Assembly: GCF_002309535.1 (NCBI RefSeq)
Contig: NZ_CP023275.1
Location: 2,728,001-2,792,000, forward strand
Length of the DNA: 64,000 nt
Source of the DNA: Sulfurospirillum diekertiae
Lineage (GTDB): Bacteria > Campylobacterota > Campylobacteria > Campylobacterales > Sulfurospirillaceae
Reading direction: 5' to 3'
Made by a program: the position numbers and the translations under genes. Shown here in pieces: positions 1 to 64,000 of this stretch; within the stretch, counting starts at the first letter, position 1; each line of letters starts with the position of its first letter. Below the pieces are notes generated by a model. The model searched no databases and was not told the DNA's origin. It saw nothing but the letters and a program-made list of their open reading frames with translations.

Positions 1-39
1 TCATTGACATTAACAACGGATCGTTTCCACGTTAAGATT

Positions 40-1041
40 TTAAAAGAAAATATCTTTCGATGTGCTACGTACTTTTAAATCAGTTATGCTTACAAAAGAG
101 CCTTTAGCATAGGCTTCGAGGGCACAGCGTCCAATCATCGCGGCATTATCGGAGCAAAATTCCATTTTCGCGGTATGAAGTGTCGCTTTTTTAGACATGC
201 AAAATGCTTCGAGTTCGCCACGTAAATAGAGATTTGCACTCGCTCCACCGACAACACCAAAATGTTCAACCGGACGCTCTTTATACGCTTTTTTGATCTT
301 TTGCATGAGGTGCGCCACAGCCACACGTTGAAACGAAGCGCAAATATCGCAGATGGTCTGTTCATCCAAATTTTCCTGCGCCTCAACGCAGAGTCTTACT
401 TGGTTTTTAAGACCCGAATAGCTAAAAGCTAGTAATGAAGTGGAGGTACCTTGCAAAGGAATCGTAAAATCAAATCGTTTGGCATTGCCTTTTTTAGCAT
501 ACGCCTCGATAAGCGCACCGGCAGGATAAGGAAGTCCCAACATTTTTCCTACCTTATCAAAACTCTCTCCAAAGCTGTCATCCATCGTCGTTGCAAGTAA
601 GGTTATTTCCTCTAAACTCTTTACATGTAAAAGCTGAGTGTGCCCACCAGAGACCAATAAAACATCCATCGGAAAACGTATTTCATCTTCGATAAAAAGG
701 GAGCAAATATGCCCTTTGAGATGATTAATACCAAGGAGTGGAAGATGAAGCGCAACGCTGAGTGCCTTTGCCATGCTAACACCTTCTACCAAGCTGACCG
801 AAAGTCCTGGCTCATTCGTCACGGCAATTGCTTTGAGCTCCGCAAAATAGGGCTTCGCCTCTTCAAGTATTTTAGGAAGAGTCACCGCATGAAGGCGCGC
901 GGCAAGTTCAGGTACAACACCACCATACTGTGCATGTTCCGCATCTTGCGAAATTTTTTTATGGAAGAGCAGTTTTTTATCACTTAAACGCGTAATCGCA
1001 ATAGAGCTATCGTCACAGCTACTTTCAATGCTTAAGATCAT
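40..1041 (-). CDS. tsaD: tRNA N6-adenosine threonylcarbamoyltransferase TsaD
   Basis: Transfers the threonylcarbamoyl group from TC-AMP to A37 of ANN-decoding tRNAs, working with TsaB and TsaE in the cytoplasm. The 333-residue protein has the usual family length. Visible signatures are SCDDSSIAI near the N-terminus, the GVVPELAARLH block (41-51), metal-binding His107 and His111 in HLKGH, SGGHTQL (131-137) and the C-terminal SDNAAMIG, which supplies an Asp ligand in this family. The ATG follows the TAG stop of the upstream peptidase gene directly, so the two are probably co-transcribed. An internal TTACATGTAA palindrome encodes Leu-His-Val-Lys around residue 138. Identification is secure. Confidence 0.96.
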   Translation of the reverse strand: MILSIESSCDDSSIAITRLSDKKLLFHKKISQDAEHAQYGGVVPELAARLHAVTLPKILEEAKPYFAELKAIAVTNEPGLSVSLVEGVSMAKALSVALHLPLLGINHLKGHICSLFIEDEIRFPMDVLLVSGGHTQLLHVKSLEEITLLATTMDDSFGESFDKVGKMLGLPYPAGALIEAYAKKGNAKRFDFTIPLQGTSTSLLAFSYSGLKNQVRLCVEAQENLDEQTICDICASFQRVAVAHLMQKIKKAYKERPVEHFGVVGGASANLYLRGELEAFCMSKKATLHTAKMEFCSDNAAMIGRCALEAYAKGSFVSITDLKVRSTSKDIFF

Positions 1042-1788
1042 CTAGACAATCTTCACGTGCCACGGCTCATACCGGACACCATCTCCATTGCCGATGGTAT
1101 AACGTGTCGAAACATAAGAGAGTTTTTGTAAATTCCAAAACTCCTCTGTACGTGCAAAATTAGCGGTAAAGTTTTGACGTCCCCAGCCACGTTTCCCCAC
1201 ATCAAAATCACCTACCGAATGATAAGAAAATCCAGGGGGGACTAAGGAGCGTGTCGCAATAGTAATATTGCCATTTTCATTTTTAATTTTTTCCATATGA
1301 AGGCTGAGCTGCTTCATGACACTGCGAACACCCGATGTTAAAATCAGTGTTGGCCCAATATCTTTCATTAAACGCGTTAAAAGCTCTTGTGAAGTCTCTC
1401 GGTAGACATAATGCCCCGTACCATCAATTTTAATGACATCTTTTTCAGGAATACTATGACTCAAATCTTCGACCGTTCGTTTCCCATAAAAACCATAGAT
1501 TACAGGATCGGTATAGAAAATCTCTTCAATGTAAGCAATTTCAGCAGGTGTAAAGGCGCCTATTTTAGGATAGTTTTTGGCAATTTTAAGTGTTTCATCA
1601 AAAGAGATAAGATTAAAGTTAGCATAACCAACTGTTCGCTCAACCATATCAAGCTTTTTCATCACAGAGTCAAAAATAACTTTTTGCTCATCTTTAAGCC
1701 AAATGTCGGGATGTTTTAACTCATCAGCCTGTGCCAAACTTCCTACTAACGTTGCACCCATTAATCCTAAAAAATATCTTCGTTTCAT
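1042..1788 (-). CDS. M15-family D-alanyl-D-alanine carboxypeptidase-like exported protein
   Basis: Likely a periplasmic zinc peptidase acting on peptidoglycan stem peptides (VanY/M15B-like). The N-terminus MKRRYFLGLMGA followed by a hydrophobic stretch and AQA is an export signal with a possible twin-arginine motif. The metal-site pattern S-x-H-x-x-G-D-F-D (His190, Asp194/196) and the C-terminal EPWH (His244) match the H...D...H layout of M15 enzymes. At 248 residues it is one catalytic domain plus a divergent N-terminal half. It lies immediately upstream of tsaD with no gap. The family is inferred from motifs; the substrate is not shown. Confidence 0.75.
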   Translation of the reverse strand: MKRRYFLGLMGATLVGSLAQADELKHPDIWLKDEQKVIFDSVMKKLDMVERTVGYANFNLISFDETLKIAKNYPKIGAFTPAEIAYIEEIFYTDPVIYGFYGKRTVEDLSHSIPEKDVIKIDGTGHYVYRETSQELLTRLMKDIGPTLILTSGVRSVMKQLSLHMEKIKNENGNITIATRSLVPPGFSYHSVGDFDVGKRGWGRQNFTANFARTEEFWNLQKLSYVSTRYTIGNGDGVRYEPWHVKIV

Positions 1789-1820
1789 ACTCTGCCCTGT
1801 TTCATTGTTTCCTGTTATGA

Positions 1821-4706
1821 TTATAACATGTGCATTTGATTTTTTAATAAAAGTTCTGCATCTGCGGCAGCTATAGGCTTACTAAAGAGATAACCTTGCA
1901 TTAACTCACACCCACTGCTATAAATAAACTCTTTTTGTCCTTGTGTCTCAACACCCTCTGCTAAGACTTTTAGCCCCAAACCACGTCCAAGCTCAATGAT
2001 CGTTCGAGCGATTGCACGATCTTCTCCACTCTCTTCTAGATTTTGAACAAAACTTTGATCGATTTTTAGCTTTGTAATCGGGAGTTGTTTAAGATACGCT
2101 AGCGAAGAGTGTCCTGTTCCAAAATCATCAATCGAAATATCGACCCCTAATTCTCGAAACCGTTTTAACAGTGCTATGAATTTGGTAGTATCTTTCATAA
2201 TAAATCGCTCAACAATCTCCATTTCTATCCATTCAGGCTTACACCCACTCTCGCGTAAGCTTTGAATCATAAAAGCGACTAATCCAGCTTCTTCTAGCTG
2301 TTTTCCTGCAATATTAATCGCCGTTTTACCAGGATCAAGCCCCATGTCATACCAGACTTTAATCTGACGCATCACCTCTTTAATCACCCAGTTTCCAATC
2401 TCAATGATGAGCTCACTCTCTTCTGCAATATTGATAAAATATCCCGGTGCCGTCAAACCTCGTGTTGGGTGATTCCAACGAATAAGTGCTTCAAAGCCCA
2501 CAATTTTTTCACTTTGAAGATTAATTTGAGGTCGATAGAAAATCACAAACTCATTTTTATCCAGTGCTTTACGCAAGCTTTTTTCAATTTCAAGATGTTC
2601 ATTGGTCTCTTGGTTCATCTCTTGATCGAAAAAGACATAACGATTGCGCCCTTTTGACTTAGCTTTATACATTGCGATATCAGCATTTTTGAGGAGTTTA
2701 CTCGCCACTTCACCGTCATTGGGGTAAACGCTCACACCAATACTCATGGTAATTTTAAAACTCTCATTTCCTAAAAGAAAAGGTTCTTGAAAAGCAGAAA
2801 CCAATTTTTTAATTGCAACAAAAATATCGCTGACATCTTTACACCCATCAAGCAATACAATAAACTCATCACCGCTTAACCGCGCTACCGTATCTGTCTC
2901 GCGGACACTGCTTTTCATGCGTGTGGCAATCGTTGTTAAAAGGATATCACCTGCATCGTGTCCTAAAGAGTCATTAACGCTTTTAAATTTATCAATATCC
3001 ACAAACATAACACCTAAAACTTTACCATCGCGACTCGCTTTTTTGATCGCTTGCGTGAGTCTGTCTTGTAAAAGATTACGGTTAGGAAGTCCTGTGAGCG
3101 TATCGTGTTCTACTTGATGAATTAAAAGTTTTTTCTGGTTTTTATTCTCGTCTTCAAGCGCTTTACGGATGGTAATATCGCGCACAGAGCAGTGTTGAAT
3201 AATACCTTTGTCCATATGAATGGTTGTCATCATCACGCTAATCCAAAAAAGCTTTCCATCACACGCTCGCGCTTGCCACTCAAATTTATGGACGCTTTGT
3301 TGTGATGCCAAGGCATTCATCCACAAAGCTTTTTCATAAGAGCTCTGTTCATCTGGCTGAAATTCTGGTGAGAGATCTGCTAAAGTCACATTGATGAGTT
3401 CTTTTTTATCTTTGGCTTTGAACATCTTCATAATCGCTTCGTTACAGTCGACAAAAACACCCTCTTTCAGCAACCAAATTCCATCAGCAGACTTTTGGTA
3501 CAACGTTTCAAAAACCATTTTTTGTTCTCTAATTTGCTTGTTACTTAAGAGTAAGTGGTTTTCGTAACGAGATAAAACCGAACGAAGTTTTGTTGAGATA
3601 AAAAACATGATCCCCATTACCAAGAGCATGATAATCAAGGAGACTGCTAACATGTTAATAATCGTTGATTGCATTTTATCTCTAAGAATTTGTTCTTGCT
3701 CTAGTAGCGCATTGTTTTCTTCATACAAGTATGCCCCCGTACCAATTACCCACTCAAATTGTGGAATTGCACGAATAAAGGAGATTTTACTACGATCAAG
3801 GGCGGTCGGGTGATAAGAGGCAACATAACTCATAAAGAAGCCCTCAAGATTACGCTTACCTCCTTCCACAATATCTTTAATAATAAATTGATGGTTGGTA
3901 ACAACATCCAGCCTATTTTTACCGACCAACGAATGATCGCCATGAGAGATAGTATTGCCATCATAATCATACGCGAAGATATAGCCATACTCACCATACT
4001 TCGTATTGAGAAGCAGTTTTTGAGTCTCTTTTTTGATCCTCTCTCTCAGCTCATCTTCATAACGCCCACTGGCAACATAGATATTTAAAGGAGCAAATTG
4101 CCTAGCATAGCCTATTTTATTACGAACTTTTTCATCTTGAGGATTTTTCCAAGGATAAATCAGCGAAAAGGCTTCCTCTCTTTTAAGCCGCTCAATTCCC
4201 TCTTTGACATAATATTTACCAGCAGCATCTTGCGCATGGAGAAAATTCTTCCCCTCTAGCTCCTTATCAGCCCCATGCATGATGCAGGTTCCATCTAAAC
4301 CAAAAACAACATAATAACCGCTAAGGTCATTGAAAAAACGTGTATCTCTTAACTTTTTTTTAATTTTTTCTAAAATTTGATCTCGCGGAAGGTTGGGGTT
4401 TTCAATGTAAATATCATTAATACTTTTATAGGCAAAATTGACAATGTTTTTAACTTCATCTTTCGCTTCATTCATCAAAAATTTTTCATTTTCATTGATA
4501 TAGTCGATCAGTTTATCAATGCGTTCTTGCGCTTGGGCTTTAGAGCGTTTCACATAAGCAACACGTGTGTTTTCAAGTGATTTATAATACTCAGCACGCT
4601 CGGCAGAGATAATAATCGCCAAGGTAATTGAAAAAGTGAGTAGAATGGCAAAGGCAGGTAAAAAAACAATCCATTTGGTAATATTTTGTTTTTTTAAGCT
4701 TAACAA
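1821..4706 (-). CDS. dCache-PAS-GGDEF-EAL cyclic-di-GMP signalling protein
   Basis: A 961-residue membrane sensor predicted to make and/or degrade cyclic di-GMP. The order is TM helix (about 13-33), periplasmic double-Cache ligand-binding region (about 60-345, with the repeated Gly-Tyr-Tyr/Gly-Tyr-Ile and 'YVASGRYEDEL' type segments), second TM (about 350-372), PAS (about 395-510), GGDEF with RLSGDEF, and EAL. The EAL part keeps FEALIRW, EMEIVERF, IDDFGTG and AEGVET, so phosphodiesterase activity is plausible; SGDEF is also compatible with cyclase activity. The start is TTG with GGAG about 8 bases upstream; the nearby ATG is out of frame. Ligand unknown. Confidence 0.9.
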   Translation of the reverse strand: MLSLKKQNITKWIVFLPAFAILLTFSITLAIIISAERAEYYKSLENTRVAYVKRSKAQAQERIDKLIDYINENEKFLMNEAKDEVKNIVNFAYKSINDIYIENPNLPRDQILEKIKKKLRDTRFFNDLSGYYVVFGLDGTCIMHGADKELEGKNFLHAQDAAGKYYVKEGIERLKREEAFSLIYPWKNPQDEKVRNKIGYARQFAPLNIYVASGRYEDELRERIKKETQKLLLNTKYGEYGYIFAYDYDGNTISHGDHSLVGKNRLDVVTNHQFIIKDIVEGGKRNLEGFFMSYVASYHPTALDRSKISFIRAIPQFEWVIGTGAYLYEENNALLEQEQILRDKMQSTIINMLAVSLIIMLLVMGIMFFISTKLRSVLSRYENHLLLSNKQIREQKMVFETLYQKSADGIWLLKEGVFVDCNEAIMKMFKAKDKKELINVTLADLSPEFQPDEQSSYEKALWMNALASQQSVHKFEWQARACDGKLFWISVMMTTIHMDKGIIQHCSVRDITIRKALEDENKNQKKLLIHQVEHDTLTGLPNRNLLQDRLTQAIKKASRDGKVLGVMFVDIDKFKSVNDSLGHDAGDILLTTIATRMKSSVRETDTVARLSGDEFIVLLDGCKDVSDIFVAIKKLVSAFQEPFLLGNESFKITMSIGVSVYPNDGEVASKLLKNADIAMYKAKSKGRNRYVFFDQEMNQETNEHLEIEKSLRKALDKNEFVIFYRPQINLQSEKIVGFEALIRWNHPTRGLTAPGYFINIAEESELIIEIGNWVIKEVMRQIKVWYDMGLDPGKTAINIAGKQLEEAGLVAFMIQSLRESGCKPEWIEMEIVERFIMKDTTKFIALLKRFRELGVDISIDDFGTGHSSLAYLKQLPITKLKIDQSFVQNLEESGEDRAIARTIIELGRGLGLKVLAEGVETQGQKEFIYSSGCELMQGYLFSKPIAAADAELLLKNQMHML

Positions 4707-4723
4707 TTCATACTCCAGTTGGG

Positions 4724-5317
4724 TTATTTTATAGTTATTACTTTATCAAAAAATTCTAAAATTTTGCCTACCCTTGCCTGCCATAAACGTGAAAAAAGCA
4801 TTTTTTCTTCCGCATTGAGTGTTTCAGTAAGTAACTTTTGCATCAAAGGTTGCATGAGCGGGTCAACCTCAATACAACTAGGATTATAAGCAATATCCAC
4901 AAATTCATCCGTATCCATCCGCTGCATTCTTACATGTAAAGGTATTTGAGCATTAAAAAACATCAAATCTGTGCGTTTGTGATGAGCCCCTAAACCTTTA
5001 AATCCCCAATGATCGGTTGCTCCTGTTATCAGTGAAAAGACATTCGCAACGACACCCGTTGTTCCTTCTTTTTGCGCCTCTTTAAAGAAAACTTTGATAC
5101 CACCTCGTTTGGGTATCGCGTTAGGATAAAGCGCTTTAAGCCCTTCTCTTACCATCAAATAAGCGCCTGCAATCGTTGGACAACTATGTCCTGCACTTTT
5201 GACAACATCTAAATAACTAAAAACAATCTCTCCCTTTTCAAAAGCGCCTAACACTTCTGAGAGAGGATCCTGTAGCGTGATGGTTTCTATCGTATCAAAA
5301 AAAGTAGGGTATTTCAT
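4724..5317 (-). CDS. FmdE-like protein
   Basis: Resembles the FmdE family, named after formylmethanofuran dehydrogenase subunit E, whose bacterial members are metal- or cofactor-binding proteins of mostly unknown role. The diagnostic segment is the AGHSCPTIAGAYLMVREG block near residue 44, equivalent to the GHxCPG motif. About 197 residues from the chosen ATG, which has AGGAGT seven bases upstream; the open frame extends 18 codons further without a ribosome site. It sits 17 bases upstream of the GGDEF-EAL gene on the same strand. A role in molybdenum or tungsten cofactor metabolism is possible but only inferred from the family name. Confidence 0.65.
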   Translation of the reverse strand: MKYPTFFDTIETITLQDPLSEVLGAFEKGEIVFSYLDVVKSAGHSCPTIAGAYLMVREGLKALYPNAIPKRGGIKVFFKEAQKEGTTGVVANVFSLITGATDHWGFKGLGAHHKRTDLMFFNAQIPLHVRMQRMDTDEFVDIAYNPSCIEVDPLMQPLMQKLLTETLNAEEKMLFSRLWQARVGKILEFFDKVITIK

Positions 5318-5386
5318 GGTGACTCCTTCATATGATGAAAAGATTGTAACAAAACTAAAAAAGAATGTCATTGATTTAAATTGTGT

Positions 5387-5392
5387 TACAAT
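5387..5392 (+). promoter_or_regulatory. -10 box for the methyltransferase gene
   Basis: TACAAT about 34 bases upstream of the ATG at 5427, in the divergent gap with the FmdE-like gene. No convincing -35 hexamer, which is usual in this phylum. Confidence 0.4.
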
Positions 5393-5426
5393 AAACTGAC
5401 AATAACGCTAAAAAACAAGGGTGCAG

Positions 5427-6032
5427 ATGCAAGCATTTTGGAATGAAAAATTTCAAACAAACCATTTCATCTACGGAGAAGCGCCCAATCATTTTATTAA
5501 AGAGAACAGTGACCTTTTACTTCAAGCACAAAAAGTGCTTTGTTTGGGCGAAGGCGAAGGGCGTAATGCCATTTTTTTAGCCGATAAAGGTCTTGAAGTC
5601 GAAGCTTTGGATGCTTCTGATGTAGCGCTTTTCAAACTGCGCAAACGGGCAAAAGAGCATTACGTTTTTATTAAAATCCGCCATACACTCTTGGAGTATT
5701 GGCAACCTGACACACTTTATGATGCCGTCATCTGCACCTATCTTCACCTCGCAAAGCCTAACCAAAAAATGCTTTTTGAAAAAGCAATCGAAGCGCTTGC
5801 CCCTCAGGGCTATTTTATTGCCGAATTTTTTAGTGAAAGCCAGATTCACTTTGAGAGTGGAGGTCCCAAAGATCTTACGTTCCTCTACGATGTCAATGAT
5901 ATTCTGGATACCGTAAAAAATCTCTCTTGCAAAATTTTGAAACTGGCACAAGAGGTTGTTACCCTAAATGAAGGCGATAGTCATATCGGACGGGCGAGTG
6001 TTATTCGCATTATCTTACAAAAGACAGCTTAG
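5427..6032 (+). CDS. class I SAM-dependent methyltransferase
   Basis: A cytoplasmic SAM-dependent methyltransferase of about 201 residues, close in style to TehB/thiopurine-type enzymes. Motif I is VLCLGEGEGRNAIFLA (about residues 37-52), followed by the acidic post-I residue in EALDAS and a motif II-like AVICTYLHL. Substrate cannot be told from the sequence. I chose ATG 5427 rather than the in-frame GTG at 5421 because AAGG at 5417-5420 is well spaced only for the ATG. The gene ends four bases inside the convergent lipoprotein gene. Confidence 0.85.
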   Translation: MQAFWNEKFQTNHFIYGEAPNHFIKENSDLLLQAQKVLCLGEGEGRNAIFLADKGLEVEALDASDVALFKLRKRAKEHYVFIKIRHTLLEYWQPDTLYDAVICTYLHLAKPNQKMLFEKAIEALAPQGYFIAEFFSESQIHFESGGPKDLTFLYDVNDILDTVKNLSCKILKLAQEVVTLNEGDSHIGRASVIRIILQKTA

Positions 6033-6571
6033 CGCTCAATTGTCCCATAATAGCGACTTCGTTCTAAATTTTCTACCCATTTATAATCAGGGTCATCCCC
6101 TATTTTTGCCCAATATAGCACGCCCGAATTGCGCCAGGGATCAATTAAGATACCCGTACGAAACGGTGCGCCTTTTGCGACAACAACGACGGAATTGTGC
6201 TCATTAAATTCACCCTTATTCGCAACACCCCAACGCAAATCAAAACTTTGGTACTTTTGGCTTTTCAGATGCGTGATCATATCTTCGCTCCATTGATAGC
6301 AAAGCCCTCGCTCTTTAAGCCCTGTATTAATCAAAAAATTATGAAACGTTGGTGGATAGACAAGCCCATAACGCTCGGCTAAAACTTGAGGGTACAGCAA
6401 CGATTCATAAGCGAACATACGCGCTTCTTGGTAGTCCACATCGGGGCTTAACTGTGTTAACTGCGTGGTGAGGGCAGAGACCTCGTTTGGCATTACATGT
6501 AAAGCATCTTGTTTGGCGCTACAGCCACCTAAGATAAGAGAAAACAAGAGAAGAAAAAGAAACTGTTTCAT
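6029..6571 (-). CDS. lipoprotein of unknown function
   Basis: A 180-residue protein with a lipoprotein signal peptide ending in the lipobox LGGC (Cys17), so it should be membrane-anchored and periplasmic. The mature part is soluble, rich in aromatic residues, with 'CYQWSEDM' and 'DPWRNSG' segments; I do not recognise a named domain. It overlaps the 3' end of the upstream metallophosphoesterase gene by four bases (ATGA) and is therefore probably translationally coupled to it. A TTACATGTAA palindrome encodes Leu-His-Val just after the lipid Cys region. Confidence 0.8.
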   Translation of the reverse strand: MKQFLFLLLFSLILGGCSAKQDALHVMPNEVSALTTQLTQLSPDVDYQEARMFAYESLLYPQVLAERYGLVYPPTFHNFLINTGLKERGLCYQWSEDMITHLKSQKYQSFDLRWGVANKGEFNEHNSVVVVAKGAPFRTGILIDPWRNSGVLYWAKIGDDPDYKWVENLERSRYYGTIER

Positions 6572-7692
6572 GCTTTTTTGACTTTAAGATTGATTTTGAC
6601 GATTTCACTAGGCGCCATAATACGCACCGCTGGACCCCAAAAACCCGCACCATTACTGACAAAGACTTGTGTGTGCTTTGAGTGCTGATACAGACCACTT
6701 AAATAAGGCTGATCAAGGAGTACCAAAAGACCAAAAGGAAAAATCTGTCCCCCGTGTGTGTGACCACTAAGAATCAGATCAATCTTTTCATCGGTCATTT
6801 CTTTGACAATTTTAGGTTGATGGGAGAGCAAAATTGTTGGCAATTCTGGCTTTACATGTAAAAGTGCACGCTTTAGATCAGGTGGCTCAAAATCAAAACG
6901 TTTGCCGGACATATCCATCGCACCCGCAAGATTAATCGTATGATTGATGACAATAGAACGGTTGGAAAGAACATGAACGCCCAAAGTACGAACATACTCC
7001 ATAATTTTATGAACGCCGTAAAAATACTCATGATTTCCCGGCACATAGTAAACACCCAAACGACTCTGAATGGTGCGCAAAGAGTCAAGTTTGTCACCAA
7101 TTTGAGTCACCGGCATATCGATCAAATCACCGGTAATGACAACCATATCCGCATCTAAAGCATTTACTTGCTTCACCACAGCATCCATAAACGATTTTCC
7201 AAGGGTTTTGCCGATGTGCACATCCGTAATCTGAACAATGCTGAGCTCTGATTCCAACCCATCAATAAAAACATCGACCTCTTTAATGCGCGGTGCTTTC
7301 ATACCATTAAGAAAGCCTTTAGCAATGTACGAAAATGCCAAAATAAGCATCGTAACATCAAATACCATTTTGATAAACAATCGTCTGGAATAATCATGTG
7401 GGATTTTGGCATAAGGAATATGAAAGAGATCGTAAAGTATCGCCACACAAAACAGCATAAACGAGACACCGATCATCGCCGAGAATAATGTGTACAAAAT
7501 GGGGTCAAGATTGTCCAAACGAAGGACTAAGAAGTAGCATATTTCGCACAGGGTAATGGCGATCATCACCCATTTGATCACACCTTGAATCTTGAAAAAC
7601 AGATCCAAGCGTTTGAGAAAACGCTTGTAACTGTAAAAATTAATAAGCGATAAAACTGCAATAGCTGCAAATGCGAACGAAAGGCGAAACAT
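6568..7692 (-). CDS. membrane-anchored metallophosphoesterase (YkuE/calcineurin-like)
   Basis: Four to five N-terminal membrane helices (residues 1-130) carry a calcineurin-like phosphoesterase domain from about 145. All metal-binding motifs are present: DVHIG, GDLID, GNHEY, SHQP and SGHTHGGQ. The family includes YkuE-type enzymes that cleave phosphorylated lipid-linked substrates, for example UDP-diacylglucosamine; the actual substrate here is unknown. Total length is 374 residues. It is followed by the lipoprotein gene with a four-base overlap and preceded by the alanine symporter gene at a 12-base gap, suggesting one leftward transcript. Confidence 0.88.
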   Translation of the reverse strand: MFRLSFAFAAIAVLSLINFYSYKRFLKRLDLFFKIQGVIKWVMIAITLCEICYFLVLRLDNLDPILYTLFSAMIGVSFMLFCVAILYDLFHIPYAKIPHDYSRRLFIKMVFDVTMLILAFSYIAKGFLNGMKAPRIKEVDVFIDGLESELSIVQITDVHIGKTLGKSFMDAVVKQVNALDADMVVITGDLIDMPVTQIGDKLDSLRTIQSRLGVYYVPGNHEYFYGVHKIMEYVRTLGVHVLSNRSIVINHTINLAGAMDMSGKRFDFEPPDLKRALLHVKPELPTILLSHQPKIVKEMTDEKIDLILSGHTHGGQIFPFGLLVLLDQPYLSGLYQHSKHTQVFVSNGAGFWGPAVRIMAPSEIVKINLKVKKA

Positions 7693-7704
7693 ACCCTATT
7701 TTCC

Positions 7705-9036
7705 TTACTTAAGACTCTCAAAATAACGCTTACTCTCAGCCGAAATGACACGAGAGAGAAGTAACAGCGCTACAAGGTTTGGAATTGCCATCATACCATT
7801 CATAAGATCTGAAAAATTCCAGACAAACTCAAGTTTCAGCATCGAACCGACCATCACGCCTACAATAAATAAAACACGGTATAAACGAATAAATCGCTCA
7901 CCGAAGATGTACTCAAATGCTTTTTCACCGTAATAACTCCAACCCAAAATCGTCGAATAGGCAAATAAAACGGTTGAAATCACAACCACGATTCCGCCAA
8001 ATGTTCCTAAGTAAAGCTGAAAGCTTTGCATTGTCAGTGCACTTGGACTCACCCCTTGTTGCCAAAATGGCGAGATCAAGATAATGAGTGCGGTCATCGT
8101 ACAAACCACTAAAGTATCAATAAATGTTTGGGTCATGCTGACTAAGGCTTGACGTACAGGGTCGTTTGTTTTGGCTGCCGCTGCCGCAATAGGTGCTGAG
8201 CCAAGACCTGATTCATTGGAAAAGACACCACGTGCGACACCGTAGCGAATAGCTGCTGCCATCGTAGCGCCTACAAATCCACCACCCGCAGCAATCGGGC
8301 TAAAGGCATAATGAAAAATAAGACCAAAAGCATCACCTAATTTATCAAGGTTCATGGCCAAAATAACCAAAGAGACAGAGACATATGCCAAAATCATGAA
8401 CGGAACAAGAAATGAAGTAAAGTTACCGATCGATTTAATGCCCCCTAAAATGACCACGGCTGTTAGGGTTAAAAGAACCACACCTGTCACCCATGTTGGA
8501 ACGGCCATTTCACTACTTAAAATCTGAGCGACTGCGTTGGCTTGTGTCATATTACCAATGCCAAATGCTGCAATGGCGGTAAAAATAGCAAATGCCATAC
8601 CCAGTTTCGGCATATTAAGCCCATACGTAAGGTAGTACATCGGTCCGCCCTTAAAACCGTGATGATGCCCTTTTTGACGGTATTTCACCGCTAAAACGGC
8701 CTCAGAGTATTTCGTTGCCATTCCCACAAGTCCTGTCATCCACATCCAAAAAACAGCGCCAGGACCACCCAGTGTAATCGCTGTAGCGACGCCTACGATG
8801 TTACCAATACCCACCGTTGCGGCAAGGGCTGTCATAAGGGCGGCAAAGTGACTGATTTCACCCTCACCATCACTCTCTTTGTGAAAAATAAGTTTTAACG
8901 CATGTGGCAATGCCCAAAACTGCATACCCCGTAAAATAATCGTCAAATAAAGACCTGTACCTACTAGCAATACAAGCATTGGAGCACCCCAAACAATACC
9001 TGAGAGCGTCGCTACCAATTTTTCAATCATCTCCAT
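7705..9036 (-). CDS. sodium:alanine symporter family protein (AGCS)
   Basis: Imports alanine or glycine with Na+ across the inner membrane. The 443-residue protein is hydrophobic throughout with about ten or eleven helices and carries the family signature GGPGAVFWMWMTGLVGMATK (near residue 90-110) plus the conserved GVARGVFSNESGLGSAPIAA block. The ATG has AAGGAAG seven bases upstream. It follows the uracil permease gene by 18 bases on the same strand, forming a small transporter pair. Confidence 0.92.
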   Translation of the reverse strand: MEMIEKLVATLSGIVWGAPMLVLLVGTGLYLTIILRGMQFWALPHALKLIFHKESDGEGEISHFAALMTALAATVGIGNIVGVATAITLGGPGAVFWMWMTGLVGMATKYSEAVLAVKYRQKGHHHGFKGGPMYYLTYGLNMPKLGMAFAIFTAIAAFGIGNMTQANAVAQILSSEMAVPTWVTGVVLLTLTAVVILGGIKSIGNFTSFLVPFMILAYVSVSLVILAMNLDKLGDAFGLIFHYAFSPIAAGGGFVGATMAAAIRYGVARGVFSNESGLGSAPIAAAAAKTNDPVRQALVSMTQTFIDTLVVCTMTALIILISPFWQQGVSPSALTMQSFQLYLGTFGGIVVVISTVLFAYSTILGWSYYGEKAFEYIFGERFIRLYRVLFIVGVMVGSMLKLEFVWNFSDLMNGMMAIPNLVALLLLSRVISAESKRYFESLK

Positions 9037-9054
9037 CTATCTTCCTTAATTTCT

Positions 9055-10305
9055 TTATTGCTCACTGATATGATGCCCTTTAGGCAACACTAAATTGAGT
9101 ACAATACCCACGATCGCACCTAAACCAATACCACTAAATGCAACGCCACCCATATCAACGACCATTCCACCAATGGCTAACACCAAAATCATAGAGACAA
9201 TGATCATATTGCGAGGGTCATTCATATCGACTTGCTCTCTCACCATCGTTCCCAAACCAATGGAAGCGATAATCCCAAAAAGAAGTAGCAAAATTCCGCC
9301 CATAACGGGGACTGGAATTGTGGCTAAAAGTCCTCCCAATTTACCTACAAAGGCTAAAAGAATCGCAAACAGTGCCGCCCACGTCATAATGGCAGGATTG
9401 AACGCTTTGGTAATCGTGACCGCACCAGTCACTTCAGAATAGGTTGTATTAGGAGGGCCACCGAGCATTGATGCCGCCGTTGTAGCAATCGCATCGCCTA
9501 AAAGTGTGGTTTTCAAACCTGGTTTTTTCAAATAATCGGTTTTGGTGACATTGCTGATGGTTAAAATACCACCGACATGCTCTACCGCTGGGGCAATGGC
9601 AATCGGTAAAATGTAAAGAATCGCTTCAAGATTCCACTCAGGAGTTACAAAATTTGGTATGGCAAACCATGCTGCTTTCGCCACTGAATCAAAACTGACA
9701 ATACCTAAAATTAACGAAACTGCGTACCCTGCAATAATACCACACAAAATAGGCAATAATTTCAGCACACCTTTCCCTAAAAGCGCTACCAAAAGCGTCA
9801 CGATCAACGCTGACATCGAAACCATCATCGCTTGATGAAGAGGAACCAACACCATCGCACCATCGCCCGTTTTTCCCATTGCCATATTGACGGCCACAGG
9901 CGAGAGAATCAACCCAATCGTCATAATAACAGGCCCTACCACGACAGCGGGAAAAATCTTATGCAAAAAGTCTGAGCCTTTAATGCGCACGAGGATACTT
10001 AAGAAAAAATAGAACAAGCCTGCCGCGGCAAGACCGCACAGCGTCCCTGCTAATCCCCATGTTTTAAGCCCATAAATAATCGGCGCTATAAATGAAAAGG
10101 ATGACGCCAAAAAGATGGGAGGAATCTGTTCACGTGTGGTCAGTTGAAACAAAAGCGTTCCAAGACCTGCGGTGAAGAGCGCAACATTGGGGTCTAACCC
10201 TGTCAAGATTGGCACTAAAACCAATGCGCCAAAAGCAACAAATAAGAACTGCAACCCAATAATGCTGTCCTTAAACCTAAAATTGTAGTCTGTTTTGTGT
10301 AACAT
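9055..10305 (-). CDS. uraA: uracil permease / nucleobase:cation symporter-2
   Basis: An inner-membrane H+-coupled nucleobase importer of the NCS2 family, about 416 residues with the expected 14 hydrophobic segments. Family features visible are AVEHVGG in the middle (the substrate-binding Glu region) and GGPPNTTYSEVTGAV, which with the N-terminal pattern favours uracil over xanthine. The ATG at 10305 is preceded by AGAGG; the in-frame TTG three bases upstream is a worse fit. Upstream lies the 0.45 kb repeat array, so its promoter must be within or near that array. Confidence 0.88.
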   Translation of the reverse strand: MLHKTDYNFRFKDSIIGLQFLFVAFGALVLVPILTGLDPNVALFTAGLGTLLFQLTTREQIPPIFLASSFSFIAPIIYGLKTWGLAGTLCGLAAAGLFYFFLSILVRIKGSDFLHKIFPAVVVGPVIMTIGLILSPVAVNMAMGKTGDGAMVLVPLHQAMMVSMSALIVTLLVALLGKGVLKLLPILCGIIAGYAVSLILGIVSFDSVAKAAWFAIPNFVTPEWNLEAILYILPIAIAPAVEHVGGILTISNVTKTDYLKKPGLKTTLLGDAIATTAASMLGGPPNTTYSEVTGAVTITKAFNPAIMTWAALFAILLAFVGKLGGLLATIPVPVMGGILLLLFGIIASIGLGTMVREQVDMNDPRNMIIVSMILVLAIGGMVVDMGGVAFSGIGLGAIVGIVLNLVLPKGHHISEQ

Positions 10306-10308
10306 CAA

Positions 10309-10763
10309 TACCTCTCTTTGATTCTATTTTTACACGCTTTTGGGGCAAAGCCCGAAAAGCTACGTTGCACTGGGCACTAAAGCTTGCCTCGTACGAGGCA
10401 GAACTTATCTCTTATCCTCTTTACATGTAAAACATTTCACTCACATTTTATCATCTCTACGTTTGGGGCAAAGCCCGAAAAGCTACGTTGCACTGGGCAC
10501 TAAAGCTTGCCTCGTACGAGGCAGAACTTATCTCTTATCCTCTTTACATGTAAAACATTTCACTCACATTTTATCATCTCTACGTTTGGGGCAAAGCCCG
10601 AAAAGCTACGCTGCACTGGGCACTAAAGCTTGCCTCGTACGAGGCAGAACTTATCTCTTATCCTCTTTACATGTAAAAAGTCATTCACACTCATTTGTAA
10701 CATCTCTATTTTTTGGGGAAAAGTCCGAGCAGAACGTATCTTCCAACCCTTTTACATGTAAAC
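10309..10763. repeat. 123-bp tandem array of a two-hairpin repeat element
   Basis: The gap between uraA and dxr is filled by three nearly identical 123-base units (the GGGGCAAAGCCC core begins at 10342, 10465 and 10588) plus a fourth decayed unit at about 10710-10763. Each unit holds hairpin 1 (GGGC-AAA-GCCC), a conserved linker starting AAAAGCTACGTTGCACT, hairpin 2 (GCCTCG-TA-CGAGGC), CAGAA and one TTACATGTAA palindrome. Differences between the three units are few (one T/C in the linker), so the expansion is recent. Period 123 is divisible by three, which keeps an accidental frame open. Confidence 0.93.
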
Positions 10764-11834
10764 CTAAAGGGCTAAGCAGTAACGCCTCACTTCGCGGTCG
10801 ATCTCAAAGACCTCATCCAAACTTTTAGGAATTGCATCTTCAAAGTGTCGATAGGCTTTAATCGTTCGCTCTGCTAGTTCTAAAATATTAATCTCTTGAT
10901 TAAAAAACTTCGCGATACCCACTTCATTGGCAGCATTGATGACAACACCACGTGTTGGGTTGGCAAGAACATCGTCTTTGATCTCCCAAATAGGATAACG
11001 TGCCGCCTCAATAGGGCGAAAAGAGAGAGAACCAATAGATGCTAAATCAAGGGAAGGTAAAATAGGCTCTTCCACTTCACCTACCAAAGCAAAGGCAATG
11101 GGAAGTTTCATATCCGCAACCGCTAAATGAGCTGTGGTGCTACCATCTTTAAAATTTACAAAGGCATGTATTAGGGATTTTGGTTCGATGATGGCATCGA
11201 GTCTATCAACACCAAAAAGCCATTTAGCTTCTAAAAGCTCAAAAAGCTTGTTGGTCATCGTCGCACTATCAATGGTTATCTTTGCGCCCATACTCCAATT
11301 GGGATGTTTAAGGGCGTCTTGAAAGGACATCGTTGAGAGTTTTTCAAGGGGAGTATCTCGAAAAGCACCCCCACTTGCCGTAATGGTCATACCACTTACG
11401 GGGCGTTTTCCTAAAAGATACCACAAACCAAAATGTTCACTGTCAATGGGGGTAATATGAGAGGTATCCAACAGATGCCCAGCAACCACGAGGGATTCTT
11501 TATTGGCAAGTGCCAAACGTTTTCCAAGTCGTAGTGCTTCGATGCTAGGAGCTAACCCCACAAATCCAACCAAAGCATTGACAACCAAATAACTCTGTGT
11601 TTTTTGTAAAAGCTCTAAAATACCCTCTTTACCAACAAATACATTGGTGTGATTGACTAAAGTACGATCTTTCGCGTCACTAATGGCGACATATTTTGGG
11701 TGGTGCTCTTTAATTTGTTCATTGAGAAGTGCAATATTTTTACCCGCAACAAGGGCTTCCACCGTAATACCAAAACGTTTGGCAATGATCAGCGCATTGA
11801 CGCCAATGGAGCCTGTTGATCCTAGGAGTACCAC
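10764..11834 (-). CDS. dxr: 1-deoxy-D-xylulose 5-phosphate reductoisomerase
   Basis: Catalyses the NADPH-dependent conversion of DXP to 2-C-methyl-D-erythritol 4-phosphate, first committed step of the non-mevalonate isoprenoid pathway. The 356 residues include the nucleotide-binding LLGSTGSIG at the N-terminus, LANKESLV, DSEHFG (metal-binding Asp/Glu region), ASGGAFRD, HPNWSMG and NAANEVGIA. The start is GTG placed directly after the TAA of cdsA, so the genes are coupled. The cdsA-dxr pairing is common in this phylum. The stop lies next to the decayed end of the repeat array. Confidence 0.96.
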   Translation of the reverse strand: MVLLGSTGSIGVNALIIAKRFGITVEALVAGKNIALLNEQIKEHHPKYVAISDAKDRTLVNHTNVFVGKEGILELLQKTQSYLVVNALVGFVGLAPSIEALRLGKRLALANKESLVVAGHLLDTSHITPIDSEHFGLWYLLGKRPVSGMTITASGGAFRDTPLEKLSTMSFQDALKHPNWSMGAKITIDSATMTNKLFELLEAKWLFGVDRLDAIIEPKSLIHAFVNFKDGSTTAHLAVADMKLPIAFALVGEVEEPILPSLDLASIGSLSFRPIEAARYPIWEIKDDVLANPTRGVVINAANEVGIAKFFNQEINILELAERTIKAYRHFEDAIPKSLDEVFEIDREVRRYCLAL

Positions 11835-12599
11835 TTACGCGAGCCCTCGAAGCAGGATGACCATGACCACGCCACCAAAAAGGTAACCATCAAGTCTGTC
11901 TAACATGCCACCATGTCCCGGAAAGAGCGTGCCACTATCTTTTAGCCCAGCCTCTCGTTTGAGATAACTCTCAAAAAGATCGCCAAATACAGATGCCACA
12001 GAGGTCACAAACGCAATGAAAGCTGAAAGCCACAATGGAATCAAAAACGTTCCATACAACGCACCTGCCACTGTCGCAATCACCACACCGCCGATGACAC
12101 CTTCGAGTGTTTTATTGGGCGAAGTTGGAGAAAAAGGTGTTTTACCAATGCTTTTACCCACGCAATACGCCCCCGTATCGGTAAGAGCTACAACGATCAC
12201 GAGCCATACCAAAACGGACATACCAAAATCGTGGTAAAGAGCGTAGAGAAACAGCATCGAAACCGAAGGGTATAAAAAAGGTGCAAGAAGTTTATAATTC
12301 ACATTTTTAGTGTAAGCCATAACAGCTAAAAATCCAATCAGTGCTAAATAGATCAAATCATCAGGATTGGGATAGACAAATGCCGCTAACCATAAAAGAA
12401 CCGCATACACATACAGTTTATTGTCTTTGACATCAAAAAGGTTCATTGCCTCATAAAAAGCGAGTAAATACATAGCACCAAGAATGAGCCATGTGAGGAG
12501 TGCGTTGTTTAAAAATGCGACCACTATAGCAAATGCGAGCATCACGAAGCCCGTGAAAACGCGCTGCTTATTTGATTCGTAGAGTGCTTTAAAGTTCAT
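11835..12599 (-). CDS. cdsA: phosphatidate cytidylyltransferase
   Basis: Makes CDP-diacylglycerol from phosphatidic acid and CTP at the inner membrane, the entry to phospholipid synthesis. About 254 residues, seven or eight helices, with the C-terminal signature containing SYLKREAGLKDSGTLFPGHGG and DRLDG, which holds the metal-binding acidic residues. I start at the ATG 12599 because the family begins shortly before an R-x-x-TG segment; an in-frame ATG at 12638 would add 13 residues and has no better ribosome site. Followed without gap by dxr. Confidence 0.94.
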   Translation of the reverse strand: MNFKALYESNKQRVFTGFVMLAFAIVVAFLNNALLTWLILGAMYLLAFYEAMNLFDVKDNKLYVYAVLLWLAAFVYPNPDDLIYLALIGFLAVMAYTKNVNYKLLAPFLYPSVSMLFLYALYHDFGMSVLVWLVIVVALTDTGAYCVGKSIGKTPFSPTSPNKTLEGVIGGVVIATVAGALYGTFLIPLWLSAFIAFVTSVASVFGDLFESYLKREAGLKDSGTLFPGHGGMLDRLDGYLFGGVVMVILLRGLA

Positions 12600-12656
12600 A
12601 GGGACTCTTTTAAGGATGTTGTCTAAAGAGGCAATCATAGCAAAGTCAAGGTGAGG

Positions 12657-12995
12657 CTAAGCTTTAACGTCTAAATGGCCATCGTGTACTGCAGGAACTT
12701 CCTCTTCTTCGGCTTTAGAATGCTCTTTCATCTCCTCATGTTGCTTCATTTGCTCTTCTGTAGCACCATTTTCTTCTTCACTTTTTTGGCGCTCATGCTC
12801 ATTTTCAGGATCAATTTTATAGGTCTCTTCGGCAGGCCTAACATCTTCCACAATCTCTTCTTTTTCATTTTGCATTGCTTCAGCAATCATGCTTTGCATT
12901 TGAACACTGTTTTGGTAGTCCATCTGTTTTGCTGCTTGTACCGTTACCATTTGGTTCGCATAAATGACATTTCCAATAGCACCAACACTTGCCAT
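12657..12995 (-). CDS. small acidic coiled-coil-type protein, unknown function
   Basis: A 112-residue protein with no signal peptide. The N-terminal third (Ala/Val/Met/Gln-rich, 'QMVTVQAAKQMDYQNSVQMQSM') looks helical; the rest is very rich in Glu and Lys and probably disordered or helical. It sits between the NFACT gene and cdsA. I recall a small coiled-coil gene in the same position in Campylobacter jejuni, which supports it being real and conserved. Ribosome site AGGAGG lies upstream of the ATG. No function can be assigned. Confidence 0.72.
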   Translation of the reverse strand: MASVGAIGNVIYANQMVTVQAAKQMDYQNSVQMQSMIAEAMQNEKEEIVEDVRPAEETYKIDPENEHERQKSEEENGATEEQMKQHEEMKEHSKAEEEEVPAVHDGHLDVKA

Positions 12996-13013
12996 AAAAG
13001 CCTCCTTATTTTT

Positions 13014-13271
13014 ACACGCTTCTTAGGCAAAGCCTCAAAAGCTACGTTGCACTAGGCACTAAAGCTTGGCTCTACGAGCCAGAATACTCCACTACTCTTT
13101 GTAAATTTTTAAGGTTTGATACTCTTCATAAGCAACGTTACTATTTTAACACGTTTCTTAGGCAAAGCCTCAAAAGCTACGTTGCACTAGGCACTAAAGC
13201 TTGGCTCTACGAGCCAGAATACTCCACTACTCTTTGTAAATTTTTAAGGTTTGATACTCTTCATAAGCAAC
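13014..13271. repeat. tandem duplication (period 135) of repeat element plus the 3' end of the NFACT gene
   Basis: Bases 13014-13136 and 13149-13271 are identical except for about one position in the left box. Each unit has the ACACG box, hairpin 1 (AGGC-AAA-GCCT), the AAAAGCTACGTTGCACT linker, hairpin 2 (TGGCTC-TAC-GAGCCA), CAGAA and then the last 45 bases of the NFACT coding sequence. The unit at 13092-13136 is therefore a detached copy of the gene's C-terminal codons. Confidence 0.93.
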
Positions 13272-14561
13272 ATTCGCTCCATCAAAGGGTTTGACGTTTT
13301 TACGTTTCGTATAATCGACCAAATAGCCACCTTTTTGAGCCATGCTAAACTCCACGCACAGTTTTGCGGCAAATATGAGAACAGATTCAGGAACGTTCTG
13401 TTTTTCAGTGCAAATAATCACATGAGAGGAAGGCATATCTTTTACATGTAACCATATATCGCTCTTTTTCGCTTCTTGTAAAAGTGCGATGTTTCCTTTT
13501 TCATTTTTACCAAGCAGTATGCGATAACCCTCTAACAAAAAAGTCTCATAAAGATTGCTCTCATCGCCTTTTTGCTTTGATTTGCGCTGTTTGGGTACTA
13601 AAATCTGTATCTCTTCAGGGTCATGCGCCGCGTTAATCACACCTACCATTCGCTCCAAGAAGAGTCGTTTCTCGTCTAAGTTCTCTTTTTGGCGATGCAC
13701 CGAGAGCGCTTTTTGGCGCAGTTTTTTTGACTTTTTAAAGAGCATATTCGCCGCCATTTGCGGTGTTTGTGCTTGGGGAAGGTTAATCGTCACTTCATTG
13801 CCTTCAAAATCCACCAGTGTCACCGCTTCTTGATACCCTTTGATCGTGTTGGTATGCAAATGTGCTAAAACCAAGGTTGCCTCTTTTTGTGCCTCGTCAC
13901 TTTTCACCATCAACTCTTCTTCATTCTCCAGGGCATCAATCGCCTGAACAAGCTTCGTGATCTTTTTTTCCACCTGCGCAATTTTCTGTTTTTTGATCTC
14001 TTCAAGCTTTACATGTAAACGTTTTTCATACGAGGCTTTCAGATACTCTTCGATACTTCCACCCAGCTCAAATGGCTTCTCTTTAAGCTCTTTAGGCGGT
14101 AATTTTTCCAGTATTTCACCCACCTTAACACTGCGAAAAGAGACACTGGCATCAATATGACGCATTGCCTCTAAAACCACCTCATTTTCATCTAAGATAA
14201 TCGCGTTGGTATTGCGCCCCGTGAACTCTAACTGTAACGTTGTACGCATCGCTTTATAACTCGAACTCGCCATCACCCCAATGCGCCAAATACGATTCCC
14301 CTCTTCCACTTCCATGCACTCAATCTTCGCATTTGAAAATCGCTTGGCAAGCAGAACATCAAAGGGTGCGGTGTAACGCTTAGCTTGTTTGAAATCCTCT
14401 TTAAAAAACATATACGAATCCCCACGCCCAAGGTCAATAAAAAGTGGTTCTCCCGCTTCAAAAATAATGCGTAAGACAGAGTCATCCACACGGTAAATCG
14501 AAGAAATTTTATGGTACTGCTTTAAATAGTCATTGATACAAACAAGTTCACTGTGTTTCAT
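13227..14561 (-). CDS. NFACT-family protein (RqcH/FbpA-like)
   Basis: NFACT proteins bind the 60S/50S-peptidyl-tRNA complex in ribosome-associated quality control; bacterial RqcH recruits tRNA-Ala to add C-terminal alanine tails. The ~444-residue protein has an N-terminal NFACT-N segment (with 'LEFTGRNTNAIILDENEVVLEAMR'-type core near residue 115-140, cited here by parts), a central coiled coil (about 180-310) and a C-terminal NFACT-R/DUF814 domain with SDIWLHVKDMPSSHVII. Older annotations call it fibronectin-binding protein. I start at ATG 14561, which is spaced 4-6 bases from AAGAGA. Two TTACATGTAA palindromes in the gene encode Leu-His-Val. The 3' end is duplicated downstream. Confidence 0.88.
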   Translation of the reverse strand: MKHSELVCINDYLKQYHKISSIYRVDDSVLRIIFEAGEPLFIDLGRGDSYMFFKEDFKQAKRYTAPFDVLLAKRFSNAKIECMEVEEGNRIWRIGVMASSSYKAMRTTLQLEFTGRNTNAIILDENEVVLEAMRHIDASVSFRSVKVGEILEKLPPKELKEKPFELGGSIEEYLKASYEKRLHVKLEEIKKQKIAQVEKKITKLVQAIDALENEEELMVKSDEAQKEATLVLAHLHTNTIKGYQEAVTLVDFEGNEVTINLPQAQTPQMAANMLFKKSKKLRQKALSVHRQKENLDEKRLFLERMVGVINAAHDPEEIQILVPKQRKSKQKGDESNLYETFLLEGYRILLGKNEKGNIALLQEAKKSDIWLHVKDMPSSHVIICTEKQNVPESVLIFAAKLCVEFSMAQKGGYLVDYTKRKNVKPFDGANVAYEEYQTLKIYKE

Positions 14562-14574
14562 ACATCTCTTTTTC

Positions 14575-14830
14575 ATTTTGATACGCTTTATAGGCAAAGC
14601 CTAAAAAGCTACGTTAGCCACTAAGGCACTAAAGCTTGCCTCTGCGAGGCAGAATGATGGTGTTCGTTTTCAAATGATCATACGGTTCTATAAGTAAAGC
14701 TCTAAAAACTACGTTAACACTGAGTTTCCTTCGGCAAGATGCCCGCGCACCTTTGGTGCTTTTGCCTCTGTGATTGTATTTATTTTGCCAATGGTACTGA
14801 ATCTTGCTTCTTATAAGGCAGAATTTTTCA
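14575..14830. repeat. two-hairpin repeat element, one intact and one decayed copy
   Basis: In the gap between glycerate kinase and NFACT, an intact copy at about 14578-14655 has the ATACGCTT box, hairpin 1 (TAGGC-AAA-GCCTA), the GCTACGTTAGCCACTAAGGC linker, hairpin 2 (GCCTC-TGC-GAGGC) and CAGAA. A decayed, longer copy runs from about 14685 (CTATAAGTAAAGC, ACTACGTTAACACT) to about 14825 (GGTACTGAATCTTGC ... AAGGCAGAAT). The decayed copy's end contains the stop codon of the glycerate kinase gene. Confidence 0.85.
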
Positions 14831-15956
14831 AGGCTTTGATCAGTCGAAAAATCTCTTTAGTACTCTGTTTTATCAGCTTCTGAGCGCGTTCTTTTTCCAT
14901 TGCCTCTTCCAAACTCATCGGGTAGCGCATCACGGAGAAAAGTGCATCCACACCCTCGTGTTCTTCAAGCTCATCGGCAATGCCGCCCCCTAAGGCAATG
15001 AGGGGCACATCTGCTTTTTGACAACGCTTTGAGACGCCACTGAGTACTTTGCCCATCAAAGATTGCCTATCAATGCGCCCTTCTCCCGTGATGACGAGCG
15101 TCGCATTTTTAAGGTGGTCATCAAAGCTGATCTGATCTAAAATAATCTCAATGCCTGAGCGAAGTTTGGCGGCCAAAAAGGCTTGCATACCGCCACCCAT
15201 ACCACCCGCAGCACCTGAACCTACGTGCATTGCCACATCTTTTCCCAGTGTAGCTTTCAGTATATCCGTAAACTGTTTCATTCCTGCGTCAAGGCGTTCG
15301 ATCATCGCCTCATCGGCCCCTTTTTGCGCGGCATACACATGCGCTGAACCACTGGGTCCATACATGACATTATCGACATCGCACGCAACAATAAATTCAC
15401 ATGCTTTAAGTTCAGGCAAGACATGGCTTTCATCCACATGATGCACACGCTCCAAAATAGCGCCACCCAACCCAAGTTCTTTGCCAGATTTATCCAAAAA
15501 GCGATACCCAAGTGCTTGAAGCATGCCAAGGGCGGCATCATTGGTCGCACTGCCACCAATGCCGACAATAAACTTCTGACACCCTCTCTCAATCGCATCT
15601 TTCACCATTTCACCCACACCAAACGTTGTGGTCACAAGCGGGTTACGTTTCTCTTTGGGCACAAGCGGGAGCCCTCCTGCTTGTGCCATCTCAATAACAG
15701 CCGTGATACCATCTTCCAAAATGCCATACTGCGCGCTGATAGGATTCATCAACGGATCATGCACGTTACATGTAAGGATTTTTCCTTTGACATTTTGCAT
15801 GATCGCGAAAAGCATTCCCTCACCACCATCGGCAATATAACAGACATGGACATCCGCTTCAGTGTAAACCTCTTTAATACCCTCTTCTATCCACGCTGAG
15901 AGTTCCTGAGAACTTGCACATCCCTTAAATGAATCAATTGCTAAAACCACTTTCAT
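14811..15956 (-). CDS. glycerate kinase
   Basis: Phosphorylates D-glycerate with ATP (GlxK/GarK type, usually giving 2-phosphoglycerate). The 381 residues open with VVLAIDSFKGCASSQE, the family's N-terminal motif, and include GDGGEGM-like ADGGEGM, GIGGSATNDAALGMLQALG and GEGRIDRQSLMGK. Length matches the family. The ATG overlaps the stop of ogt by four bases. The last residues (NSAL) and stop codon fall inside a decayed two-hairpin repeat, so the C-terminus may have been altered by the repeat. A TTACATGTAA palindrome encodes Thr-Cys-Asn near residue 62. Confidence 0.93.
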   Translation of the reverse strand: MKVVLAIDSFKGCASSQELSAWIEEGIKEVYTEADVHVCYIADGGEGMLFAIMQNVKGKILTCNVHDPLMNPISAQYGILEDGITAVIEMAQAGGLPLVPKEKRNPLVTTTFGVGEMVKDAIERGCQKFIVGIGGSATNDAALGMLQALGYRFLDKSGKELGLGGAILERVHHVDESHVLPELKACEFIVACDVDNVMYGPSGSAHVYAAQKGADEAMIERLDAGMKQFTDILKATLGKDVAMHVGSGAAGGMGGGMQAFLAAKLRSGIEIILDQISFDDHLKNATLVITGEGRIDRQSLMGKVLSGVSKRCQKADVPLIALGGGIADELEEHEGVDALFSVMRYPMSLEEAMEKERAQKLIKQSTKEIFRLIKALKNSAL

Positions 15957-16408
15957 CGATATTTCTGCTCTAATGCTAATAAATACTCTTTACGCCACAA
16001 TCCTCCACTATACCCACCAATACCGCCATCTTTGGCAATGACACGATGGCAGGGAATCACAATGGCAATTTTATTTTTTCCGTTGGCATTCGCAACCGCG
16101 CGCGTGGCTTTAGGATGCTTCAACAGTTCCGCTTCGAGACTGTATGAAATGGTCTCACCATAAGGTATGCCTTGAAGGACATGCCATACGCTTTCTTGAA
16201 AAGACGTTCCTTGAGGGTGCAATGGCACTTCAAACGTTTTGAGCTTGCCTGCAAAATAAGCCTCTAACTCGTGTTTGAGCTGTTCAATATGCTGATTAGA
16301 TCCTTCTAAAACGTCCCCATTCTCGTCAAAATCAAGCGCACAAATACCGCGCTCATCCGCAGTGATTAACAACATACCCACAGGCGAAGAAAAAGTGCAG
16401 TGTACCAT
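15953..16408 (-). CDS. ogt: methylated-DNA--protein-cysteine methyltransferase
   Basis: Suicide repair protein that removes alkyl groups from O6-alkylguanine. The active-site motif IPCHRVI is present (Cys near residue 119), followed by GGYSGGLWRKEYLLALE, and the preceding helix-turn-helix-type segment IPYGETISYS...HPKATRAVA is typical. 151 residues is the short, Ogt-like form without an Ada regulatory domain. Its ribosome site lies in the last codons of the upstream acetyltransferase gene, so GNAT-ogt-glycerate kinase form an operon. Confidence 0.95.
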   Translation of the reverse strand: MVHCTFSSPVGMLLITADERGICALDFDENGDVLEGSNQHIEQLKHELEAYFAGKLKTFEVPLHPQGTSFQESVWHVLQGIPYGETISYSLEAELLKHPKATRAVANANGKNKIAIVIPCHRVIAKDGGIGGYSGGLWRKEYLLALEQKYR

Positions 16409-16409
16409 G

Positions 16410-16862
16410 CTAGCTCCTTAGTACTTTGCGCATACAGACGCTGTTTTCCATCCCCACATAAGGTGCATAATTGGGAATGACCGCATACCCCATTTTGGTA
16501 TAAAGGGCAATTGCTTCGGGTTGACCCTTACCCGTTTCCAATTGAGCATACAAAAAACCACATTCTTCTGCCCACGCGTGCAACTCCAAAAGGAGTCTTG
16601 ATGATAGACCACGCCTACGATAGTTGGGCTGAACAAACATGCGCTTGATCTCAACCGTTGTATCATCAATCTTTTTAAAACATCCGCATGCAACAGGCAG
16701 ATTATCTTCATAACCGATTAATGCGGTTTCAATAGGATCTAGCACATTGTGTTTGTCATACAGCGCTTGCTCTTTACCATAACGCCTATTAAGCTCTAAA
16801 TCCAACGCATGCGTAAGAGCGCAAAAATCTTCATGCATGTTGGTTGTTTTACATGTAAACAT
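16410..16862 (-). CDS. GNAT-family N-acetyltransferase
   Basis: A 150-residue single-domain acetyltransferase using acetyl-CoA. Motif A is VQPNYRRRGLSSRLLLELHAWAEE (pattern Q/R-x-x-G/A) around residue 86-108, followed by LETGKGQPEAIALYTKMGY, which matches motif B of the family. Substrate unknown. The start codon overlaps a TTTACATGTAAA palindrome (codons 2-5 read Phe-Thr-Cys-Lys); AAGG is seven bases upstream of the ATG. A second ATG at codon 9 is possible but has no ribosome site. First gene of the leftward operon with ogt and glycerate kinase. Confidence 0.85.
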   Translation of the reverse strand: MFTCKTTNMHEDFCALTHALDLELNRRYGKEQALYDKHNVLDPIETALIGYEDNLPVACGCFKKIDDTTVEIKRMFVQPNYRRRGLSSRLLLELHAWAEECGFLYAQLETGKGQPEAIALYTKMGYAVIPNYAPYVGMENSVCMRKVLRS

Positions 16863-16966
16863 TGAAAAACCTTGGATGATTTCTTATTATTATACCCTCT
16901 TTGCATAATTTTTGAGCAACCCAGTGGTGACAAAACGTGGTATCATTTTCTATCAAGGAGTCACGT

Positions 16967-17368
16967 ATGGCACATCTTTTCACTTATGGATCACTTATGT
17001 TTGAAGACGTCTGGAATAGACTGATCAAAGGAAATTATCTCTCACAACAAGCAAGCTTGGCAGGCTATGCAAGACGTTCCGTCAAAGGAGATGAATACCC
17101 CGTTATTTTTAAAGCCAATGAACTGGTAGAAGGAGTCGTTTATTACGATATCAATGAAGAAGATATGGCTATTTTGGATGCCTTTGAGGGTGAATATTAT
17201 CAACGTACAGAAGTAGAACTTCTGGTAAAAAATGAGCCCATCCAAGCCTGTGTGTATGTTTTAAAAGAGAAGCACTTTGATATTATCGACCCTAAGCCTT
17301 GGAGTGAAGCACTTTTTGCAACCGAGGGTATCAAACGCTTTTTAGCACACTACAAAGGGTTTGCATAA
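16967..17368 (+). CDS. gamma-glutamylcyclotransferase-like (AIG2 family) protein
   Basis: About 133 residues with the AIG2/GGCT fold signature: LFTYGSLM at the N-terminus (substrate-binding loop), a central EGVVYYDINEEDMAILDAFEGEYYQRTEVEL containing the likely catalytic Glu, and the C-terminal YVL segment. Family members cyclise gamma-glutamyl amines or amino acids; the substrate here is unknown. The ATG at 16967 has AAGGAG seven bases upstream; a GTG 30 bases earlier is in frame but unsupported. Confidence 0.85.
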   Translation: MAHLFTYGSLMFEDVWNRLIKGNYLSQQASLAGYARRSVKGDEYPVIFKANELVEGVVYYDINEEDMAILDAFEGEYYQRTEVELLVKNEPIQACVYVLKEKHFDIIDPKPWSEALFATEGIKRFLAHYKGFA

Positions 17369-17406
17369 TTCACCCCCTTCATTACGAATTTTGAGTAAAA
17401 TTTTTG

Positions 17407-17412
17407 TACAAT
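17407..17412 (+). promoter_or_regulatory. -10 box of the Crp/Fnr regulator gene
   Basis: TACAAT preceded by T-rich sequence, 28 bases upstream of the ATG. A TTACATGTAA palindrome (17422-17431) lies between it and the start codon, covering the ribosome-binding region (AAAGG). Confidence 0.4.
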
Positions 17413-17440
17413 AAAGCATTCTTACATGTAAAGGTAAATA

Positions 17441-18058
17441 ATGCTGAGTTTGAACGAGTTTGAATTTGCTAAAGCCTTAAGTAGCGAAGAATTTGAATAC
17501 CTTATGCACCATGCAAAACGCGTTTCAATTCCTAAAAATACCATACTTTTTTACCAAGAAGATATTTGCAAAGATATTTTGCTTTTAGGCAAAGGCGAGA
17601 TAGAACTTTATATGTATGGCGAAAACGATAAAAAAATCCCTTTGTATGCGCTCAAAGAGGGAGAACAATGCGTCATTAACACTTCAAGCACAATCTCTCA
17701 AACACCCGCCATTGGTACTGCACAAAGCTTGAGCGATGTTGAGGGGTGGATGGTCAGCGAAGAGGTCGTTAAGCATCTAATGCACCAATCCCCCACATAC
17801 CTCAACTATGTTTTTTCACTCTTTACGATCAAACTTGATGCCCTAGCTACACTCATTCAAGACATCAAATTTAAAAAACTCGATAGCCGCATTCTAGAAT
17901 GGCTCAGAACACATCATTCAAACCTTGTACAAGCAACGCATGAAGAAATTGCGGAGGCATTAGGAACATCGCGCGTTGTGGTGAGTCGCGTACTCAAAGA
18001 CCTCGAAAAACAAAATATCATTCGTCTCCATCGTAAAGAAATAGAAATTTTGTCATAG
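17441..18058 (+). CDS. Crp/Fnr-family transcriptional regulator
   Basis: A 205-residue regulator with an N-terminal cyclic-nucleotide-binding-type beta-roll (about 15-125) and a C-terminal winged helix whose recognition region is THEEIAEALGTSRVVVSRVLKDLE (about 165-188, given as segments EEIAEALGTSR and VVVSRVL). The N-terminus has none of the clustered cysteines of FNR, so it is not a [4Fe-4S] oxygen sensor of that type. In this phylum relatives include NssR, which activates nitrosative-stress genes through TTAAC-N4-GTTAA sites. A closely similar palindrome lies directly downstream, ahead of the next gene, which is its likely target. Confidence 0.9.
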   Translation: MLSLNEFEFAKALSSEEFEYLMHHAKRVSIPKNTILFYQEDICKDILLLGKGEIELYMYGENDKKIPLYALKEGEQCVINTSSTISQTPAIGTAQSLSDVEGWMVSEEVVKHLMHQSPTYLNYVFSLFTIKLDALATLIQDIKFKKLDSRILEWLRTHHSNLVQATHEEIAEALGTSRVVVSRVLKDLEKQNIIRLHRKEIEILS

Positions 18059-18062
18059 ATTT

Positions 18063-18076
18063 GTAACGTATGTTAC
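18063..18076 (+). promoter_or_regulatory. palindromic Crp/Fnr-type operator, centred near -42
   Basis: GTAAC-GTAT-GTTAC is a perfect inverted repeat four bases after the regulator's stop codon. It matches the NssR-style half-site spacing. A TATAAT at 18100-18105 puts transcription start near 18112, so the operator centre (18069.5) falls about 42 bases upstream, the classic position for a class II Crp/Fnr activator. The -10 is seen in the sequence; the binding protein is inferred. Confidence 0.65.
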
Positions 18077-18132
18077 TGACAAATAAAGCTTTTTTGTTTT
18101 ATAATAACCAAAATCAAAATAAAGGATTCAAA

Positions 18133-18360
18133 ATGAAATGCAATGTAGGAAAAACAGACAAGATGATTCGCGCGATTGCAGGTATTGCTGTCATTATCGT
18201 AGGAGTGATCTACAACAGTTGGTTTGGATTGATTGGTGTCGTTTTATTAGGAACAGCCCTTATTCGCTTTTGTCCAGCGTACCTCCCATTTTCGATCGAT
18301 ACCTCCAAAGGTGATGAAGGTGGCTCTTGCGGTGGTGGCGGTTGTGGTTGCGGCAAATAA
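18133..18360 (+). CDS. small membrane protein, DUF2892/YgaP-TM-like, Cys-Gly-rich tail
   Basis: A 75-residue protein beginning MKCNVGKTDKMIRAIAGI, which is the pattern of the DUF2892 inner-membrane family, with two hydrophobic segments (about 12-30 and 33-52) and a tail GGSCGGGGCGCGK that could bind a metal or be oxidised to disulfides. DUF2892 segments are often fused or linked to rhodaneses and to sulfur or nitrosative stress. Start chosen at ATG 18133 with AAGGA upstream; the frame is open further upstream but would run through the promoter. Likely activated by the adjacent Crp/Fnr regulator. Confidence 0.8.
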   Translation: MKCNVGKTDKMIRAIAGIAVIIVGVIYNSWFGLIGVVLLGTALIRFCPAYLPFSIDTSKGDEGGSCGGGGCGCGK

Positions 18361-18422
18361 CCATTTTTTAATACTGCATGTAAAACAAAAATAGCTTATA
18401 AAATTACAAGCTATTCATTTCC

Positions 18423-18450
18423 AAGAGTTGTCCTTTGCGGCAACTCTTTT
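18423..18450 (+). terminator. Rho-independent terminator
   Basis: Stem AAGAGTTG / CAACTCTT with a ten-base loop and trailing T run, 60 bases after the DUF2892 gene. A second, AT-rich stem AATAGCTT/AAGCTATT precedes it at about 18390-18415. Confidence 0.8.
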
Positions 18451-18481
18451 CTCTCTCTTTTTTTCTTAAACCTTTTTTTGC

Positions 18482-18487
18482 TAAAAT
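18482..18487 (+). promoter_or_regulatory. -10 box of leuC
   Basis: TAAAAT 34 bases upstream of the leuC ATG, with a TTACATGTAA palindrome (18497-18506) between -10 and start codon. Confidence 0.35.
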
Positions 18488-18520
18488 ACCCCTATTTTAC
18501 ATGTAAACAAAAGGCATACC

Positions 18521-19786
18521 ATGGGACAAACCATCACTGAAAAGATTTTTAGCGACCACGTGGGTCACGCTGTCAAAGCAGGCGAAATTATTAAAAGTAA
18601 GATTGATATGGTTATCGGTAACGATATTACCACACCTATCTCAATCAGAGCGTTTGAAGAAAGTGGTGCGACCAAACTTGCCAATCCCGATGGTTTTAGT
18701 ATCGTCATGGATCACTACATCCCCGCCAAAGATATCGCCAGTGCCAATCAAGCCAAAATCAGCCGCGAATTTGCGTACAAACATGACCTCAAACACTATT
18801 TTGATGAAAAAGATATGGGTATTGAACATGCACTTTTACCTGAAAAAGGGCTTGTCGTTCCAGGCGATGTCATCATCGGTGCAGATTCACACACCTGTAC
18901 ACACGGCGCACTTGGCGCTTTTGCAACGGGTATGGGCTCAACTGACCTTGCGTTTGCGATGATTACCGGTGAGAACTGGTTTAAAGTACCCGAGTCCATC
19001 AAAGTGGTTTTTAGTGGCAAACCCAAACCCTATGTCTACGGGAAAGACCTCATCCTTGAAGTGATCCGCATTTTAGGGGTGGATGGCGCATTGTACCGCA
19101 CACTTGAATTTACAGGCGACACGATTGGTTATTTGAGCATGGATGATCGTTTTTCATTGTGCAATATGGCAATTGAAGCGGGTGCGAAAAGCGGTATTGT
19201 TGCCGTTGATGAGACAACCAAAGCATTTTTAAAAGATAAAAATCTTGCACGTGAACCAAAATTCTTCTACTCCGATGCGGATGCTGAATATATCCAAGTT
19301 CTTAATATCGACGTAGCGAACCTTGACCCTGTTATCGCGTATCCATTTTTACCTTCAAACGGTAAATCCATCAATGAAGCCGTCAAAGATGATCTAAGCA
19401 TTGATCAAGTCTTTATCGGCAGTTGTACTAACGGTCGTTTGGAAGATTTACGCATTGCGGCAAAGATTCTTAAAGGTCACAAAGTAGCACGTAAAACACG
19501 TCTTATCATTACACCCGCAACACAGAAGATCTCCTTACAAGCACAAAAAGAGGGGCTTGTTGATATCTTTGTTGAAGCAGGGGCGGTCTTTAGCAACCCA
19601 ACCTGTGGCGCATGTTTGGGTGGATACATGGGCATTTTGGGCGAAGGGGAACGTTGTGTCTCTACGACCAACCGTAACTTCGTAGGACGTATGGGCGCTC
19701 GTACCAGTGAGATTTATCTTGCTAACTCCGCCGTAGCAGCTGCCAGTGCGATTATGGGCAAAATCACCGATCCAAGAACACTTTAA
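18521..19786 (+). CDS. leuC: 3-isopropylmalate dehydratase large subunit
   Basis: With LeuD, isomerises 2- to 3-isopropylmalate in leucine synthesis. The 421-residue aconitase-family protein has GADSHTCTHGALGAFATGMG (split: GADSHTCTHGA, FATGMGSTD), the cluster ligands in GSCTNGR and NPTCGACLGG, and FVGRMG near the C-terminus. Length fits the ~420-residue LeuC/homoaconitase type. leuD is not adjacent; instead mobA follows with a TAATG overlap, an unusual partner. Homoaconitase specificity cannot be excluded by sequence alone. Confidence 0.9.
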   Translation: MGQTITEKIFSDHVGHAVKAGEIIKSKIDMVIGNDITTPISIRAFEESGATKLANPDGFSIVMDHYIPAKDIASANQAKISREFAYKHDLKHYFDEKDMGIEHALLPEKGLVVPGDVIIGADSHTCTHGALGAFATGMGSTDLAFAMITGENWFKVPESIKVVFSGKPKPYVYGKDLILEVIRILGVDGALYRTLEFTGDTIGYLSMDDRFSLCNMAIEAGAKSGIVAVDETTKAFLKDKNLAREPKFFYSDADAEYIQVLNIDVANLDPVIAYPFLPSNGKSINEAVKDDLSIDQVFIGSCTNGRLEDLRIAAKILKGHKVARKTRLIITPATQKISLQAQKEGLVDIFVEAGAVFSNPTCGACLGGYMGILGEGERCVSTTNRNFVGRMGARTSEIYLANSAVAAASAIMGKITDPRTL

Positions 19787-20358
19787 TGCTTTTTATCCCA
19801 CTGCCTTTAGTCATTGTAGCTGGGGGGAAAAGTTCACGTATGGGAAGCGATAAAGCTTTGCTTCCCTTTGGCGATTTTAAAACACTGACCGAGTTCCAAC
19901 TTCACAGGCTCAAACCCTATTTCGCCAGTTTACATGTCAGCGCAAAAAACAGCGCAAAATTTGAGTTTGACGCCTCGTTTATTGAAGACATTGGCAATTA
20001 TAGTGAGCACTCTCCGCTCATTGCGTTGCTGTCTATTTTGGAGCACTTTAAAACACCAGTATGCATTCTGAGTGTTGATACCCCTTTTGTAACACCCGAA
20101 GTCTTTGAAAAACTTTATGAGCAACTAGATCATCATGATGCCGTTATTGCCACTTCGCCGTGTTCATCACACCAACTCTGTGCTATTTATGCGCCTTCCA
20201 TTATCGAAAAAATTCGCGAACTACTCTCGCATAATGAGCACAAAATACGCCTTGTATTGCAGCAAAGCAATACCCATTATGTCACTTTCGAAGACGATAC
20301 TTTGTTCTTAAATCTTAACTATCCCGAAGAATACAACAAAGCACAGGAGCTTTTATGA
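19786..20358 (+). CDS. mobA: molybdenum cofactor guanylyltransferase
   Basis: Links GMP to molybdopterin to form the MGD cofactor of DMSO-reductase-family enzymes such as the Psr proteins encoded later in the window. The N-terminal nucleotide-binding motif VAGGKSSRMGSDKALLPFG is diagnostic (about residues 11-29) and SVDTPFVTPE gives the metal-binding Asp region. 190 residues, normal length. Start codon overlaps the leuC stop; its own stop overlaps the next gene's ATG (ATGA). Confidence 0.93.
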   Translation: MLFIPLPLVIVAGGKSSRMGSDKALLPFGDFKTLTEFQLHRLKPYFASLHVSAKNSAKFEFDASFIEDIGNYSEHSPLIALLSILEHFKTPVCILSVDTPFVTPEVFEKLYEQLDHHDAVIATSPCSSHQLCAIYAPSIIEKIRELLSHNEHKIRLVLQQSNTHYVTFEDDTLFLNLNYPEEYNKAQELL

Positions 20359-21524
20359 TTGATGCCCTCACCAAAGTCTCTTCCCATAGCGCCTTTGAAG
20401 AAAAATTGCTTACATGTAAAAGCCCCAAACTCTTTTTGGTCGATATTAAGCAGTTTAAAAATATCAATCTTGCCTTTGGTGATGAAGGTGGTAATTTTGT
20501 CTTGTGTGCCTTTTCTTTAACACTGCAAAGCTTTGCAAAAGAGCATGAAATGGAGCTTTTTCGTATTCAAGATGATAAGTTTATATTGCTACTAGACACG
20601 CCCTTTGAACTCTCAAAAATGGAGTGCATTACGTTATCTCTTCGAGATACAATACAACGCCTAAGCTATGCTTACCAAAATCAAAATATTGATCTTGAGG
20701 TACATATGGGGATTAGTTTTGACCACTATGAGCCTTTGGAAAAAGCACGCAAAGCGCTTCTGGTTGCGAAGGCTGAAAATCAACCGTTTGTGACCTATTC
20801 TGAATTTGCCAATATGCTTATGAATGAAAACGAAGAAGCAATCGAATCCATGATAAAAGGTGCGATTGAGAGTGGACAAATAGTCCTTCATTTTCAAGCC
20901 ATCGTTGATCAAAATGAGCAACCCTCTTATTATGAAGCGCTTCTTCGCCTAGCCTATCATCAAACCGTACAATCGCCAAAACTCTTTTTAAAAATTGCAA
21001 AAGAGCGCAACCTCTATGATGCTCTCTTTAAAAGCATTGCCAACAAAGTAGCACAGCTTTGCGATCAAACGCATTTGCGTCTTGCACTAAACCTTTCTTC
21101 TGAAGACATTGTAAACCCTGAATATTTGAGCTTCTTAAAAACATGTTTTTCAGGTAAAAATAGTGTCTTAGAAATTCAATACGATCAAAAAACCTCTCTT
21201 GATGTTTTAAAAAATGCGATACGTGAACTCAAAGAGGTGGGGTTAAGCATTGCTTTGGACAATGTGGATAACGAAAAACTCATTAGTACATTTGAAACGG
21301 GAATGATTGATGTCGTCAAGGTATATGGTGAGCTGATACGGCATCTCTCTCTTGATGCTTCTGCTCAGTTTACATGTAAAACAATGGTCGCATTATGCAA
21401 AAGCAAAAATATCCAAATTGTCGCGACGCAGCTTAACGCTAAAGCCGTTTTAGAGGCTGCTCGAGAGCTTGATTTTGACCTCTTTCAAGGGTATATCTTC
21501 GAGCAACCTCACACACTAACGTAA
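20355..21524 (+). CDS. degenerate GGDEF-EAL protein
   Basis: A 389-residue soluble protein with a GGDEF-like domain (about 1-150) and an EAL-like domain (about 155-385). Both active sites look broken: the GGDEF position reads IQDDKF, and the EAL domain keeps EALLRL and ALNLSSED but has DNVDNE where catalytic enzymes have DDFGTG, and ATQLNA where AEGVET is expected. It is more likely a c-di-GMP receptor or a structural regulator than an enzyme. Translationally coupled to mobA (ATGA overlap). Two palindromes encode Thr-Cys-Lys. Confidence 0.82.
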   Translation: MIDALTKVSSHSAFEEKLLTCKSPKLFLVDIKQFKNINLAFGDEGGNFVLCAFSLTLQSFAKEHEMELFRIQDDKFILLLDTPFELSKMECITLSLRDTIQRLSYAYQNQNIDLEVHMGISFDHYEPLEKARKALLVAKAENQPFVTYSEFANMLMNENEEAIESMIKGAIESGQIVLHFQAIVDQNEQPSYYEALLRLAYHQTVQSPKLFLKIAKERNLYDALFKSIANKVAQLCDQTHLRLALNLSSEDIVNPEYLSFLKTCFSGKNSVLEIQYDQKTSLDVLKNAIRELKEVGLSIALDNVDNEKLISTFETGMIDVVKVYGELIRHLSLDASAQFTCKTMVALCKSKNIQIVATQLNAKAVLEAARELDFDLFQGYIFEQPHTLT

Positions 21525-21528
21525 ATAC

Positions 21529-22659
21529 TTATTTCTCTTGTGCATCAATTAAAGCGTCATCGATTTTAGCAAATTCGATGACTTGTAAACCTTTATGGTC
21601 TTTCATAAAGGTTTGGGCACTCTTGAACGTTTTAAAAGGAATAAACTCTTTACCCATAGGACCCATAACATCGCTTCCTACTACATAAAATGCTTTCTGT
21701 CCATCTATGGCTTCCCCCGTATAGTAATCACTCACTAATATCTTAAGCTCAGCATCTTTATGTTTCGTATAATTTCCCCATTTTGCAGGATCTTTATAGA
21801 ATTTCAACATATCTTTTACGCCATCAAACGCATGGCTGATTTGTTTACCATTTTCAACATAATTCATTCGCGCTGCCCATTTAGGGTATTTATAAGCAAA
21901 CATGCCACATACGGGGCATTTTTCATCTTTTTCCACATGGATGGTTGTTGTATGATCATGCGCTTCAAGGCGTACAACTTCCCATAAATACAGTGAAACA
22001 GCCTGTAACTCTTGTTCATTCACCGCTCCACAAAGCTGTGTTTTTTTCAAGCCAACTTTGAGTTCCGCAATGGTATTAAAATCATGCAAATGGATTTGAT
22101 CTTTTTGGCATTTTGCATTGTAAATCTTCTCACCCATTGGATATGCACCTTTTTGCTTTTTCTTAACAAATTCGTCCACATCATCGTTTAAAGAAGCTTT
22201 TGCTTTGGCAAACGCCGCATCAAAATTCATCACTTCGCCACCATTTTCAGTTGCAAATGCCTTTGCATCGGCCTCATGGGCAAAAGCAAGCTTACTGACC
22301 ATACTCATTGTTCCAGGAACTTTGGAGCCTACAACATAAAAAGCACTTTTGACATCGATCAGCTTTTCACTTTTGACATCGGTAACAACAATTTGCTTGA
22401 CTTGAGGCTCAATGGACTTCCAATCTGCAGCTAAACAGCGCATGGAACAGTATTGTTTTGCCGTACCATCTTTTAAGATAACGCTATGGGATGTTTTGTA
22501 GAACATTTTCAAGCTCATGCCACAAACGGGACAATACGCTTTTTCATCCCCTTTTTGTAATAACTCAGGCTCACCTATTGCCATCTTGTTGAACTCTTCT
22601 GCATGCAATCCCAATGCTATAATGACTGCGAAAAACAGTGCCCATATGCTCTTTTGCAT
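21529..22659 (-). CDS. exported protein with two NosL domains flanking a heme-less cytochrome-c-like segment
   Basis: 376 residues with an N-terminal signal peptide (about 1-20). A NosL-like domain spans about 35-150, with CPVCGM (Cys43, Cys46) and YCSMRC; a second starts at about 238 with CPVCGM again. NosL proteins bind Cu(I) for nitrous-oxide reductase. Between them, residues 168-232 read like a cytochrome c core (MGEKIYNAKC ... NEQELQAVSLYLW), but the CXXCH heme site is missing. The two NosL halves share the repeated AFYVVGSxVxGxM block. No nos genes are nearby, so a general metal-handling or redox role is possible. The gene converges with the GGDEF-EAL gene, four bases apart. Confidence 0.85.
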   Translation of the reverse strand: MQKSIWALFFAVIIALGLHAEEFNKMAIGEPELLQKGDEKAYCPVCGMSLKMFYKTSHSVILKDGTAKQYCSMRCLAADWKSIEPQVKQIVVTDVKSEKLIDVKSAFYVVGSKVPGTMSMVSKLAFAHEADAKAFATENGGEVMNFDAAFAKAKASLNDDVDEFVKKKQKGAYPMGEKIYNAKCQKDQIHLHDFNTIAELKVGLKKTQLCGAVNEQELQAVSLYLWEVVRLEAHDHTTTIHVEKDEKCPVCGMFAYKYPKWAARMNYVENGKQISHAFDGVKDMLKFYKDPAKWGNYTKHKDAELKILVSDYYTGEAIDGQKAFYVVGSDVMGPMGKEFIPFKTFKSAQTFMKDHKGLQVIEFAKIDDALIDAQEK

Positions 22660-22762
22660 ACCTTTCTCCTTTTAAATAATATTGTTGAGTTTATTCCCAA
22701 AGTATTAAATTAGTGTTAAATGTCACACTCAATACCATCATCTTTTTGACATACGAATGCGC

Positions 22763-22768
22763 TATAAT
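22763..22768 (+). promoter_or_regulatory. -10 box of the Dabb gene
   Basis: TATAAT 24 bases upstream of the ATG, followed by AAGGAG. Confidence 0.5.
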
Positions 22769-22791
22769 TATTCTAAAATTAAGGAGAAAAG

Positions 22792-23079
22792 ATGGTTAAA
22801 CATATTGTATTTTTCAAGCTACCCGATAATTCTGAAGCCAATAAACAAGCGGTAAAAGACCGCATCATGAGTATGCAAGGCAAGCTTGCTTTTGTCAAAC
22901 ATCTTGAAGTAGGTATCAATTTCTCACCCGAAGAGCGTGCGTTTGATATTGCCCTGATTAGCGATTTTGAAACGAAAGAAGACTTACAAACCTATGCAAC
23001 ACATCCTATTCATTTGGAAGTCATTCATTTCATCAAATCACTCAATGCTGTCTCTAAAGTGGTCGATTACGAGTACTAA
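22792..23079 (+). CDS. Dabb-family (stress-responsive A/B barrel) protein
   Basis: A 95-residue cytoplasmic protein with the Dabb pattern: MVKHIVFFKL at the N-terminus, a central VGINFSPEERAFDIALISDFETKEDLQTYATHPIH block (segments ALISDF and YATHPIH are diagnostic) and a C-terminal strand. These proteins form dimeric ferredoxin-like barrels; most have no known reaction. AAGGAG precedes the ATG. Its 3' end overlaps the convergent EamA gene by 26 bases. Confidence 0.88.
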   Translation: MVKHIVFFKLPDNSEANKQAVKDRIMSMQGKLAFVKHLEVGINFSPEERAFDIALISDFETKEDLQTYATHPIHLEVIHFIKSLNAVSKVVDYEY

Positions 23080-23971
23080 TTTTTTGCCACATTCCCTCAA
23101 AAAAAGAGAATGACGAGACAATGGAGCCAAGGACGATCAAAACACAGGCAATCCAAATTGCACTGTTTGGAGCTGATCGTCCAAAGAGAACAAGCATCAA
23201 CGTTGAAAGTAGCGGCGTTGCGTACGAGAGAGAGCCTATCAGCTTGATATCTCCTTGTTTCATCCCATAATCCCATACGAAAAAAGCAATACCAACCGGT
23301 CCAAGTCCCAATCCAATTGCCGCTAACAACTCTTGTGTATTGGGAATATAGGTCCTCTCAAACACGAGATGCGCCACAAGTGAGAGCAGTGCACTTGCGC
23401 CACAAAAACCGCCAACGGAAAGTGTAGGAATAGCGCCAAAATAGCGGGAGAGGACAGAGTAACTGCTCCAAATAAATGCACAAAAAAGTGCATACATGTA
23501 ACCTTGTGCATGTTGAGAGGAAAAAGCAATCTCTTTATCAAAACCTAAGAGCATAAAGGCTCCAAAGAAACCTAAAAATGCTCCCATAAAGTGAAACCAT
23601 CTCAATTTTTCACTGGGCAAGAAACTACTAAGAAGTACAATGAGTAAAGGCCAAAGATAATTAATCAGGTTAGCTTCCAAAGCGGGAGCGCTTTTGAGGG
23701 CTAAAAAATAGAAGAAGTGATAGCCAAAGAGACCGTAAATACCTAGTAACCAAACTTTCCATGGCAATTTAAGATGAACAATAATCCCTTTCCCCTCCTT
23801 AATCCATAAAAGAAGCCCCAGTGTAAAAGCAATACTAAATGCAATACACGTCAATTCAAAAGGAGGAATAGGGTTGGTAAACACTGTAAAAAGTGCTAAT
23901 GTTGCCCATAACAATATGGCAATCATCCCTGCAATGTTTCCTTTTTGTACACGATTCATTTTCATATCCAT
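23054..23971 (-). CDS. EamA/DMT-family transporter
   Basis: A 305-residue inner-membrane permease with ten predicted helices in two EamA repeats (about 12-140 and 152-290). The conserved WAxxY/N-LxPL features are visible as NLINYLWPLLIVLLS and ATPLLSTLMLVLFG. The family exports metabolites such as amino acids; the substrate is unknown. No clear ribosome site precedes the chosen ATG; ATGs at codons 3 and 5 are alternatives. Divergent from pldA. Confidence 0.85.
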   Translation of the reverse strand: MDMKMNRVQKGNIAGMIAILLWATLALFTVFTNPIPPFELTCIAFSIAFTLGLLLWIKEGKGIIVHLKLPWKVWLLGIYGLFGYHFFYFLALKSAPALEANLINYLWPLLIVLLSSFLPSEKLRWFHFMGAFLGFFGAFMLLGFDKEIAFSSQHAQGYMYALFCAFIWSSYSVLSRYFGAIPTLSVGGFCGASALLSLVAHLVFERTYIPNTQELLAAIGLGLGPVGIAFFVWDYGMKQGDIKLIGSLSYATPLLSTLMLVLFGRSAPNSAIWIACVLIVLGSIVSSFSFFEGMWQKISTRNRPL

Positions 23972-23982
23972 TATTATTGCGT

Positions 23983-23988
23983 TATAAT
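23983..23988 (+). promoter_or_regulatory. -10 box of pldA
   Basis: TATAAT followed by AAAGG and the GTG start at 24011, in the 39-base divergent gap. Confidence 0.5.
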
Positions 23989-24010
23989 TTCATCTTTTGA
24001 AAGGTAAAGA

Positions 24011-25057
24011 GTGAAAAAAATACTTCTCTGTGCTATTGTAGCACAAATTCCTTGGGCACTTTTGGCGAGCGACACCAGTGTTCTGGAGGAAAAGGCAACG
24101 CATGGTGATGCACACGCTGCTTATGAATTGGCTAAATACTATGAAGCTCAGCACGAATCTGATCGTTCATTGTTGTGGTATAAACAAGCTGCTATTTTAA
24201 GTTTGGAAACAAAAACAACACAAAATAAAGCACTTGAAAGTGGTTTAACAGAACAACTTCAAAAAATTGAGCGTAAAGAAACCGTGTATAGCTCATTTTT
24301 AACGCCATACAAAGACGATGAAGAGACCAAAAATTCAGTGCAACAAATGGTAACGCAAAGCTTCGATATTGCTCCGTATAAGATGAATTATCTTTTACCA
24401 ATTACGTACGATGCTGTTAGCCATGACAATAGGGATCATCAAGAAACAAAGTTCCAAGTGAGTTTCCAAAAGGGATTATCGGATAACCTTTTAGGCCTAC
24501 ATGAAAGTTTTGTTGTTGCGTATACCCAAACATCATGGTGGCAAACAGCCGCAGAATCAGCTCCATTTCGTGAAACAAACTACCAACCTGAGCTCTTCAT
24601 GATTATGCCTCACTTTGATCAAGACAGCTTTATTAAAGCGTATCAATTTGGTATTTTGCATGAATCCAATGGTCAAGGCGGTGAAAAATCACGCTCTTGG
24701 AACCGCTTGTATGCTAAAACATTTTTGCAAGCGGGTGGGCTTGTCATTGCTCCACGTATTTGGTATCGTATTCCAGAGAACAGTGCAACAGATGATAACC
24801 CAAATATAGAGGACTATCTAGGTTATGCTGATCTCGAACTGACGTACCCATGGAAAGCACAAACCTTTAAATTACTTATAAGAAACAATCTACGTTCAGA
24901 AAACAATAAAGGTGCTGTACAAGGGGATTGGACATTCCCACTTTGGGAAAAAGATTTATTTGGATATGTGCAACTGTATAGTGGTTACGCGGAGAGTCTT
25001 ATCGACTATGATAAACGAAGTAATCGTATTGGTCTAGGTTTTGCCCTTTCTCGATAA
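24011..25057 (+). CDS. pldA: outer-membrane phospholipase A with Sel1-like N-terminal segment
   Basis: A calcium-dependent outer-membrane phospholipase A1 (OMPLA). The catalytic segment HESNGQGGEKSRSWNRLYA contains the His and Ser of the family, and the barrel strands run from about residue 115 to the C-terminal aromatic end (FALSR). The 348 residues start with a signal peptide (about 1-20), then a Sel1/TPR-like repeat (residues about 28-62, AxxYELAKYYEA...LLWYKQAA), which the Escherichia coli enzyme lacks. Start is GTG with AAAGG upstream. Confidence 0.88.
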   Translation: MKKILLCAIVAQIPWALLASDTSVLEEKATHGDAHAAYELAKYYEAQHESDRSLLWYKQAAILSLETKTTQNKALESGLTEQLQKIERKETVYSSFLTPYKDDEETKNSVQQMVTQSFDIAPYKMNYLLPITYDAVSHDNRDHQETKFQVSFQKGLSDNLLGLHESFVVAYTQTSWWQTAAESAPFRETNYQPELFMIMPHFDQDSFIKAYQFGILHESNGQGGEKSRSWNRLYAKTFLQAGGLVIAPRIWYRIPENSATDDNPNIEDYLGYADLELTYPWKAQTFKLLIRNNLRSENNKGAVQGDWTFPLWEKDLFGYVQLYSGYAESLIDYDKRSNRIGLGFALSR

Positions 25058-25067
25058 CTAAACGTAA

Positions 25068-25100
25068 AAGAAACTCCACCAAAACGATGTGGGGTTTCTT
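25068..25100. terminator. bidirectional terminator between pldA and the RRM gene
   Basis: Stem AAGAAACTCCAC / GTGGGGTTTCTT with a nine-base loop and T/A runs on both sides, serving two convergent genes. A TTACATGTAA palindrome starts at its right edge (25100). Confidence 0.8.
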
Positions 25101-25112
25101 TACATGTAAGCG

Positions 25113-25391
25113 TTAGTTAAAATCTCTAGGAGATCTTCTTGGACGCTCTTCTCTAGGTCTAGCTTCATTAACTTTTAAAGTTCTTCCGCCGATCTCTTTT
25201 TCATTTGTTGCTTCGATAGCAGCTTTTGCTTCTGAATCATTTGGCATTTCAACAAAACCGAAACCTTTTGATCGTCCAGTCTCTCTATCACTGATGATTC
25301 TTGCACTTGATACTTCACCATACGCTGAAAACATCTCTTGAAGTTGTTCTCCCGTCATCTCATACTTTACATTGCCCACGTAAATATTCAT
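25113..25391 (-). CDS. RRM-domain RNA-binding protein
   Basis: A 92-residue protein that is one RNA recognition motif: RNP2 IYVGNV (residues 3-8) and RNP1 SKGFGFVEM (about 41-49), with a basic Arg/Pro-rich tail (PREERPRRSPRDFN). Such small RRM proteins are common in Cyanobacteria and Campylobacterota and bind RNA, sometimes under cold or stress. The ribosome site GAGGAG lies upstream of the ATG. No partner gene is evident. Confidence 0.93.
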   Translation of the reverse strand: MNIYVGNVKYEMTGEQLQEMFSAYGEVSSARIISDRETGRSKGFGFVEMPNDSEAKAAIEATNEKEIGGRTLKVNEARPREERPRRSPRDFN

Positions 25392-25436
25392 TTACCGTAC
25401 TCCTCATTTTTGGATCATTCACGTTACCTTGTGCCC

Positions 25437-25450
25437 GTAACTTTCGTTAA
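25437..25450. promoter_or_regulatory. possible Crp/Fnr-type operator upstream of the RRM gene
   Basis: GTAAC-TTTC-GTTAA has the same arms and four-base spacing as the operator at 18063-18076. It lies 46 bases upstream of the RRM gene's start on the minus strand. No convincing -10 is found at the expected distance, so this is a weak call. Confidence 0.3.
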
Positions 25451-25589
25451 CCTTAAGATAACACTGAACGACTTTGCAAAATCATTGTAGCATAAAATCA
25501 AGATTTCTAAGCAGAGAGGCGATTGTTTTTACGAACAATGAGAAGAAATGACACACTCTTATCACACACTCTCTTAAGAGAAATGGTGT

Positions 25590-25595
25590 TATAAT
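25590..25595 (+). promoter_or_regulatory. -10 box of moaC
   Basis: TATAAT 87 bases upstream of the moaC ATG; the intervening leader contains no obvious hairpin. The rest of the 290-base gap (25392-25681) shows only this and the possible operator at 25437. Confidence 0.4.
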
Positions 25596-25681
25596 AGATC
25601 AAACTTCTTGCGAATGCGAGAAATTTAAATGCACGTTTTCAAGAGTTTTTACAAAGCTCAATCAAAAATAAAGAGGGGCGG

Positions 25682-26161
25682 ATGAAACTAACCCATTTAG
25701 ATGAAAAAGATCGACCGAAAATGGTCGATGTTAGCGACAAAGTAGAGAGTTTTAGAGTTGCAGTTGCCAGTGGCACAATTACAATGAGTCAAATCGCATT
25801 TGATATGATTATTTCACAGCAAACAAAGAAGGGACCCGTTCTTCAAACAGCTGTTATTGCGGCCATTATGGGAACGAAAAAAACCAGTGATCTTATTCCT
25901 ATGTGCCACCCATTGATGCTTACTTCTGCGAACTGTGATGTTGAAGAACTTCCAAAACTTCCAGGATTTAAACTAACAGTCACAGCAAAACTCAAAGGGC
26001 AAACAGGCGTCGAGATGGAAGCGCTTACAGGAGTCAGTATTGGTCTTCTAACCATTTATGATATGTCTAAAGCTATTGATAAATCAATGGTACTGAGTGA
26101 TATTCGCCTTGAATCCAAAAGTGGAGGGAAAAGTGGAAACTACACCCGAACTTCAGCTTGA
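25682..26161 (+). CDS. moaC: cyclic pyranopterin monophosphate synthase
   Basis: Acts with MoaA to form cPMP from GTP, the first stage of molybdenum cofactor synthesis. 159 residues, normal length, with MVDVSDK near the start, [10 protein letters not shown] (conserved His/Lys-rich active-site region), [26 protein letters not shown] (cited by parts: [19 protein letters not shown]) and ESKSGGKSG near the end. Supports the Psr molybdoenzymes together with mobA. GGGG ribosome site precedes the ATG. The 3' end overlaps the next gene by 29 bases. Confidence 0.96.
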
Positions 26162-26390
26162 TTATCCTTGTCATTGGGAATATAAGTTGGTTCTAAGTTC
26201 TGAACATAATGTCACAACCTTAGTGCAGGAGATACTCGAAGATCGTATACATGAAATTCGAAAATCACAAAATAGTACCAAAGGCAATTACGCCAGTTAT
26301 ACCCTACGCATACTTGTCCATAATGCTGACGATCGTAAAATGCTTTTTCAAATGCTCAAAGCACATCAACATATAAAATTCGTACTATAA
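26133..26390 (+). CDS. DUF493/YbeD-like protein
   Basis: About 85 residues. The WEYKLVLSS strand followed by a helical segment and a C-terminal [22 protein letters not shown] resembles the small DUF493 (YbeD) family, whose fold resembles an ACT-type regulatory domain and whose function is unknown. The start is GTG 26133 with GGAGGGAAAA upstream inside moaC; an ATG at 26097 would give an extension without a ribosome site. Translationally linked to moaC and followed 13 bases later by the coiled-coil gene. Confidence 0.7.
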
Positions 26391-26403
26391 AAGAGAGGTT
26401 ACC

Positions 26404-27657
26404 ATGGAATCCACTTACACTATTTTTTTAGCCACGCTCAAAGAGAACAAAGAACATGCCGATCTTTATAAACTCATCAGCGAGCTTACTTTTGAACTTT
26501 CACGTAAAAAAATTCAACGCCTGAAAGACGAAGTGAATATCAACAATCGTATAGGAGAGCTATTTGAGCTCTATTGTAAAGCACTACACGATGAGGGACT
26601 CAAAACATCTCGTGCTATTAGTAGTGTCATCGATGGTCTTTTAAAAGCAACCACTCATGAGAAAGAGGCATTTTTATATAAAAGTATTTATGAAAAAGAG
26701 CAGCTAGAAAAGAGTATTTATACACAAAAACAACAAATTCGCGCAACACTTGCAGATACTTTTAACACCATAGAAACACATATCGTATCAATACAACCTG
26801 AAACACAACAAAATGCCTTGACAGCAGTACATGACACGAAACTTCGTGGAATTGAAATGCTCGGAATTTTAAAAGAGACAACGGCAGAGGCACTATTAAC
26901 TACTCTTGAGAAGGGCAGTGATATTGCAGATACGATTCATGAAATCACTAAAAATCTTACATTTCAGACCATTCATGAAGGTGATTTTACAAAACAGCGC
27001 ATGATCAATATCTCCAGTACAATTATTGGCGCGAGTATTGAAATTGCAGATGAAGACTTAGGACATGCCAAAGATATTTTAGATGGCTCTATCAATGGTG
27101 TAAGAGAAGGTATCACGAAAGCGATTGAGAAGTTTAAAAATGATCTTAAATACGCACCAACAGATGCAATGGAAGGACTCCTTGAAACAGATCTTTCAGA
27201 GCTTCGTAAAGACCTTGTGCGCATTGACGAACAGTTTATCACTCTCTTAGAGGTTCTTGCTTCTCAGAGTGAAGGTATCTCAGCTAGTCTTGTTAAAGAG
27301 ATGATCAAAGAGATGACGAGTTCAACGGTCAAAATTAAACGAGCCGCTAATGATGCCAAAGAGGTCATTGGTGAGCGTATAGAACAACTTAAGGCCGAAG
27401 CTTCAGTCTTTGAAAAAACCTTTAAAGACAAAGCTGAGAAAAAACTCGAATCACTCAAAAAAGATGTCAATGAATTTGAGAAAAAAGCCTCTGCGAAAGT
27501 GGAATCATTTAAACAATTTGAATTTGAAAACGATACAGCCAAACAAGTCGCACAAGAAGCGAAAAAATTAGGGTTTCGTGCATGGGAAGTAGCAAAAAAT
27601 ATGATGGATGGCGCCGTAAAGGGGGCTAAAGAAGCCATGAAAAAAGAGGACAAATAG
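26404..27657 (+). CDS. large helical/coiled-coil protein of unknown function
   Basis: 417 residues, no signal peptide or membrane segment. Almost wholly helical in character: an N-terminal domain (about 1-60), a central part with repeated Ala/Gly/Glu-rich amphipathic helices (DTIHEITKN, AKDILDGSINGVREGITKAIEKF), then a Lys/Glu-rich coiled coil (about 290-380) and a tail GAVKGAKEAMKK like that of phasin or apolipoprotein-type surface-binding helices. I do not recognise the family with certainty. Likely co-transcribed with moaC and the DUF493 gene. A terminator hairpin overlaps the stop codon. Confidence 0.8.
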   Translation: MESTYTIFLATLKENKEHADLYKLISELTFELSRKKIQRLKDEVNINNRIGELFELYCKALHDEGLKTSRAISSVIDGLLKATTHEKEAFLYKSIYEKEQLEKSIYTQKQQIRATLADTFNTIETHIVSIQPETQQNALTAVHDTKLRGIEMLGILKETTAEALLTTLEKGSDIADTIHEITKNLTFQTIHEGDFTKQRMINISSTIIGASIEIADEDLGHAKDILDGSINGVREGITKAIEKFKNDLKYAPTDAMEGLLETDLSELRKDLVRIDEQFITLLEVLASQSEGISASLVKEMIKEMTSSTVKIKRAANDAKEVIGERIEQLKAEASVFEKTFKDKAEKKLESLKKDVNEFEKKASAKVESFKQFEFENDTAKQVAQEAKKLGFRAWEVAKNMMDGAVKGAKEAMKKEDK

Positions 27658-27667
27658 CCCTCTTTTT
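27641..27667 (+). terminator. Rho-independent terminator
   Basis: AAAAAGAGG / CCTCTTTTT overlapping the last codons of the coiled-coil gene; symmetrical A and T runs let it serve the convergent DUF4405 gene too. Confidence 0.75.
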
Positions 27668-27688
27668 AGCTTTACATGTAAAGGTCTT

Positions 27689-28198
27689 TTATGGCATATA
27701 GGGTGCCGTAAAAACAATATTGAGAATATCATCGCTTGTTCTATCATTGGCTTTTGCAATTTCTGAAACGGATTGTTTACTTGAAGCAATAATCTGCTTA
27801 TCTGCCAATATTTTAACCATCATCACTTCATCTAAATCCACAAATGCAGCTACTTTGGAAAGTGGCGCATTCATCATCGTCCCAATAATTTTACTTTTTG
27901 GATTAATGCCTTTTTCTTGTGGGTTCAATAACGGTGTAACGATAAATGCAGAAATAACTAAAAATCCAAAAAAGATAGAGATAAGCGTTGAGCGTTTTTT
28001 AAAATAAGTGACAAATCCATTCCAATTTTTGAGCAAGTGCAAACAAGAAATAGCGACAAAGGCAAAACCTAACCAAATATGCAGTGCCTCACTGGAGAGC
28101 ATACGAATTTTGAAATACATCATGACACCCGTAATGGAAACAACTACAAACATAACCGTTAATAACGCACTTAATATATTTCTGGGGATAACGTTCAT
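27689..28198 (-). CDS. DUF4405-type membrane protein with soluble C-terminal domain
   Basis: 169 residues: three hydrophobic helices (about 7-28, 38-56, 72-93) with two His in the second and third helix regions (ALHIWLGF and SCLHLL), the pattern of DUF4405/cytochrome-b561-like domains that may bind heme. The C-terminal 65 residues (SKIIGTMMNAPLSKVAAF...) resemble the helix-turn domains found after such membrane anchors. No partner dehydrogenase is adjacent. AAGGAG precedes the ATG. Confidence 0.75.
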   Translation of the reverse strand: MNVIPRNILSALLTVMFVVVSITGVMMYFKIRMLSSEALHIWLGFAFVAISCLHLLKNWNGFVTYFKKRSTLISIFFGFLVISAFIVTPLLNPQEKGINPKSKIIGTMMNAPLSKVAAFVDLDEVMMVKILADKQIIASSKQSVSEIAKANDRTSDDILNIVFTAPYMP

Positions 28199-28255
28199 CT
28201 ATAACTCCTTAATTTCGTTTGGAAGTATAGATAATCTATGTTAATCCTTTGTTAA

Positions 28256-28504
28256 TTACTCAATGCCTTGTGAGTGCATAAACATTACTTTATCTGCAAC
28301 CATTTTCACTTTAATGTACTGTTTTTCATCACCCCAAGTACAGTCACTCATCCCCGCAAGTGAATCACATTTCGTTGCTTTTCCTAAGATATCGGTTACT
28401 TGAGTGTAGCTCATGCCCACTTGAATCTTGTCATAATTCTCTTTGCTCAGCTTTGAGCACCCTATAAAGATAAGCAACACTAAAGCCATCATAATATATC
28501 GCAT
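28256..28504 (-). CDS. small lipoprotein, BamE/DUF3862-like
   Basis: About 82 residues with signal peptide and lipobox FIGC (Cys near residue 17), then one SmpA/OmlA-like domain: YDKIQVGMSYTQVTDILGKAT is the typical 'G-M-t-x-x-x-V-x-x-l-l-G' pattern, and YIKVKMVADKVM the closing strand. Two Cys (KCDSL, DCTWG) could form a disulfide. The ATG at 28504 has AAGGAG five bases upstream; the GTG two codons earlier overlaps the ribosome site. Confidence 0.82.
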   Translation of the reverse strand: MRYIMMALVLLIFIGCSKLSKENYDKIQVGMSYTQVTDILGKATKCDSLAGMSDCTWGDEKQYIKVKMVADKVMFMHSQGIE

Positions 28505-28623
28505 GCTCACTCCTTGATTCGATCTTGTAATAGACTAGCATATTTTTACTGTTTTTTGACTTTTTGATCTACGATAGATGACAGTGATAGAGTGAGAAAA
28601 GATATCTAGAAGTTTATGACGAA

Positions 28624-28652
28624 TAAAAAAAGAGAGGCCATAAGACCTCTCT
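28624..28652 (-). terminator. terminator of the DUF3373 gene
   Basis: AGAGAGG / CCTCTCT stem with an eight-base loop; on the minus strand it is followed by a T-rich run (CTCTCTTTTTTTATTC). Confidence 0.85.
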
Positions 28653-28664
28653 AGGAAGATTAGA

Positions 28665-30170
28665 TTAATATCTGTATCTTAAAGACAATCGTAAATCTTG
28701 AGCTGTTTTAACTGCCCCTGGTGTTGAATCAACATCCATTGGAGTACCTGTCCAACCAAAGAAAGTATCACTACCAGTATAAGCATAATCAATATAAACA
28801 TAGCTAAGTTGTGCTGTCAAGTTTTTACCGACAACTGGCATAATATAGTAGAGCTCATAGGCATTACCACGTGCTGCAAGTTTAGATCCTGCTAAAGTAT
28901 CCTCACCATAGGTAAAGCTTCTCCAGTATTTGCTACCATGATTATACTCAAGACCAAGTCTTTGACCTTTCATAATACCTGGAACTTGAACACCTGTATA
29001 AATTGAAGAACCAAATTCTTTATCTGAAGAACCAAGCATACCAGCCATAGAAACTAATCCAGAAGAAGATATAGCACCCAATTGATTATTATTTGGATCT
29101 GTCTTGCTAAATGCATAAGAGAGGAAGAAAATACTATCATCCAAGAAATCACTAATGCCGTCACCAATACCATTAACTTGTAATGATAAAGCACCTCCAG
29201 TCATATCACCAACATCAGCAAAATTAAAATATGGTTTTTGAACATACGTCAATCCGCTACTAGTATAAACTGGTGTCATAGCTATACCCTGAACATTCAT
29301 ATCCATCATATTTTTTGCAACAAAGTAATTACCCATTAACTTATACTGACCATTGTCAAAGAATTGAACAATTAAACCTGCTAAATCCATATTTGGAGTT
29401 TGATCATCATTAACATACCCTGGATTAAAGCCCATGCTACTCATATTCATTGAATATGCCCCAGTCGTATTTGAGAATCCTCGACCTAAACATAATTTGG
29501 CATAAAGACCTGAGATACCAGTAACTTTATCGAAGTCAAATCTAAAGCTAGCACCATCAAATTCCATATTGATATTATGGCTAATTGGTGAAGCAGGGTT
29601 TTCATTATCATTTCTTAGATTTGCCAAGAAACCATCAACAGATGGGCGACGACCAAATGAAGCGCTATAATGTACATCACCCATATCACCAGTATATAAG
29701 AAATAAGCTTCTCTTAAACGAATATTTGAATCATTCGGTTTTTGAGAATCATACCAATCAAATGTTTGAAAATAACTAGTACTACTTATATTAGTTTGAC
29801 CAAATGCTTTATATGCTGCCAAAGATCCCTTGAATACTAAATTGTCAGCTGGCTGTGCGCCCATACCAAGAATAAGTTTATTGGTCCAAACACCGTTGTC
29901 TTGTTTATCGGCACCTTGAATTTTGTAATCTACGTAATCATATGCTGTTCTAAAATCAACATTCCATTTAATATTATCACCTGCATCATGTGCTTTGATC
30001 TCAGAAACTTGAGCCCGAAGTGCATCTACATTGATTTTTGATTGAGCATCTTTTAGCTCTGCCATTTGCGCTTTTAACGCCTCTACTTCTTGCTTGAGTG
30101 AATCATCAGCAGCAAATGCTGAAGATGATAATGTAGCTCCGATAAGCAATGGAGCAATAAATTTCTTCAT
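28665..30170 (-). CDS. DUF3373-family outer-membrane beta-barrel protein
   Basis: A 501-residue exported protein: signal peptide (MKKFIAPLLIGATLSSSAFA), short coiled coil (about 25-60, LKQEVEALKAQMAELKDAQ) and a long beta-rich barrel ending in Tyr-Arg-Tyr. This is the layout of DUF3373 proteins and other coiled-coil-tethered porins of Campylobacterota; substrate unknown, with metal, arsenate or small-anion uptake only guesses. It is followed upstream on the same strand by the two heme-less cytochrome-like genes, 40 bases away. Confidence 0.85.
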   Translation of the reverse strand: MKKFIAPLLIGATLSSSAFAADDSLKQEVEALKAQMAELKDAQSKINVDALRAQVSEIKAHDAGDNIKWNVDFRTAYDYVDYKIQGADKQDNGVWTNKLILGMGAQPADNLVFKGSLAAYKAFGQTNISSTSYFQTFDWYDSQKPNDSNIRLREAYFLYTGDMGDVHYSASFGRRPSVDGFLANLRNDNENPASPISHNINMEFDGASFRFDFDKVTGISGLYAKLCLGRGFSNTTGAYSMNMSSMGFNPGYVNDDQTPNMDLAGLIVQFFDNGQYKLMGNYFVAKNMMDMNVQGIAMTPVYTSSGLTYVQKPYFNFADVGDMTGGALSLQVNGIGDGISDFLDDSIFFLSYAFSKTDPNNNQLGAISSSGLVSMAGMLGSSDKEFGSSIYTGVQVPGIMKGQRLGLEYNHGSKYWRSFTYGEDTLAGSKLAARGNAYELYYIMPVVGKNLTAQLSYVYIDYAYTGSDTFFGWTGTPMDVDSTPGAVKTAQDLRLSLRYRY

Positions 30171-30209
30171 CTTTTTTTTACCTTTTTAAGTAAGAATTAT
30201 TTTACACAA

Positions 30210-30548
30210 CTAGCAAGACGGAACGTTGCCGCTATCGCTTGCAAACTCAACACAGAAATCTCTAATATCTGGCATAAATTTCTCAAATTTATCGCCTTTT
30301 AGAAAGCCATCTAAACCTGGATATTTTTTGGAATACTCAGCAACAAATTTCTCTGCTTTACCATCAAAAAGTGCTTTCCACTCTGCTTGAGTATGTTGTG
30401 TTGCGAATTTCGCACCATTCATTCCTGAACCATCTTTCATATACTTAAGATAGTACTTTTGTCCTTTTGCTGCATCTGCAAATGCAGATGTACTCATTAA
30501 CCCCAATACCAAGAATGCTGAAACAAGTAAACCGAAGACTTTTTTCAT
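30210..30548 (-). CDS. heme-less cytochrome-c-like periplasmic protein, copy 1
   Basis: A 112-residue protein: signal peptide (cleavage likely after AFA, residue 24), then GQKYYLKYMKDGSGMNGAKF, which lines up with the start of small c-type cytochromes but has MKDGSG where CXXCH would be. A QHTQAEW motif and a C-terminal FASDSGNVPSC follow; Cys99 and Cys112 may form a disulfide. Protein is identical to copy 2 (30784-31122) and related to the protein at 51148. The second ATG of ATGATG is best spaced from AAGGAG. Function unknown; association with sulfur-respiration genes suggests a periplasmic sulfur or redox role. Confidence 0.85.
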   Translation of the reverse strand: MKKVFGLLVSAFLVLGLMSTSAFADAAKGQKYYLKYMKDGSGMNGAKFATQHTQAEWKALFDGKAEKFVAEYSKKYPGLDGFLKGDKFEKFMPDIRDFCVEFASDSGNVPSC

Positions 30549-30783
30549 CATTTCTCCTTTCCAAAATTTAAATATGGAGTCATCATAACAAAAGTAAAAT
30601 AAATTTTAATTTAAAAAGTTAATTATTAGAAGAAATAAGTAAATATTATTTTTACTTTTCTTAAAAAATGAGGTTTAAAACTGAAAAGTAGCACTATTTA
30701 AGTAAATATTATTTAATTTTAATAATTGCTTTTCAGATAATTTTATTATTTATCTGAAAAGCATAAAAATATTGTAGAGAGAA
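30549..30783. other. AT-rich spacer between the tandem copies
   Basis: 235 bases, strongly A/T. Holds the terminator of copy 2 (30728-30762) and presumably the promoter of copy 1. Two similar AAGTAAATATTATTT stretches occur at about 30638 and 30700. Confidence 0.6.
30728..30762 (-). terminator. terminator-like perfect hairpin after copy 2
   Basis: Arms GCTTTTCAGATAA and TTATCTGAAAAGC (13 bp, perfect) around a nine-base loop, 22 bases after the stop codon of the 30784-31122 gene. Confidence 0.7.
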
Positions 30784-31122
30784 TTAACAAGACGGAACGT
30801 TGCCGCTATCACTTGCAAACTCAACACAGAAATCTCTAATATCTGGCATAAATTTCTCAAATTTATCGCCTTTTAGAAAGCCATCTAACCCTGGATATTT
30901 TTTTGAATACTCAGCAACAAATTTCTCTGCTTTACCATCAAAAAGTGCTTTCCACTCTGCTTGAGTGTGTTGTGTTGCGAATTTCGCACCATTCATTCCT
31001 GAACCATCTTTCATATACTTAAGATAGTACTTTTGTCCTTTTGCTGCATCTGCAAATGCAGATGTACTCATTAACCCCAATACCAAGAATGCTGAAACAA
31101 GTAAACCGAAGACTTTTTTCAT
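30784..31122 (-). CDS. heme-less cytochrome-c-like periplasmic protein, copy 2
   Basis: Encodes exactly the same 112-residue protein as the gene at 30210-30548; I see only about four synonymous base changes, so the pair arose recently or is kept uniform by gene conversion. The upstream regions differ: here AAGGATATAAC precedes the ATG, so the two copies may be regulated separately. Its upstream 318 bases separate it from the 5S rRNA gene and are very A/T-rich. Confidence 0.85.
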   Translation of the reverse strand: MKKVFGLLVSAFLVLGLMSTSAFADAAKGQKYYLKYMKDGSGMNGAKFATQHTQAEWKALFDGKAEKFVAEYSKKYPGLDGFLKGDKFEKFMPDIRDFCVEFASDSGNVPSC

Positions 31123-31440
31123 GTTATATCCTTATAATTTAAGTTGAACGCTCATAGTAACGCAAAGAGTCTAAAAGATAATTGAAAAAATAAAACTGTA
31201 TATATTTAATAATAATTATAATAAAAATAAATGATATTTAAATAATGAGTTTACAAAATTTTATTAAACAAAAGGGCAGCAGAATACCAAGAGAGATAAA
31301 GAGGTATATAAAGTGAAGAAGCGATCATATGATTGTTTATGATCAAATAATGATGAAACTTTGTATTGAGAATAATCAGAGGGAAAGCGCCTTTGAATAA
31401 GACGAGATAAAAGGTATGTTGTAAAAGAAAGAATCACGAA
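31123..31440. other. gap between small gene and 5S rRNA
   Basis: A/T-rich (especially 31190-31250). From about 31290 it becomes homologous to 37120-37272, downstream of the second 5S gene, so the rRNA-operon duplication includes about 150-180 bases of downstream flank. A GGGCAGCAGAATAC fragment at about 31274 resembles the end of the two-hairpin repeat. No gene seen. Confidence 0.6.
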
Positions 31441-31553
31441 CTGGCAGCGACCTACGTTTCCATCCCAGTAAGGGAAAGTATTATCGGCGATGAAGAGCTT
31501 AGCTTCCTGGTTCGAAATGGGACAGGGCGTTTCCTCTTCTCTATAGCCACCAG
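31441..31553 (-). rRNA. rrf: 5S ribosomal RNA (operon 1)
   Basis: The minus strand reads CTGGTGGCTATAGAGAAGAG at the 5' end and closes with GGTCGCTGCCAG; the terminal stem pairs. Last gene of rRNA operon 1. Identical over its length to the copy at 37273. Confidence 0.93.
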
Positions 31554-31695
31554 AATCGTGAATTAAATCTATGTCGTATTATAACGAAATAGGCTTAATT
31601 CACCATTCTTCAGGTGATTTTAGTATTGTCTAGTCAACAAAGCGCTTTTTACACTTAATAAGGAAGTGAAATAGCATTATCATACGTTATAATAT

Positions 31696-34605
<2,910 letters not shown>

Positions 34606-34828
34606 TTCGTATTCTAATGCACATTTCACTCCCTTATTAAATGTAAACCATCTAACAAGTTGTAAATTGTTTTTTTTGCGTTTTGTTGACTTTGACAATA
34701 ATAAATTAAATAACATTTAGACTAAAAAGTCTAATATAAAAACAACCACAATTGTTCTTATATTAGACGTTGTGTCCTCATTTTCACTAACAATGTCTTG
34801 ATACAATCTTTCACCACTTTTGATAAAA
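34606..34828. other. 23S-tRNA spacer (operon 1)
   Basis: 223-base A/T-rich spacer. Contains an inverted repeat GTCTAATATAA / TTATATTAGAC (about 34729-34768) that likely forms the RNase III-type processing stem around the 23S precursor. The same stem occurs in operon 2 with changes confined to its loop (CCACAATTG versus CTAAATTTG). Confidence 0.6.
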
Positions 34829-34904
34829 TGGTGGAGAATAGCGGGATCGAACCGCTGACCTCCTGCGTGCAAAGCAGGCGCTCTCCCAGCTGAGCTAATT
34901 CCCC
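34829..34904 (-). tRNA. tRNA-Ala (TGC)
   Basis: 76-base cloverleaf on the minus strand starting GGGGAATTAGCTCAGC, anticodon loop with TGC, T-loop GGTTCGATCC, and encoded CCA end. Part of the 16S-23S spacer of operon 1. Confidence 0.96.
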
Positions 34905-34905
34905 A

Positions 34906-34982
34906 TGGTGGGCTTAAGAGGACTCGAACCTCTGACCTTACCCTTATCAGGGGTACGCTCTAACCACCTGAGCTATAAGCCC
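34906..34982 (-). tRNA. tRNA-Ile (GAT)
   Basis: 77-base cloverleaf on the minus strand starting GGGCTTATAGCTCAGG, anticodon GAT, T-loop GGTTCGAGTC, and encoded CCA. One base separates it from tRNA-Ala. Confidence 0.96.
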
Positions 34983-35023
34983 CTCTATCTCTTACAACGC
35001 TCAAGAAGCTAAGCTCCTTTACC

Positions 35024-35071
35024 CTACGCTAACGCTAAGGTACTAAAGCCAGCTGACGTTGTCAGCAGAAT
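35024..35071. repeat. two-hairpin repeat element in the 16S-tRNA-Ile spacer (operon 1)
   Basis: Matches the second half of the repeat family: CTACGCTAACGCTAAGG, TACTAAAGC, then hairpin 2 as GCTGAC-GTT-GTCAGC and CAGAATC. The stem sequence is unlike the other copies but pairs fully. The first hairpin is not clearly present. Confidence 0.65.
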
Positions 35072-35165
35072 CTTTTCTTGTCTTCATTCAATCTCTCAAA
35101 ACTAAATAAGCTTCCCTAGCTGTGCTCGCCGGAGCACCATTGTGAGATAGTGCCCCAATACTCTA

Positions 35166-36675
<1,510 letters not shown>

Positions 36676-37272
36676 ATTTTTATGAAGTGTTCTTCATTTG
36701 ACTTAAAGTATCTCTTTTTTTAATAAAGAGTTGATAATCTCTTTTTTCGCGTCACTGACTAAGGTCGCTTATTTAGATTTCAAAGATTGAATTTGACATT
36801 GTTAAAATGGTAATGAACGTGAAGCTTATCCCCTACTTTGGGTACTTCTCTTTAACCCCGCTTTCTCAAACGAGGACGAAATTATATATCCTTACACCTT
36901 ACAAAGACATTAAACATATCTCACCATTAAAAGAAATTAGTTCTGTGCTGATATATATGTATATCCTGTCTCTTGCTTCATTGTTATTACAATTAGAAGA
37001 CTGACAATGTATAGAAGAATTTGATAAGAAAAAAGAAAGATTTGAATTTAAAGTAGAAAAGCTACGCTTATTAAACATGATAAAAAATACACTTTATTTT
37101 TTTAGGCAAGGAAAAAGCTAAGAGAGATAAAGAGGTGTAAAAAGATAAGGAGAGATCATATAATTATTTATTATCAGACAATGATAAAGCTTTATATTGA
37201 GAATAATTAGAGGAAGACCGCCTTTGAATAAGACGAGATAAAAGATGAGTTGTAAAAGAAAGAATCACGGAA
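36676..37272. other. spacer between the tandem rRNA operons; promoter region of operon 1
   Basis: About 600 bases, no gene. On the minus strand a TATAAT at 36881-36886 is the best -10 for operon 1, and TTTTAACAATG at about 36798-36808 resembles the boxA antitermination element. Homology with the region upstream of operon 2 stops at about 36913. From about 37120 the sequence is homologous to the downstream flank of the other 5S gene. A fragment AAAAGCTACGCTTATTAAAC at 37057 recalls the repeat linker. Confidence 0.6.
36881..36886 (-). promoter_or_regulatory. -10 box of rRNA operon 1
   Basis: TATAAT on the minus strand, about 205 bases before the 16S gene, identical in position to that of operon 2. 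No standard -35. Confidence 0.45.
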
Positions 37273-37385
37273 CTGGCAGCGACCTACGTTTCCATCCCAG
37301 TAAGGGAAAGTATTATCGGCGATGAAGAGCTTAGCTTCCTGGTTCGAAATGGGACAGGGCGTTTCCTCTTCTCTATAGCCACCAG
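37273..37385 (-). rRNA. rrf: 5S ribosomal RNA (operon 2)
   Basis: Same sequence as the copy at 31441-31553; last gene of rRNA operon 2. Confidence 0.93.
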
Positions 37386-37525
37386 AATCGTGAATTAAAT
37401 CTATGTCGCATTATAGCGAAATAGGCTTAATTCACCATTCTTCAGGTGATTTTAGTATTGTCTAGTCAACAAAGCGCTTTACACTTAATAAGGAAGTGAA
37501 ATAGCATTATCATACGTTATAATAT

Positions 37526-40435
<2,910 letters not shown>

Positions 40436-40658
40436 TTCGTATTCTAATGCACATTTCACTCCCTTATTAAATGTAAACCATCTAACAAGTTGTAAATTGT
40501 TTTTTTTGCGTTTTGTTGACTTTGACAATAATAAATTAAATAACATTTAGACTAAAAAGTCTAATATAAAAACAACTAAATTTGTTCTTATATTAGACGT
40601 TGTGTCCTCATTTTCACTAACAATGTCTTGATACAATCTTTCACCATTTTTGATAAAA

Positions 40659-40734
40659 TGGTGGAGAATAGCGGGATCGAACCGCTGACCTCCTGCGTGC
40701 AAAGCAGGCGCTCTCCCAGCTGAGCTAATTCCCC
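40659..40734 (-). tRNA. tRNA-Ala (TGC), operon 2
   Basis: Identical to the copy at 34829-34904, anticodon TGC, CCA encoded. Confidence 0.96.
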
Positions 40735-40735
40735 A

Positions 40736-40812
40736 TGGTGGGCTTAAGAGGACTCGAACCTCTGACCTTACCCTTATCAGGGGTACGCTCTAACCACCTG
40801 AGCTATAAGCCC
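40736..40812 (-). tRNA. tRNA-Ile (GAT), operon 2
   Basis: Identical to the copy at 34906-34982, anticodon GAT, CCA encoded. Confidence 0.96.
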
Positions 40813-40828
40813 CTCTATCTCTTACAAC

Positions 40829-40871
40829 GCTAACCGCTAAGGTACTAAAGCCAGCTGACGTTGTCAGTAGA
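40829..40871. repeat. shortened two-hairpin repeat remnant (operon 2 spacer)
   Basis: Same as 35024-35071 but the spacer is 28 bases shorter, apparently by loss between CGCTA direct repeats, and the stem's last base is T instead of C, leaving a G-T wobble. Confidence 0.6.
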
Positions 40872-40967
40872 ATCTTTTCTTGTCTTCATTCAATCTCTCA
40901 AAACTAAATAAGCTTCCCTAGCTGTGCTCGCCGGAGCACCATTGTGAGATAGTGCCCCAATACTCTA

Positions 40968-42477
<1,510 letters not shown>

Positions 42478-42869
42478 ATTTTTATGAAGTGTTCTTCATT
42501 TGACTTAAAGTATCTCTTTTTTAATAAAGAGTTGATAATCTCTTTTTTCGCGTCACTGACTAAGGTCGCTTATTTAGATTTCAAAGATTGAATTTGACAT
42601 TGTTAAAATGGTAATGAACGTGAAGCTTGTCCCCTACTTTGGGTACTTCTCTTTAACCCCGCTTTCTCAAACGAGGACGAAATTATATATCCTTGCACCT
42701 TACAAAGACATTAAACTCGCACTGCAACTAATTGGTTTTTTTATTCCTCTCAAGTTGATTAATTTTTCGTTTACTCTCTTTCCATATAATAGACAATTCA
42801 CAAATTGCATTTCATCTTATTAATTTGATAAAATGCGGTTTGATTTTACGTCTTTTGAAGGAGAATTAC
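42478..42869. other. divergent promoter region, rRNA operon 2 and Bax-inhibitor gene
   Basis: Left of about 42716 it matches the operon 1 leader: -10 TATAAT (minus strand) at 42682-42687 and boxA-like TTTTAACAATG at about 42600-42610. Right of that, TATAAT at 42785-42790 on the plus strand is the likely -10 for the Bax-inhibitor gene. Confidence 0.6.
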
Positions 42870-43577
42870 ATGGGACTATATGACAGAAATTATATACAAC
42901 ACAATGCACAAGAGAGTGCCTATGAACAGACAAAGGTCAATGAAAGCTCTATGGGAGTTTTTATTAAACAGACCTATCAACTGTTTGCTGCATCACTGCT
43001 TGCTGCAAGTGCTGGCTCTTATGTTGGAATTGGTATGGCAAAAACCATCTCTTCTTGGTATTTAGGCCTTGTCATTTTAGAGTTTATCTTCTTATTTGGA
43101 CTTTTTGCTGCTAAAAAGAAAGCTGGACTTAATATGATTTTGCTTTTTGGTTTTACATTTATCAGTGGACTAACACTCGCGCCTTTGCTATCGCATACAT
43201 TAGGAATGCCAGGCGGTGCTAGTATTGTGGCAAATGCCTTTATTTTAACAACCGTTGCATTTGGTGGACTTTCAGTATTTGCGATGAATACCACAAGAGA
43301 TTTTTCAGCAATGGGTAAAATGTTATTTATTACATTAATTGTGATTGTAGTTGCAGGCATCATAAATATCTTTTTCCACAGCCCAATTTTACAATTGGCT
43401 ATTGCAAGTGTTAGTTCTATTTTATTTAGTGCATTCATTCTTTACGATACACAAAACATTATCAAAGGTGCGTATGAAACACCTATTGAAGGTGCAATTG
43501 CATTGTATTTGGACTTTTTGAATCTCTTTATTTCATTGCTTCAAATTCTTGGAATTTTTGGCTCACGCGACGAATAA
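42870..43577 (+). CDS. Bax inhibitor-1/YccA family membrane protein
   Basis: A 235-residue inner-membrane protein with seven predicted helices in BI-1 style. Conserved blocks are IKQTYQLFAASLLAASAGSY (first helix, split FAASLLAASAG), LSVFAMNTTRDFSAMGKML and the C-terminal ALYLDFLNLFISLLQILG with the acidic residues that gate Ca2+/H+ in the family. In bacteria the family interacts with membrane quality control (YccA-FtsH). ATG 42870 has GAAGGAGA upstream; the frame is open 15 codons earlier without a ribosome site. Confidence 0.93.
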   Translation: MGLYDRNYIQHNAQESAYEQTKVNESSMGVFIKQTYQLFAASLLAASAGSYVGIGMAKTISSWYLGLVILEFIFLFGLFAAKKKAGLNMILLFGFTFISGLTLAPLLSHTLGMPGGASIVANAFILTTVAFGGLSVFAMNTTRDFSAMGKMLFITLIVIVVAGIINIFFHSPILQLAIASVSSILFSAFILYDTQNIIKGAYETPIEGAIALYLDFLNLFISLLQILGIFGSRDE

Positions 43578-43592
43578 GCTTTCGATTAGGCA

Positions 43593-43638
43593 TAAAAAAG
43601 GGGGACGAGGGGATTCAATTCCTCCGCCCCCTTTTTTT
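43593..43638. terminator. bidirectional terminator
   Basis: A-run, GGGGGACGAGGGGA / TCCTCCGCCCCC near-perfect stem, then T-run; separates the convergent Bax-inhibitor and rhodanese genes. Confidence 0.9.
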
Positions 43639-43655
43639 ATTTACATGTAAAACTA

Positions 43656-44870
43656 TTAACCTAAAGGTTCATTGACCTTAATCTCACATGTACCACTTTT
43701 ATCACATTTGATATTCGCATCAAAGTAGAAGATCTTACTCACATCAACTTTGGCATTTTTAAGTTTCAAGAAAGCTTCCATCGATCTTCCGCCTGCGGAG
43801 CAGTTCATAATCACCACTTTACCTTTTGGAAGTTTTGCAGCAAATTCTGTGGCACTCAGTTTCCCTGCTTCGATATTGATAGCCCCTTTTATATGGCCAT
43901 TGGCATATTCTGTGGCACTTCGTACATCGATAACAGCCACATTGGCTGGTATTTTATCACTCACAATGAGTGCTTTATACCATTCACCGTCTACGGTTCC
44001 TTCATCTTCTCCTAGTTTAATACCTTCGACGAAGGCATCTTTTTTAGGAGTTGGGGCTACGTCTACTTTTTTAGCGCCACCGGCTGTGGTTTGGAGTCCA
44101 GCTTCTTTCCATTCTGGGTATCCACCGGCATAGACACTAATTTTTTGATAACCAAACTCTTGGAGTTTTTTAGCTAAGTTATGGGATTTAGCACAATTAT
44201 AACCTTCACAGAAACTTATAATCGGTGTTGTTTTATCTATGGGCAAACGACCTTTGAGTGTATCAAGCTCTTCATCACTCATATACATTGAACCAGGAAT
44301 TGTTCCTGCCATATATTTTGCATAAGGTCTTGCATCCATAAAGAGAGCTTTATTATTTTTGAAAATAGCTTGTGCTGCTGGTAAACCTATCTCTGGATAG
44401 TTTTTAACTATCCATTCAGGTTCACCTGCTTGGTACAATTTAACATTGGTAAAGCCATGTTCTTTCAGGTAGCCTGCAACGATTGGGCTTTTTTCACAAT
44501 CCCAACCACCACAGAAAACAATAATCTCTTTATCTTTAGCGACTTTATCCAGTTGACCAATATATTGATCAATTTGAGTATCAGGAATATTCAAGCTTGA
44601 TGGAATCGTACTTACTAAATATTTTGGATTGGGTCGTGCATCAATCAAGAGGGCTTTAGCGCCATCTCTTGTTCCGTTCCCTATAGCGACTTTAACGTAA
44701 GCATAATCCACATTCTCTAGTTTAAACTTCTCCATCAACTCTTTTACATGTAAAGTTGGTTCATTCAACACTTTTGCACTAGGGGTTGCACTGGTTTCGG
44801 GTTGATTCGTACATCCTGCTAGCAACAATCCTGCTACGATCAGGCTACTGGCGAATACTCTTATTCTCAT
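43656..44870 (-). CDS. triple-rhodanese lipoprotein, copy 1
   Basis: 404 residues: lipoprotein signal with lipobox LAGC (Cys20), then three rhodanese domains (about 45-155, 160-265, 295-385). Their active-site loops are FCGGWDCEKS (Cys120/125), FCEGYNCAKS and NCSAGGRS, so each keeps a Cys able to carry persulfide. In Wolinella the periplasmic rhodanese Sud delivers polysulfide sulfur to PsrA; by position and export this protein probably does the same for the adjacent Psr-type enzyme. It follows psrC by 17 bases. Mature domains are almost identical to copy 2 at 51537, while the signal peptides differ. Confidence 0.9.
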   Translation of the reverse strand: MRIRVFASSLIVAGLLLAGCTNQPETSATPSAKVLNEPTLHVKELMEKFKLENVDYAYVKVAIGNGTRDGAKALLIDARPNPKYLVSTIPSSLNIPDTQIDQYIGQLDKVAKDKEIIVFCGGWDCEKSPIVAGYLKEHGFTNVKLYQAGEPEWIVKNYPEIGLPAAQAIFKNNKALFMDARPYAKYMAGTIPGSMYMSDEELDTLKGRLPIDKTTPIISFCEGYNCAKSHNLAKKLQEFGYQKISVYAGGYPEWKEAGLQTTAGGAKKVDVAPTPKKDAFVEGIKLGEDEGTVDGEWYKALIVSDKIPANVAVIDVRSATEYANGHIKGAINIEAGKLSATEFAAKLPKGKVVIMNCSAGGRSMEAFLKLKNAKVDVSKIFYFDANIKCDKSGTCEIKVNEPLG

Positions 44871-44887
44871 TGTTTCTCCTTTGGGGT

Positions 44888-46153
44888 TTAATGGTGTTCT
44901 CTTAATTCATTCACAGAAAAAAGCGTATCAAAAAGCTTATAAATCATAATCACCACGCCCACAGAGCCAACAACGATAAAGATCTCTCCTAAGTGTGGTG
45001 CGACGTAATTAAAAGATTTAGACAATGCATAAAAATCGTATTTTTCATACCCAAGTCCAAAACGGTTGGACATAGGATTGGCATTACCTCCATAAACAAA
45101 AAGATACCTTCCCACAAAGCCACCGATGACCACAGAAATAGAAGCAACTAGTGTAAATATAGGCTGTCGTGCCTTAACAATACATAAAAAGGGGAGTGCC
45201 AATGTCAAAAAGATGTATCCCGTAAAATAGACATAACGAAATGGGCCAAAAAGAATCAAAAATGCCCAATCTTTATCGACCGTCATATAACCAAAAATTT
45301 CATAAAGACCTAGCAGAGAGACAAAAAACAACATGGCTCTGCGAATAATATCCATTAATCCTTTGTATTCTGTTTTACTGCGGTGAGCGAAGAAACTGAT
45401 GATTCCCATAATGCCTAAAGACGAGACAAAAGCAGAGATAATAAAATAAAACGTCAAAAAGGGAAATTCTGTCCAGAGATGACGTGCCGTATTCATAGAA
45501 AAAAGTTTCGCTTGAATATAATACTCAATCAAGTCAACCCCAATGCTTAACACTAAAATAGGTAATGCCAAGCGTTTTGCCCACTCTCGTTTATGAGTTA
45601 GAACCAGATAAATTTCAAATAAAACAAACGGGATATAGGTACAATAAAGTGGCAACATCAACCACATGCCTGCATTAAGATTGGGTGTCAGTACCATCCA
45701 AACCATATTGAGCATATTAAGATCGGTTGCAATTGTAAAGAGTCCTGCAAACACCATCGAAATTCCGATGACCATGAAACCTGCTGCTGCTTTAGCGATA
45801 AGATTAAAATTCATCAACTCTGCCAATGCGACCAAAAAGATCACTCCACTCCCCGTATAAATCATGTACATGTAATTGACAATGAAAAGCGTCCAAGGGA
45901 TATTACGATTGACCTCGCCGACATCTCCGAAAACGGCTAAACGCATCGCCTCTTTCAGAGCGGGATCGGTTGGGTTGAGCCCTGAAGCATGCGCATTAGC
46001 AGCTGCACTAAAATAGCGTACATCAAAAATTTCATAAATGCCAATACATGCAAAGACTAGAAGAACATAGCCTAAAAGCATCGTTTTATTGAGCAACAGT
46101 TGAACGATACTGATCTTGTTAATATCAAGACCTGCAAACCTTATTTTTTCCAT
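44888..46153 (-). CDS. psrC: NrfD/PsrC-type membrane subunit, system 1
   Basis: The quinol-oxidising membrane anchor of a Psr/Phs-type reductase. 421 residues with about ten hydrophobic helices; NrfD-like features include the helix pairs around 'MWLMLPLYCTYIPFVLFEIYLV' (cited by its parts MWLMLPLY and PFVLFEIYL) and the internal RYVYFTGYIF. No cofactor-binding His pattern is expected in this family. Its ATG overlaps the 3' end of psrB by 13 bases. Gene symbol by family and context; thiosulfate (Phs) or another oxyanion substrate is not excluded. Confidence 0.8.
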   Translation of the reverse strand: MEKIRFAGLDINKISIVQLLLNKTMLLGYVLLVFACIGIYEIFDVRYFSAAANAHASGLNPTDPALKEAMRLAVFGDVGEVNRNIPWTLFIVNYMYMIYTGSGVIFLVALAELMNFNLIAKAAAGFMVIGISMVFAGLFTIATDLNMLNMVWMVLTPNLNAGMWLMLPLYCTYIPFVLFEIYLVLTHKREWAKRLALPILVLSIGVDLIEYYIQAKLFSMNTARHLWTEFPFLTFYFIISAFVSSLGIMGIISFFAHRSKTEYKGLMDIIRRAMLFFVSLLGLYEIFGYMTVDKDWAFLILFGPFRYVYFTGYIFLTLALPFLCIVKARQPIFTLVASISVVIGGFVGRYLFVYGGNANPMSNRFGLGYEKYDFYALSKSFNYVAPHLGEIFIVVGSVGVVIMIYKLFDTLFSVNELREHH

Positions 46154-46806
46154 TCTGTACTCCTTCGATTGCGAGCTTGATCATACATGGGTTTAATCTC
46201 TTCCCATGTGTGAATAATCGTATTATGCGAAACACTCTGCTTAGCATAGGCTTCATCATTGGGTAAAATATAAAAAAGTTTTGGAAGCGTTCCTGTATGT
46301 TCTTTTTGAAAGAAGAAGCGTTTTGTTTTGAGAAGCTTCACAATATCGCTATTTTCATCATCCAAATCACCAAAGGTTCTCACTTTAGTCGGACACGTCG
46401 CTTGACACGCGGTCGTACCGCCTTCCACCAATGAGCGGTGATCGCAAAATGTGCATTTATCCACAGCAACCATCGTGTCATCCACAAACCGTGCATCATA
46501 CGGGCATGCTTCCATACACCCTTTGCATAAAATACATTTATGTGCATCTACTTTGACAATACCTCCCTGTGCAAAATGGCTTGCGTTGGTAGGGCACACA
46601 CTCACACACGGTGCATCAATACAGTGGTTACATTGCGACGGATAGAGATTGGCAAAGGGTTTGCCAAAAATGGTTCCTTCCACCACACCGATCCAAATAC
46701 GTTGTTTATCCGCACCCAACTGAACGCCATTTTCCTCTTTACATGCAACCTCACACGCTTTGCAGTTGATACAATTTTGATAATCTAATGCCATTGCATA
46801 ATTCAT
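46141..46806 (-). CDS. psrB: four-cluster ferredoxin subunit (PsrB/NrfC type), system 1
   Basis: Electron-transfer subunit with four [4Fe-4S] clusters connecting PsrC to PsrA. About 221 residues with four Cys groups: CINCKACEVAC, CNHCIDAPCVSVCP, CILCKGCMEACP and CTFCDHR...CQATCP. No signal peptide of its own; exported with the Tat substrate PsrA. ATG 46806 has AGGAGG upstream and starts two bases after the psrA stop; the longer frame begins inside psrA. Confidence 0.9.
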   Translation of the reverse strand: MNYAMALDYQNCINCKACEVACKEENGVQLGADKQRIWIGVVEGTIFGKPFANLYPSQCNHCIDAPCVSVCPTNASHFAQGGIVKVDAHKCILCKGCMEACPYDARFVDDTMVAVDKCTFCDHRSLVEGGTTACQATCPTKVRTFGDLDDENSDIVKLLKTKRFFFQKEHTGTLPKLFYILPNDEAYAKQSVSHNTIIHTWEEIKPMYDQARNRRSTEWKK

Positions 46807-46808
46807 CT

Positions 46809-49232
46809 TCACACCCTCCTGATCGATACGAGCGTTTCGTGCATATTGGCACATCCGTGTACCGGCTCAATCGTATCTTCAATAATTTCATTATCACTCG
46901 CACCATTGCGATGCGCAAACGTTAGTCCTTCTGATTTTGCGCCAAATCCATGAATATAAAAAACGCTTTGTGGTACAATTTTAGGAGTTGGATAGGCTTT
47001 AATTCGCACATGTCCTACGCGGCTTGTCACTTCAACCGTATCTCCAAACTGAATGTTTAACGCTTCGGCTTCTTTGTCATTGATCCACAAATAATTCTCA
47101 CGCATCAGCTCTAGGAGCATGATGTTATTTTGGGTTGCATTTTGGGTGAACTGTGCATGGCGCCCTGTAATAAATTTAAATTTGCCTGCTGGAACGTTTA
47201 CATACTCTTCATCCCTCCACACGGGCATAGGATCAACGCCTTTGGCTGCCATACTGCCCAAAAAGCATTCAACTTTTTTATTAGGAGTGTTAAACGAGCG
47301 TTTAAGATCGGCGACATCCACAGGATTGACACAAATATCGTGCAAAAAGGCGTCAGGATCGTACTCTTCTTCAAGCTTCAATACAGAGTAAAACTTTTTA
47401 TCTTTAGGGTAGTATTCATACGTATTGTTATCAATCTTTTTAAAGTAGGTAAGCATATTGGGATAAAAAACACCCTTCTCACGTAAGACTCCCCACGCCT
47501 CTTCACCATATTTTTCAACAAACATATGTTTGTTCGTCTCTTCTTGATCGTGCATAAAAGGCTCTGCTAAATCAAAACCATTTTCGTCATAGAACTCATC
47601 TTCTGGTGTATCTTCAAGCTCTTCTTGCACATCTTCATCATATTTTTTGGTAATTTCCCACAACGGTTTTGAAAGTTTTTGGGCTAAGCCTCGCATAATT
47701 TCATTCACCGGTTTACTCTCATACATAGGCTCAATCACTTTTTCACGTATCGCGATGGAGGGCTCAATCCCTGCAAACGACTGCACGGGATCTTCCCTCT
47801 CTAAGTAGGTACACTCTGGTAAAATAACATCTGCTAGCATTGCTGTATCACTTGGCATTGTATCGATTACAACCACCAAATCCATCTTTTCAAACATTGT
47901 CCGAGTTTTAGTAGAATTTGGTACCGAGAGCATTGGATTTTGTTTATAAACAAACATCCCACGGATTGGATAGGGGGATTTGCCCTCTTCGACCATATTG
48001 CGCCATCCTACCCATGTGCCTGTTGCACCGACAACCGCGGCTAAATTTTTATCGATTCTAGGTTTCGCGTTGGCATACATTGGAGCGGTGGTCGTATGCT
48101 CACCCAATGGAAGTTTTTTACCAAAAACAATGCCACCTTTGACATCGATGCCACCGCCAAGTGCTGTAAAAAGTGCCATAGCGCGACGCAGTTGAAAATC
48201 ATTTTTAGACCATGTCGTGCGTCTTCCTTGGTAATAAACCGATTGAGGTGCATTTGCCATAAAATCATGGGCGATTTTACATATCGTTGAAGCAGGAACA
48301 CCTGTAATTTTTTCTGCCCATTCAGGTGTATATTCACTCTCAATGATATGCTTTTTGTATTTATCAAAATCAACAAAGTTTTTGGCAACATAACTGCGAT
48401 TGTAAACTTGATCGATAATCGCAACATACGTCAATGCTAGCACAAACGCCAAGTCGGTTCCTGGACGAATTGGGACATAGGTATCAGCGTGCATTGCGGT
48501 ATTGGTAAAGCGTGGATCGACCACAACCAGTTTCATACCACGTCCACGGGTGCGTTTAAACATATCCATCGTGTCAGGCGTTAAAATCGCTTCGGCGCGA
48601 TTCGCTCCTGCCATAATGACGTACTTCGCATTTTCCAAATCCGCTTGTCCATAACCACCGATAGTTAATGTATAGCCTGAAACAGCGGTTTGCAAACAAA
48701 TGGTTGAGTGGTTAAGGAAATTGGACGATCCAAATTTATCGGCCATAAAGGTTTTAAAGGTGTGTTCTGCCAACCCTTCCCCTGCGCAATAGCCAATGCA
48801 GGAACGGTTGTCTTTTTCTTCTTCTAAAATTTTGACCAATTTGTCTTTAATATACGCATTCGCCTCTTCCCATGTCGCACGTCTGTATTTGCCATCGCCT
48901 CTCTCTCCGGTACGAATTAAAGGGTATTTGAGTCGATCGGGATCATACAGGGCATGAATACCTGCTGCTCCTCTGGCACAGAGCATATTACGAGATTTAG
49001 GGAAATAAGGATTGGGATCTAATTTTGTTACAATACCATTACGTACATGCGCAATCGCCGCACATTTATTAACACACATTTCACAGATGGTTGGAACTTC
49101 CTTCATTAGTGTCACTTGAGGTTTCTCTTTTGAGCTTGCAAGAATGGTTGACGAACTAAGCGCCGTTCCACTTGCAATACTTAAGGCGACACTGCCTTGA
49201 AGAAATCTCCTTCGTGAGATCTCTACTTTCAT
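46809..49232 (-). CDS. psrA: molybdopterin oxidoreductase, polysulfide/thiosulfate reductase catalytic subunit, system 1
   Basis: Periplasmic catalytic subunit reducing polysulfide, thiosulfate or a related acceptor. The 807-residue protein begins with a Tat signal (SRRRFLQGS, residues 6-14). A [4Fe-4S] site CX2CX3CX27C is formed by Cys50, 53, 57 and 85. The likely Mo-ligating Cys179 sits in NHSTICLQT. GANRAEA, PRFTNTA, YYQGRRTTWSKND and ITGRHAQFTQN are MGD-binding family blocks. The start is the MKVEISRRR methionine, since the longer frame gives an atypical Tat n-region. An acidic insert (EEELEDTPEDE region) near residue 550 is longer than in copy 2. First gene of the operon. Confidence 0.85.
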   Translation of the reverse strand: MKVEISRRRFLQGSVALSIASGTALSSSTILASSKEKPQVTLMKEVPTICEMCVNKCAAIAHVRNGIVTKLDPNPYFPKSRNMLCARGAAGIHALYDPDRLKYPLIRTGERGDGKYRRATWEEANAYIKDKLVKILEEEKDNRSCIGYCAGEGLAEHTFKTFMADKFGSSNFLNHSTICLQTAVSGYTLTIGGYGQADLENAKYVIMAGANRAEAILTPDTMDMFKRTRGRGMKLVVVDPRFTNTAMHADTYVPIRPGTDLAFVLALTYVAIIDQVYNRSYVAKNFVDFDKYKKHIIESEYTPEWAEKITGVPASTICKIAHDFMANAPQSVYYQGRRTTWSKNDFQLRRAMALFTALGGGIDVKGGIVFGKKLPLGEHTTTAPMYANAKPRIDKNLAAVVGATGTWVGWRNMVEEGKSPYPIRGMFVYKQNPMLSVPNSTKTRTMFEKMDLVVVIDTMPSDTAMLADVILPECTYLEREDPVQSFAGIEPSIAIREKVIEPMYESKPVNEIMRGLAQKLSKPLWEITKKYDEDVQEELEDTPEDEFYDENGFDLAEPFMHDQEETNKHMFVEKYGEEAWGVLREKGVFYPNMLTYFKKIDNNTYEYYPKDKKFYSVLKLEEEYDPDAFLHDICVNPVDVADLKRSFNTPNKKVECFLGSMAAKGVDPMPVWRDEEYVNVPAGKFKFITGRHAQFTQNATQNNIMLLELMRENYLWINDKEAEALNIQFGDTVEVTSRVGHVRIKAYPTPKIVPQSVFYIHGFGAKSEGLTFAHRNGASDNEIIEDTIEPVHGCANMHETLVSIRRV

Positions 49233-49589
49233 TCGTTTTCTCCACTTCAATTTTTAAACATTAGGTTTGACAAAACCTACTGAAATAACCATTTCATGGA
49301 TACATTGTAAGGAGAGTTTCTTTATATTATTATTAAACAAAATCATTTTTATAAGTTAAATGAATTAAGATGAGAGCAGAAGCCCGATGTAATCGCTTAT
49401 AAAAAAAATAAATAAATTTTATAATTTTATTTAACTTAGTAAAAAAAAGTGTGCTTTTTTAGAATATTAGTAAAAAAATAATGACATTTTTGAGATTTCT
49501 ATACCTATTTTTAAATATTCTAAGATACCGCTAAGAGGGGTAAGGTTGTAGGAAGAGGCTAAAGATGTTAGCCTCTGATGGTGAAATCT
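49233..49589. promoter_or_regulatory. leader and promoter of psr system 1
   Basis: On the minus strand TACAAT at 49304-49309 is the likely -10 (start near 49297). Downstream in the leader are two inverted repeats, GAAAT-AACC-ATTTC (49282-49295) and TAGGTTT-GACA-AAACCTA (49262-49279), 30 bases before the ATG. They could be operators or RNA hairpins. The rest up to 49550 is A/T-rich with no gene. Confidence 0.55.
49554..49576 (-). terminator. hairpin after the Cys-repeat protein gene
   Basis: AGAGGCTAA / TTAGCCTCT, nine perfect pairs with a five-base loop, 13 bases after the stop at 49590; the following run is only moderately T-rich. Confidence 0.6.
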
Positions 49590-50024
49590 CTATTTTTCAC
49601 CTGGTTCTTTTGTGCAGTTAGCACCATCTCCTTTGATGACCACTCGCACACGCTTCTCTTTTCCTTTTTGCTGCTCGTTTTCATACAGAAGCTCCCGTAT
49701 TTCACTTTGAAATGATTCGATACAGTCTTGGCTATTTTTAGTCGTATCCAAAATCAGCACTTTCTCTTCTTTGGGATTTGAAGATGCACTCTTCTCTTTT
49801 GCGGTAGCCTTTTGGATAGAAGCATTTAGATCACACTCCTCTTCTAAAAGTGTATTAATTTTTTGCGTTAGCGCTTCAATGGAGTTATTTTTATCATCGG
49901 GTTTGGCATAAAGAATTTTAGTAATCTCATTTTGAAACACTTCCGTACAATCAGTTCGACTCTGGGGATTAGCACTCATCAACAATGAAGCCAACAATGG
50001 TAAACTAAATATAACTTTTTTCAT
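49590..50024 (-). CDS. exported protein with internal Cys-containing repeat, unknown function
   Basis: 144 residues: signal peptide (about 1-18), then two similar units, DCTEVFQNEITKILYA (25-40) and DCIESFQSEIRELLYE (100-115), each followed by a second Cys about 36-38 residues later (Cys26-64 and Cys101-137). Paired disulfides are therefore likely. The linker is Lys/Glu/Ser-rich. I do not recognise the family. It lies alone between psrA (system 1) and the LysR gene, with AAGGAG before the ATG. A link to sulfur respiration is possible only by position. Confidence 0.75.
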   Translation of the reverse strand: MKKVIFSLPLLASLLMSANPQSRTDCTEVFQNEITKILYAKPDDKNNSIEALTQKINTLLEEECDLNASIQKATAKEKSASSNPKEEKVLILDTTKNSQDCIESFQSEIRELLYENEQQKGKEKRVRVVIKGDGANCTKEPGEK

Positions 50025-50193
50025 TTTATCTCCTTTTTTTTAACTATTATATACTATAATTATAAAAATATTTACTTTTATTGATATTAAATCTTTACAT
50101 GTAAAGTTATATGATTCAAAACGAGACGCTCATAAAAAAGAGGAGGAAGGGAATGAGAGAGAAAGGAGCGTTTAGACTGCTCCTTGAATGGTG

Positions 50194-51105
50194 TTAAATT
50201 GAGGGTTTAATATCTTGTTTTCGGGTAATAAAATCAAGTGTACTTGCGATCAGCGCATCTTGAATACGGTCTTTGAGATAGCAGATATAAAATTTTCGCA
50301 TCAAATGAATACCTTTGATCGTGCCGATATGTAATCTTCCTGCTTGCACGTCATCTTCAACCATGTATTTGGAAAGAATGGAAACCGTTGGAGCACCGTT
50401 GATGTCAGCTTTGAGGAGTGTTTGTTTGATGGTCATTGCACTGTTGGCGATATTTTTAATCGTAAAATTTTTACAATCCACATCTATTTTATGAAATGTC
50501 TCATAAATAATTTTACGCGTGTTGGACTCCTCTTCGCGGCAAATCCACTGCAAATCAAAGAGCTCTTCTTTTTTTAAAATACTAGGAAGCGGCGATCTGC
50601 TGACAACAACCAGCTCATCTTCCATCCATTCACGATAGAAAATATTGGGATGAAAGGTAGGAGACTCGATGAGTGCTAGATCGACTTTTCGGTTCACCAC
50701 AAGCTCGGTTAGCTCAACGGAGCTGTTGACTTTGACCATCACTTGGTTGGAAATCACCTCTTGAATATCGTTGAGAAACTCAGGTAAAATATAATTTCCA
50801 ATCACAGGAGAAGCGCCTAGAATAAAGAGTATCTCTTTATTAACCAGACGCAGAACCTCTTTTTCCGTAATCAAAATTTGCTTTTCAAGGCTGAGCAACA
50901 CTTGAAAAAGTTCTTCGCCCTCTTTGGTAAGGTTAATGCCACTCTTTTTGCGATCCACGATGGGAATGTTCAAATAATCTTCAAGGAATTTGATCTGTTG
51001 CGTAACGGCAGGTTGGCTAATTCCAAGCTTTCTAGAAGCTTTTGAAAAACTTTTTTCTCGCACAACGGTTAAAAACGTCTCTATCTTCGCAAAATCTTTA
51101 AACAT
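50194..51105 (-). CDS. LysR-family transcriptional regulator
   Basis: 303 residues with an N-terminal winged helix (KIETFLTVVREKSFSKASRKLGISQPAVTQQIKFLE, seen in parts FSKASRKLGIS and PAVTQQIK) and a LysR substrate-binding domain (about 90-295) with RKVDLALIE and EDELVVVS typical strands. It lies on the same strand as, and downstream of, psr system 2, with 42 bases separating it from the heme-less cytochrome-like gene. Probably regulates one or both Psr operons; the effector is unknown. Confidence 0.93.
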   Translation of the reverse strand: MFKDFAKIETFLTVVREKSFSKASRKLGISQPAVTQQIKFLEDYLNIPIVDRKKSGINLTKEGEELFQVLLSLEKQILITEKEVLRLVNKEILFILGASPVIGNYILPEFLNDIQEVISNQVMVKVNSSVELTELVVNRKVDLALIESPTFHPNIFYREWMEDELVVVSRSPLPSILKKEELFDLQWICREEESNTRKIIYETFHKIDVDCKNFTIKNIANSAMTIKQTLLKADINGAPTVSILSKYMVEDDVQAGRLHIGTIKGIHLMRKFYICYLKDRIQDALIASTLDFITRKQDIKPSI

Positions 51106-51147
51106 TCACATCCCTATTTAAACAGTTCTAAATCCATCTCACAACCA

Positions 51148-51468
51148 TCAATAACACAAAGCCGTATTGCCACTATCGCTCGCAAAATGATAGAGAAAAT
51201 CGTACAGGTGTTTAAGAGAAGCATCGGTTAATGGCTTTGCATCAGGACATAAAAGCAGCATCTCCGCTTTAAGTGTTCCTGCTTCATAAAAGTGTTGCCA
51301 CTCGTTTTGCGTATGTTTTTTAGCCATCACATTTCCACTAAAACCACAGACCGTACGCATCTCTTTTTTAAAAATATCTGCACCCATCGTTGCATCCGCT
51401 AAAAGGGGTGGTGCAAAACAACCAAACGCCACATAAGCGCTTAGCAATACATTTGTAAATTTTACCAT
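51148..51468 (-). CDS. heme-less cytochrome-c-like small exported protein, divergent paralogue
   Basis: 106 residues, signal peptide to about residue 25 (LLADA). Shares with the proteins at 30210 and 30784 the order GxDIF/GxKYY, KHTQNEW, and the C-terminal FASDSGNTALC, but is otherwise diverged. Cys41, Cys74 and Cys105 occur; there is no CXXCH, so no covalent heme. Its position directly after the psr system 2 rhodanese ties the family to sulfur respiration. A strong hairpin precedes it at 51490-51517. Confidence 0.82.
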   Translation of the reverse strand: MVKFTNVLLSAYVAFGCFAPPLLADATMGADIFKKEMRTVCGFSGNVMAKKHTQNEWQHFYEAGTLKAEMLLLCPDAKPLTDASLKHLYDFLYHFASDSGNTALCY

Positions 51469-51489
51469 GTTTTACCTCTTTTAGTGTAA

Positions 51490-51517
51490 GCGATCAGAGC
51501 GTTTCATCTCTGATCGC
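51490..51517. other. perfect hairpin between the rhodanese and the small-protein gene
   Basis: GCGATCAGAG / CTCTGATCGC, ten perfect pairs with an eight-base loop, no T-run on the minus strand. Might be an mRNA processing or stability element, or a partial terminator, setting the level of downstream genes. Confidence 0.7.
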
Positions 51518-51536
51518 AGCTTTACATGTAAAACTA

Positions 51537-52754
51537 TTAACCTAAAGGTTCATTGACTTTAATCTCGCATTTACTGCTCTTATCACATTTGATATTCGCA
51601 TCAAAGTAGAAGATCTTACTCACATCAACTTTGGCATTTTTGAGTTTCAAAAATGCTTCCATAGATCTTCCGCCTGCTGAGCAGTTCATAATCACCACTT
51701 TACCTTTGGGTAGTTTTGCAGCAAATTCTGTTGCACTTAGTTTTCCTGCTTCGATATTGATAGCCCCTTTTATATGTCCATTGGCATATTCTGCGGCACT
51801 TCGTACATCGATAACAGCTACATTGGTTGGTATCTTATCACTAATGATCAGTGCTTTATACCACTCACCATCTACGGTTCCTTCATCTTCACCTAACTTT
51901 ATACCTTCAACAAATGCATCTTTCTTAGGACTTGGAGCGACATCTACTTTTTTAGCACCGCCTGCCGTGGTTTGGAGTCCAGCTTCTTTCCATTCTGGGT
52001 ATCCACCGGCATAGACACTAATTTTTTGATAACCAAACTCTTGGAGTTTTTTAGCTAAGTTATGGGATTTAGCACAATTATAACCTTCACAGAAACTTAC
52101 AATCGGTGTTGTTTTATCTATGGGCAAACGACCTTTTAGTGTATCAAGCTCTTCATCACTCATATACATTGAACCAGGAATTGTTCCTGCCATATATTTT
52201 GCATAAGGTCTTGCATCCATAAAGAGAGCTTTATTATTTTTAAAGAGGGTTTGGGCTGCTGGTAGACCTATCTCTGGGTAATTTTTAGCAATCCATTCTG
52301 GTTCACCTGCTTGGTAAAGTTTGACATTGGTAAAGCCATGTTCTTTCAGGTAGCCTGCAACGATTGGACTTTTTTCACAATCCCATCCACCACAGAAAAC
52401 AATAATCTCTTTATCTTTAGTGACTTTATCCAGTTGACCAATATATTGATCAATTTGAGTATCAGGAATATTCAAGCTTGATGGAATCGTACTTACTAAA
52501 TATTTTGGATTGGGTCGTGCGTCAATCAAGAGTGCTTTTGCTCCCTCTCTTGTTCCGTTCCCTATAGCGACTTTAACGTAAGCGTAATCCACATTCTCTA
52601 GTTTAAACTTCTCCATCAACTCTTTTACATGTAAAGTTGGTTCATTCAACACTTTTGCACTAGGCGATATTGTTGCCTCAGGTTGTTTCTCTGCGCATCC
52701 ACTCAACAACAATCCTATTACAACGATACTGCTCGCTAAAATCCTTATACTCAT
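51537..52754 (-). CDS. triple-rhodanese lipoprotein, copy 2
   Basis: 405 residues, same architecture as the protein at 43656: lipobox LSGC (Cys19), three rhodanese domains with CGGWDC, CEGYNC and CSAGGRS loops. By eye only about a dozen substitutions separate the mature domains, whereas residues 1-30 are quite different. It is the fourth gene of psr system 2. Expected role: membrane-tethered sulfane-sulfur carrier supplying PsrA in the periplasm. An internal and a 3' TTACATGTAA palindrome are shared with copy 1. Confidence 0.9.
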   Translation of the reverse strand: MSIRILASSIVVIGLLLSGCAEKQPEATISPSAKVLNEPTLHVKELMEKFKLENVDYAYVKVAIGNGTREGAKALLIDARPNPKYLVSTIPSSLNIPDTQIDQYIGQLDKVTKDKEIIVFCGGWDCEKSPIVAGYLKEHGFTNVKLYQAGEPEWIAKNYPEIGLPAAQTLFKNNKALFMDARPYAKYMAGTIPGSMYMSDEELDTLKGRLPIDKTTPIVSFCEGYNCAKSHNLAKKLQEFGYQKISVYAGGYPEWKEAGLQTTAGGAKKVDVAPSPKKDAFVEGIKLGEDEGTVDGEWYKALIISDKIPTNVAVIDVRSAAEYANGHIKGAINIEAGKLSATEFAAKLPKGKVVIMNCSAGGRSMEAFLKLKNAKVDVSKIFYFDANIKCDKSSKCEIKVNEPLG

Positions 52755-52789
52755 CTTCTCTCCTTTTTGGTTACTGGCTATTGTTAACT

Positions 52790-53959
52790 TTAATGAGTAC
52801 TTGTTTCATCCAAATTAAATATTTTATCGGCAAGATAATACATAAACAAAGCCAAGCCAATACCACCAAATCCAATTGCAAACTCAGCCGCAGAAGGGAA
52901 GTACTCTACAAATGTAGGTGCTAGTTGGTATTCTGAACGTTTGAGCATTGTCATAGGATAGAGTAATGTGTCATGAACCAAGTCATAGCGCATAAAGAAA
53001 ATACCCACCATACCTGATATAGAAGCATACACCGTTGCTTTAATGGCCTTTGCATTGCTGACTAAGATAATCGTAAATGGTATTAACATACCTAAAATTA
53101 ACTCCCCAAACCAAAAAGTAGGACTTTTCGTTGCATGCAAAATAGTTTCTGCTCGCTCTGGCATATCTCCATACAGTGCTGTTATGATTTTCCATGCTTC
53201 AAAGAAGATCAGTACGGCTAAAAGCATGCCTAAAATTTTTGAAAGTTTGACAAGCATCACAGTGATTTTTTCAGGAAAATTCATTTTGTATCTAAATCCA
53301 TACATTAAGAAAACTAAGTAACATCCTGTGATCATGGCAGAAAGAATGAAATAGACAGGATAAAAAACACCATTGGCAGAAGGTCTAGAGATCAAAAAGC
53401 CAAAAACAGCGCCAAGATTTGAGTGTGCTGCAAGACCGACTAAAAGACCGCAAATACCAAAGATTTTAGAAAAAGTATGATTCACTTTAATCGCTAGAAA
53501 GAAAAATTCTAAACAGATAAACGTAAGGTAAAGACCATACAAGGTTCCCATCCACCAAATAGCTGAAGTCAAACCTGGGGTTAAGACATTGTAAATCAAC
53601 ATTGTCATTGGGTGACCGATTTCTAAGCCAATAACGGCAAAACCTGAACTGATTGTGATAATTGCACCTGCAATGGCACGCTTACCAATTTGCTGAAACT
53701 CTGGAATTCCAAAAACATGCCCAATCGAAGAGATAATGCAAAGACCTGTACTGGAGACCACAAAGAAAACATACATTGCGATGAGTAACCCCCATGGATG
53801 TTGCCTCGTGACATTGTAAACATGGTGTCCATGTAAGATATACGCAACCGCACCCGCCATAAACGCGGCAAGAAGGGCTACGGTTGTAACTGCCATCACC
53901 ACATTCAGGGGCGTTTTTTCAAAATAAAAGAGTTTTTTCAAAGAAATTGTTTGCATCAT
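52790..53959 (-). CDS. psrC: NrfD/PsrC-type membrane subunit, system 2
   Basis: 389-residue hydrophobic protein with eight or nine helices, NrfD family (VIGLEIGHPMTMLIY and IWWMGTLYGLYLTFICLEFF are typical, cited in parts). Anchors system 2 and oxidises menaquinol. It is only distantly similar to the system 1 subunit, with different length and helix content, unlike the rhodanese that follows it. Six bases downstream of psrB. Confidence 0.82.
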   Translation of the reverse strand: MMQTISLKKLFYFEKTPLNVVMAVTTVALLAAFMAGAVAYILHGHHVYNVTRQHPWGLLIAMYVFFVVSSTGLCIISSIGHVFGIPEFQQIGKRAIAGAIITISSGFAVIGLEIGHPMTMLIYNVLTPGLTSAIWWMGTLYGLYLTFICLEFFFLAIKVNHTFSKIFGICGLLVGLAAHSNLGAVFGFLISRPSANGVFYPVYFILSAMITGCYLVFLMYGFRYKMNFPEKITVMLVKLSKILGMLLAVLIFFEAWKIITALYGDMPERAETILHATKSPTFWFGELILGMLIPFTIILVSNAKAIKATVYASISGMVGIFFMRYDLVHDTLLYPMTMLKRSEYQLAPTFVEYFPSAAEFAIGFGGIGLALFMYYLADKIFNLDETSTH

Positions 53960-53965
53960 AAACTC

Positions 53966-54535
53966 CTACAATATATAAAATAGTTTTGGTTTAGTACCCA
54001 AGTGACTTTTAACTTGGCGGTACTCTTTATTCACAAGTAACTGTGAAATTTCGCTATTTGGATCATCCAAGTCACCAAATACTCTGACTTTTGTCGGACA
54101 CGTTGCTTGACATGCTGTCGTTGTTTCACCATTGGCAAGCCTAGTATCCGAACAGAACGTACATTTATCAACCGTATTGGTTCGATTGTCAACATAACGT
54201 GCATCATAAGGACATGCATTAATACAGTAGGTGCATAAAATACATTTGGTTGGATCAACCATAACCATGCCATCTTTACTGTAATAGGTTGCATTGGTCG
54301 GACAGACTTGTTGACACGGTGCATTGTCGCAATGTTGACATTGACTTGGCTGATAGGTTTGAGAAGCGATAGAGATATTGGGAAATTGTCCTTCTGCCTC
54401 TTTAACACCTACCCAAATGCGATAATGATCGGGTAAGAGCAAAACACCATTTTCTTCTTTACATGCACTTTCACATGCTTTACAATTAATACAATTATTG
54501 TAATTTAGTGCCATTCCATAACGTGCCATAATCAA
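53966..54535 (-). CDS. psrB: four-cluster ferredoxin subunit (PsrB type), system 2
   Basis: 189 residues, four Cys groups as in system 1: CINCKACESAC, CQHCDNAPCQQVCP, CILCTYCINACP and CTFCSDT...CQATCP. Overlaps the 3' end of psrA by four bases. Shorter at the C-terminus than the system 1 protein, ending soon after PKLFYIL. Electron conduit between PsrC and PsrA. Confidence 0.9.
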   Translation of the reverse strand: MIMARYGMALNYNNCINCKACESACKEENGVLLLPDHYRIWVGVKEAEGQFPNISIASQTYQPSQCQHCDNAPCQQVCPTNATYYSKDGMVMVDPTKCILCTYCINACPYDARYVDNRTNTVDKCTFCSDTRLANGETTTACQATCPTKVRVFGDLDDPNSEISQLLVNKEYRQVKSHLGTKPKLFYIL

Positions 54536-56871
54536 ACCTTTCTAATTTCTACAATTGTGTCATGAAGACAAGAAGCTCCATGCATTGGCTCCATGCTATC
54601 TTCAATAATTGCTGCATCATTGCCGCCATTATGATATGCACGCGTTAATGCTTCAGAGTAATTACCAAATCCATGGATAAAGAAGAGTGTATCGGGTCCA
54701 ATTTTCTCTGTTGGATACGCTTTAATCGTTGTTTTACCCACTTTACTGACGACTTCAATTTTATCACCAAATTTGATACCCATTTTTTCTGCTGTACGTT
54801 TATTAATCCATGCAAAATTTTCAGGGACAAGATTGAGTAACATGCGATTGTTCGATGTACCAGATTGTGTAAATTGGGCATGGCGACCGGTTATAAATCT
54901 AAATTTACCAGCAGGAACTGCCATTTCATACTCTTTTTTCCATACAGGCATCGCATCAATACCTTTTTTAGCAAGTGCTGGGACTGAACACTCAACTTTA
55001 CCTGATGGCGTAGCAAATTTAGTATTCCTTACAGAATAAGCGCGTTTTGCATCGGGATAGTATTCGTAGTCATTCACACCCGTTTTTTTGAAATATTCAT
55101 TCATATTAGGATAGAAAACACCTTTTTCTTTTAATATCTCGGCTGCACCTTCATACTTAGCGACTGCATGCTCGTTAAGCTCTTCTTGTGAAGAAGCAAA
55201 CGGCTTGGTGAGATCAAAATCTCCATACGCCTTCTCTTCACCATCATCTTCAATGGATGACTGGACATCTTCATCGTATTTTTTTGTGATTTCAAACAGT
55301 GGTTTTGAAAGTTTTGCGCTAAGTCCTCGCATGATTTCCATAACAGGTTTACTCTCAAACATTGGGTCAACCACTTTATTGCGTTGAGCGATGGAAGGCT
55401 CAATACCCCCAAAAGAGACAACAGGATCTGTTCGCTCTAAGTAAGTACACTCAGGCAAAATAACATCACTCAGCATCACCGTATCGCTTGGCATCGTATC
55501 AATCGTTACGACTAAATCCAATTGCTTAAGGAACTCTGCTGTTTTAGCATTGTTTGGCATATTTTGCATAGGGTTATGTTTGTAGTTAAACAGTGCGCGA
55601 ATCGGATAAGGACTTCTTTTTTCTAGAACCATATTTCTAAATGCTACCCATGATCCAGAACCGCCCACTACAGCTGCCTCATCTTTTTCAATTCTAGGCT
55701 TTGCTTGTGCATACATTGGAGAAGGAATTTCATGCTCGACGAGCGCTAAACTTTTACCAAAACAGATACCGCCTTTAATATCAACACCACCACCCAATGC
55801 GCTAAAGATCGCTTGAGCACGACGCAATTGGAAATCATTTTTAGACCATGTCGTACGTCTTCCTTGGTAGTAAATTGATTGAGGCGCATTCACCATAAAA
55901 TCACGTGCAACTTGGTAAATATCAGCAGCTTTAATACCCGTAATTTTTTCAGCCCATTCGGGGGTATAGTTGTTACTTAAAATATGTTCTTTATAGGCAT
56001 CAAAACCATTAAAATAGTTTTCAACAAATGCTTTATTGTAAATCTCTTCTTTGATCGCAACATAAGTGAGTGCTAGAACAAAGGCTAAATCAGTTCCAAC
56101 ATTAATAGCAAGCCATTTGTCACTTTTGGCTGCAGTATTGGTAAAGCGAGGATCGACGGTTACAAGTTTTGCGCCACGACCTTTGGTACGTTTGAAAAAA
56201 TCCATTGTATCGGGAGTCACAATAGCTTCGGCACGATTAGCGCCTGCCATAATGACATACTTGGCATTGTCCAAATCGGCTTGACCATAACCGCCAATGG
56301 TGAGTGAATACCCTGAAACGGTTGTTGCAAGACAAAGACTTGCATGGTTAAGAAAATGAGAAGAGCCAAACATTGTAAAGAAACTGTGGAACGTATGTTC
56401 TGCCATACCTTCACCTGCACAAAAAGCTACCGTTGAACGGTTATCTTTCTCTTCATCTAAAATCTTGGTGAGTTTTTCATTAATGTAAGCATACGCTTCA
56501 TCCCAACTGACACGCTTAAACTTACCACTCCCTTTTTCTCCATCACGAATTAACGGATACTTCAAACGATCTGGATCGTACAGTGCCTGAATACCTGAAT
56601 TGCCTCTTGCGCAAAGCATATTGCGTGATTTTGGGAAAAGTGGGTTCGGATCAAGTTTTTCAACGACTCCATTGTGTACATGCGCAATGGCTGCACATTT
56701 ATTAACACACATCTCACATAATGTTGCTACTCTTTTATCTTCATTGCCAACTTTTTTGGCTGGTGATGTAGCGCTCGCCATAATGGAAGAGGAACTAAGG
56801 CTCACTCCGCCAGCGATAGACATCGCTACACTCCCTTGAAGAAATCTCCTTCTCGAGATCTCTACTTTCAT
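54532..56871 (-). CDS. psrA: molybdopterin oxidoreductase, polysulfide/thiosulfate reductase catalytic subunit, system 2
   Basis: 779 residues with Tat signal SRRRFLQGS, [4Fe-4S] ligands Cys52, 55, 59 and 87 (CX2CX3CX27C), a likely Mo-ligand Cys in NHASLCLAT and the same MGD-binding blocks as system 1 (GANRAEA, PRFTNTA, YYQGRRTTWSKND, FITGRHAQFTQS). Similar to system 1 over the whole length but clearly diverged, so the substrates or affinities may differ. It lies first in psrABC-rhodanese-small protein-LysR. The upstream gap is A/T-rich and contains large inverted repeats. Confidence 0.87.
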   Translation of the reverse strand: MKVEISRRRFLQGSVAMSIAGGVSLSSSSIMASATSPAKKVGNEDKRVATLCEMCVNKCAAIAHVHNGVVEKLDPNPLFPKSRNMLCARGNSGIQALYDPDRLKYPLIRDGEKGSGKFKRVSWDEAYAYINEKLTKILDEEKDNRSTVAFCAGEGMAEHTFHSFFTMFGSSHFLNHASLCLATTVSGYSLTIGGYGQADLDNAKYVIMAGANRAEAIVTPDTMDFFKRTKGRGAKLVTVDPRFTNTAAKSDKWLAINVGTDLAFVLALTYVAIKEEIYNKAFVENYFNGFDAYKEHILSNNYTPEWAEKITGIKAADIYQVARDFMVNAPQSIYYQGRRTTWSKNDFQLRRAQAIFSALGGGVDIKGGICFGKSLALVEHEIPSPMYAQAKPRIEKDEAAVVGGSGSWVAFRNMVLEKRSPYPIRALFNYKHNPMQNMPNNAKTAEFLKQLDLVVTIDTMPSDTVMLSDVILPECTYLERTDPVVSFGGIEPSIAQRNKVVDPMFESKPVMEIMRGLSAKLSKPLFEITKKYDEDVQSSIEDDGEEKAYGDFDLTKPFASSQEELNEHAVAKYEGAAEILKEKGVFYPNMNEYFKKTGVNDYEYYPDAKRAYSVRNTKFATPSGKVECSVPALAKKGIDAMPVWKKEYEMAVPAGKFRFITGRHAQFTQSGTSNNRMLLNLVPENFAWINKRTAEKMGIKFGDKIEVVSKVGKTTIKAYPTEKIGPDTLFFIHGFGNYSEALTRAYHNGGNDAAIIEDSMEPMHGASCLHDTIVEIRKV

Positions 56872-57311
56872 CGCGTCTCCTTGTTATCTTTTACCTTTAA
56901 GTTTCGTACTTTCAAATAATGTCAAAAAGTACGTCTTTCTAACTCCATTGTAAAGGTTAAATCTTATAAATAACTTACATTTTTGAATGAAGATTGCCCT
57001 AAAAATAGGATATACGGTGCAAATGCCCTATTTATCGAAAGATGAAGATTGAAAAAAAATAAAAAATTTTTCTCAAAAGAAGGTAAAAAGTTAATTTTAA
57101 TTGACATTTAGTAAATTATTTTTTCACTTTTTATGAAAAAATTGGCAAATAAGTAGTCTATTTTGTTTAAGTTTATTTAACTAAATAGCAGTTTTATGGG
57201 CATTTCTTTTACTAATTATAATAATTATAATTAGTAAAAGAAATAATTATTACGCCACAATAATAGTTAAATATTTTTTACTATTATAATAGTAATAATT
57301 AATTTATATAA
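56872..57311. promoter_or_regulatory. A/T-rich leader/promoter region of psr system 2
   Basis: On the minus strand TACAAT at 56947-56952 is the likely -10, aligned in context (CCTTTACAATG) with that of system 1. The leader has an inverted repeat CGTACTTT / AAAGTACG (56905-56933) around a TGTCAAA that also occurs, inverted, in the system 1 leader. Bases 57040-57310 are extremely A/T-rich and hold a 43-base perfect inverted repeat and a 16-base palindrome. No gene seen. Confidence 0.6.
57202..57244. repeat. 43-base perfect inverted repeat
   Basis: Arms of 21 bases (57202-57222 and 57224-57244) are exact complements around one central A; arm core is CTTTTACTAATTATAAT. A separate palindrome TACTATTATAATAGTA lies at 57279-57294. 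It lies between bioC and psr system 2, so it may terminate bioC, act as an operator, or both. Confidence 0.85.
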
Positions 57312-58013
57312 TTAAGCTTCTTTGGGCGTACCCCAAATAAAAAGCACTTCAAATTCAAGATATTCATGCGGGTAGTTTTGAATCAATGCTTTGGTTTGTG
57401 CCACATTTAACCTTCTTTGCCCACCACTAACACCACTTTTTTTGATGTAGCGAAATTTTGAAAGATTGTCATCAAAAAAGAGGCGAAACGTTTTGATTTC
57501 ATATTTACATGTAAAATGAGTTTCAAACATTTCGGCTAAGTGTTGCGCGTTGGGCAAAAAGGTAGGCAGATGACTCATCGCATAGATTGTTTCAAAAGTT
57601 TTATCGGTAAAAATGGCAAATGCCCCCTCTTTACATGTAAAGACCATTTGGGAGATTAACGCTTCAATATCATTGGCCCATTGCAGTGCAGAAGATGAAA
57701 CTAAAAGATCGTAGGGTGGTGTTAATTGCGAAAGTAATGTAAGTGACTCAAAATCCTCACAGATAATCTCGACCTCTTTACAGGTAGGGTGAAGATCACA
57801 CATACCTTGAGCACTGTCCACACCTGTAAAACGCTCAACCTGCCATGTAATATTTTTAAATACGGCACCACTTCCACACCCCAAATCTAAAATTGTTTTA
57901 GGCTGAGTTGTAATATGGGAAACTAAATAATGTGCTATATCTTGTTGTAATGCAGTGTAATCATCGTAACGATAGGCATTTTTAGAAAATTCTTTGATAT
58001 GTTTTGCGATCAT
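57312..58013 (-). CDS. BioC-like SAM-dependent methyltransferase
   Basis: 233 residues with motif I ILDLGCGSGAVF (about 41-52), TGVDSAQGM (motif post-I), YDLLVSSSALQWAND, which is highly typical of malonyl-ACP O-methyltransferase BioC, and a C-terminal VLFIWG strand. BioC starts biotin synthesis by masking malonyl-ACP. No other bio gene is adjacent, so the specific symbol is not assigned. Two TTACATGTAA palindromes in the gene read Phe-Thr-Cys-Lys. Confidence 0.78.
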   Translation of the reverse strand: MIAKHIKEFSKNAYRYDDYTALQQDIAHYLVSHITTQPKTILDLGCGSGAVFKNITWQVERFTGVDSAQGMCDLHPTCKEVEIICEDFESLTLLSQLTPPYDLLVSSSALQWANDIEALISQMVFTCKEGAFAIFTDKTFETIYAMSHLPTFLPNAQHLAEMFETHFTCKYEIKTFRLFFDDNLSKFRYIKKSGVSGGQRRLNVAQTKALIQNYPHEYLEFEVLFIWGTPKEA

Positions 58014-58128
58014 GTTAACAGAATATCCACTCTTTATAAACTACCTTTCTTTATAAAAATTTTCATTACTATTAATATTAAAAATTACAGCTATTTTTAC
58101 AACTAACTATTTATAAAAAATTTTGATT

Positions 58129-59445
58129 TTATCGAGCGCCTTTTTTGCTCAAAACTACTTTAAAAGTTTTGAGTAAGACAATAAAGTCCATCCAAAGAGA
58201 CCAGTTTTGAATATACCATATATCAAGCTCTTTTCTATTTTCAAAGGTAAGATCATTTCTTCCACTTACTTGCCACAGACCTGTGATACCTGGTTTTACC
58301 ATAAAAATAATATTTCGATTTTCTTTTATTTTATCCATCTCTTCAACCATATAGGGTCGAGGTCCTATTAAACTCATATTAGCTTTTAAAACATTTATTA
58401 TTTGTGGTAATTCATCAAGAGAACTTTGTCTTAAAAATTTTCCAATTTTTGTAATACGTGGATCATTTTGGTACTTATGGTAACGCTTAAAGTATTCGAT
58501 CTCTTCAGGGTTCACTTCAAGATACTTATCTAGAATGCTATCACCATCTTCATACATTGTTCTATACTTAAAACAAGTAAATATTTTTCCATCTTTACCT
58601 AATCGCTCTTGCCTGAAAAAAATAGACCCAATTGAATCTCGTTTAATTACAAAAGCAATAAATCCATGAAGTATAAGTACTAATGGCAAAACCAAGAACA
58701 TTAATAATTTTTCAAATATTTCTTTAAGAAAAATATTGCATGATTTTAAAAGTTCATTTTCAATATGAATAACAGATGTCCTAATGTTGAAATACTCCAT
58801 TATATTAACTTCTGCCAAATTCACTTTTGCAATATATGGCAAAATATAGAGATCTTTAGTTTCTTTCATATAACGGTCAAGATATAAATTAAGGGCATTA
58901 ATAGGCATATCTTTGGTAGCAATAAAAATAGCTTCATATTTTTTTGTAACACAACATAGCCCTAAATACCAATTATTTTTAAACTCTCGCTCAATAATAA
59001 TTTTTTGCTCCATATTACCAACTATTTTCACTTTTTTCTTAAAACAATTAAATGAAAAAAGAAATTTTTTTATATATCTTTTATATATTGGGAAAAGAAG
59101 AGTCATAAAACAAAAATACATTACAATAAAAGAGCGAGAATATTCAGTATTAATTCTACTGAGCATAATAAAAGAAAGAATGATGATAAAAGAAAGGCTT
59201 AATGCTTTAAAAACTAATTTAGTTTCTTCCCAAAAATCAAGCCTATATTTATAAAGTTTTTCATAAACTAATATCAGGGCTATAAGTATAAACACGGGCA
59301 TAAAATCTTCTTGATTTTTTAAACTCAAAGGAGGAATTTCATACGTTGTTATGCTATTACGTATCCAAGCAACCAAATGATATATCGCTATTATAAAAAT
59401 AAAATCAAGTAAAAAAAGCACTGTATTTACTAAGTATTTTTTCAT
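58129..59445 (-). CDS. polyprenyl-phosphate sugar-1-phosphate transferase (WbaP/exopolysaccharide type)
   Basis: 438 residues: four N-terminal helices (1-110), a divergent cytoplasmic region, then a bacterial sugar transferase domain (about 240-438) with a reentrant membrane segment, FRQERLGKDGKIFTCFKYRT, SLDELPQIINVLKANMSLIGPRPY (cited by parts SLDELPQ and LIGPRPY) and PGITGLWQVSGRND. It places the first sugar-phosphate on undecaprenyl phosphate for an exopolysaccharide or surface glycan. Last gene of the leftward cluster seen here, 27 bases after TolC-like. Confidence 0.9.
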   Translation of the reverse strand: MKKYLVNTVLFLLDFIFIIAIYHLVAWIRNSITTYEIPPLSLKNQEDFMPVFILIALILVYEKLYKYRLDFWEETKLVFKALSLSFIIILSFIMLSRINTEYSRSFIVMYFCFMTLLFPIYKRYIKKFLFSFNCFKKKVKIVGNMEQKIIIEREFKNNWYLGLCCVTKKYEAIFIATKDMPINALNLYLDRYMKETKDLYILPYIAKVNLAEVNIMEYFNIRTSVIHIENELLKSCNIFLKEIFEKLLMFLVLPLVLILHGFIAFVIKRDSIGSIFFRQERLGKDGKIFTCFKYRTMYEDGDSILDKYLEVNPEEIEYFKRYHKYQNDPRITKIGKFLRQSSLDELPQIINVLKANMSLIGPRPYMVEEMDKIKENRNIIFMVKPGITGLWQVSGRNDLTFENRKELDIWYIQNWSLWMDFIVLLKTFKVVLSKKGAR

Positions 59446-59472
59446 GATAATTATTCTATCTACTATTTACTT

Positions 59473-60771
59473 TTAACTTGTTTTAAAAATAACAGCATTA
59501 AGTTTTTCAATATCATATGGCGTTAATTTCCCAGTGATATTCAAAATTCCTACATAAGAATTAATAAGTGTATAAATGGAATCTATAAGTTTAAACTTTG
59601 TTTCATAAAGTTTTGATTTAGCATCTTCTAAATCAATAAGACTTTTAAGCCCATGGTCATGTCCCTTTTGAACAGCACTTAAATAAAGCTCAGCTGAATT
59701 TTCAGCATCTTTTTGAAGTGCTATATCTTTTATAGCTGCCTTATAATTCAGGATGAGTTCTTCATATTTTATTTTTACTTCTCGTTGTTGATCACTCAAA
59801 TCTTCTTTTGCAGAATTGAGCATAACTCTATTTTTTTCAATTTCAGAAGAAATTCTTCCTCCTTGAAAGATAGGAATTCTAAACTCAAGCATGACTCTAG
59901 TTTCCCTTTCATAATCAACCGTGTAAGAATCAGTATTATATTTTGTATGTGATAGACTTAAATCTAATTTTGGATAGTGCCCATATTTTGCAGCTTCAAT
60001 CTCTTTTTCATAAATTTTTGTCCCTAATTCTGCCATTTTAATATCTGGATTATTTTCTAACCCACCAAGAGACGAAATATTTAATAAATTATCTATTTCC
60101 AATGTATCAAAATCTACCGATGGAATAGATTCAACATCAATACCAGTCAAATTTTTTAACTTTACTTTTGATAATGCAAGTAAATTTTCTTGTTTGTGCA
60201 ACGTGATCTTAGCTTGCTCATATGACAACTTAGATTCTAAAAAATCCATTTTATTGGCTAAAGCAAGATTTAATTTTTCAGAGATTTGCTGATATTTAAC
60301 AAAATTTGTTTGCACATAAGAATTTGCAACAGCAACAGCGTTTTGATTTTTTAAGATAGAGATATATGCATCTGCAACTTTATAAGCAAGCTCTTGTTCT
60401 TGTTTTGTTAGATAAATCTTTGCAGAATCGACTTTCAGATCAGCACTTTCAATCTGCGCTATAATTTCAGGATGATAAATTACTTGACTCGCTGTAATAG
60501 AGGCTGAATTATACTTTTCTTTCCCATTTCTTTCATAATAATTAGTTGTATAATTTCTATTTGAATTGTCAAATGAAGCAAAAATTTGAGGATAAAGCTG
60601 TGACTCTGCTTGCTTAACATCTTCCTTTTTAGCATCGACTTGATAAGCCACTGAACGTAGTTTAGCTTCATATACAAGTGCTCTGTGATATGCTTCACTC
60701 AATGTCATTGCTGAACTATCGGCATACAACACTACAGAAGCACTTAAACATATTAAAATCTGTCGCACCAT
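59473..60771 (-). CDS. TolC-family outer-membrane channel
   Basis: 432 residues: signal peptide (about 1-18), two tandem OEP repeats with long alpha helices (about 25-215 and 230-415), YPQIFASFDNSNRNYTTNY and YPKLDLSLSHTKYNTDSY being the matching beta-strand regions of the two repeats. Forms the outer-membrane exit duct of a type I secretion system with the HlyD and ABC proteins encoded upstream. The start codon overlaps the stop of the glycosyltransferase gene (TAATG). Confidence 0.9.
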   Translation of the reverse strand: MVRQILICLSASVVLYADSSAMTLSEAYHRALVYEAKLRSVAYQVDAKKEDVKQAESQLYPQIFASFDNSNRNYTTNYYERNGKEKYNSASITASQVIYHPEIIAQIESADLKVDSAKIYLTKQEQELAYKVADAYISILKNQNAVAVANSYVQTNFVKYQQISEKLNLALANKMDFLESKLSYEQAKITLHKQENLLALSKVKLKNLTGIDVESIPSVDFDTLEIDNLLNISSLGGLENNPDIKMAELGTKIYEKEIEAAKYGHYPKLDLSLSHTKYNTDSYTVDYERETRVMLEFRIPIFQGGRISSEIEKNRVMLNSAKEDLSDQQREVKIKYEELILNYKAAIKDIALQKDAENSAELYLSAVQKGHDHGLKSLIDLEDAKSKLYETKFKLIDSIYTLINSYVGILNITGKLTPYDIEKLNAVIFKTS

Positions 60772-61874
60772 TATATATTCCTTATCTCTATATAAGAGAG
60801 CATTTTTTTCTTAAAATTTTCTACAGAAAATGTAAATGCATGTTCCATACATTCATGAGCATCAATTCTTTGATGCTCAAAAAAATCGATAGCATAAATT
60901 AATGACTTGCTCGTTTGTTCTTCAACGAAAATACCTGTTTTACAATGAATAACTGTTTCACAAGCACCACCTTCTTTATAAGCGATAATAGGTGTGCCAC
61001 AAGCCGAAGCTTCTATGGGAGCTATACCAAAATCTTCTTTTGCCATAAAAATAAAAGCTTTAGCTTTACTAATATATCCCATTGCTTCTTTTCTTGGAAG
61101 ATACCCTGTAAAAATTATATTGCTATTAGCCATTTTTTGTAGTGCATTTAGCGATACGCCATCACCTATAACGATCAATTTTTTATCTGGCATCTGATTA
61201 AAAGCCTCAACAATGATATCAATACGCTTATACTCGACTAAACGAGAGAGGGTAACATAATAATCACTTTTTGATTCTGTATAAACACACTCATCAAACT
61301 CAACAGGAGGGTAGACAATATCCGCTTCCCTACGCCAAGATTTTTGTATGCGCTGTTTAATAAAATCTGAATCTGCAATCAATATATCAGGCCTTTGTGC
61401 TGAGACATAATCCCAAATTCTCATTTTATGAAGCCATCGTTTGAGCATTAAACGCATTAATCCTCTCCCGAAAACACCTAAACGCTCATGTTCATACATT
61501 GAGTCCCACGCATATCGCATTGGAGAGTAAATATAGGCAATATGTTTCTGATGTGGATGTACAATCACACCTTTTGCGACAGCATGCGAACTTGAAATAA
61601 TCATATCATACCTCGACAAGTCAAATTGCTCTACCAAATAAGGCATCAAAGGAATAAAATACCGATATCGTTTTGCTATAAAGTTAAATCTTTGCAAGGG
61701 TGATGTATATATTTTATGAGAATCCAACCACGTTCTTTGTTCTAAAGGTAAGATGTCTACCATAGTATAAACATCAGCATTAGGACAAAGTGCTAGTATA
61801 TGCTTTAAGACAATTTCCGCGCCACCATTGACACTCAGCCAATCATGAATAACAGCTATTTTTCTATTTTTCAT
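60771..61874 (-). CDS. GT4-family glycosyltransferase
   Basis: 367 residues, two Rossmann domains (GT-B fold). The N-terminal HDWLSVNGGAE is the acceptor-side motif of WbaZ/mannosyltransferase-like enzymes and the C-terminal EDFGIAPIEASACGTPIIAY is the nucleotide-sugar-binding E-x7-E motif. Probably adds mannose or a related sugar to a lipid-linked glycan. It overlaps the HlyD gene by 11 bases and is embedded between secretion genes. Confidence 0.9.
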   Translation of the reverse strand: MKNRKIAVIHDWLSVNGGAEIVLKHILALCPNADVYTMVDILPLEQRTWLDSHKIYTSPLQRFNFIAKRYRYFIPLMPYLVEQFDLSRYDMIISSSHAVAKGVIVHPHQKHIAYIYSPMRYAWDSMYEHERLGVFGRGLMRLMLKRWLHKMRIWDYVSAQRPDILIADSDFIKQRIQKSWRREADIVYPPVEFDECVYTESKSDYYVTLSRLVEYKRIDIIVEAFNQMPDKKLIVIGDGVSLNALQKMANSNIIFTGYLPRKEAMGYISKAKAFIFMAKEDFGIAPIEASACGTPIIAYKEGGACETVIHCKTGIFVEEQTSKSLIYAIDFFEHQRIDAHECMEHAFTFSVENFKKKMLSYIEIRNI

Positions 61875-63177
61875 TAAAACTTCTACTAAACATATCCATA
61901 AACGGCTTCACTAAATAATTTAAAGCTGTTCTGTTCTCAATTTTAATCATGATTTCAGCAGGCATTCCTGCAACTAAATTAAAATTGTATTCTTTTACTT
62001 GTTCATTGCCTTTTGGCGTTAATTCCACTTTTGCTTCATAGTAAGGGGCACCTGTCTTTTGGTCTATTAAGCTATCTGCTGAAACATTAGTGACTTTTCC
62101 TTCGATGACATTGGTGTGCCTCGTATCAAACGCTGAAAATCGTATATCTGCTAGCAATCCCTCTTTTACTTTATCAATATCTTTTGTTTGAACATGCGTT
62201 ACAACAACTAATTGAGAGTTTTCTGGTACGATATCTAAGATTGGCTTGCCTGCAGCAATAACGCCACCTTTAGTATGAATATCCATTCCAACGATATTTC
62301 CAGCAATTGGTGCTCGTACTATCAGTCTTTCAGTAACGTCTTCTGCTGCAACTAATTTTGATTTGAGATTAGAGAGATCATTTTTTGCATTGACTAACTC
62401 TGCATACGTTTTATCTTGAACATCTTTTTTTCGTGCTAAGAGTTGAGATTTTAACTCACTTATCTGGTCATCCGTCTTAGCCATATCTGCTTTTGTATTG
62501 GCAATATCGCCTTCAACCAACGTTTTTTCTCTCGTTAATTCTCTTAATTTAAGTTTATCTACCAATTGCTCAGCAAAAAGTATTTTCCACTCACCGATCT
62601 CTTCTTCAAGAGATTTAAGCCTAGTTGACTTGCTCTTAACAAGTGAAATTGTACCTTCTTTGTAGTTTACTAACTGTGCTATTCTCTGTTCTGTAATCGT
62701 TTCATCATTCATCACTATTCTTTGCTTTAAATCAAAAATTTGTTTTTGCGTATTGATGATATTTTGAAGCTCTGGTGTTTGCTTCAATTTTTTAACTTCA
62801 TCAGAAAATACGATATTATTGGGGGAAGAAATTTGAGATTCTAATCGAGATTCCAATACAAGTGCTTCCATATATTGATTTTTTAAAATATCAAGTTGTG
62901 CCAAAGCGTTTGTATTTTGAAATTTTAAAAGGATATCTCCTTCTTTAACAAAATCACCATTTTGAACTAATATTTCATCTACAATGCCACCCTCTAAGTG
63001 CTGAACTGTTTTTTTGTTTGAGTCTGCAGATACTGTACCTATCGATACTACTGAGCTTGCTAAGGGAGCAAAGGCCATCCAGCCACCTATGATAACAAAA
63101 ACGACAATTACAACACCCAAACCAAATTTTATAATATTTTTATCATTACCATCAGGTTTTGAAAATTCATTTTTCAT
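61864..63177 (-). CDS. HlyD-family periplasmic adaptor (type I secretion)
   Basis: 437 residues: short cytoplasmic N-terminus, one TM helix (about 20-42), a lipoyl-like half-motif (VEDILVQNGDFVKEGD region), a long coiled coil (about 95-290), second lipoyl half (IVRAPIAGNIVGMDIH) and a C-terminal beta-barrel with VKEGLLADIRFSAF and GMPAEIMI. Type I secretion adaptors of the PrtE/HlyD class have this size. Translationally coupled to the ABC gene (ATGA). Confidence 0.93.
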   Translation of the reverse strand: MKNEFSKPDGNDKNIIKFGLGVVIVVFVIIGGWMAFAPLASSVVSIGTVSADSNKKTVQHLEGGIVDEILVQNGDFVKEGDILLKFQNTNALAQLDILKNQYMEALVLESRLESQISSPNNIVFSDEVKKLKQTPELQNIINTQKQIFDLKQRIVMNDETITEQRIAQLVNYKEGTISLVKSKSTRLKSLEEEIGEWKILFAEQLVDKLKLRELTREKTLVEGDIANTKADMAKTDDQISELKSQLLARKKDVQDKTYAELVNAKNDLSNLKSKLVAAEDVTERLIVRAPIAGNIVGMDIHTKGGVIAAGKPILDIVPENSQLVVVTHVQTKDIDKVKEGLLADIRFSAFDTRHTNVIEGKVTNVSADSLIDQKTGAPYYEAKVELTPKGNEQVKEYNFNLVAGMPAEIMIKIENRTALNYLVKPFMDMFSRSFNEK

Positions 63178-64000
63178 GCTGTTACTCCTGTTGGTTTACT
63201 AAGGGAAACAACTTGCGGTGCTGTATTTTGCTGTGCTTTTGGCGCACTTTGTTGTTGCGGTGCCACTTGCTGTTGCAATTTTTGTAATACCTCATTGGTA
63301 TTTCCGAATAATTGCAATACACCTTGTTGTATAAATGCTAATTTATTGGTTACTTGTAAAATACTAGGTCGATGTGTTATGAGTATAACCGTTGTGCCTC
63401 TGGATTTTAAGATTTTAATCGCTTCCACCAAAGCAGCTTCTCCAACGTCATCAAGATTTGAGTTTGGCTCATCCAATACTACTAAAACTGGATTATTATA
63501 AAGTGCTCTAGCAAATCCTACACGTTGTCTTTGCCCACCTGAGAGTGTAGCCCCTCCTGCGCCAATGAGTGTATCGTATCCATCTGGTAGCCTCAAAATC
63601 ATCTCATGTACCCCCGCTATTTGAGCAGCTTCAACAACTTTTTGCGCATTCACTTCTGAAAAACGGCAGATATTTTCACTAATCGTACCTTCAAAAAGTT
63701 CTATATCTTGCGGTAGATATCCTATATATTGTCCTAATAGCTCTTTATCCCATTGCGATATATCTGATTTATCAAGCCTTACTTTACCAGAAGCTAAAGG
63801 CCATAGCCCCAAAATTGCACGTGCTAAGCTTGATTTCCCCGCTGCACTTGGTCCAATGATACCTACGATATCTCCAGAATCTACTTGAAAGGATATGCCT
63901 TTTAAAGAGGGTTGTTTTGCATTAGGAGGAACAACCATAACACTTTCTAAAAGTATCTCACCACGAGGTGCAGGCAACTCCATTGGTTTTTCTTTTTTAG
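63174..64000 (-). CDS. type I secretion ABC transporter ATPase (PrtD-like), C-terminal part, cut by window end
   Basis: The open frame continues past base 64000 with no stop, so the internal ATG at 63983 is not the true start; the membrane domain lies outside. Visible is the nucleotide-binding domain: GPSAAGKSS (Walker A), LSGGQRQRVGFARAL (signature), VLVVLDEPNSNLD (Walker B) and ILITHRP (H-loop). The tail is rich in Gln, Ala and Pro (VAPQQQSAPKAQQ). Operon order ABC-HlyD-GT-TolC-sugar transferase. The secreted substrate is not in the window. Confidence 0.9.
   Translation of the reverse strand, partial: KKEKPMELPAPRGEILLESVMVVPPNAKQPSLKGISFQVDSGDIVGIIGPSAAGKSSLARAILGLWPLASGKVRLDKSDISQWDKELLGQYIGYLPQDIELFEGTISENICRFSEVNAQKVVEAAQIAGVHEMILRLPDGYDTLIGAGGATLSGGQRQRVGFARALYNNPVLVVLDEPNSNLDDVGEAALVEAIKILKSRGTTVILITHRPSILQVTNKLAFIQQGVLQLFGNTNEVLQKLQQQVAPQQQSAPKAQQNTAPQVVSLSKPTGVTA

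What the first reader, a model, noticed from the sequence alone, without database searches (positions are those of the whole stretch)
10335..35071. Two-hairpin repeat family with compensatory stem changes
Copies in four places (10.34-10.76, 13.01-13.27, 14.58-14.83 kb and the 16S-tRNA-Ile spacer) share ACACGCTT, hairpin 1, the linker AAAAGCTACGTTGCACT, GGCACTAAAGCTT, hairpin 2 and CAGAA. Hairpin 1 is GGGC-AAA-GCCC, AGGC-AAA-GCCT or TAGGC-AAA-GCCTA. Hairpin 2 is GCCTCG/CGAGGC, TGGCTC/GAGCCA, GCCTC/GAGGC or GCTGAC/GTCAGC. Stems change on both sides while staying paired, the mark of a selected RNA or DNA structure. All copies have the same orientation and lie just after minus-strand genes or inside the rRNA transcript, so on the gene strand they would sit in 3' UTRs. 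I know of no named family that matches.
Basis: partly seen in the sequence, partly recalled or inferred. Interest (0 to 1): 0.78.

Follow-up and report, generated by a model that had tools for sequence, protein, structure and literature searches.

The report
Campylobacterota folded RNA repeat family
The repeats are real: they belong to a large family of small folded segments scattered between genes in sulfur-cycling relatives of Campylobacter, and some relatives carry the ribosome-landing signal of the next gene while one is built into the RNA of the enzyme RNase P.

Summary
Observation confirmed and enlarged. The window holds six full copies, one good copy in a 16S-tRNA-Ile spacer, and remnants. 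The genome has 60 hits at E<=0.01; all 23 genus genomes carry 7-78. Paired stem changes are strong (96.7% of cells paired; 285 double changes against 61.8 in shuffles). Rfam has no match.

It is probably an RNA-level element. Copies favour sense orientation between co-directional genes (41 against 12 position groups). G-T exceeds A-C most in sense copies (87:10) and not in antisense ones (19:18); sense against all others, group permutation p=0.013.

A sister form (T2) in many Campylobacterota shares YTCT-hairpin-AGCTTTAGTG-hairpin and ends in a Shine-Dalgarno motif; 68 of 84 lie 4-11 nt before a start codon. A T2-type copy sits inside RNase P RNA at a helix tip in 10 of 21 genus loci.

Best reading: a dispersed self-folding intercistronic RNA module, REP/BOX-like in role. 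How it acts and spreads is not shown. RAYT mobilisation, intrinsic termination and SD sequestration were tested and not supported.

The parts
10332..10403 (-). F1 copy, first of the array upstream of the xanthine/uracil permease gene
   Evidence: R1 84.2 bits, E 3.3e-18
10455..10526 (-). F1 copy, array unit 2 (123-bp period); the same-species genome G060 has two units where G000 has three
10578..10649 (-). F1 copy, array unit 3
   Evidence: R1 69.9 bits
10700..10731 (-). Probable decayed fourth unit (hairpin remnant)
   Evidence: by eye; no R1 match
13014..13084 (-). F1 copy between the NFACT/RqcH-like gene and a small gene
   Evidence: R1 80.1 bits; the site holds both modules in 14 of 21 genomes
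13149..13219 (-). F1 copy, tandem duplicate of the previous one together with 52 bp before it
14581..14654 (-). F1 copy upstream of the NFACT/RqcH-like gene; best match in the window
   Evidence: R1 93.9 bits, E 1.5e-20
14638..14650 (-). Hairpin A (GCCTC/GAGGC) of the 14581-14654 copy
14617..14627 (-). Hairpin M (GCC/GGC, loop TTAGT) of the same copy
14609..14612 (-). GTAG tetranucleotide at the foot of hairpin B
   Evidence: GTAG there in 169 of 177 F1 rows
14586..14608 (-). Hairpin B, loop TTT
14685..14771 (-). F2 copy (GCACC/GGTGC hairpin, GTGTTAACGTAG, degenerate hairpin B)
   Evidence: by eye; R1 partial match 14685-14718, E 0.046
14780..14823 (-). Decayed F1 remnant
   Evidence: R1 19.4 bits, E 0.0095
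34995..35070 (-). Copy in the 16S-tRNA-Ile spacer of rRNA operon 1
   Evidence: R1 40.4 bits; a near-identical spacer copy in G060
40822..40872 (-). Same spacer element in rRNA operon 2, hairpin B missing
9055..10308 (-). Flanking gene: permease, PF00860
10764..11834 (-). Flanking gene: DXP reductoisomerase
12657..12995 (-). Flanking small gene, no Pfam match
13227..14561 (-). Flanking gene: NFACT (RqcH-like)
14811..15956 (-). Flanking gene: glycerate kinase

Best explanation
The repeats are copies of a self-folding RNA module of about 63-76 nt, found so far in Campylobacterota, that has spread into gaps between co-transcribed genes. Shown: hairpins A and B, joined by a linker with a conserved AGCTTTAGTG and a small hairpin M, stay paired while their sequence changes; copies are mostly sense and intercistronic; a sister form carries a Shine-Dalgarno motif at normal spacing before start codons; one copy is part of RNase P RNA. 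Inferred: in polycistronic mRNA the hairpins shield or mark the end of the upstream message, and in the SD-bearing form they also hold the next gene's ribosome site in an open stretch beside hairpin B. In the window's genus (taken for Sulfurospirillum from recall; no call names it) most copies (F1, F2) lack the SD end and would work as intercistronic hairpins like REP or BOX repeats. How new copies arise is unknown.
For: Covariation: (285 double-change cells against 61.8 +/- 5.9 shuffled; slid versions at most 84), for T2/T3, for hairpin M. RNA strand: G-T against A-C cells 87:10 sense, 25:8 convergent, 15:4 divergent, 19:18 antisense; sense against antisense by row Fisher 4e-6, sense against all others by group permutation 0.013. 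Orientation: 41 sense and 12 antisense position groups, p 8e-5; T2/T3 62 rows sense and 1 antisense of 84. SD form: 68 of 84 T2 with a start 4-11 nt after GGAG, T3 1 of 21. RNA context: inside rnpB, rRNA spacer. Retention: same sites as G000 in G015 12/15, G013 9/15, G008 6/15 copies; the rqcH site.
Against: No transcript, processing or expression data. Antisense, convergent and divergent copies exist (12, 13 and 6 of 73 groups), and divergent and convergent rows also have more G-T than A-C. With one row per group the contrast weakens to median Fisher p 0.10 (sense against antisense) and 0.07 (sense against the rest). Two relatives between tRNA genes (L091, L302) are antisense to the tRNAs. 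The F1-T2 link is modest by score (R1 finds T2/T3-type copies at best 8e-6; R2 finds window copies only at 0.046). T2 was collected with a pattern holding its core, so the invariance of that core is partly by selection. Copies are absent at some sites in close relatives.
Confidence: 0.6

Rival explanations
1. GTAG-type REP sequences moved by a RAYT (Y1 tyrosine transposase): hairpin B is the REP and pairing is selected for single-strand DNA transposition.
For: GTAG at the foot of hairpin B in 169 of 177 rows; stem and loop sizes fit the published class; Y1 genes in 23 of 24 genus genomes.
Against: R1 finds no element in 32 Y1 loci. Of the three own-genome Y1 genes, the one beside a gyrA-like gene has GGGGTCAGG inverted repeats on both sides and the other two have GGGTCAG motifs near them, resembling the TIR type of PMC3733652. 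No inverted dimers in the G000 list. T2/T3 lack GTAG there. The G-T excess varies with gene direction.
Confidence: 0.15
2. Selfish or neutral MITE-like repeats with no role; pairing is kept by quasi-palindrome correction or by spread of paired master copies.
For: Presence/absence and tandem-number differences between genomes; hairpin B losses; group-level G-T test only moderate.
Against: Sites kept across the genus, at rqcH mostly with one stem type; different paired stems at one orthologous site; G-T excess absent in antisense rows; fixed SD spacing in T2.
Confidence: 0.2
3. A translational switch: the 5' YTCT pairs with the SD and closes a four-way junction that hides the ribosome site.
For: RNAalifold closes YTCT with the GGAG region; in T3 an AGAA remains there, also complementary (my reading).
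Against: Pairing of YTCT with the SD region averages 0.21 in 71 T2, and the SD core is no more hidden than in 123 SDs without the element (unpaired 0.55 against 0.44); only 2 cells with double changes in this helix; the genes named so far share no function.
Confidence: 0.12
4. Binding site for a protein that reads the two GGA motifs flanking hairpin B in T2 (for example CsrA).
For: 3' GGAG in 78 of 84 T2 and in 0 of 21 T3, whose 5' motif lacks GGA (Fisher 5e-17).
Against: The search pattern fixed part of the 5' motif; T3 mostly lies away from starts; F1 lacks the motifs; CsrA was not looked for.
Confidence: 0.08

Closest known systems
GTAG-tagged REP sequences (PMC3733652)
   Same: Short imperfect hairpin with GTAG at one foot, many intergenic copies, paired stem variants; the paper reports GTAG repeats in Sulfurovum sp.
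   Different: Here the hairpin is one module of a 63-76 nt element with hairpin A and a conserved linker; no element at the Y1 loci tested, no inverted dimers in G000; the sister form lacks GTAG and carries an SD
BOX repeats of Streptococcus pneumoniae (PMC3049150, passages)
   Same: Modular, folded, co-transcribed interspersed repeats with slow turnover
   Different: No terminal inverted repeats or common target duplication found here; SD-bearing form. Convergent-gene enrichment, reported for BOX, was not tested against a baseline here
ERIC and Correia elements (known to me from recall and a passage of PMC3049150)
   Same: Transcribed hairpin repeats that can alter mRNA decay
   Different: No resemblance known to me; sequences were not compared
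Rfam release 15
   Same: None
   Different: No match to the window stretch 10250-14900 up to E 5; no match overlaps a T2/T3 copy of the ten loci

Membership tests
GTAG REP | GTAG tetranucleotide at one end of the stem-loop | tested here: met
   169 of 177 F1 rows; whether it is unpaired was not settled, as RNAalifold pairs its last G
GTAG REP | Stem 5-13 bp, short loop | tested here: met
   hairpin B 11 modelled pairs, loop 3
GTAG REP | Flanks a RAYT gene | tested here: not met
   R1 over 32 Y1 loci (up to 1.5 kb flanks): only an 8.2-bit match, E 7.2
GTAG REP | Inverted (HH/TT) dimers predominate | tested here: not met
   close neighbours in the G000 list are on the same strand; one opposite pair about 250 bp apart in G060
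MITE / BOX-like repeats | Terminal inverted repeats and target duplication | tested here: not met
   ends are TTCT and CGTGT; no flanking direct repeats above control in 62 copies except in tandem arrays; very short duplications cannot be excluded
Intrinsic terminator | Hairpin followed by a T run | tested here: not met
   5 found against 4.5 expected, none on an F1 hairpin, one on the F2 GCACC hairpin read on the + strand
SD-sequestering leader | SD paired in the predicted fold | tested here: not met
Known Rfam family | Score near or above threshold | tested here: not met
mRNA-stabilising repeat | Alters decay of the linked mRNA | not testable with these tools
   needs RNA data

The most novel reading that the evidence does not exclude
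A portable RNA domain of Campylobacterota: one ancestral self-folding module with a built-in ribosome site spread through gene leaders, tRNA and rRNA spacers and even into RNase P RNA, and is read by a common cellular partner (ribosome, nuclease or RNA-binding protein), making it a global post-transcriptional mark rather than a gene-specific switch.
Probability: 0.25. Interest if true: 0.85.

Novelty: new variant of a known kind. Interest (0 to 1): 0.62.

Why it matters
It would be a structured interspersed repeat family spanning many genera of a phylum, with one form that includes the ribosome site and a natural insertion into RNase P RNA. That gives ready-made tests of what such repeats do: many leaders per genome, paired SD and non-SD forms, sense and antisense copies, and related species with and without the RNase P copy.

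Tried and rejected
Promoter reading: the A-rich CGTGTnAAAAT after hairpin B looked like a -10 box, but it also follows copies that face gene ends, and promoter-like sites are not enriched (6 against 8.2). Terminator. RAYT-borne REP. Long target duplication: seen only in tandem arrays. SD sequestration. Pairing of the hairpin A strand with the B loop in T2/T3: the two motifs do not go together (18/27/36/24, Fisher 0.05 in the wrong direction). Plasmid or phage carriage of an F1 consensus: no match.

Rows left out: F1 covariation used hits with E<=1e-8 from the loci held (100 distinct rows, 177), not every copy. In one search three loci cut by contig ends were dropped, two G015 copies map to one G000 site, and some G000 partners are weak or F2-type hits. 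T2/T3 statistics used loci L272-L394, that is 80 of the 120 stretches plus loci. In one search an ORF running off a locus was accepted from 10 codons. In one search, 13 of 84 T2 and 5 of 21 T3 were dropped because leader or SD was not located. One search scored at most 24 candidates per genome, so its counts are lower bounds. The sort (40 F1, 19 F2, 3 other) is not used: its F1 pattern could also match the hairpin B loop; one search replaces it.
Full report
What was checked. Read on that strand it is TTCT - hairpin A - AAGCTTTAGTGCC..AGTGGCTAACGTAG - hairpin B (loop TTT) - CGTGT. A small third hairpin M lies in the linker: 142 of 162 rows with a recognisable loop form a full 3-bp stem (GCC/GGC 86, TGC/GCA 25, ACC/GGT 9, TAC/GTA 5 and others), against 9, 3 and 0 when the partner is slid. 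A covariance model R1 built from 15 copies finds 69 hits at E<=1 in the own genome, 60 at E<=0.01. A fuzzy motif sort of 62 of them gives 34 of this type (F1), 13 of a second type (F2) that shares GTGTTAACGTAG-hairpin B-CGTGT but has another front, 7 matching both patterns and 8 neither.

Statistics. On 100 distinct F1 rows 96.7% of cells pair; 285 cells changed on both sides against 61.8 +/- 5.9 in shuffles; sliding the partner by one column drops pairing to about 50%. At one orthologous site (G000 300995, shared with G008, G015 and G013) hairpin B has four different sequences, three fully paired (G-T allowed) and one with two mismatches (L048, L160, L169, L212).

Conservation of sites. After the rqcH-like gene both modules are present in 14 of 21 genus genomes and at least one in 16, in most of them with a stem A of GGCTC/GAGCC type; tandem copies occur there in G000/G060, G005 and G015. 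Against the same-species genome G060, 47 of 62 G000 copies pair by order, strand and score (two of these pairs look wrong by offset, and some unpaired ones prove to be the same site). Where one genome lacks a copy the surrounding gap has usually changed too, and the direction of change is clear only at one site, before an RNase III-like gene (named from recall), where G006, G013 and G015 keep the element that G000 lacks. Site sharing with G000: G015 12 of 15, G013 9 of 15, G008 6 of 15 copies examined. G000 has three array units at the permease gene, G060 two.

DNA or RNA. Of 73 position groups the flanking genes are sense to the element in 41, antisense in 12, convergent in 13, divergent in 6 and undetermined in 1. 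G-T against A-C cells in hairpins A and B are 87:10 in sense rows, 19:18 antisense, 25:8 convergent, 15:4 divergent. G-T pairs are tolerated only on the strand that folds, so the loss of the excess in antisense rows points to the mRNA; the excess in divergent rows does not help this reading. Rows are not independent: sense against all others gives p 0.013 with labels permuted over groups; with one row per group the Fisher median is 0.07 (sense against the rest) and 0.10 (sense against antisense).

Relatives outside the genus. R1 also finds shorter relatives in other genera of the family and order. The commonest form, T2, is YTCT - hairpin A - AGCTTTAGTGAGAGGAATTT - hairpin B - AAAGGAGA; 68 of 84 are followed 4-11 nt after GGAG, mostly 7-8, by a start codon of an ORF of at least 45 codons, against 294 of 1474 for all GGAG on one strand of the same loci. 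In form T3 none of 21 has GGAG; it stands in tandem upstream of T2 in L296, L297 and L299 or mostly away from starts. Model R2 has hits in 62 of 218 genomes of the order, in 20 of 68 genera (lower bounds). Covariation in T2/T3 is again strong for hairpins A and B. Relatives also lie between tRNA genes: L091 and L302 between tRNA-Cys and tRNA-Ser but antisense to them, L305 after tRNA-Thr in sense.

Both forms in one genus. T2 with its SD stands before an ornithine carbamoyltransferase-like gene (named from its translation by recall) in six genus genomes looked at (L505-L508, L510, L511). Another T2-type copy lies inside the RNase P RNA gene of the own genome (RF00010, E 3e-84) as an unaligned insertion at a helix tip, which I call P12 from recall. 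R2 finds it in 10 of 21 genus rnpB loci, two of them weakly (0.012, 0.019): exactly the ten whose match is 403-410 nt long, while seven are 334-338, three 359-361 and one is cut. A stretch tolerated at a helix tip of a known RNA should fold on its own with its ends close together; this is the most direct sign that the module is an RNA domain.

Mechanism. I favour an intercistronic RNA module. Shown: a kept fold, transcribed settings in many cases, sense bias, SD at working distance in T2. Inferred: protection or processing of the upstream message, and exposure of the SD beside hairpin B (SD core predicted 55% unpaired in 71 T2 against 44% in 123 SDs without the element). How copies spread is open; no element was found in 32 Y1 transposase loci.

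Known families. Rfam has nothing. By its GTAG foot hairpin B resembles GTAG REPs (PMC3733652: first part of section 4, section 16 and passages read), but the RAYT and dimer features fail. BOX repeats (PMC3049150, passages) are the closest in behaviour. PMC12306157, PMC2267715 and PMC3847290 were seen by passages only, and those passages do not mention it.

Noticed in passing
G000:C1:1265800-1265863 (L128:3401-3464): T2-type element inserted at a helix tip of RNase P RNA; found in 10 of 21 genus rnpB loci.
   Followed up: yes
window 34995-35070 and 40822-40872: The two rRNA operons differ in the 16S-tRNA-Ile spacer by absence of hairpin B between short GCGT repeats.
   Followed up: partly
window 13084-13219: 52 bp including the rqcH-like gene's 3' end is duplicated exactly between two element copies; several relatives show a similar gene-end copy after the element.
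   Followed up: partly
window about 10425-10436 and other places: The palindrome TTTACATGTAAA recurs beside many elements; at G000 2682329 the relative G060 has it where G000 has an F2 copy. Its frequency was not counted.
   Followed up: no
G000:C1:335392-336165: A Y1 transposase-like gene with GGGGTCAGG inverted repeats lies beside a gyrA-like gene (named from recall); similar 258-aa frames occur in other genus genomes, whose place was not checked.
   Followed up: partly
F2 copies, e.g. G000:C1:2682329: Several F2 copies are followed by a separate AGAGTTCT...AGAACTCT hairpin.
   Followed up: no
L091:1501-1563, L302:181-241: Relatives of the element lie between tRNA-Cys and tRNA-Ser, antisense to them, in two genomes of different families.
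   Followed up: partly
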